From contig NZ_BONO01000019.1 of the NCBI RefSeq assembly GCF_016862755.1, positions 1-64,000 on the forward strand: a stretch of DNA of 64,000 nt. The letters are read 5' to 3'. The stretch is from Cellulomonas pakistanensis. Its GTDB lineage: Bacteria > Actinomycetota > Actinomycetes > Actinomycetales > Cellulomonadaceae. How positions within the stretch are numbered: the first letter of the stretch is position 1; every line of letters starts with the position of its first letter. Made by a program: the position numbers and the translations under genes. Of this stretch, positions 1-64,000 are shown piece after piece. A model generated the notes under the pieces. It did not search any database and was not told where the DNA came from. It was given only the letters and a program-made list of their open reading frames with translations.

Positions 1-89
1 CGACCACCGACACGGCCCGCCCTGCGAGTCCGCGCCTGGGGACGACGCACGCCCCCTGCTCCTGTGGTCGTCTCGGCGCCCGCCCACCG

Positions 90-1721
90 TCAGGCGCGGG
101 TGTCGCCACCCTGCGCGGGCGGCGGCTCCGACGGCGCAGGCGCCGCGGTCGACGCAGCCCCCGGTGCCCCGGACGCCGCCCCCGCCGCGGACCCCGCTCC
201 CGCCGCGGACCCCGCTCCCGCCGCGGACCCCGCTCCCGCCGCGGACCCTGCCCCCGCCGCGGACCCCGCCCCCGCCCCGGACGCCGCCCCCGCCCCGGAC
301 GCCGGCGGCGCCACCCCCGCAGCGGAACCCGGGACCGCGACCGCCGACACCACGGCCCCCGCCGCCATCAGCCCCGCGCACCAGAGCATCGCCACGGGGT
401 GCGCGTCCGCCAGCACGCCGGGGTCGGACAGCCCGGCGCCGACGCCCGCGACCAGCGGCAGCACCGCCACCGCGAGCAGGCCGGCCACCCGGGCGACCGC
501 GTTGTTGGTCGCCGACGCCACGCCCGCGAGGTGGTCCGGCGCCGCGGCGAGCGCGGTCGCGGTGAGCGGGGCGACCGTCAGCACCAGGCCGACGCCGACC
601 AGCAGCACGCCCGGGAGGACGCCGAGCAGGTAGCCCGTGTCCGTCCCGATGCCGGCGAGCAGCACGGCCCCGGCGCCCGCGAGCAGCGGCCCGACGGTCA
701 TCGGGATCCGCGGGCCGATCCGGGCACCGAGCGCCCCGCCCTGCGCGGACAGCAGCAGCATGAGCAGGGTGACCGGCAGGGACGCGATCCCGGCGGTCAG
801 CGGCGACCACCCGGTGACCACCTGCAGCGTCACCGGCAGGAAGAAGAAGATGCCGCTGAGCGAGGCGTACACGAGCAGCGTCGCGAGGTTGACGGCCGCG
901 AACGGTCGCCACCGGAACAGCCGCAGCGGCAGCGCGGGGTGGTCGGACCTGGCCTCGGCGAGGACGAAGGCGGCCAGCGCCAGCACGCCGACCGCGCCCA
1001 CGGCGGCCACGGACCCGGTCAGCCCCTCCTCGGACCAGGCCGTCAGCGACCAGGTGAGCGCGCCGAGCCCGATGCCCGCGAGGACGGTGCCCAGCACGTC
1101 GAGCCGCCCCGACGCCTCCGGGTCGGCGGACTCGGGCACGTAGCGGACCGCGACGGCGACGACGAGCGCCGCCAGCGGGATGTTGATGCCGAACACCCAG
1201 CGCCAGCCGACCTGCTCGACGATCCAGCCGCCCAGGAACGGGGCCACCGCGCCGGCCGCGCCGCTCAGCCCCGACCAGGCGCCGATCGCCTTGGCCCGGT
1301 CCTCGGCCACGAAGGTCGCCTGCAGGATCGCCAGCGACCCCGGGGTGAGCAGCGCGCCGCCGACGCCCTGCAGGGCGCGCGCGGCGACCAGCAGCCCGAC
1401 GGTCGGGGCGACGGCGCAGAGCACGGACGCGGCGGCGAACGCGACCGTCCCGACCAGGAACACCCGGCGCCGGCCGTACCGGTCGCCGAGCGACCCGCCG
1501 AGCAGCAGCAGCGCCGCCAGGGTCAGCGCGTAGCCGTTGACGGTCCACTGCAGCCCGGCGGTGGTCGCGCCGAGGTCGGCCGCGATGGCGGGCAGCGCGA
1601 TGCCGACCACGGTGCCGTCGAGGAACACCAGCGCCGACCCGAGGACGGTGGCGAGCAGCGTGCCGCGGCCGGCGGGGGAGCGGAGCTCGAGCGCGCGCGG
1701 CGCGGGGGACGAGGTGGGCAC
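90..1721 (-). CDS. MFS drug exporter, DHA2 (EmrB/QacA-like) family
   Basis: A 543-residue inner-membrane protein with about 14 hydrophobic segments, as usual for DHA2 proton-coupled multidrug exporters. Visible family signatures are LDGTVVGIALPAI in TM1, GGSLGDRYGRRRVF in the loop between TM2 and TM3, and the antiporter-type stretch SGLSGAAGAVAPFLGG in TM5. The GTG start at 1721 is chosen because GGAGG lies six bases upstream; the open frame continues far beyond it but without membrane-protein character. The last 60 residues are a low-complexity Gly/Ser/Ala tail encoded by an 18-bp tandem repeat and are probably cytoplasmic and disordered. The substrate cannot be inferred. It is divergent from the HATPase-like gene. 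The family assignment is firm; a role in resistance is inference. Confidence 0.9.
   Translation of the reverse strand: MPTSSPAPRALELRSPAGRGTLLATVLGSALVFLDGTVVGIALPAIAADLGATTAGLQWTVNGYALTLAALLLLGGSLGDRYGRRRVFLVGTVAFAAASVLCAVAPTVGLLVAARALQGVGGALLTPGSLAILQATFVAEDRAKAIGAWSGLSGAAGAVAPFLGGWIVEQVGWRWVFGINIPLAALVVAVAVRYVPESADPEASGRLDVLGTVLAGIGLGALTWSLTAWSEEGLTGSVAAVGAVGVLALAAFVLAEARSDHPALPLRLFRWRPFAAVNLATLLVYASLSGIFFFLPVTLQVVTGWSPLTAGIASLPVTLLMLLLSAQGGALGARIGPRIPMTVGPLLAGAGAVLLAGIGTDTGYLLGVLPGVLLVGVGLVLTVAPLTATALAAAPDHLAGVASATNNAVARVAGLLAVAVLPLVAGVGAGLSDPGVLADAHPVAMLWCAGLMAAGAVVSAVAVPGSAAGVAPPASGAGAASGAGAGSAAGAGSAAGAGSAAGAGSAAGAGSAAGAASGAPGAASTAAPAPSEPPPAQGGDTRA
166..306. repeat. 18-bp tandem repeat in the MFS exporter C-terminus
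   Basis: About seven and a half copies of an 18-bp unit (CCCGCCGCGGACCCCGCT and close variants) lie in register from about 166 to 306. On the minus strand they encode a repeating Gly-Ser-Ala-Ala-Gly-Ala hexapeptide at the exporter's C-terminus. The unit is a multiple of three, so changes in copy number would keep the frame. Confidence 0.9.
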
Positions 1722-1893
1722 GGGACCTCCTGCGGCGGCTGGGGCGTCGACGCGCGGCGCCCGGGGCAGGGCGCCCGGAGGGGCGTCGTGCCCTGCGACA
1801 GTACGGCCGCGACGGCCTCGCGGACAGCCCTCCGGGGGGCCCGGAGCACCTACCCGGCGTGTCGTTCGGTCAGCGGAGACGCGCCGCGTCGGG

Positions 1894-1899
1894 CACAGT
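1894..1899 (+). promoter_or_regulatory. -10-like element, leaderless start of the HATPase-like gene
   Basis: CACAGT ends six bases before the GTG at 1906, and no Shine-Dalgarno is visible. The hexamer is a weak match on its own; it is listed because the same arrangement recurs before many genes here. Confidence 0.35.
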
Positions 1900-1905
1900 A
1901 GGCGG

Positions 1906-2352
1906 GTGGGTGACGTCAGGGACCTTCGTTCGGCGCCGGGTGCGAGGCGTGCGGACGCGCGCGCGGAGCACGACGAGCTGGTCCTCGACGCGCGCCGATC
2001 CGCCCCGCGCGCGGCGCGGCACTGGATCATGCACCGGGTCGCCGCGTCCGGCGTCGCCGGGTCGGCCAACCAGGTGATCGAGCTGCTCACGGGCGAGGTC
2101 GTGGCCAACGCCGTCGTGCACGGGCCCGAGCACGGACGAGTCCGCGTGGCCGTCCGGATCGACCACCGCGGCGTGCGCGTGGCCGTCACGGACGAGAGTC
2201 CCGCGCGCCCGCAGGTGCAGCACCCCGCGCCCACCGCGGTCAGCGGCCGCGGCATGGCGCTGGTCGAGGCGCTGTCCCGCACCTGGGGCGTGGACGAGCA
2301 CGGCGACGAGGGCAAGACCGTCTGGTTCCTGGTCGACCCCGAGGCCGACTGA
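1906..2352 (+). CDS. HATPase_c-like regulatory protein (anti-sigma/RsbW-like)
   Basis: A 148-residue soluble protein resembling the single-domain GHKL ATPases (RsbW/SpoIIAB type) common in actinobacteria. It has an N-box-like helix ending GEVVANAVVHG, a D-ES segment (VAVTDESPARPQ, near residues 97-108) and a G-box-like SGRGMALVEALSRTWG. The last strand reads KTVWFLVDP. Such proteins bind ATP and act as serine kinases or anti-sigma switches. No partner anti-anti-sigma factor or sigma factor is adjacent. The GTG start is supported by the -10-like CACAGT six bases upstream; an internal ATG at 2029 would remove the first helices. Family call fairly sure; target unknown. Confidence 0.75.
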   Translation: MGDVRDLRSAPGARRADARAEHDELVLDARRSAPRAARHWIMHRVAASGVAGSANQVIELLTGEVVANAVVHGPEHGRVRVAVRIDHRGVRVAVTDESPARPQVQHPAPTAVSGRGMALVEALSRTWGVDEHGDEGKTVWFLVDPEAD

Positions 2353-2365
2353 CCCCTCCCGCCCC

Positions 2366-2381
2366 GCGGCGACGACGCCGC
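2366..2381. terminator. Short hairpin between convergent genes
   Basis: GCGGCG and CGCCGC arms with an ACGA loop lie in the 49-bp gap between the convergent ends of the HATPase-like and EEP genes. It is a possible bidirectional terminator but short and without a T-tract. Confidence 0.35.
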
Positions 2382-2401
2382 CGCGCGGCCGGGCCCGCCG
2401 G

Positions 2402-3184
2402 TCAGCCGCGCCGCCGGCCCCCGCCGAGCGCCAGGTCCACCACCAGCGCGCGGTGGTCCGACATGCCCGTGTCGACGGCGACCGGCTCGCTCGACGGCTC
2501 GACCGGCCCGTCCAGCAGCACGTGGTCGATCTGCCGGTCGGGCACCTCGACGGGGAACGTGTTCACCCGGCCGACGGAGCGCCAGCCCGAGATCCGCTGC
2601 GGCGTCGCGCCCTCGAGGTTGAGGTCGCCGGTCACGGCGATCGGCCGCGGCAGCGCACGGCACGCGCGCACCAGGTGCCGCAGCTGGACGACGTTCCACG
2701 CGGTGATGAACGTGAGGTGGGTGGCGACCACGGTCAGCGGCCCCTCCGGCGTCTCGACGACCGCGGCGAGCGCGGCGCGCTGCTCGTCCTGCACCATCGA
2801 CGGCCGGCGGTTCCCGCGGTGCACCATCGGCACCCGGCGGCGCAGGGTCGGCAGCGTCAGCACCCGCCAGGCGCTGACCGGGTGCCGGCTCAGCAGGGCG
2901 ATGCCGTAGGCGGCGATCGCCGGCTGGTCCTCGCCGGTCGCGGCGGTCCAGGTGCCGGGGTGGCCGTGCAGCGTGGCGACGAACCGGTGCGCCTGCGCGC
3001 CCATCGCCTCGGCGGCGACCGCCGTCAGGTCGGCGCCGTGCGACCGGGGCTGGTCGCGGTCGACCTCCTGGAGCGCGAGGACGTCGGCGTCGAGCCCCCG
3101 CACGGCGGAGGCGAACCGGTCCAGGTCCACCTTGCCGTCGGTCAGGCTGCGCCCGTGCAGGATGTTGAACGTCGCGAGTCGCAC
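2402..3184 (-). CDS. Endonuclease/exonuclease/phosphatase (EEP) family protein
   Basis: A 260-residue protein with the DNase I-like EEP fold of metal-dependent phosphodiesterases. The hallmark residues are all present: Asn7 in TFNILHG, Glu40 in LQEVD, the TGDLNLEG motif (Asp and Asn) and the terminal SDHRAL histidine. No signal peptide or membrane segment is seen, so it is probably cytoplasmic. The family hydrolyses nucleic acids, phospholipids or sugar phosphates, and the sequence does not decide which. The GTG start has no Shine-Dalgarno but has AAGAAT seven bases upstream. It is divergent from the nucleotidyltransferase gene, with only 59 bp between the starts. Confidence 0.88.
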   Translation of the reverse strand: MRLATFNILHGRSLTDGKVDLDRFASAVRGLDADVLALQEVDRDQPRSHGADLTAVAAEAMGAQAHRFVATLHGHPGTWTAATGEDQPAIAAYGIALLSRHPVSAWRVLTLPTLRRRVPMVHRGNRRPSMVQDEQRAALAAVVETPEGPLTVVATHLTFITAWNVVQLRHLVRACRALPRPIAVTGDLNLEGATPQRISGWRSVGRVNTFPVEVPDRQIDHVLLDGPVEPSSEPVAVDTGMSDHRALVVDLALGGGRRRG

Positions 3185-3191
3185 GTCGGCG

Positions 3192-3197
3192 ATTCTT
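3192..3197 (-). promoter_or_regulatory. -10-like element, leaderless start of the EEP gene
   Basis: AAGAAT on the minus strand ends seven bases before the GTG at 3184, with no Shine-Dalgarno. It is part of the recurrent leaderless pattern. Confidence 0.4.
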
Positions 3198-3229
3198 CCC
3201 GTCGTCCTGCGGACGCGCGCGTCGTCGTG

Positions 3230-3235
3230 CAGACT
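3230..3235 (+). promoter_or_regulatory. -10-like element, leaderless start of the nucleotidyltransferase gene
   Basis: CAGACT ends eight bases before the ATG at 3244. The same hexamer precedes the WYL regulator gene at the other end of the window. Confidence 0.4.
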
Positions 3236-3243
3236 CCGGGGGC

Positions 3244-3873
3244 ATGACCTCCGAAGCCGCCACCGCGTCCGCCGCCGGCGCCGGGGTCGGACCCGGCGCC
3301 GCCGACCCGCCCGACCCGCGCACCGCGCTGCAGGACGCCCTGAGGATGGCGGCCGTCGCCCTCGAGGACGCGGGCATCCCGTTCGCCCTGGTCGGCGGGT
3401 ACGCCGCGTGGGCGCGGGGCGCGCCGGAGCCCGACCACGACGCCGACTTCGCGATCTCCGAGGAGGACGTGCCGCAGGCCAAGGCGGCGCTGGCTGCGGC
3501 GGGCCTCGACGTGCAGGACCCGGCGGAGAACTGGCTGTTCAAGGCGTTCCACCACGGCGCGCTCGTCGACATCCTGTTCCGGATGGTCGGCGAGCCGATC
3601 GGCCGCGACATGCTCGCCCGGTCGGACACCATGGAGGTGCTGGCGGTCCGGATGCCGGTGCTCGACGCGACCGACATCATCTCCGCGAAGATGCGGGTGC
3701 TCGGGGAGCACTACTGCGACTTCACGCGGATGATCGCGATCGTCCGGGCGCTGCGCGAGCAGATCGACTGGGAGCGGGTCCGGGACGAGACGGCCGAGAC
3801 GCCGTACGGCCGGGCCTTCCTGCTGCTGGTGCACGAGCTCGGGATCTCGCCGGTCGGGCCCGCGACGCGCTGA
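3244..3873 (+). CDS. Nucleotidyltransferase-fold protein (AbiEii/MNT-like)
   Basis: A 209-residue protein of the Pol beta-like nucleotidyltransferase superfamily. After an Ala/Gly-rich N-terminus of about 30 residues it shows LVGGYAAWARG (the GG motif) followed by DHDADFAIS (metal-binding Asp-x-Asp), then VDILF, where the third carboxylate of the family lies. Stand-alone proteins of this type include antibiotic nucleotidyltransferases and AbiEii-type toxins. No partner antitoxin is adjacent, so a toxin role is not supported here. The ATG start is set by the -10-like CAGACT eight bases upstream. Its stop is 27 bp before the ECF promoter of the next gene. Confidence 0.75.
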   Translation: MTSEAATASAAGAGVGPGAADPPDPRTALQDALRMAAVALEDAGIPFALVGGYAAWARGAPEPDHDADFAISEEDVPQAKAALAAAGLDVQDPAENWLFKAFHHGALVDILFRMVGEPIGRDMLARSDTMEVLAVRMPVLDATDIISAKMRVLGEHYCDFTRMIAIVRALREQIDWERVRDETAETPYGRAFLLLVHELGISPVGPATR

Positions 3874-3899
3874 CGGCACGCAGGGATCTCCCGGGTGCC

Positions 3900-3927
3900 T
3901 GCAAGGACGGGCCCGGCCGCGACACAG
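3900..3927 (+). promoter_or_regulatory. ECF-type promoter of the sigma factor gene
   Basis: TGCAAGG, 13 bases, then CGACACAG. The same two blocks with the same spacing recur at 4625-4652 before the next gene. ECF sigma factors usually recognise such a bipartite motif before their own gene, so this is the probable autoregulatory promoter. The start lies about 50 bases downstream and has its own Shine-Dalgarno. Confidence 0.7.
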
Positions 3928-3980
3928 TAGGGGCACGGGTGCGCCTGCCGGCGCGCCCGCCGACCCCGAGGGGACCGCGA

Positions 3981-4589
3981 GTGCCGAGCCGTCAGCAACC
4001 CGCCGGGCCGAGCGCCGGCGCGACCGCCGGGCGCCCGGACGCCCCGGCGACCGAGCCGCGCGCGCCGGAGCCCGCCGACCCGACCCGCGAGCCGCCCGCC
4101 GGCCCCTCGGCGCCCGGACGGGACGCCGCGTGGTTCGAGGCCCTGTTCGCCGCGCACGCCACGGCCGTGCACCGGTACCTGCTGCGCCGCGGCGCCGGGG
4201 ACGACGCCGAGGACCTGGCCGCCGACGTCCTGACGGTCGCCTGGCGGCGCCGCGCGGAGGTGCCGGACGAGCGCGAGCTGCCCTGGCTGTACCGCACGGC
4301 GGGCTTCGTGCTGGCCAACCATCGCCGCAAGGGCCGACCCGTGCCGGTCGAGGAGGTCCCGGACGAGCCGGACCCGGACGACCCGGCCGTGCGCGCGGTC
4401 CGCGACGAGCGGGTCCGCGAGGCCCTCGGCCGGCTCAGCGCCCGCGACCGGCAGGTCCTGCTGCTCACCGCGTGGGAGGGGCTGACCGGGGACGACCTGG
4501 CGCTCGTGCTCGGGGTGTCCCGCGGCGGGGCGGACGCGGCGCTGTCCCGGGCCCGGGCGCGGCTGCGGGAGGCGTGGGCCGCGGACTGA
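3981..4589 (+). CDS. ECF-type RNA polymerase sigma factor
   Basis: A 202-residue sigma-70 family protein of extracytoplasmic-function size. After a Pro/Ala-rich N-terminus of about 50 residues comes region 2 (FEALFAAHATAVHRYLLRR to LPWLYRTAGFVLANHRR). An acidic linker and region 4 follow (LGRLSARDRQVLLLTAWEGLTGDDLALVLGVSRGGADAALSRARARLR), with the helix-turn-helix that reads the -35 element. The GTG at 3981 is chosen for GAGGGG upstream. It probably directs core polymerase to the repeated 28-bp promoter before itself and before the membrane protein gene that follows. The signal it answers to is unknown. Confidence 0.9.
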   Translation: MPSRQQPAGPSAGATAGRPDAPATEPRAPEPADPTREPPAGPSAPGRDAAWFEALFAAHATAVHRYLLRRGAGDDAEDLAADVLTVAWRRRAEVPDERELPWLYRTAGFVLANHRRKGRPVPVEEVPDEPDPDDPAVRAVRDERVREALGRLSARDRQVLLLTAWEGLTGDDLALVLGVSRGGADAALSRARARLREAWAAD

Positions 4590-4624
4590 CGGCGGCCCGC
4601 GCCGCGCGTTCTTCCCACGCGCCG

Positions 4625-4652
4625 TGCAAGGCCCAGGCGCCCGGCGACACAG
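4625..4652 (+). promoter_or_regulatory. ECF-type promoter, second copy
   Basis: TGCAAGG, 13 bases, then CGACACAG, identical in both blocks and in spacing to 3900-3927. It lies 59 bases before the GTG of the membrane-anchored partner gene, so that gene can be transcribed independently of read-through from the sigma gene. Confidence 0.7.
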
Positions 4653-4710
4653 ACGGGGTGGACGCGCCCCGCGATGCACCGCCGGGGCGCACGGACCCGA
4701 GGAGACCGAC

Positions 4711-6165
4711 GTGGACGAGCACCGCGACCACCAGCACGACCCGGCCGCCGGCACCGGCGACGACGAGGCGCTCGCGCGGCTCCGGGCCGCCGACCCGGCC
4801 GCCGGCTCCGCGCTCGACGCGGCCGCGCTCCGGGCCGAGGTCGCGCGCCGGACGGCCGAGGACCCCGCGGACCGCGACCCGGGCGCCGTCGTGCCGCTGG
4901 CCGGCCGCCGCCGGTCGCGCTGGCTGCAGGCCGCAGCCGTCGCCGCCGCGGCCGCCGTGGTGGCGGGCGCGGGCGGGTACGCCGTCGGCGCGGCGGGCGG
5001 CGACGGGGGGAGCACCGTCACGGCGGAGGCGCCGATCACGCTGTCCGGACCGGCGGCGGAGCGGGCGACGACGCTGGACGGCGCCGCGTCGACCGCCGAC
5101 CTGCGCATCGCGCCGTGGTTCGGCGGTCGCACCGTGTTCTCGTCGTCCGGCCTGGCCGACGACGCCACGTCCGGGCACGCCTGGGCGTTCGACGCGGCGT
5201 CGGTCTTCTCGGCGGAGACGGCGGCCCGCGTCGCGGGCGTCCTGGGCGTCGCGGGCGAGCCGGCGCAGCAGTTCGGCGCCTGGACGGTCGGCCCGCAGGA
5301 CGGGTCCGGCCCGACCGTGACCCTGCAGCCCGACGGCACCGCCGGCATCAGCTACTACGACCCGACGCGCGACCCGTGGTCCTGCGCCGCGTCCGCGCCC
5401 GACCAGACCGACCAGCCCGACGCGGGCGCGGGCGACGGGACCGCGACGCCCGAGCCCGGCGCCGCGACCCTGGACCCGTCGCTCGTCGACCCGGCGCTGC
5501 CGACGGTCGTCGCGCCGACCTGCGACCCGGCGGCGGGCCCGGCCCCGACCGGCGACGCCGCGACGTCCGCGGTGCGGGACCTGCTCGGCTCCCTGGGGGT
5601 CGACCCGGACCGCTTCCAGTACGAGGCCCTCGAGGGCGACGCCCGCGCGTCGACGGTCACGGCGTACCAGGTGCTCGACGGCCGGCAGACGGGCGTCACC
5701 TGGTCCGTCACGCTGGTCGAGGGCGGCGTGCAGTCCCTCTACGGGTCGCTGGCCCCGCTGGTCGACCTGGGGGAGTACCCGGTGGTCGGCGCGGCGACGG
5801 CGGCCGAGCGGCTGAACGACCCGCGGTTCGGCGCCGGCGGCGGTGGCGTCGTGCCGCTGGCGCGGGCCGAGGCGGCGGACGGCGGGGCCGCCGGGGCGCT
5901 GCGCGACGGGGCGTCCGACGACGCCGTGGCGCTCCCGGCGCCGGAGCCGGGCGACCCGACGGTCCCGCCGACGGCCGAGCCCGGCGCGGCGATTCCGTGG
6001 CCGGTGCAGCAGGTGACGCTCACCGGCGCGCGGCTCGGCGTCAGCATGGTGACCGGCGCGGACGGCGCGGCCCTGCTGGTGCCGGCCTACGAGCTCACCG
6101 ACGCGGACGGCTCCTCGTGGAGCGTCGTCGCGGTCGAGGAGGGCTCGCTCGACCTCGCCGGGTGA
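4711..6165 (+). CDS. Membrane-anchored partner of the ECF sigma factor (putative anti-sigma)
   Basis: A 484-residue protein with a 70-residue charged cytoplasmic N-terminus containing LARLRAADPAAGSALDAAALR. One transmembrane helix (about residues 71-95, Ala/Val-rich after RRRSRW) is followed by a large, acidic, Pro/Thr-rich extracytoplasmic part. The topology fits an anti-sigma factor, but the zinc anti-sigma HxxxCxxC motif is absent, so the role rests on position and on the shared ECF promoter. GAGGAG lies upstream of the GTG start. Other proteins that begin with a similar LRAADPA segment sit beside sigma genes, as far as I recall. Two strong hairpins follow the stop codon. Function otherwise unknown. 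Confidence 0.65.
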   Translation: MDEHRDHQHDPAAGTGDDEALARLRAADPAAGSALDAAALRAEVARRTAEDPADRDPGAVVPLAGRRRSRWLQAAAVAAAAAVVAGAGGYAVGAAGGDGGSTVTAEAPITLSGPAAERATTLDGAASTADLRIAPWFGGRTVFSSSGLADDATSGHAWAFDAASVFSAETAARVAGVLGVAGEPAQQFGAWTVGPQDGSGPTVTLQPDGTAGISYYDPTRDPWSCAASAPDQTDQPDAGAGDGTATPEPGAATLDPSLVDPALPTVVAPTCDPAAGPAPTGDAATSAVRDLLGSLGVDPDRFQYEALEGDARASTVTAYQVLDGRQTGVTWSVTLVEGGVQSLYGSLAPLVDLGEYPVVGAATAAERLNDPRFGAGGGGVVPLARAEAADGGAAGALRDGASDDAVALPAPEPGDPTVPPTAEPGAAIPWPVQQVTLTGARLGVSMVTGADGAALLVPAYELTDADGSSWSVVAVEEGSLDLAG

Positions 6166-6174
6166 CCGGCGACG

Positions 6175-6201
6175 CACCCGGCCGCGGAGGGCGGCCGGGT
6201 G
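6175..6201 (+). terminator. Terminator hairpin 1 after the partner gene
   Basis: CACCCGGCCGC and GCGGCCGGGTG form a perfect 11-bp stem with a GGAGG loop, nine bases after the stop codon. There is no T-tract, as is common in actinobacteria. Confidence 0.7.
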
Positions 6202-6228
6202 GGCAGCGGGCGCCGCAGGGGGCCCGGC

Positions 6229-6266
6229 GCGGGCGGGGAGCCGTGGAGGGACGGCTCCCCGCCCGC
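6229..6266 (+). terminator. Terminator hairpin 2 after the partner gene
   Basis: A perfect 16-bp stem (arms GCGGGCGGGGAGCCGT and its complement) with a GGAGGG loop. It stands 28 bp beyond the first hairpin, giving a tandem terminator. Confidence 0.75.
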
Positions 6267-6291
6267 GGTGCGGGGCGGCGAGCCGGGCGAC

Positions 6292-6323
<32 letters not shown>

Positions 6324-6379
6324 CAGCGTGCCGTGCGGTCCGGGCCGCGCCAGGGGTTGCCGAGCGGCCCGCCGCACGG

Positions 6380-6385
6380 CACGGT
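6380..6385 (+). promoter_or_regulatory. -10-like element, leaderless start of the DUF4126-like gene
   Basis: CACGGT ends six bases before the ATG at 6392, with no Shine-Dalgarno. Confidence 0.35.
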
Positions 6386-6391
6386 CGGTGG

Positions 6392-6934
6392 ATGGGCCGA
6401 CGACACGACCGCACCGTTGACCGCACGCGCGACCGCCGGGGCTGGGTGCCCGGCGACCCGACCGTCGCGCTGCCGCCCCCGCCGCCCGGGCGCCTGGGCA
6501 CCGCCCCCGGGCTGCTGCTGCGCAGCGCGGTGCTCGGCGTCGCCGCCGGACTCCGGGCGTCCGTGGCGCTCGCGGGCCCGACTCTGGCCGACCCGTCGAA
6601 CGGCACGCTCAAGCGCCTGACCGCCCGCGTCGGCGTCCTCGCGGAGCTGACCGGCGACAAGCTGCCGAGCACGCCGAGCCGCCTGGTCCCGCCCGGTCCG
6701 CAGAGCCGCGCGGTGGCGGCGGCCCTCGGTGGCGTGGCGCTCGCCCGGCAGCGGCGGCGCTCGGTCGTCCTGCCCGCGGCGACCGCGGCGCTGTTCTCCC
6801 TCGCCGGCACCACGGGCGGCGCCGCGTGGCGGGCCTGGGCCGGGCAGCGCGGGCCGGACTGGCGCGGCGCGCTCGCCGAGGACGCCGTGGCCCTGACCCT
6901 CGCGACCCTGGCGTCCCGCTCCCGCGCGCTGTAG
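6392..6934 (+). CDS. DUF4126-like small membrane protein
   Basis: A 180-residue protein with a basic, Pro-rich N-terminus and three or four weakly hydrophobic segments. The conserved-looking stretch LRASVALAGP and the later LTGDKLPSTPSRLVPPGP match what I recall of DUF4126 proteins, whose function is not known. The ATG is accepted because the -10-like CACGGT stands six bases upstream. It is convergent with the glycosyltransferase gene, whose end is only 32 bp away. The family call is from memory of the motif and is moderate. Confidence 0.6.
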   Translation: MGRRHDRTVDRTRDRRGWVPGDPTVALPPPPPGRLGTAPGLLLRSAVLGVAAGLRASVALAGPTLADPSNGTLKRLTARVGVLAELTGDKLPSTPSRLVPPGPQSRAVAAALGGVALARQRRRSVVLPAATAALFSLAGTTGGAAWRAWAGQRGPDWRGALAEDAVALTLATLASRSRAL

Positions 6935-6966
6935 CCGCACGCCTGCCCGCGGCGCGACCCGCCGCC

Positions 6967-7809
6967 TCAGCCCGCCGCGCGCGCCGTCGCCACGCGGACG
7001 TGCGCCGCCATGCCGCCGTCCCCGAACGTCGGCTCGCCGAGGGGCAGCGCCGGGTCGGCCGCGACCAGCGCCTCCCAGTCCGCGAGCCGGCGGATCGCCG
7101 TCGCCTCCTGCGCGAGCAGCACGTCCGTCAGGTGCGCCGCGTAGGCCGCGCGGTGCTTCTCGACGAGCCCGCGCACGAGGTCGAGCCGATGCTCCATGCT
7201 GCGGACGTTCGCCGACGCGGGCGCGGTCCGGTACCGGATGAGCGCCTCGGGCTCGATCGCGACCCGTCCGCCGCGGGCGAGCATCCCGAGGTACAGGTCC
7301 CAGTCCTCGAACCCGGCGCGCAGCGACTCGTCGTACCCGCCGGCCCGCTCCCACGCCGCGCGCCGCAGCACGGCGGTCCCCGGGCAGGCGTTCCGGTGCA
7401 GGAAGTCGACCAGCCGACCGCCGACCGGCCGCGCGACGCCCGTCGCGACGCCGAACAGCCCGAGCCAGGACGACGCGGCCACCACGTCGGGGTCGTCGAG
7501 CAGCGGGACGACGCGCTCCAGGAACGCCGGCGCCAGCCGGTCGTCGCCGTCGAGCACGAGCACCAGCGGCGCGCGGGTCGCGGCGATCCCGGCGTTGCGG
7601 GCCGCGCTCACCCCGGCGTTGGCCTGCCGCAGGACCCGCACGCCCTCGGCGCGCAGCCGGTCGAGCACCGCCAGCGAGCCGGAGTCGGCCGACCCGTCGT
7701 CGACGACGACGAGCTCGGCGCACGGCGCGGTCTGCGCGCGCACGGACGCGACGGCCTCCACGACCAGCTCGCGCTGGTCGTGGGCGGTGACGACGACGGC
7801 GACCTCCAT
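6967..7809 (-). CDS. Family 2 glycosyltransferase (GT-A fold)
   Basis: A 280-residue GT2-type enzyme, which transfers a sugar from a nucleotide-sugar donor. The N-terminal Rossmann-like half has VVVTAHD, the donor-binding VVVDDGSADS (Asp37, Asp38) and the metal-binding LVLDGDD (near 87-90). The acceptor side has GFEDWDLYL (Glu168, Asp169), the usual ED motif that supplies the catalytic base. No membrane helices are seen, so it is a soluble or peripheral enzyme. It stands alone, with no cell-wall or exopolysaccharide genes nearby, so donor and acceptor are unknown. The ATG has TAGCGT seven bases upstream. Confidence 0.88.
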   Translation of the reverse strand: MEVAVVVTAHDQRELVVEAVASVRAQTAPCAELVVVDDGSADSGSLAVLDRLRAEGVRVLRQANAGVSAARNAGIAATRAPLVLVLDGDDRLAPAFLERVVPLLDDPDVVAASSWLGLFGVATGVARPVGGRLVDFLHRNACPGTAVLRRAAWERAGGYDESLRAGFEDWDLYLGMLARGGRVAIEPEALIRYRTAPASANVRSMEHRLDLVRGLVEKHRAAYAAHLTDVLLAQEATAIRRLADWEALVAADPALPLGEPTFGDGGMAAHVRVATARAAG

Positions 7810-7816
7810 GCCGGGC

Positions 7817-7822
7817 ACGCTA
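7817..7822 (-). promoter_or_regulatory. -10 element, leaderless start of the glycosyltransferase gene
   Basis: TAGCGT on the minus strand ends seven bases before the ATG at 7809. The same hexamer at the same distance precedes the alpha/beta hydrolase gene at 60245. Confidence 0.55.
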
Positions 7823-7835
7823 GCGCCCCGCGCCG

Positions 7836-7890
7836 CCCCGGCTCCGCCCGCCCCGGCTCCGCCCGCCCCGGACCCGCCCGCCCCGGACCC
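7836..7890. repeat. 15-bp tandem repeat in an intergenic spacer
   Basis: Nearly four copies of CCCCGGCTCCGCCCG, the last two diverged, lie between the glycosyltransferase promoter and the terminator shared with the beta-galactosidase gene. Non-coding on both strands as far as I can tell. Confidence 0.75.
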
Positions 7891-7894
7891 CACG

Positions 7895-7947
7895 ACGCCG
7901 CGGCCGGCCGGGCCCGTCGGAGGGACGGGCCCGGCCGGCCGCGGCGT
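7895..7947. terminator. Strong hairpin after the beta-galactosidase gene
   Basis: A perfect 24-bp inverted repeat (arms beginning ACGCCGCGGCCGGCC) with a GGAGG loop. It lies 17 bp beyond the stop of the minus-strand GH42 gene and upstream of the glycosyltransferase promoter, so it would stop read-through in either direction. Confidence 0.85.
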
Positions 7948-7964
7948 GTCGGGAGGGGGACGGG

Positions 7965-10007
7965 TCAGCGCGCGACCTCGATCACCCGCACCTGCCCGCC
8001 GGGCACCTTGGCGGTGCCGGCGAAGGTCTCGCCGGTCAGCAGGTCGGTGCCGGTCGCGGGCAGCTCCGCGGCCTCGGCGCCGTGGTTCACGGCGACGACG
8101 TAGTCCGAGGTGTCGCCGTGCCGGCGCACGACCTCGAGCTCCGCCGGCAGGCCCGACGGCGCGAGGCCGGCGTCGGCGTACACGGCGGCGAGCAGCGGCG
8201 CCAGGCCCTCGACGGAGGGGCAGGTCGAGACGTACCAGCCGGTGCCCTCGCCGTGCGCGTGCCGGGTGACGGCGGGGGCGCCGGGCAGCGGGCCGTCGGC
8301 GTAGGTCGCGACGACCTCGGCGCCGTGCAGCACCAGGTCCTCGGTCCACACGCCCGCGGGCGTCGGGTCAGTGCCGGCGAGCGCGCCCGTCCAGGCGACC
8401 TCGACCTGCTCCCCGGCGCGCAGCGGGGCGTGCTCCTCGACCGTCACGCCCAGCGCGGGGCGCAGGAACGCCGCGAAGCCGCCCGCGGGCACCGCGTCGT
8501 CCTGGTCGACGACGCCGGAGAAGCAGCCGACGACCAGCGTGCCGCCGCCGGCGACGTAGCCGTCCAGGTTCGAGCCGGCCTCCTCGGTGAGCAGGTAGGA
8601 CGCCGGGGCGACGACGAGGCGGTAGCCCGACAGGTCGTCCTCGGGGTGCGCGAAGTCGACGGTGAGGCCGTCCTGCCACAGGCGGTCGTAGTACGCGCGG
8701 ATCCGCTCGCGGTGGCCGAGGTCGACCGACGGCCGCCACTCGAGGTCCTGGGCCCAGAACGACTCCCAGTCCCACAGGATCGCCACGTCGGCCCGCACCC
8801 GCGAGCCGCGGACGGGCGCGAGCTTCTGCAGGTCGGCGCCGAGCTGGACGACCTCGCGGAACACCCGGGAGCCCGTGCCGGCGTGCGGCAGCATCGCGGA
8901 GTGGAACTTCTCGGCGCCGCGGCGGCCCGCGCGCCACTGGAAGAACAGGATGCCGTCGGCCCCGCGGCCGAGGTGGGTCAGGGAGTTCCGCGCCATCTCG
9001 CCCGGGCGCTTCGCGAGGTTGCGCGGCTGCCAGTTCACGGCCGAGGTGGAGTGCTCCATCAGCAGCCACGGCTTGCCGCGGGCGACCGAGCGGGTCAGGT
9101 CGGCGGCGAGCGCCAGGCCGACGTGGCTGCGGTGGTCCTCGGCGGTCAGGTAGTGGTCGTCGGAGACGATGTCGACCTCGTCGGCCCACTTCCACAGGTC
9201 GACGGCGGGGCACTCGGCGGCCATGAAGTTCGTGGTGACGGGGATCGTCGAGTGCGCGCGGACGGCCTCGCGCTCGGCGACGAAGCACTCCCGCAGGGCG
9301 TGGTCGGTGAACCGCGCGAAGTCGAGCCGCTGCGCCGGGTTGGTCACCGACGGGGTCAGCCGCGGGACGTCGACGTGCTCCCAGGTGCCGTAGCGCTGGC
9401 CCCAGAACGCGGTGCCCCACGCGGCGTTGAGCGCGTCGAGGGTGCCGTACCGGGCCTGCAGCCAGGACCGGAACGCCGCGGCGGACGTCTCGGAGTAGTC
9501 CTCGGAGACCGGGGCGCCGTACTCGTTGTGCACGTGCCACAGGGCGATCGCCGGGTGCGAGCCGTAGCGCTGCGCGAGCTCGGTCGTGATCCGGACCGCG
9601 GCGGCGCGGTACTCGGGGGACGACGGGTTCGCCATGCCGCGGGAGCCGAAGCCGAGCACGGTGCCGGAGCGGTCGACGACCCGGGTGTGCGGGTAGGTCG
9701 CGAAGAACCAGGCCGGCGGGGAGGCGGTCGGGGTGCCGAGGTCGACCCGGATGCCGTTCGCGTGCAGCAGGTCGATCACGCGGTCGAGCCAGCCGAAGTC
9801 GAACACGCCCTCCTCGGGCTCCAGCAGCGCCCACGAGAAGATCCCGATGCTGACGAGGTTCACGCCGGCCTCGCGCATGAGCCGCACGTCCTCGGCCCAG
9901 ACCTCCTCGGGCCACTGCTCGGGGTTGTAGTCGCCGCCGTAGGCGATGCCGTCCAGGCCCAGGACCCAGGGGGTGTCGGGGTGGGCGGACGTGGGCTGCG
10001 CGGTCAT
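7965..10007 (-). CDS. Beta-galactosidase, glycoside hydrolase family 42
   Basis: A 680-residue GH42 enzyme that removes terminal beta-galactosyl residues. The TIM-barrel part starts with GIAYGGDYNPEQWPEEVW. The acid/base is Glu162 in LWHVHNEYG and the nucleophile is Glu318 in PWLLMEHST. The trimerisation domain (from about residue 400) and a small beta domain ending ATGTDLLTG and VRVIEVAR follow. There is no signal peptide, so it acts on imported oligosaccharide in the cytoplasm. The ATG at 10007 is set by GAGGAG upstream. It is divergent from the sugar importer operon and shares its promoter region, so the two are probably controlled together by the LacI regulator. Confidence 0.95.
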   Translation of the reverse strand: MTAQPTSAHPDTPWVLGLDGIAYGGDYNPEQWPEEVWAEDVRLMREAGVNLVSIGIFSWALLEPEEGVFDFGWLDRVIDLLHANGIRVDLGTPTASPPAWFFATYPHTRVVDRSGTVLGFGSRGMANPSSPEYRAAAVRITTELAQRYGSHPAIALWHVHNEYGAPVSEDYSETSAAAFRSWLQARYGTLDALNAAWGTAFWGQRYGTWEHVDVPRLTPSVTNPAQRLDFARFTDHALRECFVAEREAVRAHSTIPVTTNFMAAECPAVDLWKWADEVDIVSDDHYLTAEDHRSHVGLALAADLTRSVARGKPWLLMEHSTSAVNWQPRNLAKRPGEMARNSLTHLGRGADGILFFQWRAGRRGAEKFHSAMLPHAGTGSRVFREVVQLGADLQKLAPVRGSRVRADVAILWDWESFWAQDLEWRPSVDLGHRERIRAYYDRLWQDGLTVDFAHPEDDLSGYRLVVAPASYLLTEEAGSNLDGYVAGGGTLVVGCFSGVVDQDDAVPAGGFAAFLRPALGVTVEEHAPLRAGEQVEVAWTGALAGTDPTPAGVWTEDLVLHGAEVVATYADGPLPGAPAVTRHAHGEGTGWYVSTCPSVEGLAPLLAAVYADAGLAPSGLPAELEVVRRHGDTSDYVVAVNHGAEAAELPATGTDLLTGETFAGTAKVPGGQVRVIEVAR

Positions 10008-10073
10008 GGATCTCCTCGGGCGACGCTGCTTCGGGCTGAGCACGGTCCCAGTCGCAATCGCCGGGACACGAGT

Positions 10074-10103
10074 AGGTAACAGGAGCCTGGGCCGTGTTGA
10101 CAA
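10074..10103 (-). promoter_or_regulatory. Promoter of the beta-galactosidase gene
   Basis: On the minus strand TTGTCA (10098-10103), 18 bases, then TTACCT (10074-10079). The -35 box overlaps that of the divergent importer promoter almost completely. Confidence 0.55.
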
Positions 10104-10127
10104 GCCCTGCGCCTCGCATCGTACTGT
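10097..10127 (+). promoter_or_regulatory. Promoter of the sugar importer operon
   Basis: A consensus TTGACA (10097-10102) is followed after 19 bases by TACTGT (10122-10127). The -10 overlaps the proposed LacI-type operator, so repression by blocking polymerase is likely. Confidence 0.6.
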
Positions 10128-10152
10128 GACCGTGCACAGCCGATGTGCACAG
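10124..10152. promoter_or_regulatory. Candidate LacI-family operator region
   Basis: CTGTGACCGTGCACAG (10124-10139) is an imperfect palindrome centred on CpG, the usual centre of LacI-family sites. GTGCACAG is repeated 13 bp further on (10145-10152). The site overlaps the importer -10 and follows its probable transcription start. Assigning it to the LacI gene of the same locus is inference. Confidence 0.5.
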
Positions 10153-10225
10153 ACACAGCGCGGTGATCGCCCGCGGTGTGACGCCCCGCCGCGAGGACGC
10201 GGCGGGTCCTTGACGAGGAGGACCG

Positions 10226-11542
10226 ATGCGCCTGCACACAGCGATGAAGACCGCAGCCGTGGTCGCCGCGACCGCGATGCTCGCGGCCGGCTGCGGCGGC
10301 GGCTCCGAGGGGGACGGCGGCTCCGCGGCCGACGGCCCCGTGGAGCTCACGTTCTGGACCTGGGCCCCCGGGATGGAGGAGACGGTCGCGGAGTGGAACG
10401 CCGCGAACCCCGACATCCAGGTGACCGTCAACAAGCAGGACGGCGGCGACCCGGCCATCACCAAGCTGCTGACCGCCATCAAGGCGGGCTCCGGCGCGCC
10501 GGACCTCATGCAGACCGAGTACCAGAAGATCCCGACGCTGGTCGCCGCGGACGCGCTCGCCGACCTGTCGGACGTGCTCCCCGAGGACCTCGCCGACCGG
10601 TACGCGGACGGCACCTGGGAGTCCGTGACGCTCGGCTCCGACGCCGTCTACGGCGTGCCGCAGGACTCCGGCCCCATGCAGTTCTACTACCGGGCCGACA
10701 TCTTCGAGCAGCTCGGCCTCGAGGTCCCCGAGACCTGGGACGAGTACGCGCAGGTCGCCGAGCAGCTGCACACCGCCGACCCGAGCAAGTACCTCGGCAC
10801 GTTCTCCGCGAACGACGCCGGCTGGTTCACGGGCCTCGCGCAGCAGGCCGGCGCCTCCTGGTGGGGCATCGAGGGCGACTCGTGGTCGGTCGACATCGAC
10901 TCCGAGCCGACCCAGAAGGTCGCCGAGTACTGGGGCGGCCTCGTCGAGCAGGGCGTCATCGACAACAAGCCGATGTACACCCCCGAGTGGAACGCGGCGC
11001 TGAACGACGGCTCGCAGGTCGGCTGGCTGTCGGCCATCTGGGCGCCGGGCGTCCTCGAGGGCAACGCCCCCGACACCGCCGGCAAGTGGGCCATGGCCCC
11101 GATGCCGCAGTGGGAGGCCGGCGACACCGCGACGGGCAACTGGGGCGGCTCCGCCACCTCCGTGACCTCGCAGTCGGAGCACCCGGAGCAGGCCGCCGAG
11201 TTTATCGCCTGGATGAACGGCAGCCAGGAGGGCGTGAACGCCCTCGTCGAGTACGGCAGCCTGTACCCGGCCGACCTCGACGCCCAGGGCGAGGCGCTCG
11301 CCGAGCCGCCGGCCTTCTTCTCGCAGCAGGCCGACTTCTACGACATCGCGGCCGAGACGGCGCAGGGCGTGCAGCCCTTCACCTACGGCCCGAACGTCAA
11401 CGTCGCGTACTCCGCGTACAACGACGAGTTCGGCAAGGCCACCGAGGCCCGGACCGCCGACGCGTTCCTGGCCGCGGTCGAGGCCATGCAGACCGCCACG
11501 GTCGACGACCTGAAGAACGCGGGCTTCTCGGTCGCCGAGTGA
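10226..11542 (+). CDS. Sugar ABC transporter substrate-binding lipoprotein
   Basis: A 438-residue family 1 extracellular solute-binding protein. The N-terminal signal ends in the lipobox LAAGC, so Cys23 would be lipidated and the mature protein tethered outside the membrane. The linker is Gly/Ser-rich. The mature part starts VELTFWTWAPG and carries GAPDLMQTEYQKIP and GVPQDSGPMQFYYR, typical of oligosaccharide binders. GAGGAGG precedes the ATG. It heads an operon with two permeases and a LacI regulator and is divergent from a GH42 gene, so a beta-galactoside or galacto-oligosaccharide is the likely ligand, not shown by sequence alone. Confidence 0.93.
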   Translation: MRLHTAMKTAAVVAATAMLAAGCGGGSEGDGGSAADGPVELTFWTWAPGMEETVAEWNAANPDIQVTVNKQDGGDPAITKLLTAIKAGSGAPDLMQTEYQKIPTLVAADALADLSDVLPEDLADRYADGTWESVTLGSDAVYGVPQDSGPMQFYYRADIFEQLGLEVPETWDEYAQVAEQLHTADPSKYLGTFSANDAGWFTGLAQQAGASWWGIEGDSWSVDIDSEPTQKVAEYWGGLVEQGVIDNKPMYTPEWNAALNDGSQVGWLSAIWAPGVLEGNAPDTAGKWAMAPMPQWEAGDTATGNWGGSATSVTSQSEHPEQAAEFIAWMNGSQEGVNALVEYGSLYPADLDAQGEALAEPPAFFSQQADFYDIAAETAQGVQPFTYGPNVNVAYSAYNDEFGKATEARTADAFLAAVEAMQTATVDDLKNAGFSVAE

Positions 11543-11545
11543 GCT

Positions 11546-11588
11546 CCCGGCCGGGGCGGGGCGCCGCACGCGTCCCGCCCCGGCCCGG
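11546..11588 (+). terminator. Intra-operon hairpin after the binding-protein gene
   Basis: Arms of 15 bp with one mismatch (CCCGGCCGGGGCGGG and its partner) around a 13-base loop, starting four bases after the stop codon. Hairpins here commonly raise binding-protein mRNA over permease mRNA by partial termination or 3'-end protection. Confidence 0.6.
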
Positions 11589-11639
11589 CACGCCGCACGA
11601 CCCCGGACACCCCCACCGCTCCCGCGGAAGGACCCCCTC

Positions 11640-12608
11640 GTGACCACCACCGAGCCGCGCGCGACGACCCCCGCGCCACCCGCGTCCGTCGAGCCGCGCC
11701 GCCCGCGCCGGCGGCGCACCCTCGCGCCGTACGTGTACCTCGCGCCCGCGATGACGCTGTTCACGCTGTTCCTCGCGCTGCCGATCGGCTACGCCGTCTA
11801 CCTGAGCCTGCGCACCGTGAAGGTCAGCGGGCTCGGCCTCGGCTCCGGCGCGCGCCAGGAGGTGTGGGCCGGCTTCTCGAACTACTCCCGCGCGCTCGGC
11901 GACCCCGAGTTCCTCGCGTCCGTCGGCCGCGTCGCGCTGTACGGCCTCGTGCTGGTCCCGACGATGCTCGGCCTGGCCCTGCTGTTCGCGCTGCTGCTCG
12001 ACGCGAAGCGCACCGGGGTCAAGGGCTTCTCCCGCGTCTCGATCTTCCTGCCCTACGCCGTGCCGTCGGTCATCGCGTCGCTGCTGTGGGGCTTCCTGTA
12101 CCTGCCGCGGGTCAGCCCGTTCGAGTACGTGGCCGAGTCGCTGGGCCTGCCGACCGCCGACGTGCTGTCGTCGAACGTGATCCTGTTCGCGATCGCCAAC
12201 ATCGGCCTGTGGGGCGGCGTCGGCTTCAACATGATCGTCATCTACACGGCGCTCAAGGCGATCCCGCAGGAGCTGTACGAGGCCGCCCGGCTCGACGGCG
12301 CGACCGAGCGCGGCATCGCGTGGCGGATCAAGATCCCGATCGTCGCGCCGTCGCTGATCCTCACGTTCCTGTTCTCGATGATCGCGACGCTCCAGGTGTT
12401 CGCCGAGCCGACCACGCTCCGGCCGCTGACCAACACCATCTCCACCACGTGGAGCCCGCTGATGAAGGTGTACCGCGACGCCTTCACCCGCGACGACATC
12501 TACTCCGCCGCCGCGACCTCCGTCGTGATCGCGCTGGCGACGTTCGTGCTCTCGTTCGGCTTCCTGCGCCTCGTGCAGCGCCGCGCCTTCGCCCAGGAGA
12601 ACGGCTGA
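11640..12608 (+). CDS. Sugar ABC transporter permease, MalF-like
   Basis: A 322-residue inner-membrane permease with six predicted helices after a Pro/Arg-rich cytoplasmic N-terminus of about 35 residues. The binding-protein-dependent transport signature is present as EAARLDGATERGIAWRIKIPIVAPS, which contacts the ATPase. It would form the membrane channel with the next gene product. The GTG at 11640 has GGAAGG upstream. The first helix reads YVYLAPAMTLFTLFLALPIGYAVYL in segments. It lies 97 bp after the binding-protein gene and four bases before the second permease. The CUT1 (MalF-type) subclass is inferred from size and order. Confidence 0.93.
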   Translation: MTTTEPRATTPAPPASVEPRRPRRRRTLAPYVYLAPAMTLFTLFLALPIGYAVYLSLRTVKVSGLGLGSGARQEVWAGFSNYSRALGDPEFLASVGRVALYGLVLVPTMLGLALLFALLLDAKRTGVKGFSRVSIFLPYAVPSVIASLLWGFLYLPRVSPFEYVAESLGLPTADVLSSNVILFAIANIGLWGGVGFNMIVIYTALKAIPQELYEAARLDGATERGIAWRIKIPIVAPSLILTFLFSMIATLQVFAEPTTLRPLTNTISTTWSPLMKVYRDAFTRDDIYSAAATSVVIALATFVLSFGFLRLVQRRAFAQENG

Positions 12609-12611
12609 CCC

Positions 12612-13520
12612 ATGGCGACCCTGACCTCCTCCCGCCCCGCCGCGCGCCCCGCGCGCCGGTCCGCCGGCCTCACCCCCGTCCGCGAGCGCGCGCAGCGCCC
12701 GTCGTTCTGGCCGACCGCGATCCTGCTGCTCGGTGCCCTGTACTGCCTCTTCCCGGTGCTGTGGGTGCTGATCGCGTCCACCAAGAGCGCGGGCGAGCTG
12801 TTCTCGACGTTCACGCTCGCCCCGTCCACGCACCTGTGGGACAACATCACCGAGCTGTCCGCCTACCGCGACGGCGTGTTCTGGCGGTGGATGGCGAACA
12901 CCGCGCTCTACGCCGGCGTCGGCGGCCTGCTGTCCGTCGTGGTGTCGGCGATGGCGGGCTACGGCCTGGCGAAGTTCCGGTTCGCCGGCAAGTCGGCGAT
13001 CTTCAACATCATCCTGGCGGGCGTGCTGGTCCCGGGCGTCGTGCTGGCGATCCCGCAGTACCTGCTGCTGGCGCAGGTCGGCCTGACCAACACGTACTGG
13101 TCGGTGCTGCTGCCGAGCATCATCAGCCCGTACGGCATCTACCTCGCGCGCATCTACGCCGCGGCCTCGGTGCCGGACGACGTGCTGGAGGCCGCCCGCA
13201 CCGACGGCGCCCGCGAGTGGCGGGTGTTCACGTCGATCTCCATGCCGATGATGGTGCCCGGCCTGGTGACGGTGTTCCTGTTCCAGTTCGTCGCCATCTG
13301 GAACAACTTCATGCTGCCGTACATCATGCTCGGCGACGACCGGCTGTTCCCGCTCACGGTCGGCCTCTCGGGCCTGCTGAACCAGGGCGCCTCGCAGCCC
13401 GCCATGTACACCTCGGTGATCACCGGCGCGCTGCTGTCGATCCTGCCGCTCGCGGCGCTGTTCCTCACCCTGCAGCGGTACTGGCAGGTCGACCTCGCGG
13501 CCGGCGCCGTGAAGGCCTGA
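12612..13520 (+). CDS. Sugar ABC transporter permease, MalG-like
   Basis: A 302-residue inner-membrane permease, partner of the preceding one. It has six helices and the EAA loop EAARTDGAREWRVFTSISMPMM. The N-terminus of about 35 residues is Ala/Arg-rich and cytoplasmic. The end, YWQVDLAAGAVKA, is typical of MalG-type subunits. Its ATG follows the previous stop by three bases, implying translational coupling. No ATP-binding gene is present in the locus, so the pair probably uses a shared MsiK-type ATPase encoded elsewhere, as known for actinobacterial CUT1 importers. Confidence 0.93.
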   Translation: MATLTSSRPAARPARRSAGLTPVRERAQRPSFWPTAILLLGALYCLFPVLWVLIASTKSAGELFSTFTLAPSTHLWDNITELSAYRDGVFWRWMANTALYAGVGGLLSVVVSAMAGYGLAKFRFAGKSAIFNIILAGVLVPGVVLAIPQYLLLAQVGLTNTYWSVLLPSIISPYGIYLARIYAAASVPDDVLEAARTDGAREWRVFTSISMPMMVPGLVTVFLFQFVAIWNNFMLPYIMLGDDRLFPLTVGLSGLLNQGASQPAMYTSVITGALLSILPLAALFLTLQRYWQVDLAAGAVKA

Positions 13521-13528
13521 CGTGCCCG

Positions 13529-13534
13529 TAAGGT
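13529..13534 (+). promoter_or_regulatory. -10 element, leaderless start of the LacI gene
   Basis: TAAGGT ends eight bases before the GTG at 13543. It supports an own promoter for the regulator, besides read-through from the permease operon, and supports this start over the in-frame GTG at 13522. Confidence 0.5.
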
Positions 13535-13542
13535 CAGGGGTC

Positions 13543-14553
13543 GTGGACACGACCGCCCGCCGCCGACCCACGATCCGCGACGTCGCGGCGGCCGCCGGCG
13601 TGTCCCGCGGGACCGTGTCGCGGGTGCTGAACGGCGGGCACTGGGTGTCGCCCGAGGCGCTCGTGGCCGTGCAGGAGGCCATCCGGACGACCGGGTACTC
13701 GGCGAACCAGCACGCGCGCAGCCTGGTGACCGGCCGGGCGAACTCGGTGGCGTTCCTGCTGACCGAGCCGCAGCACCTGCTGTTCGAGGACCCGACGTTC
13801 TCGATCCTGCTGCGCGCCGCGGCCGAGGCGCTGGCGGCGCGCGAGATGCCGCTGCTGCTCATGGTCGCCGGCACGCAGCAGGAGCGGCGGCGGATCACCG
13901 ACTACGTCGCGGCCGGGCACGTCGACGGCGTGCTGCTCATCTCCTCGCACCGGGGCAACCCGGTGGTCGGCGACCTGCTGCGCCAGGGCGTCCCGACGAT
14001 CGCCTGCGGCGAGCCGCTCGGGTACGAGGACCGGATCGGCTGGGTGTCCGCGGACGACGAGGGCGGCGCCCGGCGGATGACCGAGCACCTGCTCGCGCGC
14101 GGCCGGTCGCGGGTCGCGACGATCACCGGGCCGATGGACACCCCGGGCGGACTCCGGCGGCTCGCCGGGTTCCGCGCGGCGCTCGGCGACGCGTACGACG
14201 AGGCGCTGGTGGCGCACGGCGACTACTCGCGGGCCTCGGGCCAGGCCGCGATGCGCGAGCTGCTCGAGCGGCGGCCCGACCTGGACGCGGTGTTCGTGGC
14301 GTCCGACCTCATGGCCGCGGGCGCGCTGGTCGCGCTGCGCGAGGCGGGCCGCTCGGTGCCGGGCGACGTGGCGGTCGGCGGGTTCGACGACTCCGGCCTG
14401 GCTGCCACCCTCGAGCCGCCGCTGACGACCATGCGGCAGCCGTTCGAGCGGATCGCGTCCGAGATGGTCCGGCTGCTGCTCGAGGTCGTCGAGGGCGCCG
14501 AGCCCGCCCGGATCACGCTGCCGACGGCCCTGGTGGAGCGCGCCTCGGCGTGA
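13543..14553 (+). CDS. LacI-family transcriptional regulator
   Basis: A 336-residue repressor. The N-terminal helix-turn-helix is RPTIRDVAAAAGVSRGTVSRVLNGG, with the hinge helix just after. The rest is a periplasmic-binding-protein-like sensor (SVAFLLTEPQHLLFEDPTF to the C-terminus) with the family's GDVAVGGFDDSGLAATLEPPLTTMRQP. It ends the importer cluster and probably represses both the importer and the divergent beta-galactosidase gene until sugar binds. An in-frame GTG at 13522, two bases after the permease stop, is an alternative start. The effector is probably a galactoside; this is inferred from context. Confidence 0.92.
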   Translation: MDTTARRRPTIRDVAAAAGVSRGTVSRVLNGGHWVSPEALVAVQEAIRTTGYSANQHARSLVTGRANSVAFLLTEPQHLLFEDPTFSILLRAAAEALAAREMPLLLMVAGTQQERRRITDYVAAGHVDGVLLISSHRGNPVVGDLLRQGVPTIACGEPLGYEDRIGWVSADDEGGARRMTEHLLARGRSRVATITGPMDTPGGLRRLAGFRAALGDAYDEALVAHGDYSRASGQAAMRELLERRPDLDAVFVASDLMAAGALVALREAGRSVPGDVAVGGFDDSGLAATLEPPLTTMRQPFERIASEMVRLLLEVVEGAEPARITLPTALVERASA

Positions 14554-14578
14554 GCCCCCGCCGACGGGCGGGTCCTGC

Positions 14579-14584
14579 CACACT
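14579..14584 (+). promoter_or_regulatory. -10-like element, leaderless start of the exonuclease gene
   Basis: CACACT ends six bases before the ATG at 14591, with no Shine-Dalgarno. The same hexamer serves as the probable -10 of the rpsJ operon. Confidence 0.4.
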
Positions 14585-14590
14585 CGGGGC

Positions 14591-15595
14591 ATGGCCGACC
14601 GTCACGCGCTGATGCTGCTCGACTCCGCGTCCCTGTACTTCCGGGCGTTCTACGGGGTCCCGGACTCGGTGAAGGCGCCCGACGGTTCGCCGGTGAACGC
14701 CGTGCGCGGGCTGCTCGACATGATCGCCCGCCTGGTCACCGACCACCGGCCCGACCGGCTGGTCGCGTGCTGGGACGAGGACTGGCGCCCGGCGTTCCGG
14801 GTCGCGGCCATCCCGTCGTACAAGGCGCACCGCGTGGTCGGCGGGGCCGAGGCGGCGGCGGCCGCGTCGTCGGACGGCGTCACGGTCGCCGAGGAGGTGC
14901 CGGACGCCCTCGCGCCGCAGGTGCCCGTCATCGCGGAGGTGCTCGCCGCGCTCGGCATCGCCCGCGCCGGCGCACCGGGGTACGAGGCCGACGACGTGAT
15001 CGGCACGCTCACCGCCCGCGAGGTCGCCCGGCCGGCGGGGGAGCGGTCGCCGGTGCTGGTCGTGACCGGGGACCGGGACCTGTTCCAGCTCGTCGACGAC
15101 GACGCGCCCGTGAGGGTGCTCTACACGATCCGCGGGATCAAGGACGTCGAGGTCGTCGACGGCGCGCGGCTGCGGGAGAAGTACGCCGTGGCGTCGGGCG
15201 GCGCGTACGCGGACATGGCGGTGCTGCGCGGGGACCCGAGCGACGGCCTCCCGGGCGTCGCCGGCATCGGCGAGAAGACCGCCGCCGCGATGCTCGCGAA
15301 GTACCGCGACCTGCCCGGGCTGCTGGCCGCGCGGGACGCCGGCGACCCGGGCCTCACCGCCACGCAGCGCCGGCGGCTGGTCGAGGCGGACGACTACCTC
15401 GCCGTCGCGCCCGGCGTGGTGCGGGTGGCCGCGGACGCGCCCGTGCGGCTGGCCGGCGGCGCGGACCCCGCGGCGGCGGACGCGTTCGCGCTGCCGCGGC
15501 AGCCCGTGGACGGCGCCGCGCTGGTCGACCTGACCGAGCGCTGGGGCCTGGAGTCGAGCGTCCGCCGGGTGCTGACGGCCCTCGCCAACCGCTGA
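14591..15595 (+). CDS. 5'-3' exonuclease (PolA N-terminal-like, stand-alone)
   Basis: A 334-residue protein of the PIN/FEN-like 5'-3' exonuclease family. It resembles the N-terminal domain of DNA polymerase I but has no polymerase part. Metal-binding motifs are visible: LLDSASLYFRAFYG at the start, VACWDEDWRPAFR, GYEADDVIGTLTA and VVTGDRDLFQLVDD. The helix-hairpin-helix DNA-binding part includes ILRGDPSDGLPGVAGIGEKTAA in a close variant. It probably trims flaps or RNA primers in the cytoplasm. Stand-alone copies are common in actinobacteria alongside a full PolA. It is convergent with the subtilase gene, with a palindromic repeat and a terminator between them. Confidence 0.9.
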   Translation: MADRHALMLLDSASLYFRAFYGVPDSVKAPDGSPVNAVRGLLDMIARLVTDHRPDRLVACWDEDWRPAFRVAAIPSYKAHRVVGGAEAAAAASSDGVTVAEEVPDALAPQVPVIAEVLAALGIARAGAPGYEADDVIGTLTAREVARPAGERSPVLVVTGDRDLFQLVDDDAPVRVLYTIRGIKDVEVVDGARLREKYAVASGGAYADMAVLRGDPSDGLPGVAGIGEKTAAAMLAKYRDLPGLLAARDAGDPGLTATQRRRLVEADDYLAVAPGVVRVAADAPVRLAGGADPAAADAFALPRQPVDGAALVDLTERWGLESSVRRVLTALANR

Positions 15596-15624
15596 CGGCG
15601 CGCCCACGCGGCGCCGCCCCCGAC

Positions 15625-15697
15625 GCCGAGTGGGCAGCGGACACGTCGAGCGGGCATCCCCTGGTTGCCCGCTCGACGCGTCGCGTGCCCACTCGGC
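15625..15697. repeat. Intergenic palindromic repeat, copy A (divergent)
   Basis: Arms of 32 bp, 28 positions matching, with a 9-base loop TCCCCTGGT. The left arm holds GGACACGTCGAGCGGGCA, close to the GACACGTCGAG core of copies B and C, but the outer GTGCAC block is replaced by GTGGGCA. It lies 30 bp after the exonuclease stop codon. Confidence 0.75.
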
Positions 15698-15723
15698 ACG
15701 CGCCGCGTCGCCGGCGCACGCGA

Positions 15724-15756
15724 GAGGGGGGTCACCGCCCCCCGGTGACCCCCCTC
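15724..15756. terminator. Bidirectional terminator between convergent genes
   Basis: GAGGGGGGTCACCG and its exact complement flank a five-base C loop. It serves the convergent exonuclease and subtilase genes. The rest of the 284-bp gap holds palindrome copy A and GC-rich sequence in which I see nothing else. Confidence 0.75.
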
Positions 15757-15879
15757 GCGGCGCGGCCGGTCCTGGATCTCCCCGGCCCGTCCGCGCCGCC
15801 CTCCCGCGCGGGGTGCGGTCCGGCCGGGGCGGGCGACCCCCGCGCCCGCCCCGCCGTGCCGCACCCGCGCGTGCGCGCC

Positions 15880-18800
15880 TCAGCGCACCTTCAGCACCCC
15901 CACGGTGAGCGTCGGGGTGTAGCCGCCGTCGCCGGTGTACAGCGCGGTGACCGTGGTGGTCCGGCTGACCTTCGGCAGGGTCACCGTCGCCGAGCCGTCG
16001 GTCAGCGGCACGGTCGCGACGGGCCGGACGCCCGCCAGCACCGTGATCTTGCCGCCGGCGGTCGGGGCGCCCTCGGGACCCGCGACCGTGACGGTCACCG
16101 CGGGCGTCGCGCCGCGGGAGACCGTCCAGGACGGGGTGTCGAGCGTGATCGTCGGGAACGTCGCCAGCACGCGGTAGGCCCGCTGGGTCTGCGAGCCGTC
16201 GACGTCCGCGCTGCCCGTGTACACCGCGGTGAGGGTGTGCGACCCGGCCTTCAGGTCGCGGGGCAGGGCGATCGTCGCGGTCGCCTGCGTGCCGGTGCCG
16301 GGCGCGAGCTCGCCGGTCGCGAGGACGGTGCCGCGCTCCCGGATCTCGACGGTGCCGGCCGGGACCGCGCCCTGGCCGGTGACGGTCACGGTCGCGCTCG
16401 CCTCGGAGCCGTACCGGCCCGAGTTCTGCGACAGCGTGACCTTCGTGGTCGAGCCGGCCTTCGCCACGTCCACCGTGACCGGCGCCGACTCGGACCCGGC
16501 GAACGCCGCGCTGTCCGGGGTGAACACCGCCGTCAGCGCGTGCGACCCGCCGCCCAGCCGGACCGTCGCGGTGGCCGTCCCGCCGGCGACCGGGGCCGTG
16601 GCGACCTCGGTGCCGTCCACGCGGAACGACACGGTGCCGGTGGCCTCCGCCGGGTCGACGGTCGCCGTGAGCGTGAGGTCCTTCCCGACCTTCGCCGGGC
16701 CGCGCACCTCCAGCGCGGTGGTCGTCGGCGCGGCCGCGGGCACGGCGACGTCGAGCACCTGGGCCCGGGTCGTCGGGTCGGCGTTGTGGCTGTGCAGGAC
16801 CAGCAGCTGCTCGGCGGGCGCCGCCGTCGTGGTCGACCGGTGCACGGTGAGCTCGGTGGCGTCGGACGCCGCGAACCACAGCGCGTCGGTCACGCCGCCG
16901 TCGAACCAGTAGGGCGGGTCGAACGGGTCGACCGTGAACGCGTCGGCCGCGTCGACCTGGCCGCCCGGGTCGGCGGCGTAGTCCGAGAACGTCCACACCG
17001 TCGCCGTCGGGGTGGCGCCGGGCTCGAGGCCCAGCGCGCCGATCCCGACCGGCGCGACCAGCACCGAGCTGTCGAACACCGTGGTGTCGACGTCGCCGAA
17101 CGCGCCGTTCACGCCCTGCACGTCCAGGGTGTCGCCGGTCTCGTAGTCGAACGTCGCGGCCACCGTGACGTCGGCGGCGTCGCTCAGCTTCTGCACCACG
17201 GTCTGCGCGTCGGTCGCCCCGTCGCCGTCGACGTCCCAGTCGATGACCGGGAGCACGGCCTGGCCGAGCGTGGCCCAGTCGCCGTCGACCGCGATGCCGA
17301 CGCCGAGGTACCCGTCGGCCGGGTCGCCGCCCGCGGCGGCCTGCTGCGGGGCGGTGGACGTCCAGCCGACCCAGCGCAGGTCGCCGGACGCCACCGCGGA
17401 CTCCGAGGTGACGAACCCGGGGACGTCCTCGAGCTTCGGGCTCGTGGCGCCGAGGGTCAGCGGCGCGACCAGCGACGTCCAGCCGCCGGAGTCGACGCCC
17501 CGGCCCGACAGGGTCAGCGCGGCGGTCTCCGCGCCGGCGTCCGCGAACGACACCGGGTCGGCGGTGAGCTCGGAGACGAGGCGCGGCGCGGCCTGCACCG
17601 GGACGCGGAGCTCGTCGGAGCCCGAGGTCAGCACCAGCCGGCCGGACAGCGACGCCACGTACTCGCGCGGCACGCCGCCCTGGGTGGTGGCCTGCGTCGG
17701 GTCGATCTCGCGCTCGAGGGTCGCCGGGTCGGCGGTGAGCGTCAGCGTGACCAGCCCCTGCCGGCCCGCGGGCACGGTCAGCGTCGCGGGGGAGGTGGTG
17801 ATGGTTGTTGCACCGGTGGTGGTCGACGCGGCGAACGCCGTGCCGTAGGTGACGTCCTCGGTGCCGGTGTTGTGCACCGTGACCGTCTTCTTCAGCGTGA
17901 CCGGCTCGTCCGCCACGTCCACGACGCCGAAGGTCACGGACACCTGGTCCGGGTCCTCCGACCCGTACGCGAGCACGGTGTCGGCGACCGCGGCGCGGGC
18001 GTCGACGCGGCCGGAGCCGACCCGCTGCGGGCCGTACGCGGTGCCGGACTGGTTCGCGCCGGTCCAGATGTCGTGCGTCGCGGTGTTCATCACCGCGGCC
18101 TTGACCTGCGCGGGCGTCCAGCCGGGCTGCGTGGCGCGGACCAGGGCCGCGATGCCGGCGACGTGCGGCGCGGACATCGAGGTGCCGGAGAGCGACTGGG
18201 CCGCGGTGCCGGTGCCGGACGCCGCCGAGAAGATCAGCGTGCCGGGCGCGGCCACGTCGGGCTTGATGATCCCGAGCGAGCCGTGCGCCCCGCGGGACGA
18301 GCCCGGGTTCAGGGCGTCGCCGATCTCGTCCGACGTGACCGAGGCGGCGAGCGACGGGCCGAGGTGCGCGACGACCCCGCCGGCCTGGATGGCGGGCAGC
18401 AGCGCGTCGGTCGACGAGGCGGTGAGCTGCGCGCCGGGGATGGTCGCGTTGCCGGCGATGCCCGCGGCGAACACGGTCGACTCGGTGCCGATCAGCACGC
18501 CGGCCGCGCCCGCGGCCTCGGCGTTGTTCCACCGCGCGCCGGAGCCGCACGCCCGGGTCGCGTCGTCGTCGTCCCACCACAGGTAGGCGATGTTCCCGGC
18601 GAGCCGGTCGGCGTACTCGGTGAGCGGGGCGCAGCCGTCCACGTTGTCGCCCAGGTACACCACGGGGGCGGTCACGTCCGCGGTGCCCGCGTAGGAGATG
18701 GAGTTCTGCGCGGACCAGGTGCCGACGAGCGCCGGGTCGGGCGCCTCGGTGACCTCGACGCCGTCGTAGGTCTGCGGGCTGCCGACCGAGTTGGCGACGG

Positions 18801-20079
18801 TGAGGCCCGACGCCGCGGAGCCGGGGGAGCCGCCGACGTCCGTGATGTCGGCGGAGTTGCCCGCGGACAGCACGGCGAGCGTCCCGAGGTCGGACAGCCG
18901 GTCGATGAGCAGGTTGTCCGGGTCGTCGGACGGGGTGGCCGAGGCGCCGAGCGACAGGTTGACCACGTCGAGGTGGTCGCCGAAGTCGCCGTCGCCGTCG
19001 GGGTCGGCCGCCCAGTCGAGCGCCACGCCGGTCAGGTCGGTGGACCCGCCGATGTCGCCGAACACCTTGAGCGCGTAGACGCCGGCCTCCGGTGCGGAGC
19101 CCGGGCCGACCTCCCAGTCCGTCAGGTCGGTCAGCGTGCCGTAGTCGCCGGTGAACGTCGTGCCGTCGGGCTGCACGCCGTAGCCGGCGGCGGTGCCGGC
19201 GACGTGGGTGCCGTGGCCGGAGTTGTCCGACGTGTACAGGCTGTCGATCGGGTTGGCGTCCGGCGTCGGCGTGAGCGTGGCGCCGGGCAGCTCGGAGGCG
19301 GGGTCGGCGTCGTACAGCGGGCCGGCGAAGTCGTAGCCGCCCAGGTACTTGGCCGGGTCGTACAGGCCCTCGGGGACGGGCTGCGTGCCGTCCTCCCCGT
19401 AGGCCTGCTGGTACGCCTCGACGGTGCCCGGGCCGCCGAACGCGGCGTGGGTGTAGTCGAGACCGGTGTCGATGACGCCGATCCGGACGCCCTCGCCCGT
19501 CTGGCCCGTGTCCTGCCACACCTGCAGCGCGCGCGTGAACGCGTCGGTGGAGGAGTTGTCGGCGGTCTTGGTGGTCACCCGGTACACCGCGACGACGCTG
19601 TCGGAGGTGGCGAGCTCCCGGACCTGCGCCGCGTCGCCGGTGACGAGCGCGCCCGAGACGAGGTTGGACAGGGTGGCGATGCGCTCCGGCGCCACGGCGG
19701 CCGTGCGGGCGGCGGGGTCGGCCTCGGCGGGGACGACCGCCTCGGCGACCTGCTCGACCTGCGCGGTCGCCTCCTGGACCGCGGCCGCGTCGCCGCCGTC
19801 CTCCGCGACGTCGAGGCCGGACGGGGCGTCCAGCTGCACGAACGCGGTCACGGTGCCCTCGGCGTCGGCCAGGCCCGAGGAGACCTTGCCCTCGGTGCCG
19901 GCGAGGACGTCGTCCGAGGCGACCGGGTCGCCCGCGCCGGCCGTCAGCCCGGGGTCGAGGGGGAGGGGCGGTGACGCGGCACCCGGCCCCGCGGCGGACG
20001 CGGTGGCGCCCGCTCCGAGAGTGGTGGTGGCGGCCAGCGCCAGGACGGTCAACGAGGCACGGAGCGGGCGACGCGTCAT
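15880..20079 (-). CDS. Secreted subtilisin-like serine protease (S8) with Ig-like repeats
   Basis: A 1399-residue exported protease. A Sec signal peptide of about 30 residues ends near ASA. An inhibitor-type propeptide follows, then the S8 domain with Asp204 (GVIDTGLD), His289 (SGHGTHVAG) and Ser634 (SGTSMSAPHVAG). A protease-associated domain containing WWDDDDATRACG sits between His and Ser. A long beta-rich region comes next, and at least three bacterial Ig-like repeats, each with a TATVRLGGGSHALTAVF-like strand, end the protein. No LPxTG or membrane anchor is visible, so it is probably released. The ATG at 20079 gives the only good signal peptide; its Shine-Dalgarno is weak. Confidence 0.93.
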   Translation of the reverse strand: MTRRPLRASLTVLALAATTTLGAGATASAAGPGAASPPLPLDPGLTAGAGDPVASDDVLAGTEGKVSSGLADAEGTVTAFVQLDAPSGLDVAEDGGDAAAVQEATAQVEQVAEAVVPAEADPAARTAAVAPERIATLSNLVSGALVTGDAAQVRELATSDSVVAVYRVTTKTADNSSTDAFTRALQVWQDTGQTGEGVRIGVIDTGLDYTHAAFGGPGTVEAYQQAYGEDGTQPVPEGLYDPAKYLGGYDFAGPLYDADPASELPGATLTPTPDANPIDSLYTSDNSGHGTHVAGTAAGYGVQPDGTTFTGDYGTLTDLTDWEVGPGSAPEAGVYALKVFGDIGGSTDLTGVALDWAADPDGDGDFGDHLDVVNLSLGASATPSDDPDNLLIDRLSDLGTLAVLSAGNSADITDVGGSPGSAASGLTVANSVGSPQTYDGVEVTEAPDPALVGTWSAQNSISYAGTADVTAPVVYLGDNVDGCAPLTEYADRLAGNIAYLWWDDDDATRACGSGARWNNAEAAGAAGVLIGTESTVFAAGIAGNATIPGAQLTASSTDALLPAIQAGGVVAHLGPSLAASVTSDEIGDALNPGSSRGAHGSLGIIKPDVAAPGTLIFSAASGTGTAAQSLSGTSMSAPHVAGIAALVRATQPGWTPAQVKAAVMNTATHDIWTGANQSGTAYGPQRVGSGRVDARAAVADTVLAYGSEDPDQVSVTFGVVDVADEPVTLKKTVTVHNTGTEDVTYGTAFAASTTTGATTITTSPATLTVPAGRQGLVTLTLTADPATLEREIDPTQATTQGGVPREYVASLSGRLVLTSGSDELRVPVQAAPRLVSELTADPVSFADAGAETAALTLSGRGVDSGGWTSLVAPLTLGATSPKLEDVPGFVTSESAVASGDLRWVGWTSTAPQQAAAGGDPADGYLGVGIAVDGDWATLGQAVLPVIDWDVDGDGATDAQTVVQKLSDAADVTVAATFDYETGDTLDVQGVNGAFGDVDTTVFDSSVLVAPVGIGALGLEPGATPTATVWTFSDYAADPGGQVDAADAFTVDPFDPPYWFDGGVTDALWFAASDATELTVHRSTTTAAPAEQLLVLHSHNADPTTRAQVLDVAVPAAAPTTTALEVRGPAKVGKDLTLTATVDPAEATGTVSFRVDGTEVATAPVAGGTATATVRLGGGSHALTAVFTPDSAAFAGSESAPVTVDVAKAGSTTKVTLSQNSGRYGSEASATVTVTGQGAVPAGTVEIRERGTVLATGELAPGTGTQATATIALPRDLKAGSHTLTAVYTGSADVDGSQTQRAYRVLATFPTITLDTPSWTVSRGATPAVTVTVAGPEGAPTAGGKITVLAGVRPVATVPLTDGSATVTLPKVSRTTTVTALYTGDGGYTPTLTVGVLKVR

Positions 20080-20116
20080 GGGGTTCCGTTCATCGGGCAG
20101 GGGCGGGCGTGCACCG

Positions 20117-20139
20117 CGTCGTGACTTGACGTCACGACG
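20117..20139. promoter_or_regulatory. Palindrome in the subtilase leader
   Basis: CGTCGTGAC, TTGAC, GTCACGACG: 9-bp perfect arms about 40 bases before the protease start and about 20 downstream of its -10. It could be an operator or an mRNA hairpin. Confidence 0.45.
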
Positions 20140-20157
20140 GAGGGTGACTGCCGCCAC

Positions 20158-20186
20158 ACGGTACGCACTTCTGGGCGATTCGTCAC
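20158..20186 (-). promoter_or_regulatory. Promoter of the subtilase gene
   Basis: On the minus strand GTGACG (20181-20186), 17 bases, then TACCGT (20158-20163). This gives an mRNA leader of about 70 bases. Confidence 0.5.
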
Positions 20187-20384
20187 GGTTCCGCCACACA
20201 TTCGTCGCTCAGCGCGCGCACAGGCGTCGCTAGCATGGGTGACCCGGGCCACAGGAGCGGCTGATGACATGCCTGGCCAGGGCGGCAGCCGACGCCGCGC
20301 ACCTGAGGGTGGCGCGTGTGCGGATCTCGTGAAGATCGGGCCCCGGCATCGTCACGGGATCTTCGCGCGCTGGTCGCGCCGTCC

Positions 20385-20415
20385 TTGAACGACCCCGAGG
20401 TCCGCTGCCTAACCT
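20385..20415 (+). promoter_or_regulatory. Promoter of the M15 carboxypeptidase gene
   Basis: TTGAAC (20385-20390), 19 bases, then TAACCT (20410-20415), eight bases before the GTG at 20424. It implies a leaderless message. The rest of the 344-bp gap between the divergent genes holds the subtilase control region and no other signal I can support. Confidence 0.55.
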
Positions 20416-20423
20416 CGACGACC

Positions 20424-22112
20424 GTGAGTGACAGCATGCCCGCCGCGCGGCGCACGTCCCGCGGCCGGCACGCAGCCCCGCGCGACGAGCGCGACCCCGC
20501 GGCCCCGGCCGCCGCGACGACACCCACGCCCGCCTTCCCCGGGGAGGTGGGCGCGGTCGTGCCCACCGGCCGGAACGACGCCCCCGGCACCCCCGCCGGC
20601 CCGAGCGCGTCGCCCGCCCCGTCCCCGATCGAAGGTGCAGCACCCGAGCCCGTGACGTCCTCCACCCCCTCCCCCCGCACGTCCCCCGACACCACGACCC
20701 CCGTCGACCACGCCCCCGTGCGCGCCCGCGGCCGCCGCGCGGCCGGCCCGGCGCAGGACGGCCCCGGCGACCTCCCCGCCCGGCGCGCGTCGGCCCCCTC
20801 CGGCCGTCGTGCCGCCGCGGCCGGCGGCCGCCGCGCCGCCGAGCCGACCGGCGGGCGCGTGTCGCACCGCGCCGACGGCCGCGCCTCGGTGCGCACCCCG
20901 GCCCGCGGCGTCCCGGTCGCGACGCTCGCGTCCGCCGACGCGCCGAACCGCGCCGAGCGACGGCGTCGCCGCGCCCCCCGCCGGTCCGCCGCGCGCATGG
21001 CGCAGGGCGCCGTCGCCGTGGGCCTGGCGCTCGGTGTCGGTGGCTTCGCCATCGCCCCCACGGCCGTCGGTGCGCGGGCGCTCGCGGGCGCCGACGCGGA
21101 GCCGACCGCCTCGCCGAGCCCGGGCGACGCCGCGACCACCGCGGCCCTCGCGCCCGAGGTCGTGCAGGAGCGCGGCGCGGCCGTCGTCCTCGCGGCCACC
21201 ACCGTGCAGGAGGCCGGCGACGCCAAGGCCGACGCCGTCGCCGCCGCCGTGCCGGCCGACGCCACCGCGGCGCTCGACACCGCGGTCGCCGAGCTCGACA
21301 CCCTGATCGCGGCGACCCAGGCCGAGCAGCCCGCGCTGCAGGCCCTGCAGCCGGCCGCGCCCGCCGCGCCGGTGCTCTCCGGCGAGGCCCTCGACCGGGC
21401 GGTCGCCGAGGTCGGCGCGTCCGCGCTGGCGGACGCCGCCGCCGCGGCGGGCGCCGAGTCGGCGTCCGACGACGTCGCCGCGGCGGACCCGTCCGCCGCC
21501 CCGACCGAGCCCACCGGGTCGGCCGCGGACGTCGCCGAGACCCCCGACGACCCCACCGCCGCGCGCCTGACGGCCGCGATGGGCGAGGTCGCCACGCTGA
21601 CCGCCGAGCTGCAGGTCGTCACGCAGCAGGCGCAGGAGGCCCAGGCAGCGGCCGCCGCTGCCGCCGCGGCCGCCGCCGAGGCCGCCCGCAAGGAGGCCCA
21701 GCGGACGTCGCTCGAGGGCTACAGCAACGGCCAGATCCCGTCGTCGGCGCTGTGCGGCCTCGACTTCGCGCCCGGCCAGGAGCTGCGCTGCGACGCGGCC
21801 GAGGCGCTCGAGCAGCTGAACGTCGCGTTCACGCAGGCGTTCGGCACCAACCTGGTCATCACGGACTCCTACCGGTCGTACAGCCAGCAGGTCGCCTGCC
21901 GCGCGCAGAAGGGCAGCCTGTGCGCGACGCCCGGCACGTCGAACCACGGTGGCGGCGTCGCGATCGACCTGGGCGGCAACGCCTACTCGTTCGGCACCGA
22001 CCAGCACGACTGGATGCTGGCGCACGCCGAGGAGTACGGCTGGACGCTGCCGGAGTGGGCCCGCGCGACCGGCTCGAAGCCGGAGCCGTGGCACTGGGAG
22101 TACGTGGGCTGA
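20424..22112 (+). CDS. M15-family D-alanyl-D-alanine carboxypeptidase (VanY-like)
   Basis: A 562-residue membrane-anchored cell-wall enzyme. A disordered, Pro/Arg-rich cytoplasmic N-terminus of about 190 residues precedes one helix (VAVGLALGVGGFAIAPTAV). An Ala/Glu-rich extracytoplasmic stalk with a coiled-coil-like segment and an 11-residue poly-Ala run follows, then the VanY domain. Zinc ligands His508 and Asp515 (SNHGGGVAIDLGG) and His557 (EPWHWEYV) are present. It removes terminal D-Ala from peptidoglycan stems. The start is uncertain: GTG 20424 is favoured by TAACCT eight bases upstream, while an ATG at 20436 and an upstream GTG at 20316 are also in frame. Confidence 0.9.
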   Translation: MSDSMPAARRTSRGRHAAPRDERDPAAPAAATTPTPAFPGEVGAVVPTGRNDAPGTPAGPSASPAPSPIEGAAPEPVTSSTPSPRTSPDTTTPVDHAPVRARGRRAAGPAQDGPGDLPARRASAPSGRRAAAAGGRRAAEPTGGRVSHRADGRASVRTPARGVPVATLASADAPNRAERRRRRAPRRSAARMAQGAVAVGLALGVGGFAIAPTAVGARALAGADAEPTASPSPGDAATTAALAPEVVQERGAAVVLAATTVQEAGDAKADAVAAAVPADATAALDTAVAELDTLIAATQAEQPALQALQPAAPAAPVLSGEALDRAVAEVGASALADAAAAAGAESASDDVAAADPSAAPTEPTGSAADVAETPDDPTAARLTAAMGEVATLTAELQVVTQQAQEAQAAAAAAAAAAAEAARKEAQRTSLEGYSNGQIPSSALCGLDFAPGQELRCDAAEALEQLNVAFTQAFGTNLVITDSYRSYSQQVACRAQKGSLCATPGTSNHGGGVAIDLGGNAYSFGTDQHDWMLAHAEEYGWTLPEWARATGSKPEPWHWEYVG

Positions 22113-22223
22113 CGCCCCCGCGGGCCCCGGAGGGCGCGGCGTGCGTCGGCGGTCGCGGCGTCCTACCGTGAGCAGCGCGGCGGCCGCCCGGCCGTCGAGC
22201 CACCCCTCGTGAGGAGCCCCGAC

Positions 22224-22664
22224 ATGCCCACTCGCACCGCCCGCACCGCCTGGAACGGCACCCTGAACGAGGGCGGCGGCCAGGTGGAGCTCACCAGCTC
22301 GAAGGTCGGCACCTACGACGTGTCGTTCCCGAAGCGCGCGGCCGACGAGGCCGGCGGCACCACGAGCCCCGAGGAGCTCATCGCGGCGGCGCACTCGTCC
22401 TGCTACGCGATGCAGCTCTCGGCCCTGATCGGCGAGGCGGGCGGCACGCCCGAGTCCCTCGAGGTCACCGCCGACGTGACGCTCGGCCCGGACTCCGCGG
22501 GCGGCTTCCGGATCAGCGGCATCGCGTTGACGGTCCGCGCCGAGGTCTCCGGCCTGGACGAGGCCGGCTTCCTCAAGGCCGCCGACGACGCCAAGGCGAC
22601 CTGCCCGGTCAGCAAGGCGCTCACCGGCACGGAGATCACGCTGGACGCGGCGCTCGAGTCCTGA
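22224..22664 (+). CDS. osmC: OsmC-family peroxiredoxin
   Basis: A 146-residue organic hydroperoxide reductase of the OsmC subfamily. It follows E. coli OsmC closely along its length, for example TTSPEELIAAAHSSC and the C-terminal EITLDAALES. The two redox cysteines are Cys60 (AHSSCYAMQL) and Cys127 (ATCPVSKAL). Cytoplasmic, with the dimeric fold expected. GAGGAG lies before the ATG; an in-frame upstream ATG-less extension is not supported. The 111 bp upstream hold no other signal I can see. A terminator follows. OsmC versus Ohr is decided by the CPVSKAL motif. Confidence 0.93.
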   Translation: MPTRTARTAWNGTLNEGGGQVELTSSKVGTYDVSFPKRAADEAGGTTSPEELIAAAHSSCYAMQLSALIGEAGGTPESLEVTADVTLGPDSAGGFRISGIALTVRAEVSGLDEAGFLKAADDAKATCPVSKALTGTEITLDAALES

Positions 22665-22676
22665 GCCGCGCCACCC

Positions 22677-22717
22677 CGACGCCCCCGGTCCCGCCCCTCG
22701 GCGGGCCGGGGGCGTCG
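22677..22717 (+). terminator. Terminator after osmC
   Basis: CGACGCCCCCGG and its complement, with an inner CCCGCC/GGCGGG extension and a CCTC loop, starting 12 bases after the stop codon. Confidence 0.75.
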
Positions 22718-22786
22718 TCGCGTCCGGGGGCGCGCGTCGCGGCGTCCGGGCCTCGGACGCGGGGGCACCCACCCCCGGCGCGGTGG

Positions 22787-22792
22787 AACACT
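22787..22792 (+). promoter_or_regulatory. -10-like element, leaderless start of the YdiJ-like gene
   Basis: AACACT ends six bases before the GTG at 22799, and no Shine-Dalgarno is visible. Confidence 0.4.
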
Positions 22793-22798
22793 GGCGCC

Positions 22799-25759
22799 GT
22801 GCCGACCGCCACGTCCCTCCCCCCGGGCGCCGATCCCCGCACGCCGCCGGGCGCCGACGCCGCCGAGCTCGTCCGCGCGCTGCGCGCCGCCGTCGGGGGA
22901 GCGGTGGACGACTCGTCACGCCGCCGCGCGGAGTACTCCACCGACGCGTCGAACTACCGGGTGGTCCCGTCCGTCGTCGTGTTCCCGCGCGACGTGGACG
23001 ACGCCCTGGCCGCGCTGGAGGTCGCGCGCGGGCTCGGTGCCCCCGTGACGTCTCGCGGCGGCGGCACCTCCGTCGCCGGCAACGCCGTCGGCACGGGCGT
23101 CGTCCTCGACTGGTCCCGGCACGTGAACCGGGTGCTCGACGTCGACCCCGAGGCGCGCACCGCGCGCGTCGAGCCGGGCGTCGTCATGGCGATGCTCCAG
23201 CAGACCGCCGCGCCGCACGGGCTGCGGTTCGGCCCCGACCCGTCGACCCAGGCGCGCGCCACGCTCGGCGGGATGATCGGCAACAACGCCTGCGGGCCGC
23301 GCGCGGTGGCGTACGGGCGCACGGCGGACAACGTCCTCGAGCTCGACGTCGTCGACGGGCGGGGGCGGCGGTTCACCGCGGGGAAGGGCCTCGACCCGGT
23401 CGACGGCCTCGACGCGCTGGTTCGCGCGGAGATGGCGACGATCCGCACCGAGCTGGGCCGGTTCGGCCGCCAGGTGTCCGGGTACTCGCTCGAGCACCTG
23501 CTGCCGGAGAACGGCGCCGACCTGGCGAAGGCGCTGGTCGGCACCGAGGGCACGGTCGTCACGCTGCTCGGCGCGACCGTGCGGCTGGTGCCGGTGTCCG
23601 CCGCGCCGGTGCTCGTCGTCCTCGGCTACCCCGACATGGCGACCGCCGCGGACGCGGTGCCCGCGCTGCTGGCGCACAAGCCGCTGGCCGTCGAGGGCAT
23701 GGACGCCCGGCTCGTCGACGTCGTGCGCCGGGTCAAGGGCGCCGCCGCCGTGCCGCCGCTGCCCGAGGGCGCCGGCTGGCTGATGTGCGAGGTCGGCGGC
23801 GACACCGTGGACGACGCGCTCGCCCGCGCGCAGGCCCTCGCGGCCGACGCCGGCACCCGGGCGGTCGGCGTGTTCCCGCCCGGGCCCGAGGCGGCGGCGA
23901 TGTGGCGCATCCGCGAGGACGGCGCGGGCCTCGGCGGCCGGACGCCGTCCGGGGAGCAGGCCTGGCCCGGGTTCGAGGACTCCGCGGTCCCGCCCGAGCG
24001 GCTCGGCGCGTACCTGCGCGAGCTCGAGGCGCTCATGGCGCGGCACGGCGTCGACGGCCTGGCGTACGGGCACTTCGGCGACGGCTGCGTGCACCTCCGG
24101 CTCGACGTCCCGATGGAGCGGTCCGGTGACCCGATGCGCGCGTTCATGACGGACGCCGCGCACCTGGTCGCCTCGCACGGCGGCTCCCTGTCCGGCGAGC
24201 ACGGCGACGGCCGGGCCCGGTCCGAGCTGCTGCCGGTCATGTACTCCCCGGAGGCCATCGGCGCCTTCGAGGCGTTCAAGGCGCTGCTCGACCCCGACGA
24301 CCTGCTCAACCCCGGCGTGCTCGTCCGGCCCCGGCCGCTCGACGCCGACCTGCGCCGCCCGCACGCCCGGCCGGTCCCCGCGGGGCACGGCGGCTTCGCG
24401 TTCGGCCACGACCACGGGGACTTCACCACCGCGGTGCACCGGTGCGTGGGCGTCGGCAAGTGCCGCGCGGACTCGTCGGCGGCCGGCGGGTTCATGTGCC
24501 CGTCCTACCTCGCCACCAAGGACGAGAAGGACTCCACCCGCGGCCGCGCGCGCGTGCTGCAGGAGATGGCGAACGGCACGCTGGTGACCCGCGGCTGGTC
24601 CTCGCCCGAGGTGCACGACGTCCTCGACCTGTGCCTGTCCTGCAAGGCGTGCTCCTCGGACTGCCCGGCCGGGGTCGACATGGCCCAGTACAAGGCCGAG
24701 GTGCTGCACCGCACCTACCGCGGGCGGCTGCGCCCCGTGAACCACTACGCGCTCGGCTGGCTGCCGCGGTGGACCCGGCTCGTCACCGGGGTGCCCGGGC
24801 TCGCGCGGCTGGCCAACGCGGTGCTGGGCGTCCGGCCGCTGGCGAAGGTCGTGCTGAAGCTCGGCGGCATGGACACGCGCCGGGAGATGGTCTCGTTCGC
24901 GCCCGCGCCGTTCCGCGCGCGGGTCCGGCGGGGCGAGGTCGCGGCGCGCCGCGGCTCGGCGCCCGCGTCCCAGGGCGCGGGCGCGCTCTCGGTCACCGGC
25001 ACCTCCGGCCGCCCGCCGGTGCTGCTGTGGACCGACTCGTTCAGCGACGGCCTGGCGCCCTCGGTGCCCGTCGCCGCCGTGCAGGTCCTGCGCGCCGCCG
25101 GGTACGAGGTCCTGGTCCCCGAGCAGGAGGCCTGCTGCGGGCTCACCTGGATCTCGACCGGCCAGCTCGACGGCGCGCGCAAGCGGCTCACGCACCTGCT
25201 CGAGGTGCTCGGGCCGTACGCGGTGAACGGCGTGCCGATCGTCGGCCTCGAGCCGTCCTGCACGGCCGTGCTGCGCTCCGACCTGCTCGACCTGCTGCCC
25301 GACGACCCGCGCGCCGTCGCGGTCGCCCGGGCCACCCGGACGCTCGCCGAGCTGCTCACCGCCCCCGCGCCGGTCGGCCCGGGGGACCGGTGGCAGCTGC
25401 CCGACCTCTCGGACGTCACGGCGGTCGTGCAGCCGCACTGCCACCACCACAGCGTCATGACGTACACCGCGGACCGCACCCTGCTGACCGAGGCCGGGGC
25501 CTCGTTCTCGACGCTCGCCGGCTGCTGCGGGCTCGCGGGCAACTTCGGCATGGAGGCGGGGCACTACGACGTGTCGGTGCAGGTCGCCGAGCGGGCGCTG
25601 CTGCCGGCGCTGCGCGAGGCCGCGCCGGGCGACGTGTACCTGGCCGACGGGTACTCCTGCCGCACCCAGGCCGACCAGCTGGCGGGCGTCCGGGGCGTGC
25701 ACCTGGCCGAGCTGCTCGCGGCCCACCTGCCGGCGGCGGCCGAGCGGACGCCGAGGTAG
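22799..25759 (+). CDS. FAD/4Fe-4S 2-hydroxyacid dehydrogenase, YdiJ-like fusion
   Basis: A 986-residue protein joining a GlcD-like FAD part to a GlcF-like iron-sulfur part, the YdiJ arrangement. The FAD-binding motif is TSRGGGTSVAGNA (near residue 85), and the FAD-oxidase C-terminal region ends at LNPGVLVRPRPL. The ferredoxin-like section has Cys549 (CVGVGKC) and Cys612, 615, 618 and 622 (CLSCKACSSDCP). Two cysteine-rich CCG motifs follow, at 779-780 and 909-910. E. coli YdiJ oxidises D-2-hydroxyglutarate; D-lactate or another D-2-hydroxyacid is also possible. Electrons would pass to the respiratory chain. It precedes the rplJ leader, where many actinobacteria have rplK-rplA. Confidence 0.9.
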   Translation: MPTATSLPPGADPRTPPGADAAELVRALRAAVGGAVDDSSRRRAEYSTDASNYRVVPSVVVFPRDVDDALAALEVARGLGAPVTSRGGGTSVAGNAVGTGVVLDWSRHVNRVLDVDPEARTARVEPGVVMAMLQQTAAPHGLRFGPDPSTQARATLGGMIGNNACGPRAVAYGRTADNVLELDVVDGRGRRFTAGKGLDPVDGLDALVRAEMATIRTELGRFGRQVSGYSLEHLLPENGADLAKALVGTEGTVVTLLGATVRLVPVSAAPVLVVLGYPDMATAADAVPALLAHKPLAVEGMDARLVDVVRRVKGAAAVPPLPEGAGWLMCEVGGDTVDDALARAQALAADAGTRAVGVFPPGPEAAAMWRIREDGAGLGGRTPSGEQAWPGFEDSAVPPERLGAYLRELEALMARHGVDGLAYGHFGDGCVHLRLDVPMERSGDPMRAFMTDAAHLVASHGGSLSGEHGDGRARSELLPVMYSPEAIGAFEAFKALLDPDDLLNPGVLVRPRPLDADLRRPHARPVPAGHGGFAFGHDHGDFTTAVHRCVGVGKCRADSSAAGGFMCPSYLATKDEKDSTRGRARVLQEMANGTLVTRGWSSPEVHDVLDLCLSCKACSSDCPAGVDMAQYKAEVLHRTYRGRLRPVNHYALGWLPRWTRLVTGVPGLARLANAVLGVRPLAKVVLKLGGMDTRREMVSFAPAPFRARVRRGEVAARRGSAPASQGAGALSVTGTSGRPPVLLWTDSFSDGLAPSVPVAAVQVLRAAGYEVLVPEQEACCGLTWISTGQLDGARKRLTHLLEVLGPYAVNGVPIVGLEPSCTAVLRSDLLDLLPDDPRAVAVARATRTLAELLTAPAPVGPGDRWQLPDLSDVTAVVQPHCHHHSVMTYTADRTLLTEAGASFSTLAGCCGLAGNFGMEAGHYDVSVQVAERALLPALREAAPGDVYLADGYSCRTQADQLAGVRGVHLAELLAAHLPAAAERTPR

Positions 25760-25848
25760 GACGCGCGCGCCGAGGTCGGGTCCGGTGCGGTCCTCCCGCG
25801 GTGCGACGGTCCTCCCTCGGCGCTCGTGCACGCCGCCGGGCTGCGGAT

Positions 25849-25877
25849 TTGGGCCAGGCCGCCGCGTGCCGTACTCT
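25849..25877 (+). promoter_or_regulatory. Promoter of the rplJL operon
   Basis: TTGGGC (25849-25854), 17 bases, then TACTCT (25872-25877). Transcription would start near 25884, just before the L10 leader. Confidence 0.6.
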
Positions 25878-25884
25878 GGTCGTT

Positions 25885-25990
25885 GCCCAAGACCGCAGGT
25901 CGTCGGCCCCCGTGCTCTCCCCGCCTCCGTGGGGTGCGCGCGAGAGCCGCCCGAAGTCCCGCTCACGCGGAGGCCCGCGCAGGTGATCGA
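25885..25990 (+). promoter_or_regulatory. Ribosomal protein L10 leader
   Basis: The transcribed leader has CCAAGACCGCAGGTCG near its 5' end and GCCCGCGCAGGTGA near its 3' end, the two strands of the L10-binding kink-turn region seen in other rplJ leaders. Binding of L10 (or the L10-L12 complex) represses the operon. Identified by eye, not by a covariance model. Confidence 0.65.
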
Positions 25991-26025
25991 TGTTCGATGG
26001 TGACGCGTGCGAGCGCGTCCGCTGC

Positions 26026-26054
26026 GAGCCCCGGCGCCTGCGCCGGGGCTCTTT
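26026..26054 (+). terminator. Attenuator-type terminator before rplJ
   Basis: GAGCCCCGGCGC and GCGCCGGGGCTC with a tight loop, followed by TTT, lie between the L10 leader and the rplJ start. A full terminator here suggests attenuation in addition to translational control. Confidence 0.65.
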
Positions 26055-26107
26055 CCGTGCCGGGGCCGAGGACGACGCCCGGCGGCACCACCATCGGAAG
26101 GATTGCC

Positions 26108-26638
26108 ATGGCGAGGCCGGACAAGGCAGCCGCAGTCGCCGAGCTCACGGACCAGTTCCGCGACTCGAACGCTGCCGTGCTGACCGAGTACCGCGGGCTC
26201 ACCGTCGCGCAGCTCAAGCAGCTGCGCCGGTCGCTGAGCGGCAACGCGAACTACGCCGTGGTGAAGAACACGCTGACCGCGATCGCGGCCAAGGAAGCCG
26301 GTATCGAGGGGATCGCCGACGAGCTCAAGGGCCCGTCCGCCATCGCCTTCGTCACCGGTGACCCGGTCGAGGCCGCCAAGGGTCTGCGTGACTTCGCCAA
26401 GGCGAACCCCGCGCTGGTCATCAAGGGTGGTGTCCTCGACGGGCGCGCCCTGACCGCCGCGGACGTCACCAAGCTCGCGGACCTCGAGTCCCGCGAGGTC
26501 CTGCTGGCCAAGGCGGCCGGTGCGATGAAGGCCAAGCTGTTCCAGACGGCCTACCTCTTCACCGCGCCCGCCTCGAAGGCCGTGCGCACCGTCGAGGCGC
26601 TCCGCGCCCAGCAGGAGACTGCCGACACCGCGGCCTGA
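26108..26638 (+). CDS. rplJ: 50S ribosomal protein L10
   Basis: A 176-residue protein (E. coli 165). L10 forms the base of the ribosomal stalk, binding 23S rRNA through its N-terminal domain and L7/L12 dimers through its C-terminal helix. Recognisable stretches are [22 protein letters not shown] and [14 protein letters not shown]. The end is Ala-rich, as is usual in actinobacteria. GGAAGG lies before the ATG at 26108. It is preceded by its own leader and hairpin and followed by rplL after 81 bp. Confidence 0.97.
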
Positions 26639-26719
26639 GCCACCCCGGCTCAGACGCTCCCCACACTCACCCCGCCGGTCGCCGTGACCGGAGGGGATCG
26701 ATCGGAAGGAACCGCCATC

Positions 26720-27112
26720 ATGGCGAAGCTCACCACCGCCGAGCTCATCGACGCGTTCAAGGAGCTCACCCTCATCGAGCTCTCCGAGTTCGTGAAGGCG
26801 TTCGAGGAGACCTTCGAGGTCACCGCCGCGGCCCCGGCCGCCGTCGCCGTCGCCCCGGCCGCCGGCGGTGCCGGTGCCGACGCCCCGGCCGAGGAGGAGA
26901 AGGACGAGTTCGACGTCATCCTCGAGGCCGCCGGCGACAAGAAGATCCAGGTCATCAAGGAGGTGCGCGGCCTCACCTCGCTCGGTCTGAAGGAGGCCAA
27001 GGACCTCGTCGACGGCGCGCCGAAGCCGGTCCTGGAGAACGTCAACAAGGAGACCGCGGACAAGGCCAAGGCCGCCCTCGAGGGCGCTGGCGCCACCGTC
27101 ACCCTCAAGTGA
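26720..27112 (+). CDS. rplL: 50S ribosomal protein L7/L12
   Basis: A 130-residue stalk protein (E. coli 121) that recruits and activates translational GTPases. It has the N-terminal dimerisation helix ([20 protein letters not shown]), a longer than usual Ala/Pro hinge (about residues 33-57) and the conserved C-terminal domain with [30 protein letters not shown] precedes the ATG. A strong hairpin 50 bp after the stop probably ends most rplJL transcripts. Confidence 0.97.
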
Positions 27113-27161
27113 CCCGCTCCGGGTCCGGCGCGCTCGCGCGCTGAGACCCGGGTCGCCTCGC

Positions 27162-27200
27162 GCGCAGGCCCGTACCCCCTGGTGGGGTGCGGGCCTGCGC
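27162..27200 (+). terminator. Terminator between rplL and rpoB
   Basis: Arms of 17 bp (GCGCAGGCCCGTACCCC and partner, one G-T wobble) with a CTGGT loop. It separates rplJL from rpoBC, which then needs its own promoter. Confidence 0.75.
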
Positions 27201-27223
27201 CGTGCGCGGGGCCGCCCGCGCGA

Positions 27224-27286
27224 GGGTGCACGAGACACGTCGAGCGTGCCGTCGCTGAGGGCACCCTCGACGTGTCTCGTGCACCC
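27224..27286. repeat. Intergenic palindromic repeat, copy B
   Basis: Arms of 27 bp differing at one position, loop GTCGCTGAG. Each arm reads GGGTGCAC, then GAGACACGTCGAG, then a GTGCC end. It stands 24 bp beyond the rplL terminator and about 150 bp before the rpoB promoter. Confidence 0.9.
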
Positions 27287-27437
27287 CCGTGGTGGCCCGC
27301 GGCGGCGCGCGGAATGCGCGCGGGGGAGGGGGTGTTGCAGATCCGTGGAGGCACGACGGCGTGCCCCGGTTCGGACCGCGCAGGCCCGGCGCGCCGCTCG
27401 CCCACCAGGTGTGGCGCACGCCCCATACCACGAGCGC

Positions 27438-27466
27438 TGGACTTGCCGCCACGTCTGTACTACGCT
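27438..27466 (+). promoter_or_regulatory. Probable rpoB promoter
   Basis: TGGACT (27438-27443), 17 bases, then TACGCT (27461-27466), about 140 bases before the start. TTGCCG with TAGCGC five bases downstream is an overlapping alternative. The rest of the 501-bp gap contains the rplL terminator, copy B and an untranslated leader. Confidence 0.5.
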
Positions 27467-27613
27467 AGCGCTTTGCGCTGGCCTGTGCCCGCGACCCCGT
27501 ATAACCCGCGCCCGACGGCATCGTAGTACGCGATGCCCGCAGGGCCTGAGGCCGGGGGGTCGCGAACCGCCGGGCCCGTCGCAGGGAACTCGATCTGCTG
27601 GGAAGGACCCCTC

Positions 27614-31120
<3,507 letters not shown>

Positions 31121-31241
31121 CGCCGAGCGTCCGCCGGCCCCCTCACCGGGGCCGGCGGGCCGCCCGCACCCCTTGCAGCATCTCCATTCCGCCGGACGCA
31201 GGCGCCCCGAGCGCCCCGGCATGCGAAGGAAGTAGGACCCC

Positions 31242-35111
<3,870 letters not shown>

Positions 35112-35129
35112 TCGAGACCCTCATCCGGT

Positions 35130-35174
35130 CCGAGGGGGTCCGGCCGCGCCGCGTGCGCGACCGGGCCCCCTCGG
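35130..35174 (+). terminator. Terminator 1 after rpoC
   Basis: CCGAGGGGGTCCGG and CCGGGCCCCCTCGG (one G-T wobble) around a 17-base loop, 18 bases after the rpoC stop. Confidence 0.65.
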
Positions 35175-35180
35175 CCGTGC

Positions 35181-35210
35181 GGGGCCGCGCGGGAACACCC
35201 GCGCGGTCCC
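35181..35210 (+). terminator. Terminator 2 after rpoC
   Basis: GGGGCCGCGCGGG, AACA, CCCGCGCGGTCCC: 13-bp arms with one wobble, seven bases beyond the first hairpin. Confidence 0.65.
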
Positions 35211-35255
35211 CGCTGTTGTGATGGACGTCCCACCGTCCGACCGTCACCAGGTGCT

Positions 35256-35284
35256 TTGACCCTGGGGTGACGGCCGAGTAACGT
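35256..35284 (+). promoter_or_regulatory. Promoter of the str operon
   Basis: TTGACC (35256-35261), exactly 17 bases, then TAACGT (35279-35284). It is one of the best sigma-70-type promoters in the window. It gives a leader of about 265 bases before rpsL, in which no other gene is seen. Confidence 0.8.
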
Positions 35285-35323
35285 GGGACACCGTGCCCGC
35301 GCCGTCGGGCTCTCGCGCGCGCT

Positions 35324-35340
35324 CACGTGGTCACCACGTG
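35324..35340. repeat. Palindrome in the rpsL leader
   Basis: CACGTGGT, C, ACCACGTG: a perfect 8-bp palindrome about 35 bases after the predicted transcription start. It could form an mRNA hairpin or bind a protein. Confidence 0.5.
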
Positions 35341-35557
35341 GGGCGCCGGGTGGATCGCCCCCCACCGCACCCGTCCCCGGACCTCCGGGACCCGGTGTGC
35401 GGAGCAGGACGGGGTCGACACGCCCGGGTGCGGGGGCCGGAGCGGGACGCAAGACCTCTCGGGGTAGTCGCGCGACGGGCGACGATCCGGACCATTGCCG
35501 GCCGTCCAGGGTGACGGGTGCCGGTCAGACCAGACTCATCAACAAGACGGAGACGTA

Positions 35558-35926
35558 GTGCCTACGATCCAGCAGCTGGTCCGCAAGGGCCGGCAGGCGA
35601 AGACGAACAAGTCGAAGACGCCTGCCCTCAAGGGCAGCCCGCAGCGGCGCGGTGTGTGCACCCGCGTCTACACGACCACCCCGAAGAAGCCGAACTCGGC
35701 TCTCCGCAAGGTCGCGCGCGTCAAGCTCTCCTCGGGCATCGAGGTCACCGCGTACATCCCCGGTGAGGGCCACAACCTGCAGGAGCACTCGATCGTGCTC
35801 GTGCGCGGCGGTCGTGTGAAGGACCTCCCCGGTGTGCGCTACAAGATCATCCGTGGTGCTCTGGACACCCAGGGCGTGAAGAACCGTAAGCAGGCGCGCA
35901 GCCGCTACGGCGCGAAGAAGGGCTGA
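35558..35926 (+). CDS. rpsL: 30S ribosomal protein S12
   Basis: A 122-residue decoding-centre protein (E. coli 124). It carries the conserved [21 protein letters not shown] and [20 protein letters not shown]. Lysines are present at both sites where changes give streptomycin resistance, so the gene looks wild type. The GTG at 35558 follows GACGGAGA. It is the first gene of str, five bases upstream of rpsG. Confidence 0.98.
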
Positions 35927-35930
35927 ACCG

Positions 35931-36401
35931 ATGCCTCGTAAGGGTCCCGCCCCCCGCCGGCCGCTGATCGTCGACCCCGTCTACGGCTCGCCGGTCGTCA
36001 CGCAGCTCATCAACAAGGTCCTCCTCGACGGCAAGAAGTCCGTCGCCGAGGCCATCGTCTACGGCGCGCTCGAGGGCGTCCGCGAGAAGACCCAGGGCGA
36101 CCCGGTCGTCGTGCTGAAGCGCGCGCTGGACAACGTCCGCCCGTCGCTCGAGGTCCGCTCCCGCCGCGTCGGTGGCGCCACCTACCAGGTCCCGGTCGAG
36201 GTCCGCCCCGTCCGCCAGACCACGCTCGCGCTGCGCTGGCTCACGGACTACTCGCGCGCTCGCCGCGAGAAGACCATGACCGAGCGCCTCATGAACGAGA
36301 TCCTCGACGCCAGCAACGGCCTGGGCGCCGCGGTGAAGCGCCGCGAGGACATGCACAAGATGGCCGAGTCCAACAAGGCGTTCGCCCACTACCGCTGGTA
36401 A
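35931..36401 (+). CDS. rpsG: 30S ribosomal protein S7
   Basis: A 156-residue primary binder of the 16S rRNA 3' domain. It starts [29 protein letters not shown] in short segments and ends with AFAHYRW, the usual length outside enterobacteria. It is four bases downstream of rpsL, so the two are probably translationally coupled. In E. coli S7 is the autoregulator of str; whether this holds here cannot be seen. Confidence 0.98.
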
Positions 36402-36443
36402 TCCCAGCAGTAGGGCGGACCCCACTACCGAGGGGCTGAACCT

Positions 36444-38561
36444 GTGGCACTGGACGTGCTCACGGACCTGAACAAGGTCCGGAACATCGGCATCATGGCG
36501 CACATCGATGCCGGCAAGACCACGACGACCGAGCGGATCCTGTACTACACGGGCGTCAACTACAAGATCGGCGAGACCCACGACGGCGCGTCGACCACGG
36601 ACTGGATGGAGCAGGAGCAGGAGCGTGGCATCACGATCACGTCCGCTGCTGTGACCGCCTTCTGGAACAAGGGCAAGTCGAACGAGACGCAGATCAACGT
36701 CATCGACACCCCCGGTCACGTGGACTTCACCGTCGAGGTGGAGCGCTCGCTGCGCGTGCTCGACGGCGCGGTCGCGGTGTTCGACGGCAAGGAGGGCGTG
36801 GAGCCCCAGTCGGAGACCGTGTGGCGCCAGGCCGACAAGTACGAGGTCCCCCGCATCTGCTTCGTCAACAAGATGGACAAGCTGGGCGCGGACTTCTACT
36901 TCACGGTCGACACGATCGTGAACCGCCTCAAGGCCAAGCCGCTGGTCATCCAGCTGCCGATCGGCTCCGAGAACGACTTCATCGGCGTCGTCGACCTGGT
37001 CGAGATGCGCGCGCTCGTGTGGCGCGGCGAGACCGAGATGGGCGCGAAGTACGAGATCGAGGAGATCCCGGCCGACCTCCAGGAGCGGGCCGAGCAGTTC
37101 CGCAGCGAGCTGCTCGAGGCCGTCGCCGAGACGGACGACGAGCTGCTCGAGAAGTTCCTGGGCGGTGAGGAGCTCACGGTCGCCGAGATCAAGGCCGGCA
37201 TCCGCAAGCTCACCATCTCCGGCGAGGCCTTCCCGGTCCTCTGCGGCTCGGCGTTCAAGAACAAGGGCGTCCAGCCCATGCTCGACGCCGTCGTCGACTA
37301 CCTCCCGTCGCCCCTCGACGTCCCGGCCATCCAGGGCCACGACGTCAAGGACGCGGACGTCGTCATCGAGCGCCACCCGGACGCCACCGAGCCGTTCTCG
37401 GCCCTGGCGTTCAAGATCGCCGCGCACCCGTTCTTCGGCAAGCTCACCTTCATCCGCGTGTACTCGGGGAAGGTCGTGCAGGGCGCCCAGGTCATGAACT
37501 CGACCAAGGGCAAGAAGGAGCGCATCGGGAAGATCTTCCAGATGCACGCCAACAAGGAGAACCCGGTCGACGAGGCGACGGCCGGCCACATCTACGCGTT
37601 TATCGGCCTGAAGGACGTCACCACCGGTGACACCCTGTCGGACATGGGCTCGCAGGTCATCCTCGAGTCGATGACCTTCCCCGAGCCGGTCATCGACGTG
37701 GCCATCGAGCCGAAGACGAAGGCCGACCAGGAGAAGCTCTCCACGGCGATCCAGAAGCTCGCTGAGGAGGACCCGACCTTCCGCGTCCGCCTGGACGAGG
37801 AGACCGGCCAGACCGTCATCGGCGGCATGGGCGAGCTCCACCTCGACATCCTCGTCGACCGCATGCGGCGCGAGTTCAAGGTCGAGGCGAACGTCGGCAA
37901 GCCGCAGGTGGCGTACCGCGAGACGATCCGCCGCAAGGTGGAGAAGATCGACTACACGCACAAGAAGCAGACGGGTGGCTCGGGCCAGTTCGCGAAGGTC
38001 CAGATGACCTTCGAGCCGCTGGAGTCCGAGGACGGCGAGCTGTACGCGTTCGAGAACGCGGTCACCGGTGGTCGCGTCCCGCGCGAGTACATCCCGTCGG
38101 TCGACCAGGGCATCCAGAGCGCCATGCAGCTCGGCGTGCTGGCCGGCTTCCCGCTGGTCGGCATCAAGGCCACGCTGCTCGACGGTGCGGCGCACGACGT
38201 CGACTCGTCCGAGATGGCGTTCAAGATCGCCGGCTCGATGATCCTCAAGGAGGCCGTCCGCAAGGCGGACCCGGTCCTCCTAGAGCCGGTCATGGCCGTC
38301 GAGGTGCGGACGCCCGAGGACTACATGGGCGACGTCATCGGCGACATCAACTCGCGTCGCGGCATGATCCAGTCCATGGAGGACGCGACGGGCGTGAAGG
38401 TGATCCGCGCCCAGGTGCCGCTCTCCGAGATGTTCGGCTACGTCGGCGACCTGCGGTCCAAGACCCAGGGTCGTGCGGTGTACTCGATGCAGTTCGACAG
38501 CTACGCCGAGGTTCCTCGGAATGTTGCCGACGAGATCATCAAGAAGACCCGGGGCGAGTAG
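36444..38561 (+). CDS. fusA: Elongation factor G
   Basis: A 705-residue GTPase that moves tRNA and mRNA after peptide bond formation. The G domain has [13 protein letters not shown] (P-loop), DTPGHVDF and [10 protein letters not shown]. Domains III to V follow at normal length (E. coli 704), ending in [20 protein letters not shown]. The GTG start is 42 bp after rpsG with GAGGGG upstream. A hairpin lies downstream, before tuf. Confidence 0.98.
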
Positions 38562-38617
38562 TCCCACAGGTCGAACCAAGAACGACCACCCAAACCGACC
38601 CGTAGGACCGCACGTCC

Positions 38618-38642
38618 GCGGGGGGCCGCTCCGGCCCCCCGC
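38618..38642 (+). terminator. Hairpin between fusA and tuf
   Basis: GCGGGGGGCC and GGCCCCCCGC with a GCTCC loop, in a 123-bp spacer. It may cause partial termination so that tuf is also expressed from a separate start; no clear tuf promoter is seen. Confidence 0.6.
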
Positions 38643-38684
38643 ATCGTTCGGCAATCTCTACACCAGAGTCCTGAGGAGGACCCA

Positions 38685-39875
<1,191 letters not shown>

Positions 39876-39902
39876 TCTGACCCCTCCGGGGGACTGATCC
39901 AC

Positions 39903-39940
39903 CAGCAGGGCCCGGGTGCTTCGGCACCCGGGCCCTGCTG
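39903..39940 (+). terminator. UUCG-loop terminator after tuf
   Basis: CAGCAGGGCCCGGGTGC, TTCG, and the exact complement: a 17-bp perfect stem capped by a stable UUCG tetraloop, 27 bases after the tuf stop. Confidence 0.9.
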
Positions 39941-39966
39941 CGTTCCCGGCCGCCGCCGGCGCCCCC

Positions 39967-40027
39967 GGTGCACGGGACACGTCGAGGGTGCCCACACTGA
40001 GGGCACTCTCGACGTGTCTCGTGCACC
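39967..40027. repeat. Intergenic palindromic repeat, copy C
   Basis: Arms of 27 bp with two mismatches, loop ACACTGA. The arms contain GGTGCACGGGACACGTCGAG followed by GGTGCCC. It starts 27 bp after the tuf terminator and stands just upstream of the AbiEi-like gene, which has copy D at its other end. Confidence 0.9.
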
Positions 40028-40099
40028 CTGGCAAGGACGCGGGCAACTGGGCCTGTGGACAACCGGTCCGACCACCCTCTCGCGCGGGAGGGTGGGTGC

Positions 40100-41017
40100 G
40101 TGGACGGCGACGTGCAGGTGCTGACGGCGGAGGACGAGGCGCGGACCGGGCTGTCGGGTGCGGATCTGCGCGATGCGCGCGACTCCGGGTCGCTCGTGCG
40201 CGTCCGGTACGGGGCCTACGCCGACGCGGACGGGTGGGCGGCGTTGGACGCCGACGGTCGCTACCGGGCCCTGGTGGTCGCCGCGTCCCGGAGGATGCGG
40301 GACGCGGTCTTCAGCCACGCGTCCGCAGCCGCCCTGTGGCGCCTCCCGCGCCTGGGCGCTTGGCCGCAGGGCGTCGAGGTGCTGGTCGGCGCGTCGTCGA
40401 CGGTGCGGTCGTCCCGCGGCGTGGTCCGGCACCGGACGGCACGTCCGCCTGCCGTCGCGCTCCGGGACGGCGTGCGCGTGACGGCGGCCGCGCGGACCGT
40501 GCTCGACCTGGCCCGCCGGGACCGGTTCGCGGCGGCGCTCGTGGCCGCGGACCACGCGCTGCGCACCGGCGTGGCCACCCCGGACGAGCTGCGGTGCGAG
40601 TCGGAGGCCGCCGGGGGTGAGCCCGGCGTGCGTCGCGCCCGTCGGGTCGTCGCGGAGGCGCGCGCCGAGGCGGAGTCGCCGGGGGAGTCGCTGAGCCGCG
40701 CCCGCATGATCGAGCTCGGGGTGCCGCGACCGGTCCTGCAGCACGAGCTCCGCGACGGCGACGGTCTTGTCGCGCGGGTCGACTTCTGGTGGGCGGACCT
40801 CGGTCTCGTCGGCGAGTTCGACGGTCGCCTGAAGTACCGGACGGACGGCGTGGCCGACCGCCGTGCCGTCGAGGAGCGGCTGTGGGCCGAGAAGCAGCGC
40901 GAGGACAGGGTGCGCGCGCTGGGTCGGCGGGTGGTCCGGTGGACCTGGGCGGACGCCCTGGACGCGAACCACCTCGCGACCCGCCTCACCACGGCGGGCC
41001 TGCGCCCGGCACGGTGA
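40100..41017 (+). CDS. AbiEi-like / DUF559-type nuclease-fold protein
   Basis: A 305-residue protein of two parts. The N-terminal third ([25 protein letters not shown], then [13 protein letters not shown]) resembles the winged-helix AbiEi antitoxin-like domain found in many actinobacterial proteins. The C-terminal part has [20 protein letters not shown] (Asp228, Glu239, Lys245), a PD-(D/E)XK pattern as in DUF559/Vsr-like nucleases, and ends [12 protein letters not shown]. No toxin gene is adjacent. The GTG at 40100 has GGGAGGG upstream; a GTG at 40055 is in frame. The gene lies between two near-identical palindromes inside the tuf-rpsJ gap. Its cellular role is unknown. Confidence 0.8.
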
Positions 41018-41024
41018 CGACGAC

Positions 41025-41084
41025 GGTGCACGATACACGTCGAGGGTGCCCACACGGGGGCACCCTCGACGTGTCTCATGCACC
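41025..41084. repeat. Intergenic palindromic repeat, copy D
   Basis: Arms of 27 bp with two mismatches, six-base loop ACACGG. It fills the gap between the AbiEi-like stop codon (8 bp away) and the convergent symporter stop codon (9 bp away), so it is probably also their shared terminator. Confidence 0.9.
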
Positions 41085-41092
41085 CTCAGGGG

Positions 41093-42676
41093 TCAGTGCG
41101 GGGTGGCGCGCTCCGCGCCGGCGCCCGTCAGGCTGCGCACCTCCATCTCCGCCTGCTTCAGGCGGTCCGCGTCCGAGGACGTCACCGTGCCCAGCCAGCC
41201 CGCCAGGAACCCGATCGGCACGGACACCAGCGCCGGGTTCGCCAGCGGGAACCAGGCGATGTCCGCGCCCGGGAACATCGCCGTCTCCGAGCCGGTGACC
41301 ACGGGGGAGAACACGATGAGCACCAGCGCCGACAGCAGCCCGCCGTAGATGCTCCACACCGACCCGCGCGTGCTGAACCGGCGCCAGTACAGCGAGTACA
41401 GGATGGACGGGAGGTTGGCGCTGGCCGCGATCGCGAAGGCCAGCGAGACGAGGAACGCCACGTTCTGCCCGTTCGCGAGCACGCCGCCGACGATCGACAC
41501 CAGGCCGACGACGACCGCCGTGGTCCGGGCGACCCGCACCTCCTTCTCCGGCGACGCCTTCCCGTCCTTGAGCACGCCGTTGTAGACGTCGTGCGCGAAC
41601 GACGCCGCGGCGGTGATCGTCAGCCCCGCGACCACCGCGAGGATCGTCGCGAACGCGACCGCCGCGATGATGCCGAGCAGCAGGGTGCCGCCGAGCTCGT
41701 ACGCCAGCGCCGGCGCCGCCGAGTTCGCGCCGCCCGGCGCCGCGAGGATCGCGTCCACCCCGACGAGGTACGCCGCGCCGAACCCGAGGATCAGCGTGAA
41801 CAGGTAGAACGCGCCGATGAGCCCGATCGCCCACGTGACCGACCGCCGGGCCTCGCGCGCGGTCGGCACCGTGTAGAACCGCATGAGCACGTGGGGGAGC
41901 CCGGCCGCGCCGAGCACCAGGGCGATGGCGAGCGAGACGAACCCGAGCTTCGAGGCGTCCGAGGCGCCGTACTGCAGCATCGGCTCGAGGATCCGGTCGC
42001 CCTCCGGGTGCGCCGCCGAGGCCCGCTCGAGCAGCGTCGACAGGTTGCCGCCGTCGAGCACCAGCACCCACACGGTCATCACGCCGGCGCCGACGATCAG
42101 CAGCACGGCCTTGATGATCTGCACCCAGGTGGTGCCCTTCATGCCGCCGACCAGCACGTAGACGATCATCAGCGCGCCGACGACCGCGATCACCAGCGAC
42201 TGCCCGAGCTGGTCCTGCACGCCGAGCAGCAGAGCGACGAGCCCGCCGGCGCCGGCCATCTGCGCGAGCAGGTAGAAGAACGACACCGCCAGCGTCGAGA
42301 TCGCGGCCGCGGTGCGCACGGGCCGCTGCCGCATCCGGAAGCTCAGGACGTCGGCCATCGTGTACTTGCCGGTGTTGCGCAGCGGCTCGGCGACCAGCAG
42401 CAGCGCCACCAGCCAGGCGACGAGGAAGCCGATGGAGTACAGCAGCCCGTCGTACCCGTACACGGCGACGGCGCCGGCGATGCCGAGGAACGACGCGGCC
42501 GAGAGGTAGTCGCCCGCGATCGCGATGCCGTTCTGCCGCCCCGTGAACGCGCGGCCGCCGTGGTAGAAGTCGCCGGCCTGGCGCGGCCCGCGGGACACCC
42601 GCACGACGACCACGAGCGTGACGGCGACGAACGCGCCGAAGATCGCGATGTTGACCCAGGGGTTGCCGACGTCCAT
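41093..42676 (-). CDS. Cation/acetate-type solute symporter (SSS family, ActP-like)
   Basis: A 527-residue sodium:solute symporter with about 13 membrane helices. Family stretches are DFYHGGRAFTGRQNGIAIAGDYLSAASFLGIAG near the N-terminus and LGAAGLPHVLMRFYTVPTAREARRS in the middle, the latter shared with acetate permease ActP. Glycolate or another short carboxylate is an alternative substrate. The ATG overlaps the stop codon of the upstream DUF485 gene by one base (TGATG), so the two are co-translated, as in the E. coli yjcH-actP pair. Lies in the tuf-rpsJ interval. Confidence 0.92.
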   Translation of the reverse strand: MDVGNPWVNIAIFGAFVAVTLVVVVRVSRGPRQAGDFYHGGRAFTGRQNGIAIAGDYLSAASFLGIAGAVAVYGYDGLLYSIGFLVAWLVALLLVAEPLRNTGKYTMADVLSFRMRQRPVRTAAAISTLAVSFFYLLAQMAGAGGLVALLLGVQDQLGQSLVIAVVGALMIVYVLVGGMKGTTWVQIIKAVLLIVGAGVMTVWVLVLDGGNLSTLLERASAAHPEGDRILEPMLQYGASDASKLGFVSLAIALVLGAAGLPHVLMRFYTVPTAREARRSVTWAIGLIGAFYLFTLILGFGAAYLVGVDAILAAPGGANSAAPALAYELGGTLLLGIIAAVAFATILAVVAGLTITAAASFAHDVYNGVLKDGKASPEKEVRVARTTAVVVGLVSIVGGVLANGQNVAFLVSLAFAIAASANLPSILYSLYWRRFSTRGSVWSIYGGLLSALVLIVFSPVVTGSETAMFPGADIAWFPLANPALVSVPIGFLAGWLGTVTSSDADRLKQAEMEVRSLTGAGAERATPH

Positions 42677-43050
42677 CAGGCGTCCCCCTCGAGCTCGCCG
42701 CGCATCCGGTCCGCCAGCGGGTCCAGCCGCCGGTTCGCGTGCCGCACGTACAGCCAGGTGATGAGGAACGTGGACACGAACTGGCCGAGCCCGAGCAGCA
42801 GCCCGACGTTGAGCGCGCCCACGACGCGGGTGCTCATGAGGTCCTCGGCGTACGTCGACAGCAGCACGTAGAGCAGGTACCAGCCCAGGAACGCCGCCGT
42901 CATCGGGAACGCGAACCGGCGGAACCGGGAGCGCAGCTCCGCGAACTCGGGGGACGCCTGCGCGCGGACCCAGTCGTCCGGCCCGGGCGGAGCGGGCGGG
43001 CCGCCCGTCGTGGTGCCGGCGCGCGCGGGCAGGTCGGGGTCGTGCGACAT
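42676..43050 (-). CDS. DUF485 membrane protein, symporter partner (YjcH-like)
   Basis: A 124-residue protein with two helices: FPMTAAFLGWYLLYVLLSTYA in parts, and a second around VGLLLGLGQFVSTFLITWLYV. Between them is the DLMS segment. The conserved F-x-x-L-x-x-R-F-R-x-F-x-F-P pattern before the first helix fits DUF485. Such proteins are encoded with ActP-type symporters, and this one overlaps the symporter start by one base. Its biochemical role is not known. GGAAGGG lies upstream of the ATG. Confidence 0.9.
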   Translation of the reverse strand: MSHDPDLPARAGTTTGGPPAPPGPDDWVRAQASPEFAELRSRFRRFAFPMTAAFLGWYLLYVLLSTYAEDLMSTRVVGALNVGLLLGLGQFVSTFLITWLYVRHANRRLDPLADRMRGELEGDA

Positions 43051-43217
43051 CGGCGTCGCCCTTCCGTCGTGGACCCGCGCCCCCCGCGGGTACCGTGGTC
43101 ACGACCCTGACGGGGCAGGCGCTCGCCGGTCAAGGCCCCCGGGCCGCCCGTGCCGCCCCGGGGCCCGGCTCCGCGGCCCGCGCGCCGCGTGATCACGCGG
43201 GTGTGACGCAGGTCCGG

Positions 43218-43247
43218 TTGGACCTTTCGGGCCCCGCCTGGCACACT
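43218..43247 (+). promoter_or_regulatory. Promoter of the S10-spc-alpha cluster
   Basis: TTGGAC (43218-43223), 18 bases, then CACACT (43242-43247). This gives a leader of about 250 bases before rpsJ. No gene is seen in the 456-bp gap from the DUF485 start. Confidence 0.6.
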
Positions 43248-43506
43248 AGACAAGTTGCCCGACGACGGGGGTGTCTGCGCGCGTGCGCCCGGACGCCCCG
43301 ACGAGCGGGCACGGGACGCGTGCGAGTCCAGCAGCAAGCCCGGGGTCACCCGGCGTCGGACTCATCACCAAACGAAGACCTCGTCCCGGCCGGCGCGCGC
43401 CCTGCGCACCCGGACGGGACCGGCGCTGAGGAACGTCGCGAAACGCGACACGCCCGAGCGCGGGGGTCGGACTCCAGTAGTTCGAGAGAGAGAAGCAGAC
43501 GACGCC

Positions 43507-43815
43507 ATGGCGGGACAGAAGATCCGCATCCGGCTCAAGTCCTACGACCACGAGGTCATCGACAGCTCGGCGCGCAAGATCGTCGACACGGTGAGCCGCG
43601 CTGGTGCGACGGTCGTGGGCCCGGTGCCGCTCCCGACGGAGAAGAACGTCTTCGTCGTCATCCGGTCGCCCCACAAGTACAAGGACAGCCGCGAGCACTT
43701 CGAGATGCGCACGCACAAGCGGCTCATCGACATCATCGATCCCACGCCGAAGGCGGTCGACTCGCTCATGCGTCTCGACCTGCCCGCGGACGTGAACATC
43801 GAGATCAAGCTCTGA
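43507..43815 (+). CDS. rpsJ: 30S ribosomal protein S10
   Basis: A 102-residue protein (E. coli 103) of the 30S head that also acts in NusB-dependent antitermination. It starts [19 protein letters not shown] and carries [37 protein letters not shown] in segments. It is the first gene of the large ribosomal cluster and has a long leader, as in other bacteria. Confidence 0.98.
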
Positions 43816-43837
43816 CGCTGGGAAGGAACTGATCTTC

Positions 43838-44497
43838 ATGGTTACCCAGCAGAACGCGCGCCCCGTCACGGCGGTGCTCGGCACGAAGCTCGGCATGACG
43901 CAGGTCTGGGACGACAACGGTCGTCTCGTCCCCGTCACGGTCGTCTCGGTCGGCACCAACGTCGTGACCCAGGTGCGCTCCGCTGAGGCCGACGGCTACG
44001 CCGCGGTGCAGCTGGCCTACGGCCAGGTGGACCCGCGCAAGGTCACGAAGCCGCTCAAGGGCCACTTCGAGAAGGCCGGGGTCACCCCCCGCCGGCACGT
44101 GGCCGAGATCCGCACGTCGGACGCCGCCGAGTTCACGCTCGGCCAGGAGATCACCGCGGCCGCCTTCGAGGCCGGCACGCTGGTCGACGTGATCGGCACC
44201 ACCAAGGGCAAGGGCACCGCCGGTGTCATGAAGCGCCACGGGTTCGCCGGTGTGGGCGCCTCGCACGGTGCGCACCGCAACCACCGCAAGCCGGGCTCGA
44301 TCGGTGGCGCCTCGACGCCGTCGCGCGTGTTCAAGGGCCTGCGGATGGCCGGTCGCATGGGCGCCGCCCGCCAGACCACCCAGAACCTGACCGTCCACGC
44401 GGTCGACGCCGAGAAGGGTCTGCTGCTGCTCAAGGGCGCGGTTCCGGGCCCGAAGCGCGGCGTCGTCGTCGTGCGTACCGCCGTGAAGGGGGCATGA
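43838..44497 (+). CDS. rplC: 50S ribosomal protein L3
   Basis: A 219-residue assembly-initiating 50S protein (E. coli 209). The extended loop that reaches the peptidyl-transferase centre is seen as [36 protein letters not shown] lies before the ATG, 22 bp after rpsJ. Its stop codon overlaps an ATG four bases long that is not the preferred rplD start. Confidence 0.98.
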
Positions 44498-44502
44498 ACC
44501 TC

Positions 44503-45195
44503 ATGTCCGAGACGCTGACCGTCGACGTGCTCGACGCCCAGGGCAAGAAGGCCGGCACCGCCGACCTGCCCGGTGAGGTGTTCGACGCGCAGACGAACGT
44601 CCCGCTGATCCACCAGGTGGTCGTCGCCCAGCTCGCCGCCGCGCGCCAGGGCACCCACGACACCAAGACCCGCGGCGAGGTCCGCGGTGGTGGCAAGAAG
44701 CCGTACAAGCAGAAGGGCACCGGCCGCGCCCGTCAGGGCTCGACCCGTGCGCCGCAGTTCGCCGGCGGTGGCACCGTCCACGGCCCGACCCCGCGCGACT
44801 ACACCCAGCGGACCCCGAAGAAGATGAAGGCCGCGGCGCTCCGCGGTGCTCTCTCGGACCGCGCCCGCGCCGGCCGCGTGCACGTGGTGACGGGCTTCGG
44901 CATCGACGAGGCCCCCTCGACCAAGGCCGCGCTGCAGGTCCTGGACACGCTGTCCGGCCGCAAGCACGTCCTCGTGGTCGTGGAGCGCGCGGACGAGCTG
45001 GCCTGGAAGTCGCTGCGGAACGTCGAGCGGGTCCACCTGCTCGTCGCCGACCAGCTCAACACCTACGACGTGCTCGTCTCCGACGACGTCGTGTTCACCC
45101 AGGGCGCGCTCGACACGTTCCTCGCCGGTCCCGTCAAGGGCCGCGGCGCGACCGCCGTCGCGACGTCGTCCGAGGCCGAGGAGGACGCCAAGTGA
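44503..45195 (+). CDS. rplD: 50S ribosomal protein L4
   Basis: A 230-residue protein (E. coli 201) lining the exit tunnel through its long loop ([27 protein letters not shown]). In E. coli L4 represses its own operon. The ATG at 44503 is preferred because GAAGGGGG stands about ten bases upstream; the ATG at 44494 overlaps the rplC stop and has no room for a ribosome site. The C-terminus has an acidic Ala/Glu tail. Confidence 0.96.
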
Positions 45196-45494
45196 CCGCC
45201 GTCGCCAAGGACCCCCGCGACATCCTGATCGCGCCGGTCGTCTCCGAGAAGAGCTACGGGCTCCTCGACGAGGGCAAGTACACCTTCATCGTCGACCCGC
45301 GCGCGAACAAGACCGAGATCAAGATCGCCGTCGAGCAGGTCTTCTCGGTCAAGGTCGACTCCGTGAACACGATCAACCGCAAGGGCAAGACGCGGCGGAC
45401 CCGTTCCGGCATCGGCAAGCGCAAGGACACGAAGCGCGCGATCGTCACCCTCCGCGAGGGCACGATCGACATCTTCGGCGGACCGGTCGGCTGA
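45192..45494 (+). CDS. rplW: 50S ribosomal protein L23
   Basis: A 100-residue protein at the exit tunnel mouth, docking site for trigger factor and SRP. It shows [24 protein letters not shown] and [20 protein letters not shown]. The GTG start overlaps the rplD stop codon, and GAGGAGG upstream lies inside rplD, so translation is coupled. Confidence 0.98.
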
Positions 45495-45527
45495 CCGGGC
45501 CCGAGAGCAGATTGAGGACAGATCCCC

Positions 45528-46364
<837 letters not shown>

Positions 46365-46380
46365 TAGGGAGCCGGGAGAC

Positions 46381-46662
46381 ATGCCTCGCAGCCTGAAGAA
46401 GGGGCCCTTCGTCGACGGGCACCTGCAGAAGAAGGTCGACGCGCAGAACGCCGCCGGCACCAAGAACGTCATCAAGACGTGGTCGCGTCGTTCGATGATC
46501 ACCCCGGACTTCCTGGGCCACACGTTCGCGGTGCACGACGGCCGCAAGCACACGCCGGTGTTCGTGACGGAGTCGATGGTCGGGCACAAGCTCGGCGAGT
46601 TCGCCCCGACGCGCACGTTCCGCGGCCACGAGAAGGACGACCGGAAGGGCCGTCGCCGCTGA
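46381..46662 (+). CDS. rpsS: 30S ribosomal protein S19
   Basis: A 93-residue protein (E. coli 92) of the 30S head that contacts S13 and the A-site tRNA. It starts [18 protein letters not shown] and ends with the basic KGRRR tail. GGGAG lies upstream of the ATG. Confidence 0.98.
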
Positions 46663-46718
46663 CCCCCGGGTCAGCCGAGCGACTGCCCCGACGGCAGAGA
46701 CAAGAAGGCAGGACAGCA

Positions 46719-47084
46719 ATGGAAGCCAAGGCGAAGGCGCGGTTCGTCCGTGTCACGCCCCAGAAGGCCCGGCGCGTCGTGGACCTCATCCGTGGCAAGC
46801 AGGCCGGCGAGGCCGTGTCGACGCTGAAGTTCGCGCCGCAGGCCGCTGGTGAGACGGTCCTCAAGGTCGTCGAGTCGGCGATCGCGAACGCCCGCGAGGG
46901 CGCCAAGCGTGCCGGTGAGCGCTTCGACGAGGGCAACCTCTACGTGGCCGAGGCGTTCGTGGACGAGGGTCCGACGCTGAAGCGGTTCCGCCCCCGGGCG
47001 CAGGGCCGCGCGAGCCAGATCCTCAAGCGCACGAGCCACATCACCGTGGTCGTCGCCGAGCGTGAGACGAAGGGAAGGGCCTGA
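46719..47084 (+). CDS. rplV: 50S ribosomal protein L22
   Basis: A 121-residue protein (E. coli 110) with a beta-hairpin in the exit tunnel. It has [20 protein letters not shown] and the hairpin segment [31 protein letters not shown] precedes the ATG at 46719; the open frame upstream is a shadow of rpsS. It abuts rpsC. Confidence 0.98.
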
Positions 47085-47086
47085 CA

Positions 47087-47926
47087 GTGGGACAGAAGGT
47101 CAACCCGCTCGGGTACCGCCTGGGCATCACGACCGACCACCGCTCGCGGTGGTTCGCCGACTCGACCAAGCCGGGTCAGCGGTACCGCGACTACGTCCGC
47201 GAGGACGTGCAGATCCGCAAGCTCATGAGCACGGGTCTCGAGCGCGCGGGCATCGCGAAGGTGGAGATCGAGCGCACGCGTGACCGCGTCCGCGTCGACA
47301 TCCACACCGCGCGCCCGGGCATCGTCATCGGCCGCCGCGGCGCCGAGGCGGACCGCATCCGCGGCGAGCTCGAGAAGCTCACGGGCAAGCAGGTCCAGCT
47401 CAACATCCTCGAGGTCAAGAACGCCGAGATCGAGGCGCAGCTGGTCGCGCAGGGCATCGCCGAGCAGCTCGCGTCGCGCGTGTCCTTCCGTCGTGCGATG
47501 CGCAAGGGCATGCAGTCCGCGCAGCGCGCCGGCGCCAAGGGCATCCGCGTGCAGGTCTCCGGCCGCCTCGGCGGCGCGGAGATGAGCCGCACGGAGTTCT
47601 ACCGCGAGGGCCGCGTGCCCCTGCACACGCTCCGCGCGAACATCGACTACGGCTTCTTCGAGGCCCGCACGACCTTCGGCCGCATCGGCGTGAAGGTCTG
47701 GGTCTACAAGGGCGACATGACCGAGCGCGACTTCGCCCGCGAGCAGGCCACGCAGGCCCCGCGCCAGTCCCGCGGCCCCCGTGGGGACCGTGGCGACCGC
47801 GGCGGCGACCGTGGCCCGCGTGGCGGCGGCCGCCGGAACGAGCGGACCGAGGCCCCCGCGGCCGAGGCCACCGCTGCTCCGGCCGCCGAGGCGACGTCCG
47901 CTCCTGAGACCGGAACGGAGGCCTGA
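47087..47926 (+). CDS. rpsC: 30S ribosomal protein S3
   Basis: A 279-residue protein (E. coli 233) at the mRNA entry site, with the KH domain [17 protein letters not shown] (the GxxG-like loop) and the usual [20 protein letters not shown]. The extra C-terminal 60 residues are Arg/Gly/Asp-rich and then Ala/Pro/Glu-rich ([18 protein letters not shown]), a low-complexity extension common in high-GC actinobacteria. GTG start two bases after rplV. Confidence 0.97.
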
Positions 47927-47929
47927 GCC

Positions 47930-48346
47930 GTGCTGATCCCGCGCAGGCTGAAGCACCGCAAGCAGCACCACCCGGGGCGCTCCGGCGCCGCGACCGGTGG
48001 CACCGCGATCTCGTTCGGCGAGTTCGGCATCCAGGCTCTGGAGCCGGCCTACGTCACGAACCGCCAGATCGAGGCTGCTCGTATCGCGATGACCCGCCAC
48101 ATCAAGCGTGGCGGCAAGGTCTGGATCAACATCTACCCGGACCGTCCGCTCACCAAGAAGCCCGCCGAGACCCGCATGGGTTCCGGTAAGGGTTCGCCGG
48201 AGTGGTGGATCGCCAACGTCAAGCCCGGCCGAGTGATGTTCGAGCTCGCCGGCGTCCCGGAGCCCCTGGCTCGCGAGGCCATGCGCCGCGCGCAGCACAA
48301 GCTCCCGATGAAGACCCGTTTCGTGGTTCGCGAGGGTGGTAACTGA
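47930..48346 (+). CDS. rplP: 50S ribosomal protein L16
   Basis: A 138-residue late-assembly protein (E. coli 136) near the A site. It starts [17 protein letters not shown] and has [20 protein letters not shown]. The GTG start is three bases after rpsC, and the stop codon overlaps the rpmC start (TGATG). Confidence 0.98.
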
Positions 48347-48585
48347 TGGCTATCGGCACCAAGGACCTGGCTCCCACCGAGCTGGACGCCTTCGACGACG
48401 AGCGCCTCGTGGCCGAGCTGAAGAAGGCCAAGGAGGAGCTGTTCAACCTGCGCTTCCAGTCGGCCACCGGTCAGCTCGAGAGCCACGGCCGCCTCAAGGC
48501 CGTGCGTCGCGACATCGCCCGGATCTACACGATCCTGCGCGAGCGCGAGCTCGGCATCCGGACCGCGCCCAGCGCGAGCGAGTGA
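48346..48585 (+). CDS. rpmC: 50S ribosomal protein L29
   Basis: A 79-residue protein (E. coli 63) next to L23 at the tunnel exit. Its helical hairpin is [40 protein letters not shown] in parts. The extra residues are a short acidic C-terminal tail. It overlaps rplP by one base. Confidence 0.97.
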
Positions 48586-48592
48586 GGACTCG

Positions 48593-48886
48593 ATGAGCGA
48601 GAACACCAACGAGGCCACCACCGCCACGGGGACGACCCGTCCCTACCGCAAGACGCGGCGCGGCTACGTGGTCAGCGACAAGATGGACAAGACCGTCGTG
48701 GTCGAGGTCGAGGACCGGGTCAAGCACCCGCTCTACGGCAAGGTCATCCGGCGGACCAGCAAGGTCAAGGCGCACGACGAGGCCAGCACGGCCGGCGTCG
48801 GTGACCTGGTCCTCATCATGGAGACCCGCCCGCTCTCCGCCACCAAGCGGTGGCGTCTGGTGGAGATCCTCGAGAAGGCGAAGTAA
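48593..48886 (+). CDS. rpsQ: 30S ribosomal protein S17
   Basis: A 97-residue primary rRNA-binding protein (E. coli 84). After a Thr-rich N-terminal extension of 15 residues it reads [33 protein letters not shown]. It ends the S10-type portion; rplN begins 79 bp downstream with no obvious terminator between them. Confidence 0.97.
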
Positions 48887-48965
48887 GGCGCCCGCCTTCT
48901 CGTCCACTATCCGTTCGGCCAGGCTCGCCCAGCGCGAGAACCGGCAGACGACAGGAGTTCGATAG

Positions 48966-49334
48966 ATGATTCAGCAGGAGTCGCGACTTCGGGTCGCCGA
49001 CAACACGGGTGCGAAGGAGATCCTCTGCATCCGCGTTCTCGGTGGCTCGGGCCGTCGCTACGCCGGTATCGGTGACGTGATCGTCGCCACCGTCAAGGAC
49101 GCGATCCCCGGCGGCAACGTCAAGAAGGGCGACGTCGTCAAGGCGGTCGTCGTGCGCACCCGCAAGGAGCGCCGGCGCGTGGACGGCTCGTACATCAAGT
49201 TCGACGAGAACGCCGCCGTGATCCTCAAGAACGACGGTGAGCCCCGTGGCACGCGCATCTTCGGCCCCGTGGGCCGCGAGCTGCGCGACAAGAAGTTCAT
49301 GAAGATCATCTCGCTGGCGCCGGAGGTGCTCTGA
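48966..49334 (+). CDS. rplN: 50S ribosomal protein L14
   Basis: A 122-residue intersubunit-bridge protein (E. coli 123). It starts [18 protein letters not shown] and has the conserved [12 protein letters not shown]-type end, here [24 protein letters not shown] lies before the ATG. First gene of the spc-type portion. Confidence 0.98.
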
Positions 49335-49335
49335 C

Positions 49336-49683
49336 ATGGCGAAGATCAAGAAGGGCGACCTCGTGGTCGTCATCTCCGGCTCCCGCAAGGACCGGGGCAA
49401 GCAGGGGCGCGTCCTCGAGGTCCTGACGGACCGCGACCGCGTCCTCGTCGAGGGCGTGCACCGCATCACGAAGCACACCAAGGTCGGCCAGAGCCAGCGC
49501 GGCTCCCGCACCGGTGGCATCGAGACGGTCGAGGCCCCCATCCACATCAGCAACGTGATGCTGGTCGACCCGGAGACCAAGCGCGGTACCCGGGTCGGCT
49601 ACCGCACCGAGCAGGTCGAGCGCGACGGCCGGACCCGCACCGTTCGGGTCCGCGTCGCCAAGCGCTCCGGTAAGGACATCTGA
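49336..49683 (+). CDS. rplX: 50S ribosomal protein L24
   Basis: A 115-residue assembly initiator (E. coli 104). The KOW motif [27 protein letters not shown] is at the N-terminus. Its ATG is one base after the rplN stop, and its stop overlaps the rplE start (TGATG). Confidence 0.98.
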
Positions 49684-50264
49684 TGACCGCCACCGACGAG
49701 ACGACGCGCGCCTACCCGGTCCCGCGCCTGAAGGTCCGGTACAACGACGCCATCCGCACGGCGCTCCGCGAGGAGTTCTCCCACGAGAACGTGAACCAGG
49801 TCGCGCGCCTGGTGAAGGTCGTCGTGAACATGGGTGTCGGCGACGCGGCCAAGGACTCGAAGCTGATCGAGGGCGCGATCCGCGACCTCCAGCAGATCAC
49901 GGGTCAGAAGCCGCAGGTCACCAAGGCCCGCAAGTCCATCGCGCAGTTCAAGCTGCGCGAGGGCATGCCGATCGGCGCGCACGTCACGCTGCGCGGCGAC
50001 CGTGCCTGGGAGTTCCTGGACCGCCTGCTGTCGACCGCGCTGCCGCGCATCCGCGACTTCCGCGGGCTGTCGCCGAAGCAGTTCGACGGCCACGGCAACT
50101 ACACCTTCGGTCTGACCGAGCAGTCGATGTTCCACGAGATCGACCAGGACAAGATCGACCGGGTCCGGGGCATGGACATCACGGTGGTCACCACCGCGAC
50201 CACGGACGCGGAGGGCCGGGCGCTGCTGAAGCACCTGGGCTTCCCGTTCAAGGAGGAGAACTGA
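49683..50264 (+). CDS. rplE: 50S ribosomal protein L5
   Basis: A 193-residue 5S rRNA-binding protein (E. coli 179). Recognisable parts are [43 protein letters not shown] and the end FPFKEEN. It overlaps rplX by one base and is one base from the S14 gene. Confidence 0.98.
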
Positions 50265-50265
50265 C

Positions 50266-50451
50266 ATGGCGAAGACCGCCCTGATCAACAAGGCCGCGGG
50301 CAAGCAGAAGTTCGCCGTGCGGGCCTACACCCGGTGCCAGCGCTGCGGGCGTCCGCACTCCGTGTACCGCAAGTTCGGCCTGTGCCGGATCTGCGTGCGC
50401 GAGATGGCCCACGCGGGCCAGCTCCCCGGTGTGACCAAGAGCAGCTGGTAA
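50266..50451 (+). CDS. rpsN: 30S ribosomal protein S14, zinc-binding (type Z)
   Basis: A 61-residue zinc-ribbon S14. The CxxC pair QRCGRPHS, with its preceding Cys, and LCRICVRE supply the four cysteines. Actinobacteria often keep a second, cysteine-free, zinc-independent S14 elsewhere for zinc starvation; none is in this window. The gene is sometimes named rpsZ. Confidence 0.97.
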
Positions 50452-50468
50452 ACAACGACGTCGCAGGT

Positions 50469-50503
50469 CCGCGGCGCGCCGCCCTCACGGGCGGCCGCCG
50501 CGG
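50469..50503 (+). promoter_or_regulatory. Hairpin before rpsH
   Basis: CCGCGGCGCGCCGCCC and GGGCGGCCGCCGCGG around TCAC, with one bulge, in the 82-bp spacer between the S14 and S8 genes. It ends about ten bases before the rpsH ribosome site. It could be a partial terminator or a regulatory structure. Confidence 0.45.
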
Positions 50504-50533
50504 AAACCACGGCGAGGAAGGGCGATAGCCCCC

Positions 50534-50932
50534 ATGACGATGACCGACCCGATCGCAGACTTCCTGACGCGTCTGCGCAACGCGAACTCGGCGCACCACG
50601 ACACGGTGACCATCCCGTACTCGAAGCTGAAGTCGCACATCGCGGAGATCCTGCAGGCCGAGGGCTACATCTCCGGCTGGACCACCGAGGACGCCCGCGT
50701 GGGCAAGAACCTCGTGGTCGAGCTGAAGTACGGCCCGAGCCGCGAGCGTGCGCTCGCCGGCATCAAGCGCGTGTCGAAGCCCGGCCTCCGGGTGTACGCG
50801 AAGTCCACCAACCTGCCGAAGGTCCTCGGCGGCCTGGGCGTGGCGATCCTGTCCACGTCCTCCGGTCTCCTGACGGACAAGCAGGCCGCCAAGAAGGGCG
50901 TGGGTGGGGAAGTCCTCGCCTACGTCTGGTAA
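50534..50932 (+). CDS. rpsH: 30S ribosomal protein S8
   Basis: A 132-residue primary rRNA binder (E. coli 130) and spc autoregulator in E. coli. It starts with [21 protein letters not shown] and ends [10 protein letters not shown]. Two ATGs lie two codons apart; 50534 is nearer to AGGAAGGG. Confidence 0.97.
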
Positions 50933-50957
50933 TTCCGAGACGGAAAGGAGCTAGCCA

Positions 50958-51497
50958 ATGTCTCGTATCGGCAGAATCCCCGTTTCGGTCCCGGCCGGCG
51001 TGGATGTTTCCATCAACGGCGCCGTCGTGACGGTGAAGGGCCCCAAGGGCACCCTCACGCACACGGTCGCGTCGCCCATCGAGGTCGCCCGCGACGACGA
51101 GGGGGCCCTCGTGGTCACCCGTCCGAACGACGAGCGCCTCTCGCGGTCGCTGCACGGCCTCACGCGCACCCTCCTGGCGAACCTCGTCACCGGCGTCACC
51201 GCCGGCTACGAGAAGAAGCTGGAGATCGTCGGCACCGGTTACCGCGTGACGGCCAAGGGTGACGCGCTCGAGTTCGCGCTCGGCTTCAGCCACCCCGTGT
51301 CCGTGACGCCGCCCGCCGGCATCACCTTCGCGGTCGAGTCCCCGACCAAGTTCTCGGTCTCGGGCATCGACAAGCAGCAGGTGGGCGAGGTCGCCGCGAA
51401 CATCCGCAAGATCCGCAAGCCCGAGCCGTACAAGGGCAAGGGCGTGCGCTACGCCGGCGAGAACGTCCGCCGCAAGGTCGGAAAGGCTGGTAAGTGA
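50958..51497 (+). CDS. rplF: 50S ribosomal protein L6
   Basis: A 179-residue protein (E. coli 177) near the factor-binding site. It begins [23 protein letters not shown] and ends with [22 protein letters not shown], the conserved C-terminal rRNA-binding part. GAAAGGAG lies before the ATG. Confidence 0.98.
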
Positions 51498-51500
51498 GCC

Positions 51501-51872
51501 ATGGCGATCAGCATCATCGGTAAGGGCAAGTTCAAGGCCCGTCGGCGCCGCCACCTCCGGCTGCGCAAGAAGGTCGCCGGCACCGCCGCGCGTCCCCGCC
51601 TGGTCGTCACCCGGTCGAACCGCAACCTCGTCGCGCAGGTCGTCGACGACGCCGTGGGCCGCACCCTGGTCTCCGCCTCGACCCTCGAGGTGGACCTGCG
51701 TGCCGCCGAGGGCGACAAGACGGACAAGGCCCGTCGCGTCGGCGAGCTGATCGCCGAGCGCGCCAAGGCGGCCGGCATCGACGCGGTGGTCTTCGACCGC
51801 GGCGGCAACAAGTATCACGGACGGGTGGCCGCGGTCGCCGACGCCGCCCGCGAAGGCGGCCTGGCGCTGTGA
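51501..51872 (+). CDS. rplR: 50S ribosomal protein L18
   Basis: A 123-residue 5S rRNA-binding protein (E. coli 117) with a basic N-terminus ([26 protein letters not shown] in parts) and the ending [24 protein letters not shown]. The gene follows rplF after three bases. Confidence 0.98.
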
Positions 51873-51909
51873 CGACGACCATTCCCGCACGGAAGAAGAG
51901 GATCCACTG

Positions 51910-52557
51910 ATGGCTGCTCCTCAGCGCAGCAACACGGGCGGAGCTCCCCAGGGCCAGGGCGGCGGTGACCGCCGCGACGGCGGTCGTCGCGACGGCCGCC
52001 GGGGCGACGCCGCCGAGAAGAGCGCGTTCCTCGAGCGCGTCGTCTCCATCAACCGCGTCGCCAAGGTCGTCAAGGGTGGCCGTCGCTTCAGCTTCACCGC
52101 CCTGGTCGTCGTCGGCGACGGCGACGGCACGGTCGGTGTCGGCTACGGCAAGGCCAAGGAGGTGCCCGCGGCGATCGCCAAGGGTGTCGAGGAGGCGAAG
52201 AAGAACTTCTTCCGCGTCCCCCGCATCCAGGGCACCATCACCCACCCCATCCAGGGTGAGGCCGCCGCCGGCGTCGTCTTCCTGCGCCCCGCGTCCCCGG
52301 GTACCGGCGTGATCGCCGGCGGTCCGGTGCGTGCGGTGCTCGAGTGCGCCGGCGTCCACGACATCCTGTCGAAGTCCCTCGGCTCCTCCAACGCGATCAA
52401 CATCGTGCACGCCACGGTCGCCGCGCTGAAGGGTCTCGAGGAGCCGGCCGCCGTCGCCGCGCGCCGTGGTCTGCCGCTCGAGCACGTCGCCCCGGCGTCG
52501 CTGCTCAAGGCGCAGGCCGCGGGTCGTGCCGCGAAGACGGAGAAGGTGGGTGCCTGA
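51910..52557 (+). CDS. rpsE: 30S ribosomal protein S5
   Basis: A 215-residue protein (E. coli 167) acting in decoding accuracy. A Gly/Arg/Asp-rich N-terminal extension of about 38 residues precedes the double-stranded RNA-binding fold ([32 protein letters not shown] in segments). A 20-residue Ala/Lys tail ends the protein. The stop codon overlaps the rpmD start. Confidence 0.97.
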
Positions 52558-52739
52558 TGGCCCGCCTCAAGGTGACCCAGACGAAGTCCGCCATCGGCGG
52601 CAAGCAGAACCAGCGCGACACGCTGCGCACCCTGGGCCTCAAGCGGATCGGCGACGTCGTCGTCAAGGAGGACCGTCCTGAGATCCGCGGCATGGTCAAG
52701 ACGGTGACGCACCTGGTCGCGGTCGAGGAGGTGGAGTGA
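52557..52739 (+). CDS. rpmD: 50S ribosomal protein L30
   Basis: A 60-residue protein (E. coli 59) with [25 protein letters not shown] and [20 protein letters not shown]. It overlaps the rpsE stop by one base and precedes rplO by two bases, so translation of the three is coupled. Confidence 0.97.
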
Positions 52740-52741
52740 CG

Positions 52742-53437
52742 ATGGCGGAGAAGGAGACCGAGAAGGTCGAGGAGACCGCTGCCGCGGCTCCCAAGGCCAC
52801 GCGCGCCAAGAAGGCGACGGCGACCGAGTCGTCCGCCGCCGAGAAGCCGGCCCGCAAGGCCCCGGCCCGCACGAGCAAGGCGAAGGCCGAGGCCGAGGCG
52901 GCTGCCGAGGAGAAGCCGGCTGCGAAGGCGAAGGCCCCGAAGGCCGCCGCCGCCAAGGCCGACAAGGCCGAGGCGAAGGCGACCGAGGGTGCCGGCGGCA
53001 CGCTCAAGGTGCACCACCTGCGTCCGGCCCCGGGTGCCAAGACCGCCAAGACCCGCGTGGGTCGTGGTGAGGCGTCCAAGGGCAAGACCGCCGGTCGCGG
53101 TACCAAGGGCACCAAGGCCCGGTACCAGGTGCCGGAGCGCTTCGAGGGCGGGCAGATGCCGCTGCACATGCGGCTGCCCAAGCTCCGCGGCTTCAAGAAC
53201 CCGTTCCGGGTCGAGTACCAGGTCGTGAACCTGGACAAGCTGTCGGCGCTGTACCCCGAGGGCGGCGACGTCACGGTGGCGGACCTCGTCGAGAAGGGCG
53301 CGGTCCGCAAGGGCCAGCCCGTCAAGGTGCTCGGCACCGGCGAGCTCACGGTCAAGCTGACCGTGGCCGTCGACGCGTACTCCGGCTCGGCCAAGGAGAA
53401 GATCCTGGCCGCCGGCGGCAGCGTCGCGCAGGACTGA
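52742..53437 (+). CDS. rplO: 50S ribosomal protein L15 with long N-terminal extension
   Basis: A 231-residue L15, against 144 in E. coli. The normal protein begins at about residue 87 ([30 protein letters not shown] in parts) and is complete. The first 85 residues are almost only Ala, Lys, Glu, Pro and Thr. The extension appears truly coding: its ATG sits two bases after the rpmD stop, and no start codon lies in frame near the normal L15 beginning. In structure L15 is buried in 23S rRNA, so the extension probably reaches outward or is processed. Followed by a strong terminator. Confidence 0.95.
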
Positions 53438-53445
53438 CTCCCTGA

Positions 53446-53495
53446 CGAACGGGGTCGGCGAGGGCTCCACGCCCCGCCGGCCCCGTTCGGCTTTT
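53446..53495 (+). terminator. Intrinsic terminator after rplO
   Basis: CGAACGGGGTCGGCG and CGCCGGCCCCGTTCG (one G-T wobble) followed closely by CTTTT. It is one of the few terminators here with a T-run. It separates the ribosomal genes from secY. Confidence 0.85.
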
Positions 53496-53591
53496 CCGGG
53501 GGACCGGGACCGACCGCCGCGTCGGACTCGTCCCCCACGCGCCCCCGCCGCACGGCCGCGGGGCGATGCCCACCCTGCGGCGGAAGTCCGT

Positions 53592-53597
53592 TAGGGT
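53592..53597 (+). promoter_or_regulatory. Probable -10 of the secY operon
   Basis: TAGGGT lies about 105 bases before the secY start and beyond the rplO terminator. No clear -35 is visible. A GC-rich untranslated leader fills the rest of the 266-bp gap. Confidence 0.45.
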
Positions 53598-53703
53598 TCG
53601 GCAGGGCGTCGGGCGCTCCGAGCGCCCGGCCGACGGCGGACCGGCGCGCGAGAACCCGGCCGGTCACCACTCGACATCCCGCTTCGGCGGAGCAGGAGGA
53701 CAC

Positions 53704-54999
53704 GTGCTCAGCGCATTCGTGCGGGCGTTCAGGACACCCGACCTGCGGCGCAAGCTGCTGTTCACCGTCGGGATCATGGTGGTCTTCCGGGTCGGCTCGT
53801 TCCTGCCGACGCCGGGCGTGTCCTACCCGAACGTGCAGATCTGCATCGACCAGACCGAGTCCAACTCGCTGCTGGGCCTGGTGAACCTGTTCAGCGGCGG
53901 TGCGCTGCTGCAGCTGTCGGTGTTCGCGCTCGGGATCATGCCCTACATCACCGCGAGCATCATCATCCAGCTGCTGCGCGTGGTGATCCCGCGGTTCGAG
54001 GCCCTGCACAAGGAGGGCCAGTCCGGCACCGCGAAGCTCACGCAGTACACGCGGTACCTGACGATCGGCCTCGCGGTCCTGCAGTCGACGACCGTCATCA
54101 TCACGGCCCGCAACGGCCAGCTGTTCCCGGGCTGCGGCGTCGACGTGATCCCGGACGGCAGCATCACGACGACGCTGCTCATGATCATCACGATGACCGC
54201 GGGCACCGGGCTCATCATGTGGCTGGGCGAGCTCATCACCGAGCGCGGCGTCGGCAACGGCATGTCGCTGCTGATCTTCACCTCGATCGCCGCGTCCTTC
54301 CCGGGCGCCATGTGGTCGATCGCGGGCGGCTCCGGCGGCATCGGCGCGTTCCTCGTCGTCATGGCGATCATCGTCCTGGTGATCGCGCTGGTCGTCTTCG
54401 TCGAGCAGTCCCAGCGCCGGATCCCGGTGCAGTACGCCAAGCGCATGGTCGGCCGCCGCACCTACGGCGGGTCCTCGACCTACATCCCGATCAAGATCAA
54501 CATGGCCGGCGTCATCCCGGTGATCTTCGCGTCCTCGCTGCTGCAGGTCCCCGCGCTGCTCGCCGGCTTCGGCGACCAGACGGCCGGCTGGCGCGTGTGG
54601 GTCGCGAACAACCTCGCCGACCCGGGCGCCCCGCTGCACATCGCGCTGTACGTCGTGCTGATCATCTTCTTCTGCTACTTCTACACGGCGATCACGTTCA
54701 ACCCGGACGAGGTCGCGGACAACATGAAGCGGTACGGCGGGTTCATCCCCGGCATCCGCGCCGGCCGCCCGACGGCCGAGTACCTGGACTACGTGATCAC
54801 CCGCATCACCGCGCCCGGGTCCATCTACCTCGCGCTGGTCGCGCTGATCCCGACGATCGCCTTCATCGTCCTGGGCGTCGGCACGAACATCCCGTTCGGC
54901 GGCTCGTCGATCCTCATCGTCGTGGGCGTCGGCCTCGAGACGGTGAAGCAGATCCAGTCGCAGCTCGAGCAGCGCCACTACGAAGGGTTCCTCCGATGA
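53704..54999 (+). CDS. secY: Preprotein translocase subunit SecY
   Basis: A 431-residue protein with ten membrane helices forming the Sec channel (E. coli 443). It begins AFVRAFRTPDLRRKLLFTVGI and has the plug-region NLFSGGALLQLSVFALGIMPYITASIIIQLL in segments, and the cytoplasmic loop QRRIPVQYAKRMVGRR that contacts SecA and the ribosome. AGGAGGA lies before the GTG. The stop overlaps the adk start (ATGA). Confidence 0.98.
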   Translation: MLSAFVRAFRTPDLRRKLLFTVGIMVVFRVGSFLPTPGVSYPNVQICIDQTESNSLLGLVNLFSGGALLQLSVFALGIMPYITASIIIQLLRVVIPRFEALHKEGQSGTAKLTQYTRYLTIGLAVLQSTTVIITARNGQLFPGCGVDVIPDGSITTTLLMIITMTAGTGLIMWLGELITERGVGNGMSLLIFTSIAASFPGAMWSIAGGSGGIGAFLVVMAIIVLVIALVVFVEQSQRRIPVQYAKRMVGRRTYGGSSTYIPIKINMAGVIPVIFASSLLQVPALLAGFGDQTAGWRVWVANNLADPGAPLHIALYVVLIIFFCYFYTAITFNPDEVADNMKRYGGFIPGIRAGRPTAEYLDYVITRITAPGSIYLALVALIPTIAFIVLGVGTNIPFGGSSILIVVGVGLETVKQIQSQLEQRHYEGFLR

Positions 55000-55592
55000 G
55001 CTCCGCCTCCGGCTCCACCGCCCGTCTCGTCCTGCTGGGTCCCCCCGGGGCCGGCAAGGGCACCCAGGCCGCGCGCCTGGCCGAGCGGCTCGGCGTCCCG
55101 GCGATCTCGACCGGCGACATCTTCCGCGCCAACATCAAGGGCGGCACCGAGCTCGGCCGCACCGCGCAGGAGTACACGGCGCGCGGCGAGCTCGTCCCGG
55201 ACGAGGTCACCAACGCGATGGTGCGCGACCGGCTCGCGCAGCCGGACGCCGCGCAGGGCTTCCTGCTCGACGGCTACCCGCGCAACGTCGCCCAGGTCGG
55301 CGAGCTCGACGCGATCCTCACGGACGCCGGCCGCGCCCTGGACGCCGCGCTGGAGATCACGGCCGACGCGGACGTCGTCGTCGAGCGGCTGCTGAAGCGC
55401 GCCGAGATCGAGGGCCGCGCGGACGACACCGAGCCGGTGATCCGCCGCCGGCTGGACGTCTACGCGGAGCAGACGGCGCCCATCTCGGGCGTCTACGCCG
55501 AGCGCGGCCTGCTGGTGCGGGTCGACGGGATCGGCGAGGTCGACGAGGTGACCGAGCGCCTGCTCGGGGCCCTGGCCTCGCAGGTCGGCTGA
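54996..55592 (+). CDS. adk: Adenylate kinase, short (LID-less) form
   Basis: A 198-residue enzyme interconverting ATP, AMP and ADP. It has the P-loop LLGPPGAGKGTQ, STGDIFR and the AMP-site FLLDGYPRN. The zinc or LID insertion of the 214-residue E. coli enzyme is absent (KRAEIEGRADDTEPVIRRRL runs straight through), as in other actinobacteria. It overlaps secY by four bases and is followed by map after 14 bp. Confidence 0.97.
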   Translation: MSSASGSTARLVLLGPPGAGKGTQAARLAERLGVPAISTGDIFRANIKGGTELGRTAQEYTARGELVPDEVTNAMVRDRLAQPDAAQGFLLDGYPRNVAQVGELDAILTDAGRALDAALEITADADVVVERLLKRAEIEGRADDTEPVIRRRLDVYAEQTAPISGVYAERGLLVRVDGIGEVDEVTERLLGALASQVG

Positions 55593-55606
55593 CCGCGGGG
55601 GTCGTC

Positions 55607-56461
55607 GTGTTCGGACGCGAGAAGATCGAGCTCAAGACGCCGGAGCAGGTGCTGCTCATGCGGCGCGCCGGCCTCGTGGTCGCGGACGCCCTGGCGGCGG
55701 CCCGCGCGGCCGCGGTCCCGGGCGCCACGACGGCGGACCTGGACCGCGCCGCCGCCGCGGTGATCGCCGACGCCGGCGCGCAGCCGTCGTTCCTGGGGTA
55801 CCACGACTACCCGGCGACCATCTGCGTGTCGGTGAACGACGAGGTCGTGCACGGCATCCCGTCGGGCCGGGCCCTCGAGCCCGGCGACGTGGTGTCGATC
55901 GACTGCGGCGCCATCGTCGAGGGCTGGCACGGCGACTCGGCGCTCACCCTGGTGCTGCCCGAGGCCGACCCGGCCGACGTCGCGCTGGCCGAGCTGACCG
56001 AGCGGGCCATGTGGGACGGGATCGCCGCGCTCGCCGGCGAGGGCGGCGGCCTCGCCGACCGGCTCGCGGTGGTGGGCGACGCCGTGGAGGACGCGGTCGC
56101 GGCCACGGACCCGGCTCTGAACGGCGGCGTGCCGTTCGGCATCGTGCAGGACTACGTCGGGCACGGCATCGGCTCCGCCATGCACCAGCCGCCGGACGTG
56201 CTGAACTACCGCTCGCGGGACCGCGGGCCGAAGCTGCGCGCCGGCATGTGCCTGGCCGTCGAGCCGATGATCACCCGCGGCGGTCACGCCACCGAGGTGC
56301 TCGACGACGACTGGACGGTCGTGACGGCGGACGGCGCCCGCGCGGCGCACTGGGAGCACTCGGTCGCGCTGCACGACGGCGGCATCTGGGTGCTCACGGC
56401 CGTGGACGGCGGCGCCGCGGAGCTCGCGGCGCGCGGCGTGACGGTGGCGCCGCTCGGCTGA
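55607..56461 (+). CDS. map: Methionine aminopeptidase, type I
   Basis: A 284-residue metalloprotease removing the initiator methionine. The five metal ligands are recognisable: two Asp in [16 protein letters not shown], His in [12 protein letters not shown], Glu in [11 protein letters not shown] and Glu in [10 protein letters not shown]. There is no zinc-finger extension. GTG start after a GC-rich purine stretch; the gene follows adk by 14 bp. Confidence 0.97.
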
Positions 56462-56596
56462 CGCCGCCCGCGCGCGGCGCCGCGCCGGACCCCGTCGCCG
56501 GGGCGCATCCGGGCCGCGGGGAAGAACCCGGCCGCCGGCGGCGTTGACGACGGCGTGCCCGGGGTCGGCGCGTCCGCTTGACGGAGCGCCACCGCG

Positions 56597-56626
56597 TTTC
56601 CTCGCGGGCGCCCGATGGCGTATGAT
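56597..56626 (+). promoter_or_regulatory. Promoter of infA-rpmJ-rpsM-rpsK
   Basis: A near-consensus TATGAT (56621-56626) with a weak TTTCCT 18 bases upstream, about 190 bases before infA. The remainder of the 356-bp gap after map holds GC-rich palindromic sequence (GCGCGGCGCCGCGC near 56470) that may end the secY-adk-map transcript, and an untranslated leader. Confidence 0.6.
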
Positions 56627-56817
56627 TGTCCGTTGGGTGTGCGCCCTCGCGCTGTCGCACGTCCCGTCCGAGCCCGACCGCACCGCGGTCGCGCGCGTAC
56701 GGGCCGCGCACCGGCGGGGACCGGGGCACGCCCACCACGTCCGAACCGCCCGCCGGCACCGCCGGGGGACGCGAGGGCGCGGAGATCGGCAGTTCAGGAC
56801 AAGAGTTAGCGGAGGAC

Positions 56818-57039
56818 ATGGCGAAGAAGGACGGTGTCATCGAGATCGAGGGCAGCGTGATCGAGGCTCTCCCGAACGCGATGTTCCGCGTGGAGCTGAG
56901 CAACGGTCACAAGGTGCTCGCCCACATCTCGGGCAAGATGCGCCAGCACTACATCCGGATCCTCCCGGAGGACCGGGTGGTGGTCGAGCTGAGCCCGTAC
57001 GACCTGTCCCGCGGGCGCATCGTCTACCGCTACAAGTAA
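56818..57039 (+). CDS. infA: Translation initiation factor IF-1
   Basis: A 73-residue OB-fold protein (E. coli 72) that occupies the A site during initiation. It starts [20 protein letters not shown] and ends [10 protein letters not shown], nearly invariant among bacteria. GGAGGA lies before the ATG. Confidence 0.98.
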
Positions 57040-57113
57040 CCGACCGAACGAGCATCGCCGTCGGTCTGCTCCCCGAGAGGGGCCAGGCACATTCGGCGGC
57101 GGAGGAACAGGCC

Positions 57114-57227
57114 ATGAAGGTCAAGCCCAGCGTCAAGAAGATCTGCGACAAGTGCAAGGTGATCCGCCGGCACGGTCGCGTCCAGGTGATCTGCGAGAAC
57201 CTGCGCCACAAGCAGCGCCAGGGCTGA
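57114..57227 (+). CDS. rpmJ: 50S ribosomal protein L36, zinc-binding
   Basis: A 37-residue protein of the C+ type: [19 protein letters not shown] with a later Cys and His, the zinc ligands. GGAGGAA lies before the ATG. It stands 74 bp after infA, in the usual order infA-rpmJ-rpsM-rpsK. Confidence 0.98.
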
Positions 57228-57427
57228 GTGCCCTGCCGCTCGGGACGCACCTGAGCAGCACACCCGCCGGACCCTGAGGGGCCGGCACCAGCGCATCGCC
57301 GAACCGGCAGCGCACCCGCACCGCGGGTCGCGACCGGTGAACCCCCGGCTCGGAGGCCGGGGCCCGCAGACCCGCGGGAGGACGGTGCGGCAGACCTCCG
57401 ATCGAAGTCCAAGGAGCCGAAAGGCAC

Positions 57428-57808
57428 ATGGCACGTCTTGTCGGCGTCGACCTCCCCCGCGAGAAGCGGCTCGAGATCGCGCTCACCTACATCTACGGCG
57501 TCGGCCGTACCCGCGCCCAGCAGACGCTGGCCGCGACCGGCATCAGCCCGGACCTCCGCGTGAAGGACCTGGACGACTCCCAGCTCGTCACCCTCCGCGA
57601 CTACCTCGAGGGCAACTTCAAGCTCGAGGGTGACCTCCGCCGCGAGGTCGCCGCTGACATCCGCCGCAAGGTCGAGATCGGCAGCTACGAGGGCCTGCGT
57701 CACCGCCGCGGCCTCCCGGTGCGCGGTCAGCGCACCAAGACCAACGCGCGTACCCGCAAGGGCCCGAAGCGCACCGTCGCCGGCAAGAAGAAGGCCGGCC
57801 GGAAGTAA
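57428..57808 (+). CDS. rpsM: 30S ribosomal protein S13
   Basis: A 126-residue head protein (E. coli 118) contacting P-site tRNA and S19. It begins [20 protein letters not shown], has [24 protein letters not shown] in parts, and a basic KKKAGRK tail. A 200-bp GC-rich spacer with small hairpins (for example CCCCGGC/GCCGGGG near 57345) separates it from rpmJ. Confidence 0.98.
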
Positions 57809-57904
57809 CCCGCCCGCGGCCCGCCGGGCCTGTCGCACGACGACAGCCGCCCGCGCCGCGACGGGGCACCGACCTCACGACCAGCAGCGAGAGAGAACGA
57901 GCAG

Positions 57905-58306
57905 ATGCCTCCGAAGACCCGCAGTTCCGTGCGCAAGCCGCGCCGCAAGGAGAAGAAGAACGTCTCCCACGGCCAGGCGCACATCAAGAGCACGTTCAAC
58001 AACACCATCATCTCGATCACGGACCCCAGCGGCGCCGTGATCTCCTGGGCGTCGGGCGGCGACGTGGGCTTCAAGGGCTCGCGCAAGTCGACCCCGTACG
58101 CCGCGGGCATGGCCGCCGAGGCCGCTGCGCGCAAGGCCGCCGAGCACGGCATGAAGAAGGTCGACGTCTTCGTCAAGGGCCCGGGCTCCGGTCGTGAGAC
58201 CGCGATCCGCTCCCTGACCGCGGCCGGCCTCGAGGTCGGCTCGATCCAGGACGTGACGCCCCAGGCCCACAACGGCTGCCGTCCGCCGAAGCGCCGCCGC
58301 GTCTGA
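57905..58306 (+). CDS. rpsK: 30S ribosomal protein S11
   Basis: A 133-residue platform protein (E. coli 129). It has [20 protein letters not shown] and the C-terminal [19 protein letters not shown] strong hairpin 12 bases after the stop suggests that most transcripts end here; rpsD, which often follows, is absent. Confidence 0.98.
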
Positions 58307-58318
58307 CCCCTAGCCGGG

Positions 58319-58356
58319 CCGCCGCGGGCGGGGGAGCGATCCCCCGCCCGCGGCGG
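58319..58356 (+). terminator. GCGA-loop hairpin between rpsK and rpoA
   Basis: A perfect 17-bp stem (CCGCCGCGGGCGGGGGA and complement) capped by a GCGA tetraloop of the GNRA class. It splits the alpha operon and implies a separate promoter for rpoA-rplQ. TCATAT at 58417 is a weak candidate -10. Confidence 0.8.
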
Positions 58357-58451
58357 TGCCGGCCGGTCGCGCGGGTGGACCGAGACCCGCGTCGCCCTGC
58401 GAGTACCTGCGCTGCGTCATATGGCGGACGCACGCTGAGAGGAACCCCGAA

Positions 58452-59462
58452 GTGCTCATCGCACAGCGCCCCACCCTGACCGAAGAGGTCATCTCGGAGT
58501 ACCGCTCGCGGTTCTCCATCGAGCCGCTCGAGCCGGGCTTCGGCTACACGCTCGGCAACTCCCTGCGCCGGACCCTGCTGTCGTCCATCCCGGGCGCCGC
58601 CGTGACGAGCATCCGGATCGACGGCGTGCTGCACGAGTTCAGCACGGTGCCGGGCGTCAAGGAGGACGTCACCGAGATCATCCTCAACATCAAGAACCTC
58701 GTCGTCTCCTCGGAGAACGACGAGCCCGTCGTGATGTACCTGCGCAAGCAGGGTGCGGGTGACGTGACCGCCGCCGACATCGTCCCGCCGGCCGGCGTGG
58801 AGGTCCACAACACGGACCTGCACCTCGCGACGCTGAACGAGAAGGGCAAGCTCGAGATCGAGCTGACCGTCGAGCGTGGCCGCGGCTACGTGTCGGCGAA
58901 CCAGAACAAGTCGTTCGAGGCCGAGATCGGCCGCATCCCGGTCGACTCGATCTACTCGCCGGTCCTCAAGGTGACCTACAAGGTCGAGGCGACCCGCGTC
59001 GAGCAGCGCACCGACTTCGACAAGCTGATCGTCGACGTCGAGACCAAGCCGGCGATCAGCCCGCGCGACGCCCTGGCGTCCGCCGGCAAGACGCTGGTGG
59101 AGCTGTTCGGCCTCGCCCGCGAGCTGAACGTCGAGGCCGAGGGCATCGAGATCGGCCCGTCGCCGACCGACGCGGCCCTGGCCGCCGACCTGGCGCTCCC
59201 GATCGAGGACCTGCAGCTGACCATCCGGTCGTACAACTGCCTCAAGCGCGAGGGCATCCACTCGGTGGGCGAGCTCGTGGCGCGGTCCGAGGCCGACCTG
59301 CTCGACATCCGCAACTTCGGTGCGAAGTCGATCACCGAGGTCAAGGAGAAGCTGGCCGAGCTGAACCTGTCCCTCAAGGACAGCCCGCTCGACTTCGACC
59401 CCACCGCCGCCGCGTACTACGACGGCGACGAGGGCGACTTCACCGAGGACGAGCAGTACTGA
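58452..59462 (+). CDS. rpoA: DNA-directed RNA polymerase subunit alpha
   Basis: A 336-residue subunit (E. coli 329). The N-terminal assembly domain has [25 protein letters not shown]. After a linker, the C-terminal domain that contacts UP elements and activators reads [23 protein letters not shown]. The end is acidic ([15 protein letters not shown]). The GTG at 58452 follows GAGAGGA; the open frame continues upstream through the hairpin but is non-coding there. Confidence 0.98.
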
Positions 59463-59531
59463 TGCCGGGGAGGCCGGCGCGCTCGCGAGCGTGACCGGCC
59501 GGCCCATCACTGGAACCAAGGAGTAAAGACC

Positions 59532-60074
59532 ATGCCTACGCCCACCAAGGGTCCCCGGCTCGGTGGCGGCCCGGCGCACGAGCGGCTGATCCTGGCCAAC
59601 CTGGCCACGGCGCTGTTCGAGCACAAGCGCATCACGACGACCGAGGCCAAGGCGAAGCGCCTGCGCCCGCTCGCCGAGCGCCTGGTGACGTTCGCCAAGC
59701 GCGGCGACCTGCACGCCCGCCGCCGCGTCCTGACCGTCGTCCGCGACAAGTCGGTCGTCCACGAGCTGTTCGTGGAGATCGCCCCGCAGATGGCCGAGCG
59801 CCAGGGTGGCTACACCCGCATCACCAAGATCGGCCCCCGCAAGGGTGACAACGCGCCGATGGCCGTGATCGAGCTCGTGCTCGAGCCCGTCTCGCCGAAG
59901 CAGGCCGTCGTCCGCGAGGCCACCAAGGCCGCGCAGAAGGCGGCTCCGAAGGCCGAGGAGGCTCCCGCCGAGGAGACCACGGTCGAGGAGACCCCCGCCG
60001 AGGGGACCACGGAGGCCACCGACGCCCCCGAGGCCGAGGCCGCCGACACCAAGGACGAGGCCGACAAGGCCTGA
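59532..60074 (+). CDS. rplQ: 50S ribosomal protein L17 with C-terminal extension
   Basis: A 180-residue protein against 127 in E. coli. The normal part ([39 protein letters not shown] in segments) ends near residue 118. A Glu/Ala/Thr-rich acidic tail of about 60 residues follows, the opposite charge to the L15 extension. It lies 69 bp after rpoA and is the last gene of the ribosomal cluster. Confidence 0.97.
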
Positions 60075-60091
60075 CCTGACGTCAGCACCGG

Positions 60092-60135
60092 GAGGGCCCG
60101 GGTCCCGCGAGCACGCTCGCGGGACCCGGGCCCTC
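60092..60135 (+). terminator. Terminator after rplQ
   Basis: A perfect 20-bp stem (GAGGGCCCGGGTCCCGCGAG and complement) with a four-base loop CACG, 17 bases after the stop. It ends the ribosomal cluster. Confidence 0.9.
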
Positions 60136-60147
60136 TCGCGTGCCCCG

Positions 60148-60209
60148 GGGTGCACGAGACACCCCGCGGTGCCCTCCCTGTGGGTACCCCGGAGGTGTTT
60201 CGCGCACCC
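60148..60209. repeat. Intergenic palindromic repeat, copy E (degenerate)
   Basis: Arms of 27-28 bp that still share GGGTGC, CGA and ACACC but have diverged in the inner part (CCCCGCGGTGCCC on the left). It starts 12 bp after the rplQ terminator, the same placement as copies B and C. Confidence 0.65.
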
Positions 60210-60231
60210 CTGCGGGCGCGCCCGGCGTCGG

Positions 60232-60237
60232 TAGCGT
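60232..60237 (+). promoter_or_regulatory. -10 element, leaderless start of the hydrolase gene
   Basis: TAGCGT ends seven bases before the ATG at 60245, matching hexamer and distance at the glycosyltransferase gene. Confidence 0.55.
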
Positions 60238-60244
60238 GGCCCGC

Positions 60245-60985
60245 ATGGGCGTTCCGGTGGTGCTGGTGCACGGGCTGCGGACGTCCCGGACGATGTGGCG
60301 GGTGCAGGTCGAGGCGCTGCGCGCGTACGGCTGCCCGGCGCTCGCCGTCGACCTCCCCGGGCACGGGGAGCGTCGCGGGGAGCGGTTCACGCTCGACGGG
60401 GCGGTCGACGCCGTCGCGGACGGGGTGGACGCGCTCGGCGGGCGCGCGCTCGTCGTCGGGCTGTCGCTCGGCGGGTACGTCGGCATCGCGCACGCGGCGC
60501 GGCGCCCGGACCAGGTCGCGGGCCTCGTCGCGGCGGCCTGCTCGACCCGGCCGCTCGTCGCGCTGGTCGACGGGTGGACGATCCTCGCCCGGGGGATCGC
60601 GCGGCTGCCCGATGCGGGCGCCGGGCTGAACCAGGGCATGGTCGACCGGGTGCTGTCCGCCGAGGCCGCACGGGACGTGGCGGCGGGCGGGTTCGCGCTC
60701 GACGTCATGGACGACGTGCTGGGCGCGATGCGCGCCGCGACGCCGGTGGCGGACCTGGCCCGGGTCGCGGCGCCGGTGTGGCTGGTCAACGGCCGGTACG
60801 ACCACTTCCGGGGCGAGGAGCGGCGGTTCCTGCGGGCGTGCCGGGACGGGCGGCTCGTCGTGGTGCCGAGGGCCACGCACCTGGTGTCGCTGACCGCGCC
60901 CGTGGGGTTCACCCGGGCGGTGCTCGGGGCGGTCGACGCGGTGTCGGCGCGCGGCGACGGGGCGGCGAGTCCTCCACAGGGGTGA
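60245..60985 (+). CDS. Alpha/beta-fold hydrolase
   Basis: A 246-residue soluble hydrolase. It has the oxyanion VLVHGLRTSRTMW, the nucleophile elbow VGLSLGGYVG (Ser74), the acid NGRYDHFRG (probably Asp186) and the base RATHLVSL (His212). The size and DLPGHGERRG after strand 4 fit the esterase/lipase-like members. The substrate is unknown. The ATG is placed by TAGCGT seven bases upstream; the frame is open further upstream only through the palindromic repeat. It stands alone after the ribosomal cluster. Confidence 0.88.
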   Translation: MGVPVVLVHGLRTSRTMWRVQVEALRAYGCPALAVDLPGHGERRGERFTLDGAVDAVADGVDALGGRALVVGLSLGGYVGIAHAARRPDQVAGLVAAACSTRPLVALVDGWTILARGIARLPDAGAGLNQGMVDRVLSAEAARDVAAGGFALDVMDDVLGAMRAATPVADLARVAAPVWLVNGRYDHFRGEERRFLRACRDGRLVVVPRATHLVSLTAPVGFTRAVLGAVDAVSARGDGAASPPQG

Positions 60986-61043
60986 CGGCGCGCGTCGTCC
61001 CCAGGCGGCCGTCCGGCCGCGGTGGTGTGTCGGTGGTCGTCCG

Positions 61044-61049
61044 TACGGT
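61044..61049 (+). promoter_or_regulatory. -10 element, leaderless start of the HNH gene
   Basis: TACGGT ends six bases before the ATG at 61056, with no Shine-Dalgarno. Confidence 0.5.
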
Positions 61050-61055
61050 GGTGGT

Positions 61056-62660
61056 ATGCCCGATCACCTGCGGGAACACCCCGCCGCCACGCCTCGCGGC
61101 GCCGGTGCGCATGCCGCCCCGGGTGGGGCGCCGAGCGCGGCCGGGGGGCCGGGCGCGGGTGGGGCGCCGGGCGCGGGTGGGGGACCGGGCGCGGGTGGGG
61201 CGCCGGGCGCGGGAGCGGGTCTCGGCGACCGGCTGGACGCCATGCCGGCGGGGGCGGCCCTGCTGGCGGAGCTCGACGCCGTGGACCTGGACTCCCTGCC
61301 GTCCTACGAGCTGAGCGAGGTGGTCGTCCAGGCCCGGCGGGTGAGCGCGCACGCCCACGCGATCGCGACGGCTGCGGCCGCGGCCCTGGACCGGCACCCG
61401 GACCTGCACCACCCGGACCTGCGCGCGGTCTGCCGGTCGCTGCCGGCGGGCACCGCGTTCGTGCACGCCGACGTCGCCGCGGCCGACCTGTCGGCACGGC
61501 TGCTCGTCCCCCCGGGCGAGGCGAAGCTGCTCATCCGCGAGGGCAGGGCGTACGCCGGGCCGTTGGCCGGGACCGGCGCGGCGCTGGCCGACGGACGGAT
61601 CGAGCCGGCCAAGGCGCGGGCGATCGTCCGGGGCGCCGGTGACGAGCCCGCCCACGTCGCCGCAGCCGTGGAGGCCGAGGTGCTGCCCCGGAGCGCGGGC
61701 CGGTCCGTCGCCCAGGTCCGCACCGACGTCGCGCGGGCGCTCGACCGGGTCGACCCGGACGGGGCAGCCGACCGGCACCGCACCGCCCGGTCCTGTCGAG
61801 CGGTGTCCCGGCCGAAGGTCCTCCAGGACGGCATGGCCGGCATGTGGGCGGTGCTGCCGGCGGCCGAGGCGGTGCAGGTGGACACGGTGCTCGACGCCCT
61901 GGCGCGACGGGCACGGGAGGCCGGGGACGGCAGGACCCTGGACCAGCTGCGGGCCGACGAGCTCGTCGACCGCGTGCTGGGTCGTTCCGCGCAGCCGGTC
62001 GCTCCGGACGGCACGGTCCCAGCCCGACCCGCCGTAGCCGACGCCGGCGGGGCGTCGGGCGCGCCGGCGGCGTCCGGTCACGGGTGCCCGAGCATCCCGC
62101 GCACCGTCGTGCACGTCACCGTGCCGCTCACGACCCTGATGGGCGCCGGCGACGAGCCGGCCGACCTCGCCGGGTACGGTCCGATCGCCGCCCAGCAGGC
62201 CCGCGCCCTCGCCCTGGACCTCGGGTCCACCTGGCAGCGCATCGTCACCGACCCGCTGTCCGGCGCGGTCCTGGACGTCGGGCGCACCACCTACCGGCCT
62301 CCGGCCGCGCTGGCCGACCACGTGCGGCACCGGGACAAGTACTGCTCCTGGCCCGGGTGCTCGGTGCCCGCCGCGCGCTGCGACCTCGACCACACCGAGG
62401 AGTACGACCCTCCGCCCGAGGGCGCGCCGCCGCGCCCGCTCGGCACGACCAGCGACGGCAACCTCGGACCGCAGTGCCGCACCCACCACCGGCTCAAGAC
62501 CGCCGGCGTCGTGCGCGTGCGCCAGCGCACCGCCGGGGAGTTCATCTGGCACACCGCCACCGGCCACAGCTTCCGCGTCCGGCCCGGCACGGAGGAGCCG
62601 ACGCTGCACCTCACCGGACCGCCACCACCGTCACCACCACCGACGCCGCCGCCGTTCTGA
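61056..62660 (+). CDS. DUF222 / HNH endonuclease-like protein (13E12 family type)
   Basis: A 534-residue protein. The N-terminal 55 residues are Gly/Ala/Pro-rich and encoded by short tandem repeats. Then comes the alpha-helical DUF222 region (about 60-330; LSEVVVQARRVSAHAHAIATAAAAALDRHPD in parts). The HNH zinc-nuclease module near the end has YCSWPGCSVPAARCDLDHTEEYD and NLGPQCRTHHRLKTAG. Proteins of this type are multicopy in actinobacteria (the 13E12 repeat family of mycobacteria), often unlinked to any system, and their role is unsettled. Codon use and GC are like those of the neighbours. Confidence 0.88.
   Translation: MPDHLREHPAATPRGAGAHAAPGGAPSAAGGPGAGGAPGAGGGPGAGGAPGAGAGLGDRLDAMPAGAALLAELDAVDLDSLPSYELSEVVVQARRVSAHAHAIATAAAAALDRHPDLHHPDLRAVCRSLPAGTAFVHADVAAADLSARLLVPPGEAKLLIREGRAYAGPLAGTGAALADGRIEPAKARAIVRGAGDEPAHVAAAVEAEVLPRSAGRSVAQVRTDVARALDRVDPDGAADRHRTARSCRAVSRPKVLQDGMAGMWAVLPAAEAVQVDTVLDALARRAREAGDGRTLDQLRADELVDRVLGRSAQPVAPDGTVPARPAVADAGGASGAPAASGHGCPSIPRTVVHVTVPLTTLMGAGDEPADLAGYGPIAAQQARALALDLGSTWQRIVTDPLSGAVLDVGRTTYRPPAALADHVRHRDKYCSWPGCSVPAARCDLDHTEEYDPPPEGAPPRPLGTTSDGNLGPQCRTHHRLKTAGVVRVRQRTAGEFIWHTATGHSFRVRPGTEEPTLHLTGPPPPSPPPTPPPF
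61143..61215. repeat. GC-rich tandem repeat at the start of the HNH gene
   Basis: Three to four imperfect copies of a GGGCGCGGGTGGGGCGCC-like unit encode a Gly-Ala-Pro-Gly-Ala-Gly-Gly series. The unit keeps the frame. Confidence 0.75.
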
Positions 62661-62796
62661 CCTCCGCCGCCCTGCTCCGACGGCGCCCGGCGACGTGCCC
62701 GCTCGGCGCGCGGCGATGAGCCCGCTCGGCGATCGACGGGCGACGTGGTGCCGCTCGGCCGTCACGCCTCGTGGTCGGTGCGCGCCGGGTTGCGGC

Positions 62797-63828
62797 TCAC
62801 GCCGGCACCCCCGGCGGACCCGTCTCCGCGGCGACCCTGCCGAACCGGTCCGCCAGGCGGGCGCACGCCTCGGCGAGCTCCTGCGGCTCGACCCGGAGCA
62901 TCTCGACGTCGAACCGTGCGACCGCCGCGGCCAGGGCGACCCACGACCACGACCCCAGCGTCACGCGGCACCGGCCGTCGCCAGCGTCGTCGACGAACCC
63001 CTCCGCCACGAACGGCGCGACGTCCCCGGCGTCGGCGGCGAGCAGGACGGTGCCGCGGCACGGCCAGTCCCCGTCGCCGCCCGCCTCCGCGCCCCGGAAC
63101 CGCGCGGCCACGAACGCCGCGACGTCACCGCCCGGCACCTCCCGCGGCGCGAACCGGGCGCCGCCGGGCGCGCGCGGCCGGATCCGGTCGGCGCGGAACA
63201 CCCGCCAGTCGGCGCGGTCGAGGTCCCACGCCACGAGGTACCAGCGGCCGCCGCGGGCGACGAGGTGGTGCGGCTCGACGCGGCGGGTCGGGCTGTCGTC
63301 GTCGTCGTCGGCGGCGCTCGCGCCCGAACCCGGACCCCCGCCCGCACCGGCACCGGCGTACCCGAACCGCAGGACCTCCCGCGCCCGCACCGCCGCGCCG
63401 AGCGCGGTCAGCACCGCCGGCTCGACGGTCGACGCACGCGCCGTCGTCATCACGGTGACCGGCACGGCGTCCACCCGGTGCGCGAGCCGCGCCGGCAGCA
63501 CCTGCCGCACGGTCCGCAGCGCGCGCTCGGCCGCCTCGCCCACGTCCGCCCCGGAGGCGGCGGCGGTGCGCAGGGCGACGGTCAGCGCGACGGCCTGCTC
63601 GTCGTCGAACAGCAGCGGCGGCAGACGTGTGCCGGCGTCGAGCCGGTAGCCGCCCTCGCGCCCCCGCGTGCTGGTGATCGGGTAGCCGAGCTCGCGCAGC
63701 CGGTCGACGTCGCGCCGCACGGTCCGGTCGGTGACGTCGAGCCGGTCCGCGAGCACGGCGGCGGGCCAGTCCCGCCGGGTCTGCAGCAGCGAGAGCAGGG
63801 CGAGCAGCCGGGGCGCGGTCGTGGGCAC
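62797..63828 (-). CDS. WYL-domain (YafY-like) transcriptional regulator
   Basis: A 343-residue regulator with an N-terminal HTH_11-type winged helix (RLLALLSLLQTRRDWPAAVLADRLDVTDRTVRRDVDRLRELG in segments). The middle WYL domain (RWYLVAWDLDRADWRVFRADRI) is thought to bind nucleotides or other small ligands, and a WCX domain ends the protein. An acidic Gly/Asp run interrupts the first WYL strand. The GTG at 63828 is chosen for CAGACT six bases upstream. It is divergent from the VOC-fold gene and may regulate it. The 136 bp after its end hold GC-rich sequence with repeated CCCGCTCGGC and nothing else I can support. Confidence 0.9.
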   Translation of the reverse strand: MPTTAPRLLALLSLLQTRRDWPAAVLADRLDVTDRTVRRDVDRLRELGYPITSTRGREGGYRLDAGTRLPPLLFDDEQAVALTVALRTAAASGADVGEAAERALRTVRQVLPARLAHRVDAVPVTVMTTARASTVEPAVLTALGAAVRAREVLRFGYAGAGAGGGPGSGASAADDDDDSPTRRVEPHHLVARGGRWYLVAWDLDRADWRVFRADRIRPRAPGGARFAPREVPGGDVAAFVAARFRGAEAGGDGDWPCRGTVLLAADAGDVAPFVAEGFVDDAGDGRCRVTLGSWSWVALAAAVARFDVEMLRVEPQELAEACARLADRFGRVAAETGPPGVPA

Positions 63829-63834
63829 GTCCCC

Positions 63835-63840
63835 AGTCTG
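63835..63840 (-). promoter_or_regulatory. -10-like element, leaderless start of the WYL regulator gene
   Basis: CAGACT on the minus strand ends six bases before the GTG at 63828. Confidence 0.4.
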
Positions 63841-63937
63841 CCGCGCACAGCGGACACGACCTGTCCGGATGGATGGCCAGTGTGGGTGCTGCGCCGGCCG
63901 CCCGGCCCGCGCACCGCACCGCGAGACGGAGTGACCG

Positions 63938-64000
63938 ATGACCCTCACCACGACGACCCACCTGAACTTCCGCGGCGACGCCCGCGCGGCCCTGGAGCAC
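63938..64000 (+). CDS. VOC-fold (PhnB/glyoxalase-like) protein, 5' end only
   Basis: Only the first 21 codons are inside the window: MTLTTTTHLNFRGDARAALEH. The THLNFRGDARAALE pattern is the typical first strand and helix of PhnB-like VOC proteins. ACGGAG lies before the ATG. It is divergent from the WYL regulator, a frequent pairing. The call rests on few residues. Confidence 0.6.
   Translation, partial: MTLTTTTHLNFRGDARAALEH

What the first reader, a model, noticed from the sequence alone, without database searches (positions are those of the whole stretch)
15625..60209. A family of five long intergenic palindromes sharing a GACACGTCGAG core
Copies lie at 15625-15697, 27224-27286, 39967-40027, 41025-41084 and 60148-60209. 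B, C and D have 27-bp arms with only one or two mismatches. Their arms read GGTGCACGAGACACGTCGAG (with small changes) followed by GGTGCC(C), and the loops are 6-9 bases. A has the core with a different outer block, and E has lost the inner part. Every copy stands 8-30 bp downstream of a stop codon or a separate terminator, never in a gene. Near-identity between copies far apart, with arms kept complementary, suggests a mobile or actively maintained element such as a REP/RAYT-type repeat, or a binding site for a nucleoid or terminator-associated protein. I do not know a named family that fits.
Basis: partly seen in the sequence, partly recalled or inferred. Interest (0 to 1): 0.75.

Follow-up and report, generated by a model that had tools for sequence, protein, structure and literature searches.

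The report
Nuclease gene with self-matching palindromic repeats
The five hairpin-like repeats belong to two families spread through a Cellulomonas genome, each tied to its own nuclease-like gene that is flanked by copies of the same repeat, an arrangement found at many such genes in related bacteria.

Summary
The five palindromes belong to a dispersed group with at least 77 places in this Cellulomonas genome, in two subfamilies: Type I (24; B-E) and Type II (53; A). Type I crowds behind stop codons; Type II does not.

The new finding is a linked gene. C and D bracket window gene 40055-41017, an AbiEi-like DNA-binding module fused to a Vsr/homing-endonuclease-like domain (my label: PAN). Type II brackets a second PAN. 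Across the order, 59 of 116 high-scoring PAN loci have a long palindrome within 300 bp, 22 on both sides; 162 control genes: 2 and 0. Palindrome sequences differ between loci but share a design: 44 of 79 show a module repeated within an arm, always 19 or 20 bp apart. One prediction worked well: the palindrome beside a PAN of another family lies at 22 places in its own genome and none in 13 others; a second case was weaker. RAYT-type transposase is absent from 11 genomes.

I propose a REP/RAYT-like system built on an unrelated nuclease. That PAN drives the spread is inferred, not shown.

The parts
15625..15697 (.). Palindrome A, Type II subfamily (CGAG+key modules around GACACGT, 20 bp apart), between a 5'-3' exonuclease gene and a convergent subtilase gene
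27162..27200 (.). Resident terminator-like hairpin behind rplL, present also in relatives that lack palindrome B
27224..27286 (.). Palindrome B, Type I, in the rplL-rpoB spacer; Type I also in G034, degenerate Type II-like in G027, neither in G009/G037/G040
39903..39940 (+). Resident tuf terminator hairpin, kept in relatives
39967..40027 (.). Palindrome C, Type I, 27-28 bp upstream of the PAN gene
40055..41017 (+). PAN gene (my label: palindrome-associated nuclease), 320 aa: AbiEi-like module (residues about 6-203) fused to a Vsr/I-Bth0305I-like domain (about 208-317)
41025..41084 (.). Palindrome D, Type I, 7 bp behind the PAN stop codon, between convergent genes
60089..60138 (.). 24-bp-arm hairpin behind the ribosomal protein L17 gene, before palindrome E
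60148..60209 (.). Palindrome E, diverged Type I

Best explanation
The palindromes are non-autonomous repeats, each built of four copies of a roughly 9-13 bp module: two in direct order 19-20 bp apart in one arm, mirrored in the other. Each repeat family is paired with its own copy of a PAN gene, whose protein joins an AbiEi-like inverted-repeat-binding module to a Vsr/homing-endonuclease-like domain. I propose that PAN recognises the modules of its own family, nicks or cuts DNA at (possibly extruded) palindromes, and so promotes copying of the palindrome into intergenic sites and its homogenisation, as RAYT is thought to do for REP. Copies just behind stop codons (Type I) may persist because a strong hairpin there is harmless or useful as a transcript end. 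Shown by computation: dispersal, two families, PAN flanking, the module spacing, arm covariation, differences between species at orthologous sites, one clear success of the dispersal prediction in another family. Inferred: binding, cutting, copying, and any effect on transcripts.
Against: 57 of 116 PAN loci have no long palindrome within 300 bp, and the loci were the higher-scoring matches, not a random draw; thresholds were set after a first look, though the same for controls. Some genomes carry PAN without Type I/II repeats (G057, G048). Other PANs of G000 have none (L264, L317). The Type II PAN of G000 has an in-frame stop although Type II is abundant there. The second dispersal test gave only 7 places in G120, with 1 each in G124 and G263. 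Outside the order only 2 of 9 tested palindromes show the arm repeat (both at 19). Spacing 19 or 20 clusters only weakly on the PAN tree (7 changes against 9.5; 23 of 500 shuffles as low). No clear target-site duplication. Two non-PAN genes of G000 are also bracketed. Transposases other than Y1 were not searched. No biochemistry.
Confidence: 0.62

Rival explanations
1. PAN is a regulator only: the palindromes are AbiEi-type operators, and the dispersed copies are a regulon or nucleoid sites, not mobile DNA.
For: AbiEi represses its own promoter through inverted repeats (PMC3985639, passages); many PAN flanks are on the upstream side.
Against: Most copies sit behind genes rather than between divergent promoters: 46 of 53 Type II and 23 of 24 Type I are outside divergent gaps; 15 placed copies in G214 are 11 convergent, 4 tandem, 0 divergent. 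Palindromes occur downstream of PAN too. A conserved nuclease-like domain is not needed for a repressor (inference).
Confidence: 0.14
2. The palindromes are miniature elements moved by some other, unidentified transposase; PAN is a passenger that happens to sit between two copies.
For: Non-autonomous palindromes are often moved in trans; cutting by PAN is not shown; only Y1 transposases were sought.
Against: The association recurs with unrelated palindrome sequences in many genera and predicted a dispersed family.
Confidence: 0.13
3. They are ordinary intrinsic terminators made alike by gene conversion.
For: Type I stands behind stop codons (20 of 24 within 25 bp) and folds strongly.
Against: Type II shows no such preference (13 of 53 against 11.4 expected); resident hairpins already stand at B, C and E; no T-runs at the five window copies; does not explain PAN flanking or the 19/20-bp module spacing.
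Confidence: 0.08

Closest known systems
REP/REPIN with RAYT (TnpA-REP) tyrosine transposase
   Same: Dispersed intergenic palindromes near gene ends, repeat families with their own gene flanked by the same repeats (PMC3733652, passages).
   Different: No Y1 transposase in 11 genomes; about 60-75 nt instead of 20-40; modules 19/20 bp apart; partner is an unrelated AbiEi-Vsr-like fusion.
AbiEi antitoxin (type IV toxin-antitoxin AbiE)
   Different: Fused nuclease-like domain; neighbours of the window PAN are tuf and a symporter gene; repeats are dispersed and mostly lie behind genes.
I-Bth0305I / Vsr-like endonucleases (EDxHD, MTES_1575 REase, DUF559)
   Different: Window PAN is a free-standing gene; coupled to palindromes and an AbiEi module.
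MITEs / TIR-flanked elements
   Same: Short, non-autonomous, inverted-repeat, intergenic.
   Different: No clear target-site duplication at the sites read; no parent insertion sequence identified (only Y1 sought).

Membership tests
REP/RAYT | Genome encodes a Y1 (HUH) RAYT transposase | tested here: not met
   PF01797: 0 of 11 genomes at E<=0.01, control rings in 6 of 14
REP/RAYT | Dispersed intergenic palindromes | tested here: met
   77 places, none in a called gene
REP/RAYT | 20-40 bp unit with GTAG or CGTC tag at one end | tested here: not met
   Window units are 60-73 bp and show no such shared tag by eye; definition from the start of the abstract of PMC3733652
REP/RAYT | Associated gene flanked by the same repeats | tested here: met
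   but the gene is not a RAYT
AbiE type IV toxin-antitoxin | Antitoxin gene next to an AbiEii nucleotidyltransferase toxin gene | tested here: not met
   Window locus only: neighbours are tuf and an SSF symporter; other loci not tested
AbiE type IV toxin-antitoxin | AbiEi fold | tested here: met
Vsr/EDxHD-type homing endonuclease | Catalytic-domain fold | tested here: met
Vsr/EDxHD-type homing endonuclease | Site-specific cutting that spreads the element | not testable with these tools
   needs enzyme assays
MITE | Target-site duplication and parent insertion sequence | tested here: inconclusive
   One clean empty site, no clear duplication; parent sought only as Y1
Intrinsic terminator | G+C-rich hairpin followed by T-run at gene end | tested here: not met
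   hairpin yes, T-run no on either strand for the five window copies; other copies only seen in the listing

The most novel reading that the evidence does not exclude
A second, independently evolved class of gene-plus-dispersed-palindrome system: AbiEi-Vsr-like nucleases across Actinomycetota each recognise and spread their own four-module palindrome, with sequence specificity diverging gene by gene while the 19/20-bp module geometry is kept.
Probability: 0.6. Interest if true: 0.93.

Novelty: categorically new. Interest (0 to 1): 0.86.

Why it matters
REP/RAYT is, as far as I recall, the main case in bacteria where a single-copy domesticated enzyme is tied to many short palindromes. A non-homologous counterpart with a domain of the homing-endonuclease fold would show that this lifestyle arose twice, give a natural library of enzyme-site pairs with a fixed geometry, explain scattered hairpins in actinobacterial genomes, and suggest a function for a common gene family known here only by AbiEi-like and DUF559/MTES_1575-like matches (143 of 198 genomes in the order sample).

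Tried and rejected
RAYT/Y1 transposase: absent. Known RNA family: 0 Rfam matches in the window at gathering score. A family name for PAN: the window protein has no Pfam match at E 0.001 and AbiEi_4 at E 0.016, below its cut-off; NCBIfam gave only weak matches, one member each, which I disregarded; PDB by sequence profile gave none. At first I rejected the gene between C and D as a mere neighbour because repeat-free relatives carry it too; the flank survey overturned this. The 19/20 spacing as a clade marker of PAN: only weak. Literature: searches (open-access PMC holdings) showed no paper that links palindromes to AbiEi/DUF559/Vsr-like genes; I read passages only of PMC3985639, PMC3710099 and PMC3733652 and saw the rest only as listings with the start of the abstract.

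Rows dropped and choices: 30 of 50 homologues came as loci; of these L249 and L260 (interrupted matches) were left out of the 116, while other interrupted genes were kept. Of 29 new loci, L293 (contig end) was left out. The 60 loci were taken from the printed, best-first list. Of 27 new loci, 4 from the same order were left out. 7 proteins with an internal stop were left out of tree and clustering. 4 of 53 Type II copies that paired poorly without gaps were left out of the covariation count, which favours pairing in the observed value. The gene caller is home-made; I judged it by the ribosomal genes it recovered. A loose core scan also picked up in-gene chance matches, left aside by eye. The Type I/II split is a score threshold; a few diverged copies may be misplaced.

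Full report
WHAT WAS CLAIMED AND WHETHER IT IS THERE. The five palindromes exist as described. A covariance model built from them finds 77 distinct places in the 4.0-Mb draft genome (147 strand hits at E<=0.01, only 150 of 3511 candidates scored, so a lower bound). Reading the copies shows two subfamilies. With a gapped-identity threshold, 24 are Type I (GGGTGCACGAGACACGTCGAGGGTGCCC and mirror; B, C, D, E) and 53 Type II (CGAG-key-GACACGT-CGAG-key and mirror; A). One copy, C7:80380, has Type I outer and Type II inner arms. E is the weakest of the five: neither one search's listed 25 nor my scan picks it.

CONTEXT. With a home-made gene caller no place lies in a gene. Type I lies in 13 tandem, 10 convergent and 1 divergent gaps, and 20 of 24 are within 25 bp of a stop codon; random placement in the same gaps gives a mean of 11.8 and a maximum of 18 in 2000 trials. 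Type II lies in 26 tandem, 20 convergent and 7 divergent gaps, 13 of 53 within 25 bp of a stop (mean 11.4, p 0.31). So Type I looks selected for, or targeted to, gene ends; Type II does not. None of the five window stems is followed by a T-run, and B, C and E stand behind resident hairpins.

ARMS. In 49 of 53 Type II copies (4 that paired poorly without gaps left out) the arms covary: 126 cells with changes on both sides against a mean of 64.7 and a maximum of 88 when right arms are swapped between copies. Either pairing is selected or a copying process keeps arms alike.

DISTRIBUTION AND TURNOVER. The core pattern (Type II, and the Type I copies that keep it) with up to 3 mismatches is abundant in 6 of 81 genus genomes (28-56 places each) and at 0-3 in the other 75. 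The Type I outer-arm pattern is found in 2 of 81: G000 (20) and G034 (5). In the orthologous window region site B holds Type I in G000 and G034, a degenerate Type II-like element in G027, and neither in G009, G037 and G040; G048, G114 and G040 carry a third palindrome family in that spacer. At C4:193900 G000 has Type I directly behind the stop, IC4_254 is empty, and DE0111 has Type II further on.

THE LINKED GENE. The window gene between C and D (40055-41017) first looked like a bystander, since relatives without the repeats carry it too. But a survey of 30 homologous loci showed that many are bracketed by palindromes, and that the palindrome family goes with the gene copy: Type I for the tuf-locus gene of G000 and G034; Type II for the second gene of G000, G009, G027, G037 and G106; a variant in G040; other sequences in G057 and G114. 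About a third of the 30 had none. In the G000 stretches 4 genes have an element within 350 bp on both sides; 2 are these homologues.

ORDER-WIDE TEST. The profile finds homologues in 143 of 198 genomes of the order sample, 60 of 72 genera, and in 72 of 296 of the phylum sample. I tested 116 loci: 28 of 30 (the discovery set), 28 of 29, and 60 fetched from the best-first list, so not a random draw. A palindrome of at least 46 nt lies within 300 bp on any side in 59 and on both in 22; 63 share a 14-mer and 39 an 18-mer between the two flanks. Among 162 control genes of 600-1300 nt from 20 fixed 20-kb stretches of 20 genomes the numbers are 2, 0, 1 and 0; among the 41 with gaps of at least 60 bp on both sides, 2, 0, 0 and 0. 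Without the discovery set: 43, 13, 47 and 29 of 88; other genera alone 39, 12, 42 and 27 of 80; one locus per 50%-identity cluster of intact proteins 26, 7, 31 and 17 of 55. Outside the order: 8 of 23 any, 2 both; 400 random 900-bp windows 5 and 0; background 10 such palindromes in 787 kb of random stretches. Thresholds were chosen after a first look and applied alike to controls.

DESIGN. Of 79 flanking palindromes of at least 52 nt (median 68), 44 contain a direct repeat of at least 8 of 9 bases within an arm, 29 at offset 19 and 15 at offset 20, none at the other 15 offsets tried; one shuffled arm gives 0.98 in total, so at most about 2 for the two arms scanned. No labelled locus (36) has conflicting offsets, among them 8 with both sides called. 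The five window copies peak at 20, 20, 20, 20 and 19. Outside the order 2 of 9 palindromes show the repeat, both at 19. Module sequences differ widely between loci, so the geometry is what is kept. On the PAN tree the two spacings cluster only weakly.

PREDICTION TESTED. If flanking palindromes seed families, the palindrome beside the PAN of G214 (another family of the order) should be dispersed in G214. It was: 37 arm matches at 22 places, two of them the PAN flanks; 0 in 13 other genomes; control 0. Of 30 loci read, 15 separate palindromes could be placed (the two PAN flanks among them): 11 convergent, 4 tandem, 0 divergent, 0 in genes; 4 loci had no palindrome passing my threshold at that spot, and 11 repeated places already counted. 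The second family tried was weaker: 7 places in G120 (two are PAN flanks), 1 each in G124 and G263, 0 in 7 others. No further family was tested.

MECHANISM. Proposed: the AbiEi-like part reads the modules, the Vsr-like part nicks or cuts, and repair or a hairpin intermediate copies the palindrome to a new gap or over an older one. Only association, geometry, dispersal and differences between species are shown. Against: half of PAN loci lack palindromes; the Type II family persists in G000 with an interrupted gene; no clear target duplication; other transposases were not excluded.

KNOWN KINDS. It works like REP/RAYT but fails membership: no Y1 transposase, different size and tag. It is not an AbiE pair in the window. 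I found no paper that describes it (open-access holdings, mostly seen as listings). PAN is my label. I call it categorically new because no component is homologous to REP/RAYT; a reader who files by function may prefer 'new variant'.

Noticed in passing
window ~27200-27400 and ~41029 in G048, G114, G040 (L281, L284, L285, L286): A third palindromic family (TTCGGAGGCTCC / ATCGTGGTG-CTCCGCGGA-CCACCACGAT) stands in the spacer of site B (G048, G114, G040) and near site D (G114) where G000 has Type I.
   Followed up: partly
window ~15636 in G027 (L274) and G009 (L269): A different palindrome (CCACCCGATTCTCGCG...) stands in G027 at the site where G000 has palindrome A; G009 seems to have a degenerate form.
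   Followed up: no
window 7895-7947: Perfect 24-bp-arm hairpin with a 5-nt loop, unrelated to the family.
   Followed up: no
L250 / G000:C3:210538-211431: The Type II-bracketed PAN of G000 carries an in-frame TAG near its N-terminus although Type II repeats are abundant.
   Followed up: partly
L035:2727-3398 and L070:2575-2925: Two non-PAN genes of G000 (223 and 116 aa) are also bracketed by palindromes of the family.
   Followed up: no
L472 (G381): A random control stretch holds two long palindromes of one family (GGATGTGAAAACACCC / GGATGCGGAATCACCC), perhaps another dispersed family.
   Followed up: no
L276:14139-14207 (G034): One palindrome with module CGAGGTCGTCACA in 39 kb of G034; a PAN of G114 (L258) is bracketed by similar ones. 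Whether it is dispersed in G034 was not tested.
   Followed up: no
L103:5098-5154 and L076:3715-3770: A 57-bp palindrome CGAGTGGAYGRTCYGGCC...GACACGCC shared by ACRRI and G000.
   Followed up: no
   Followed up: no
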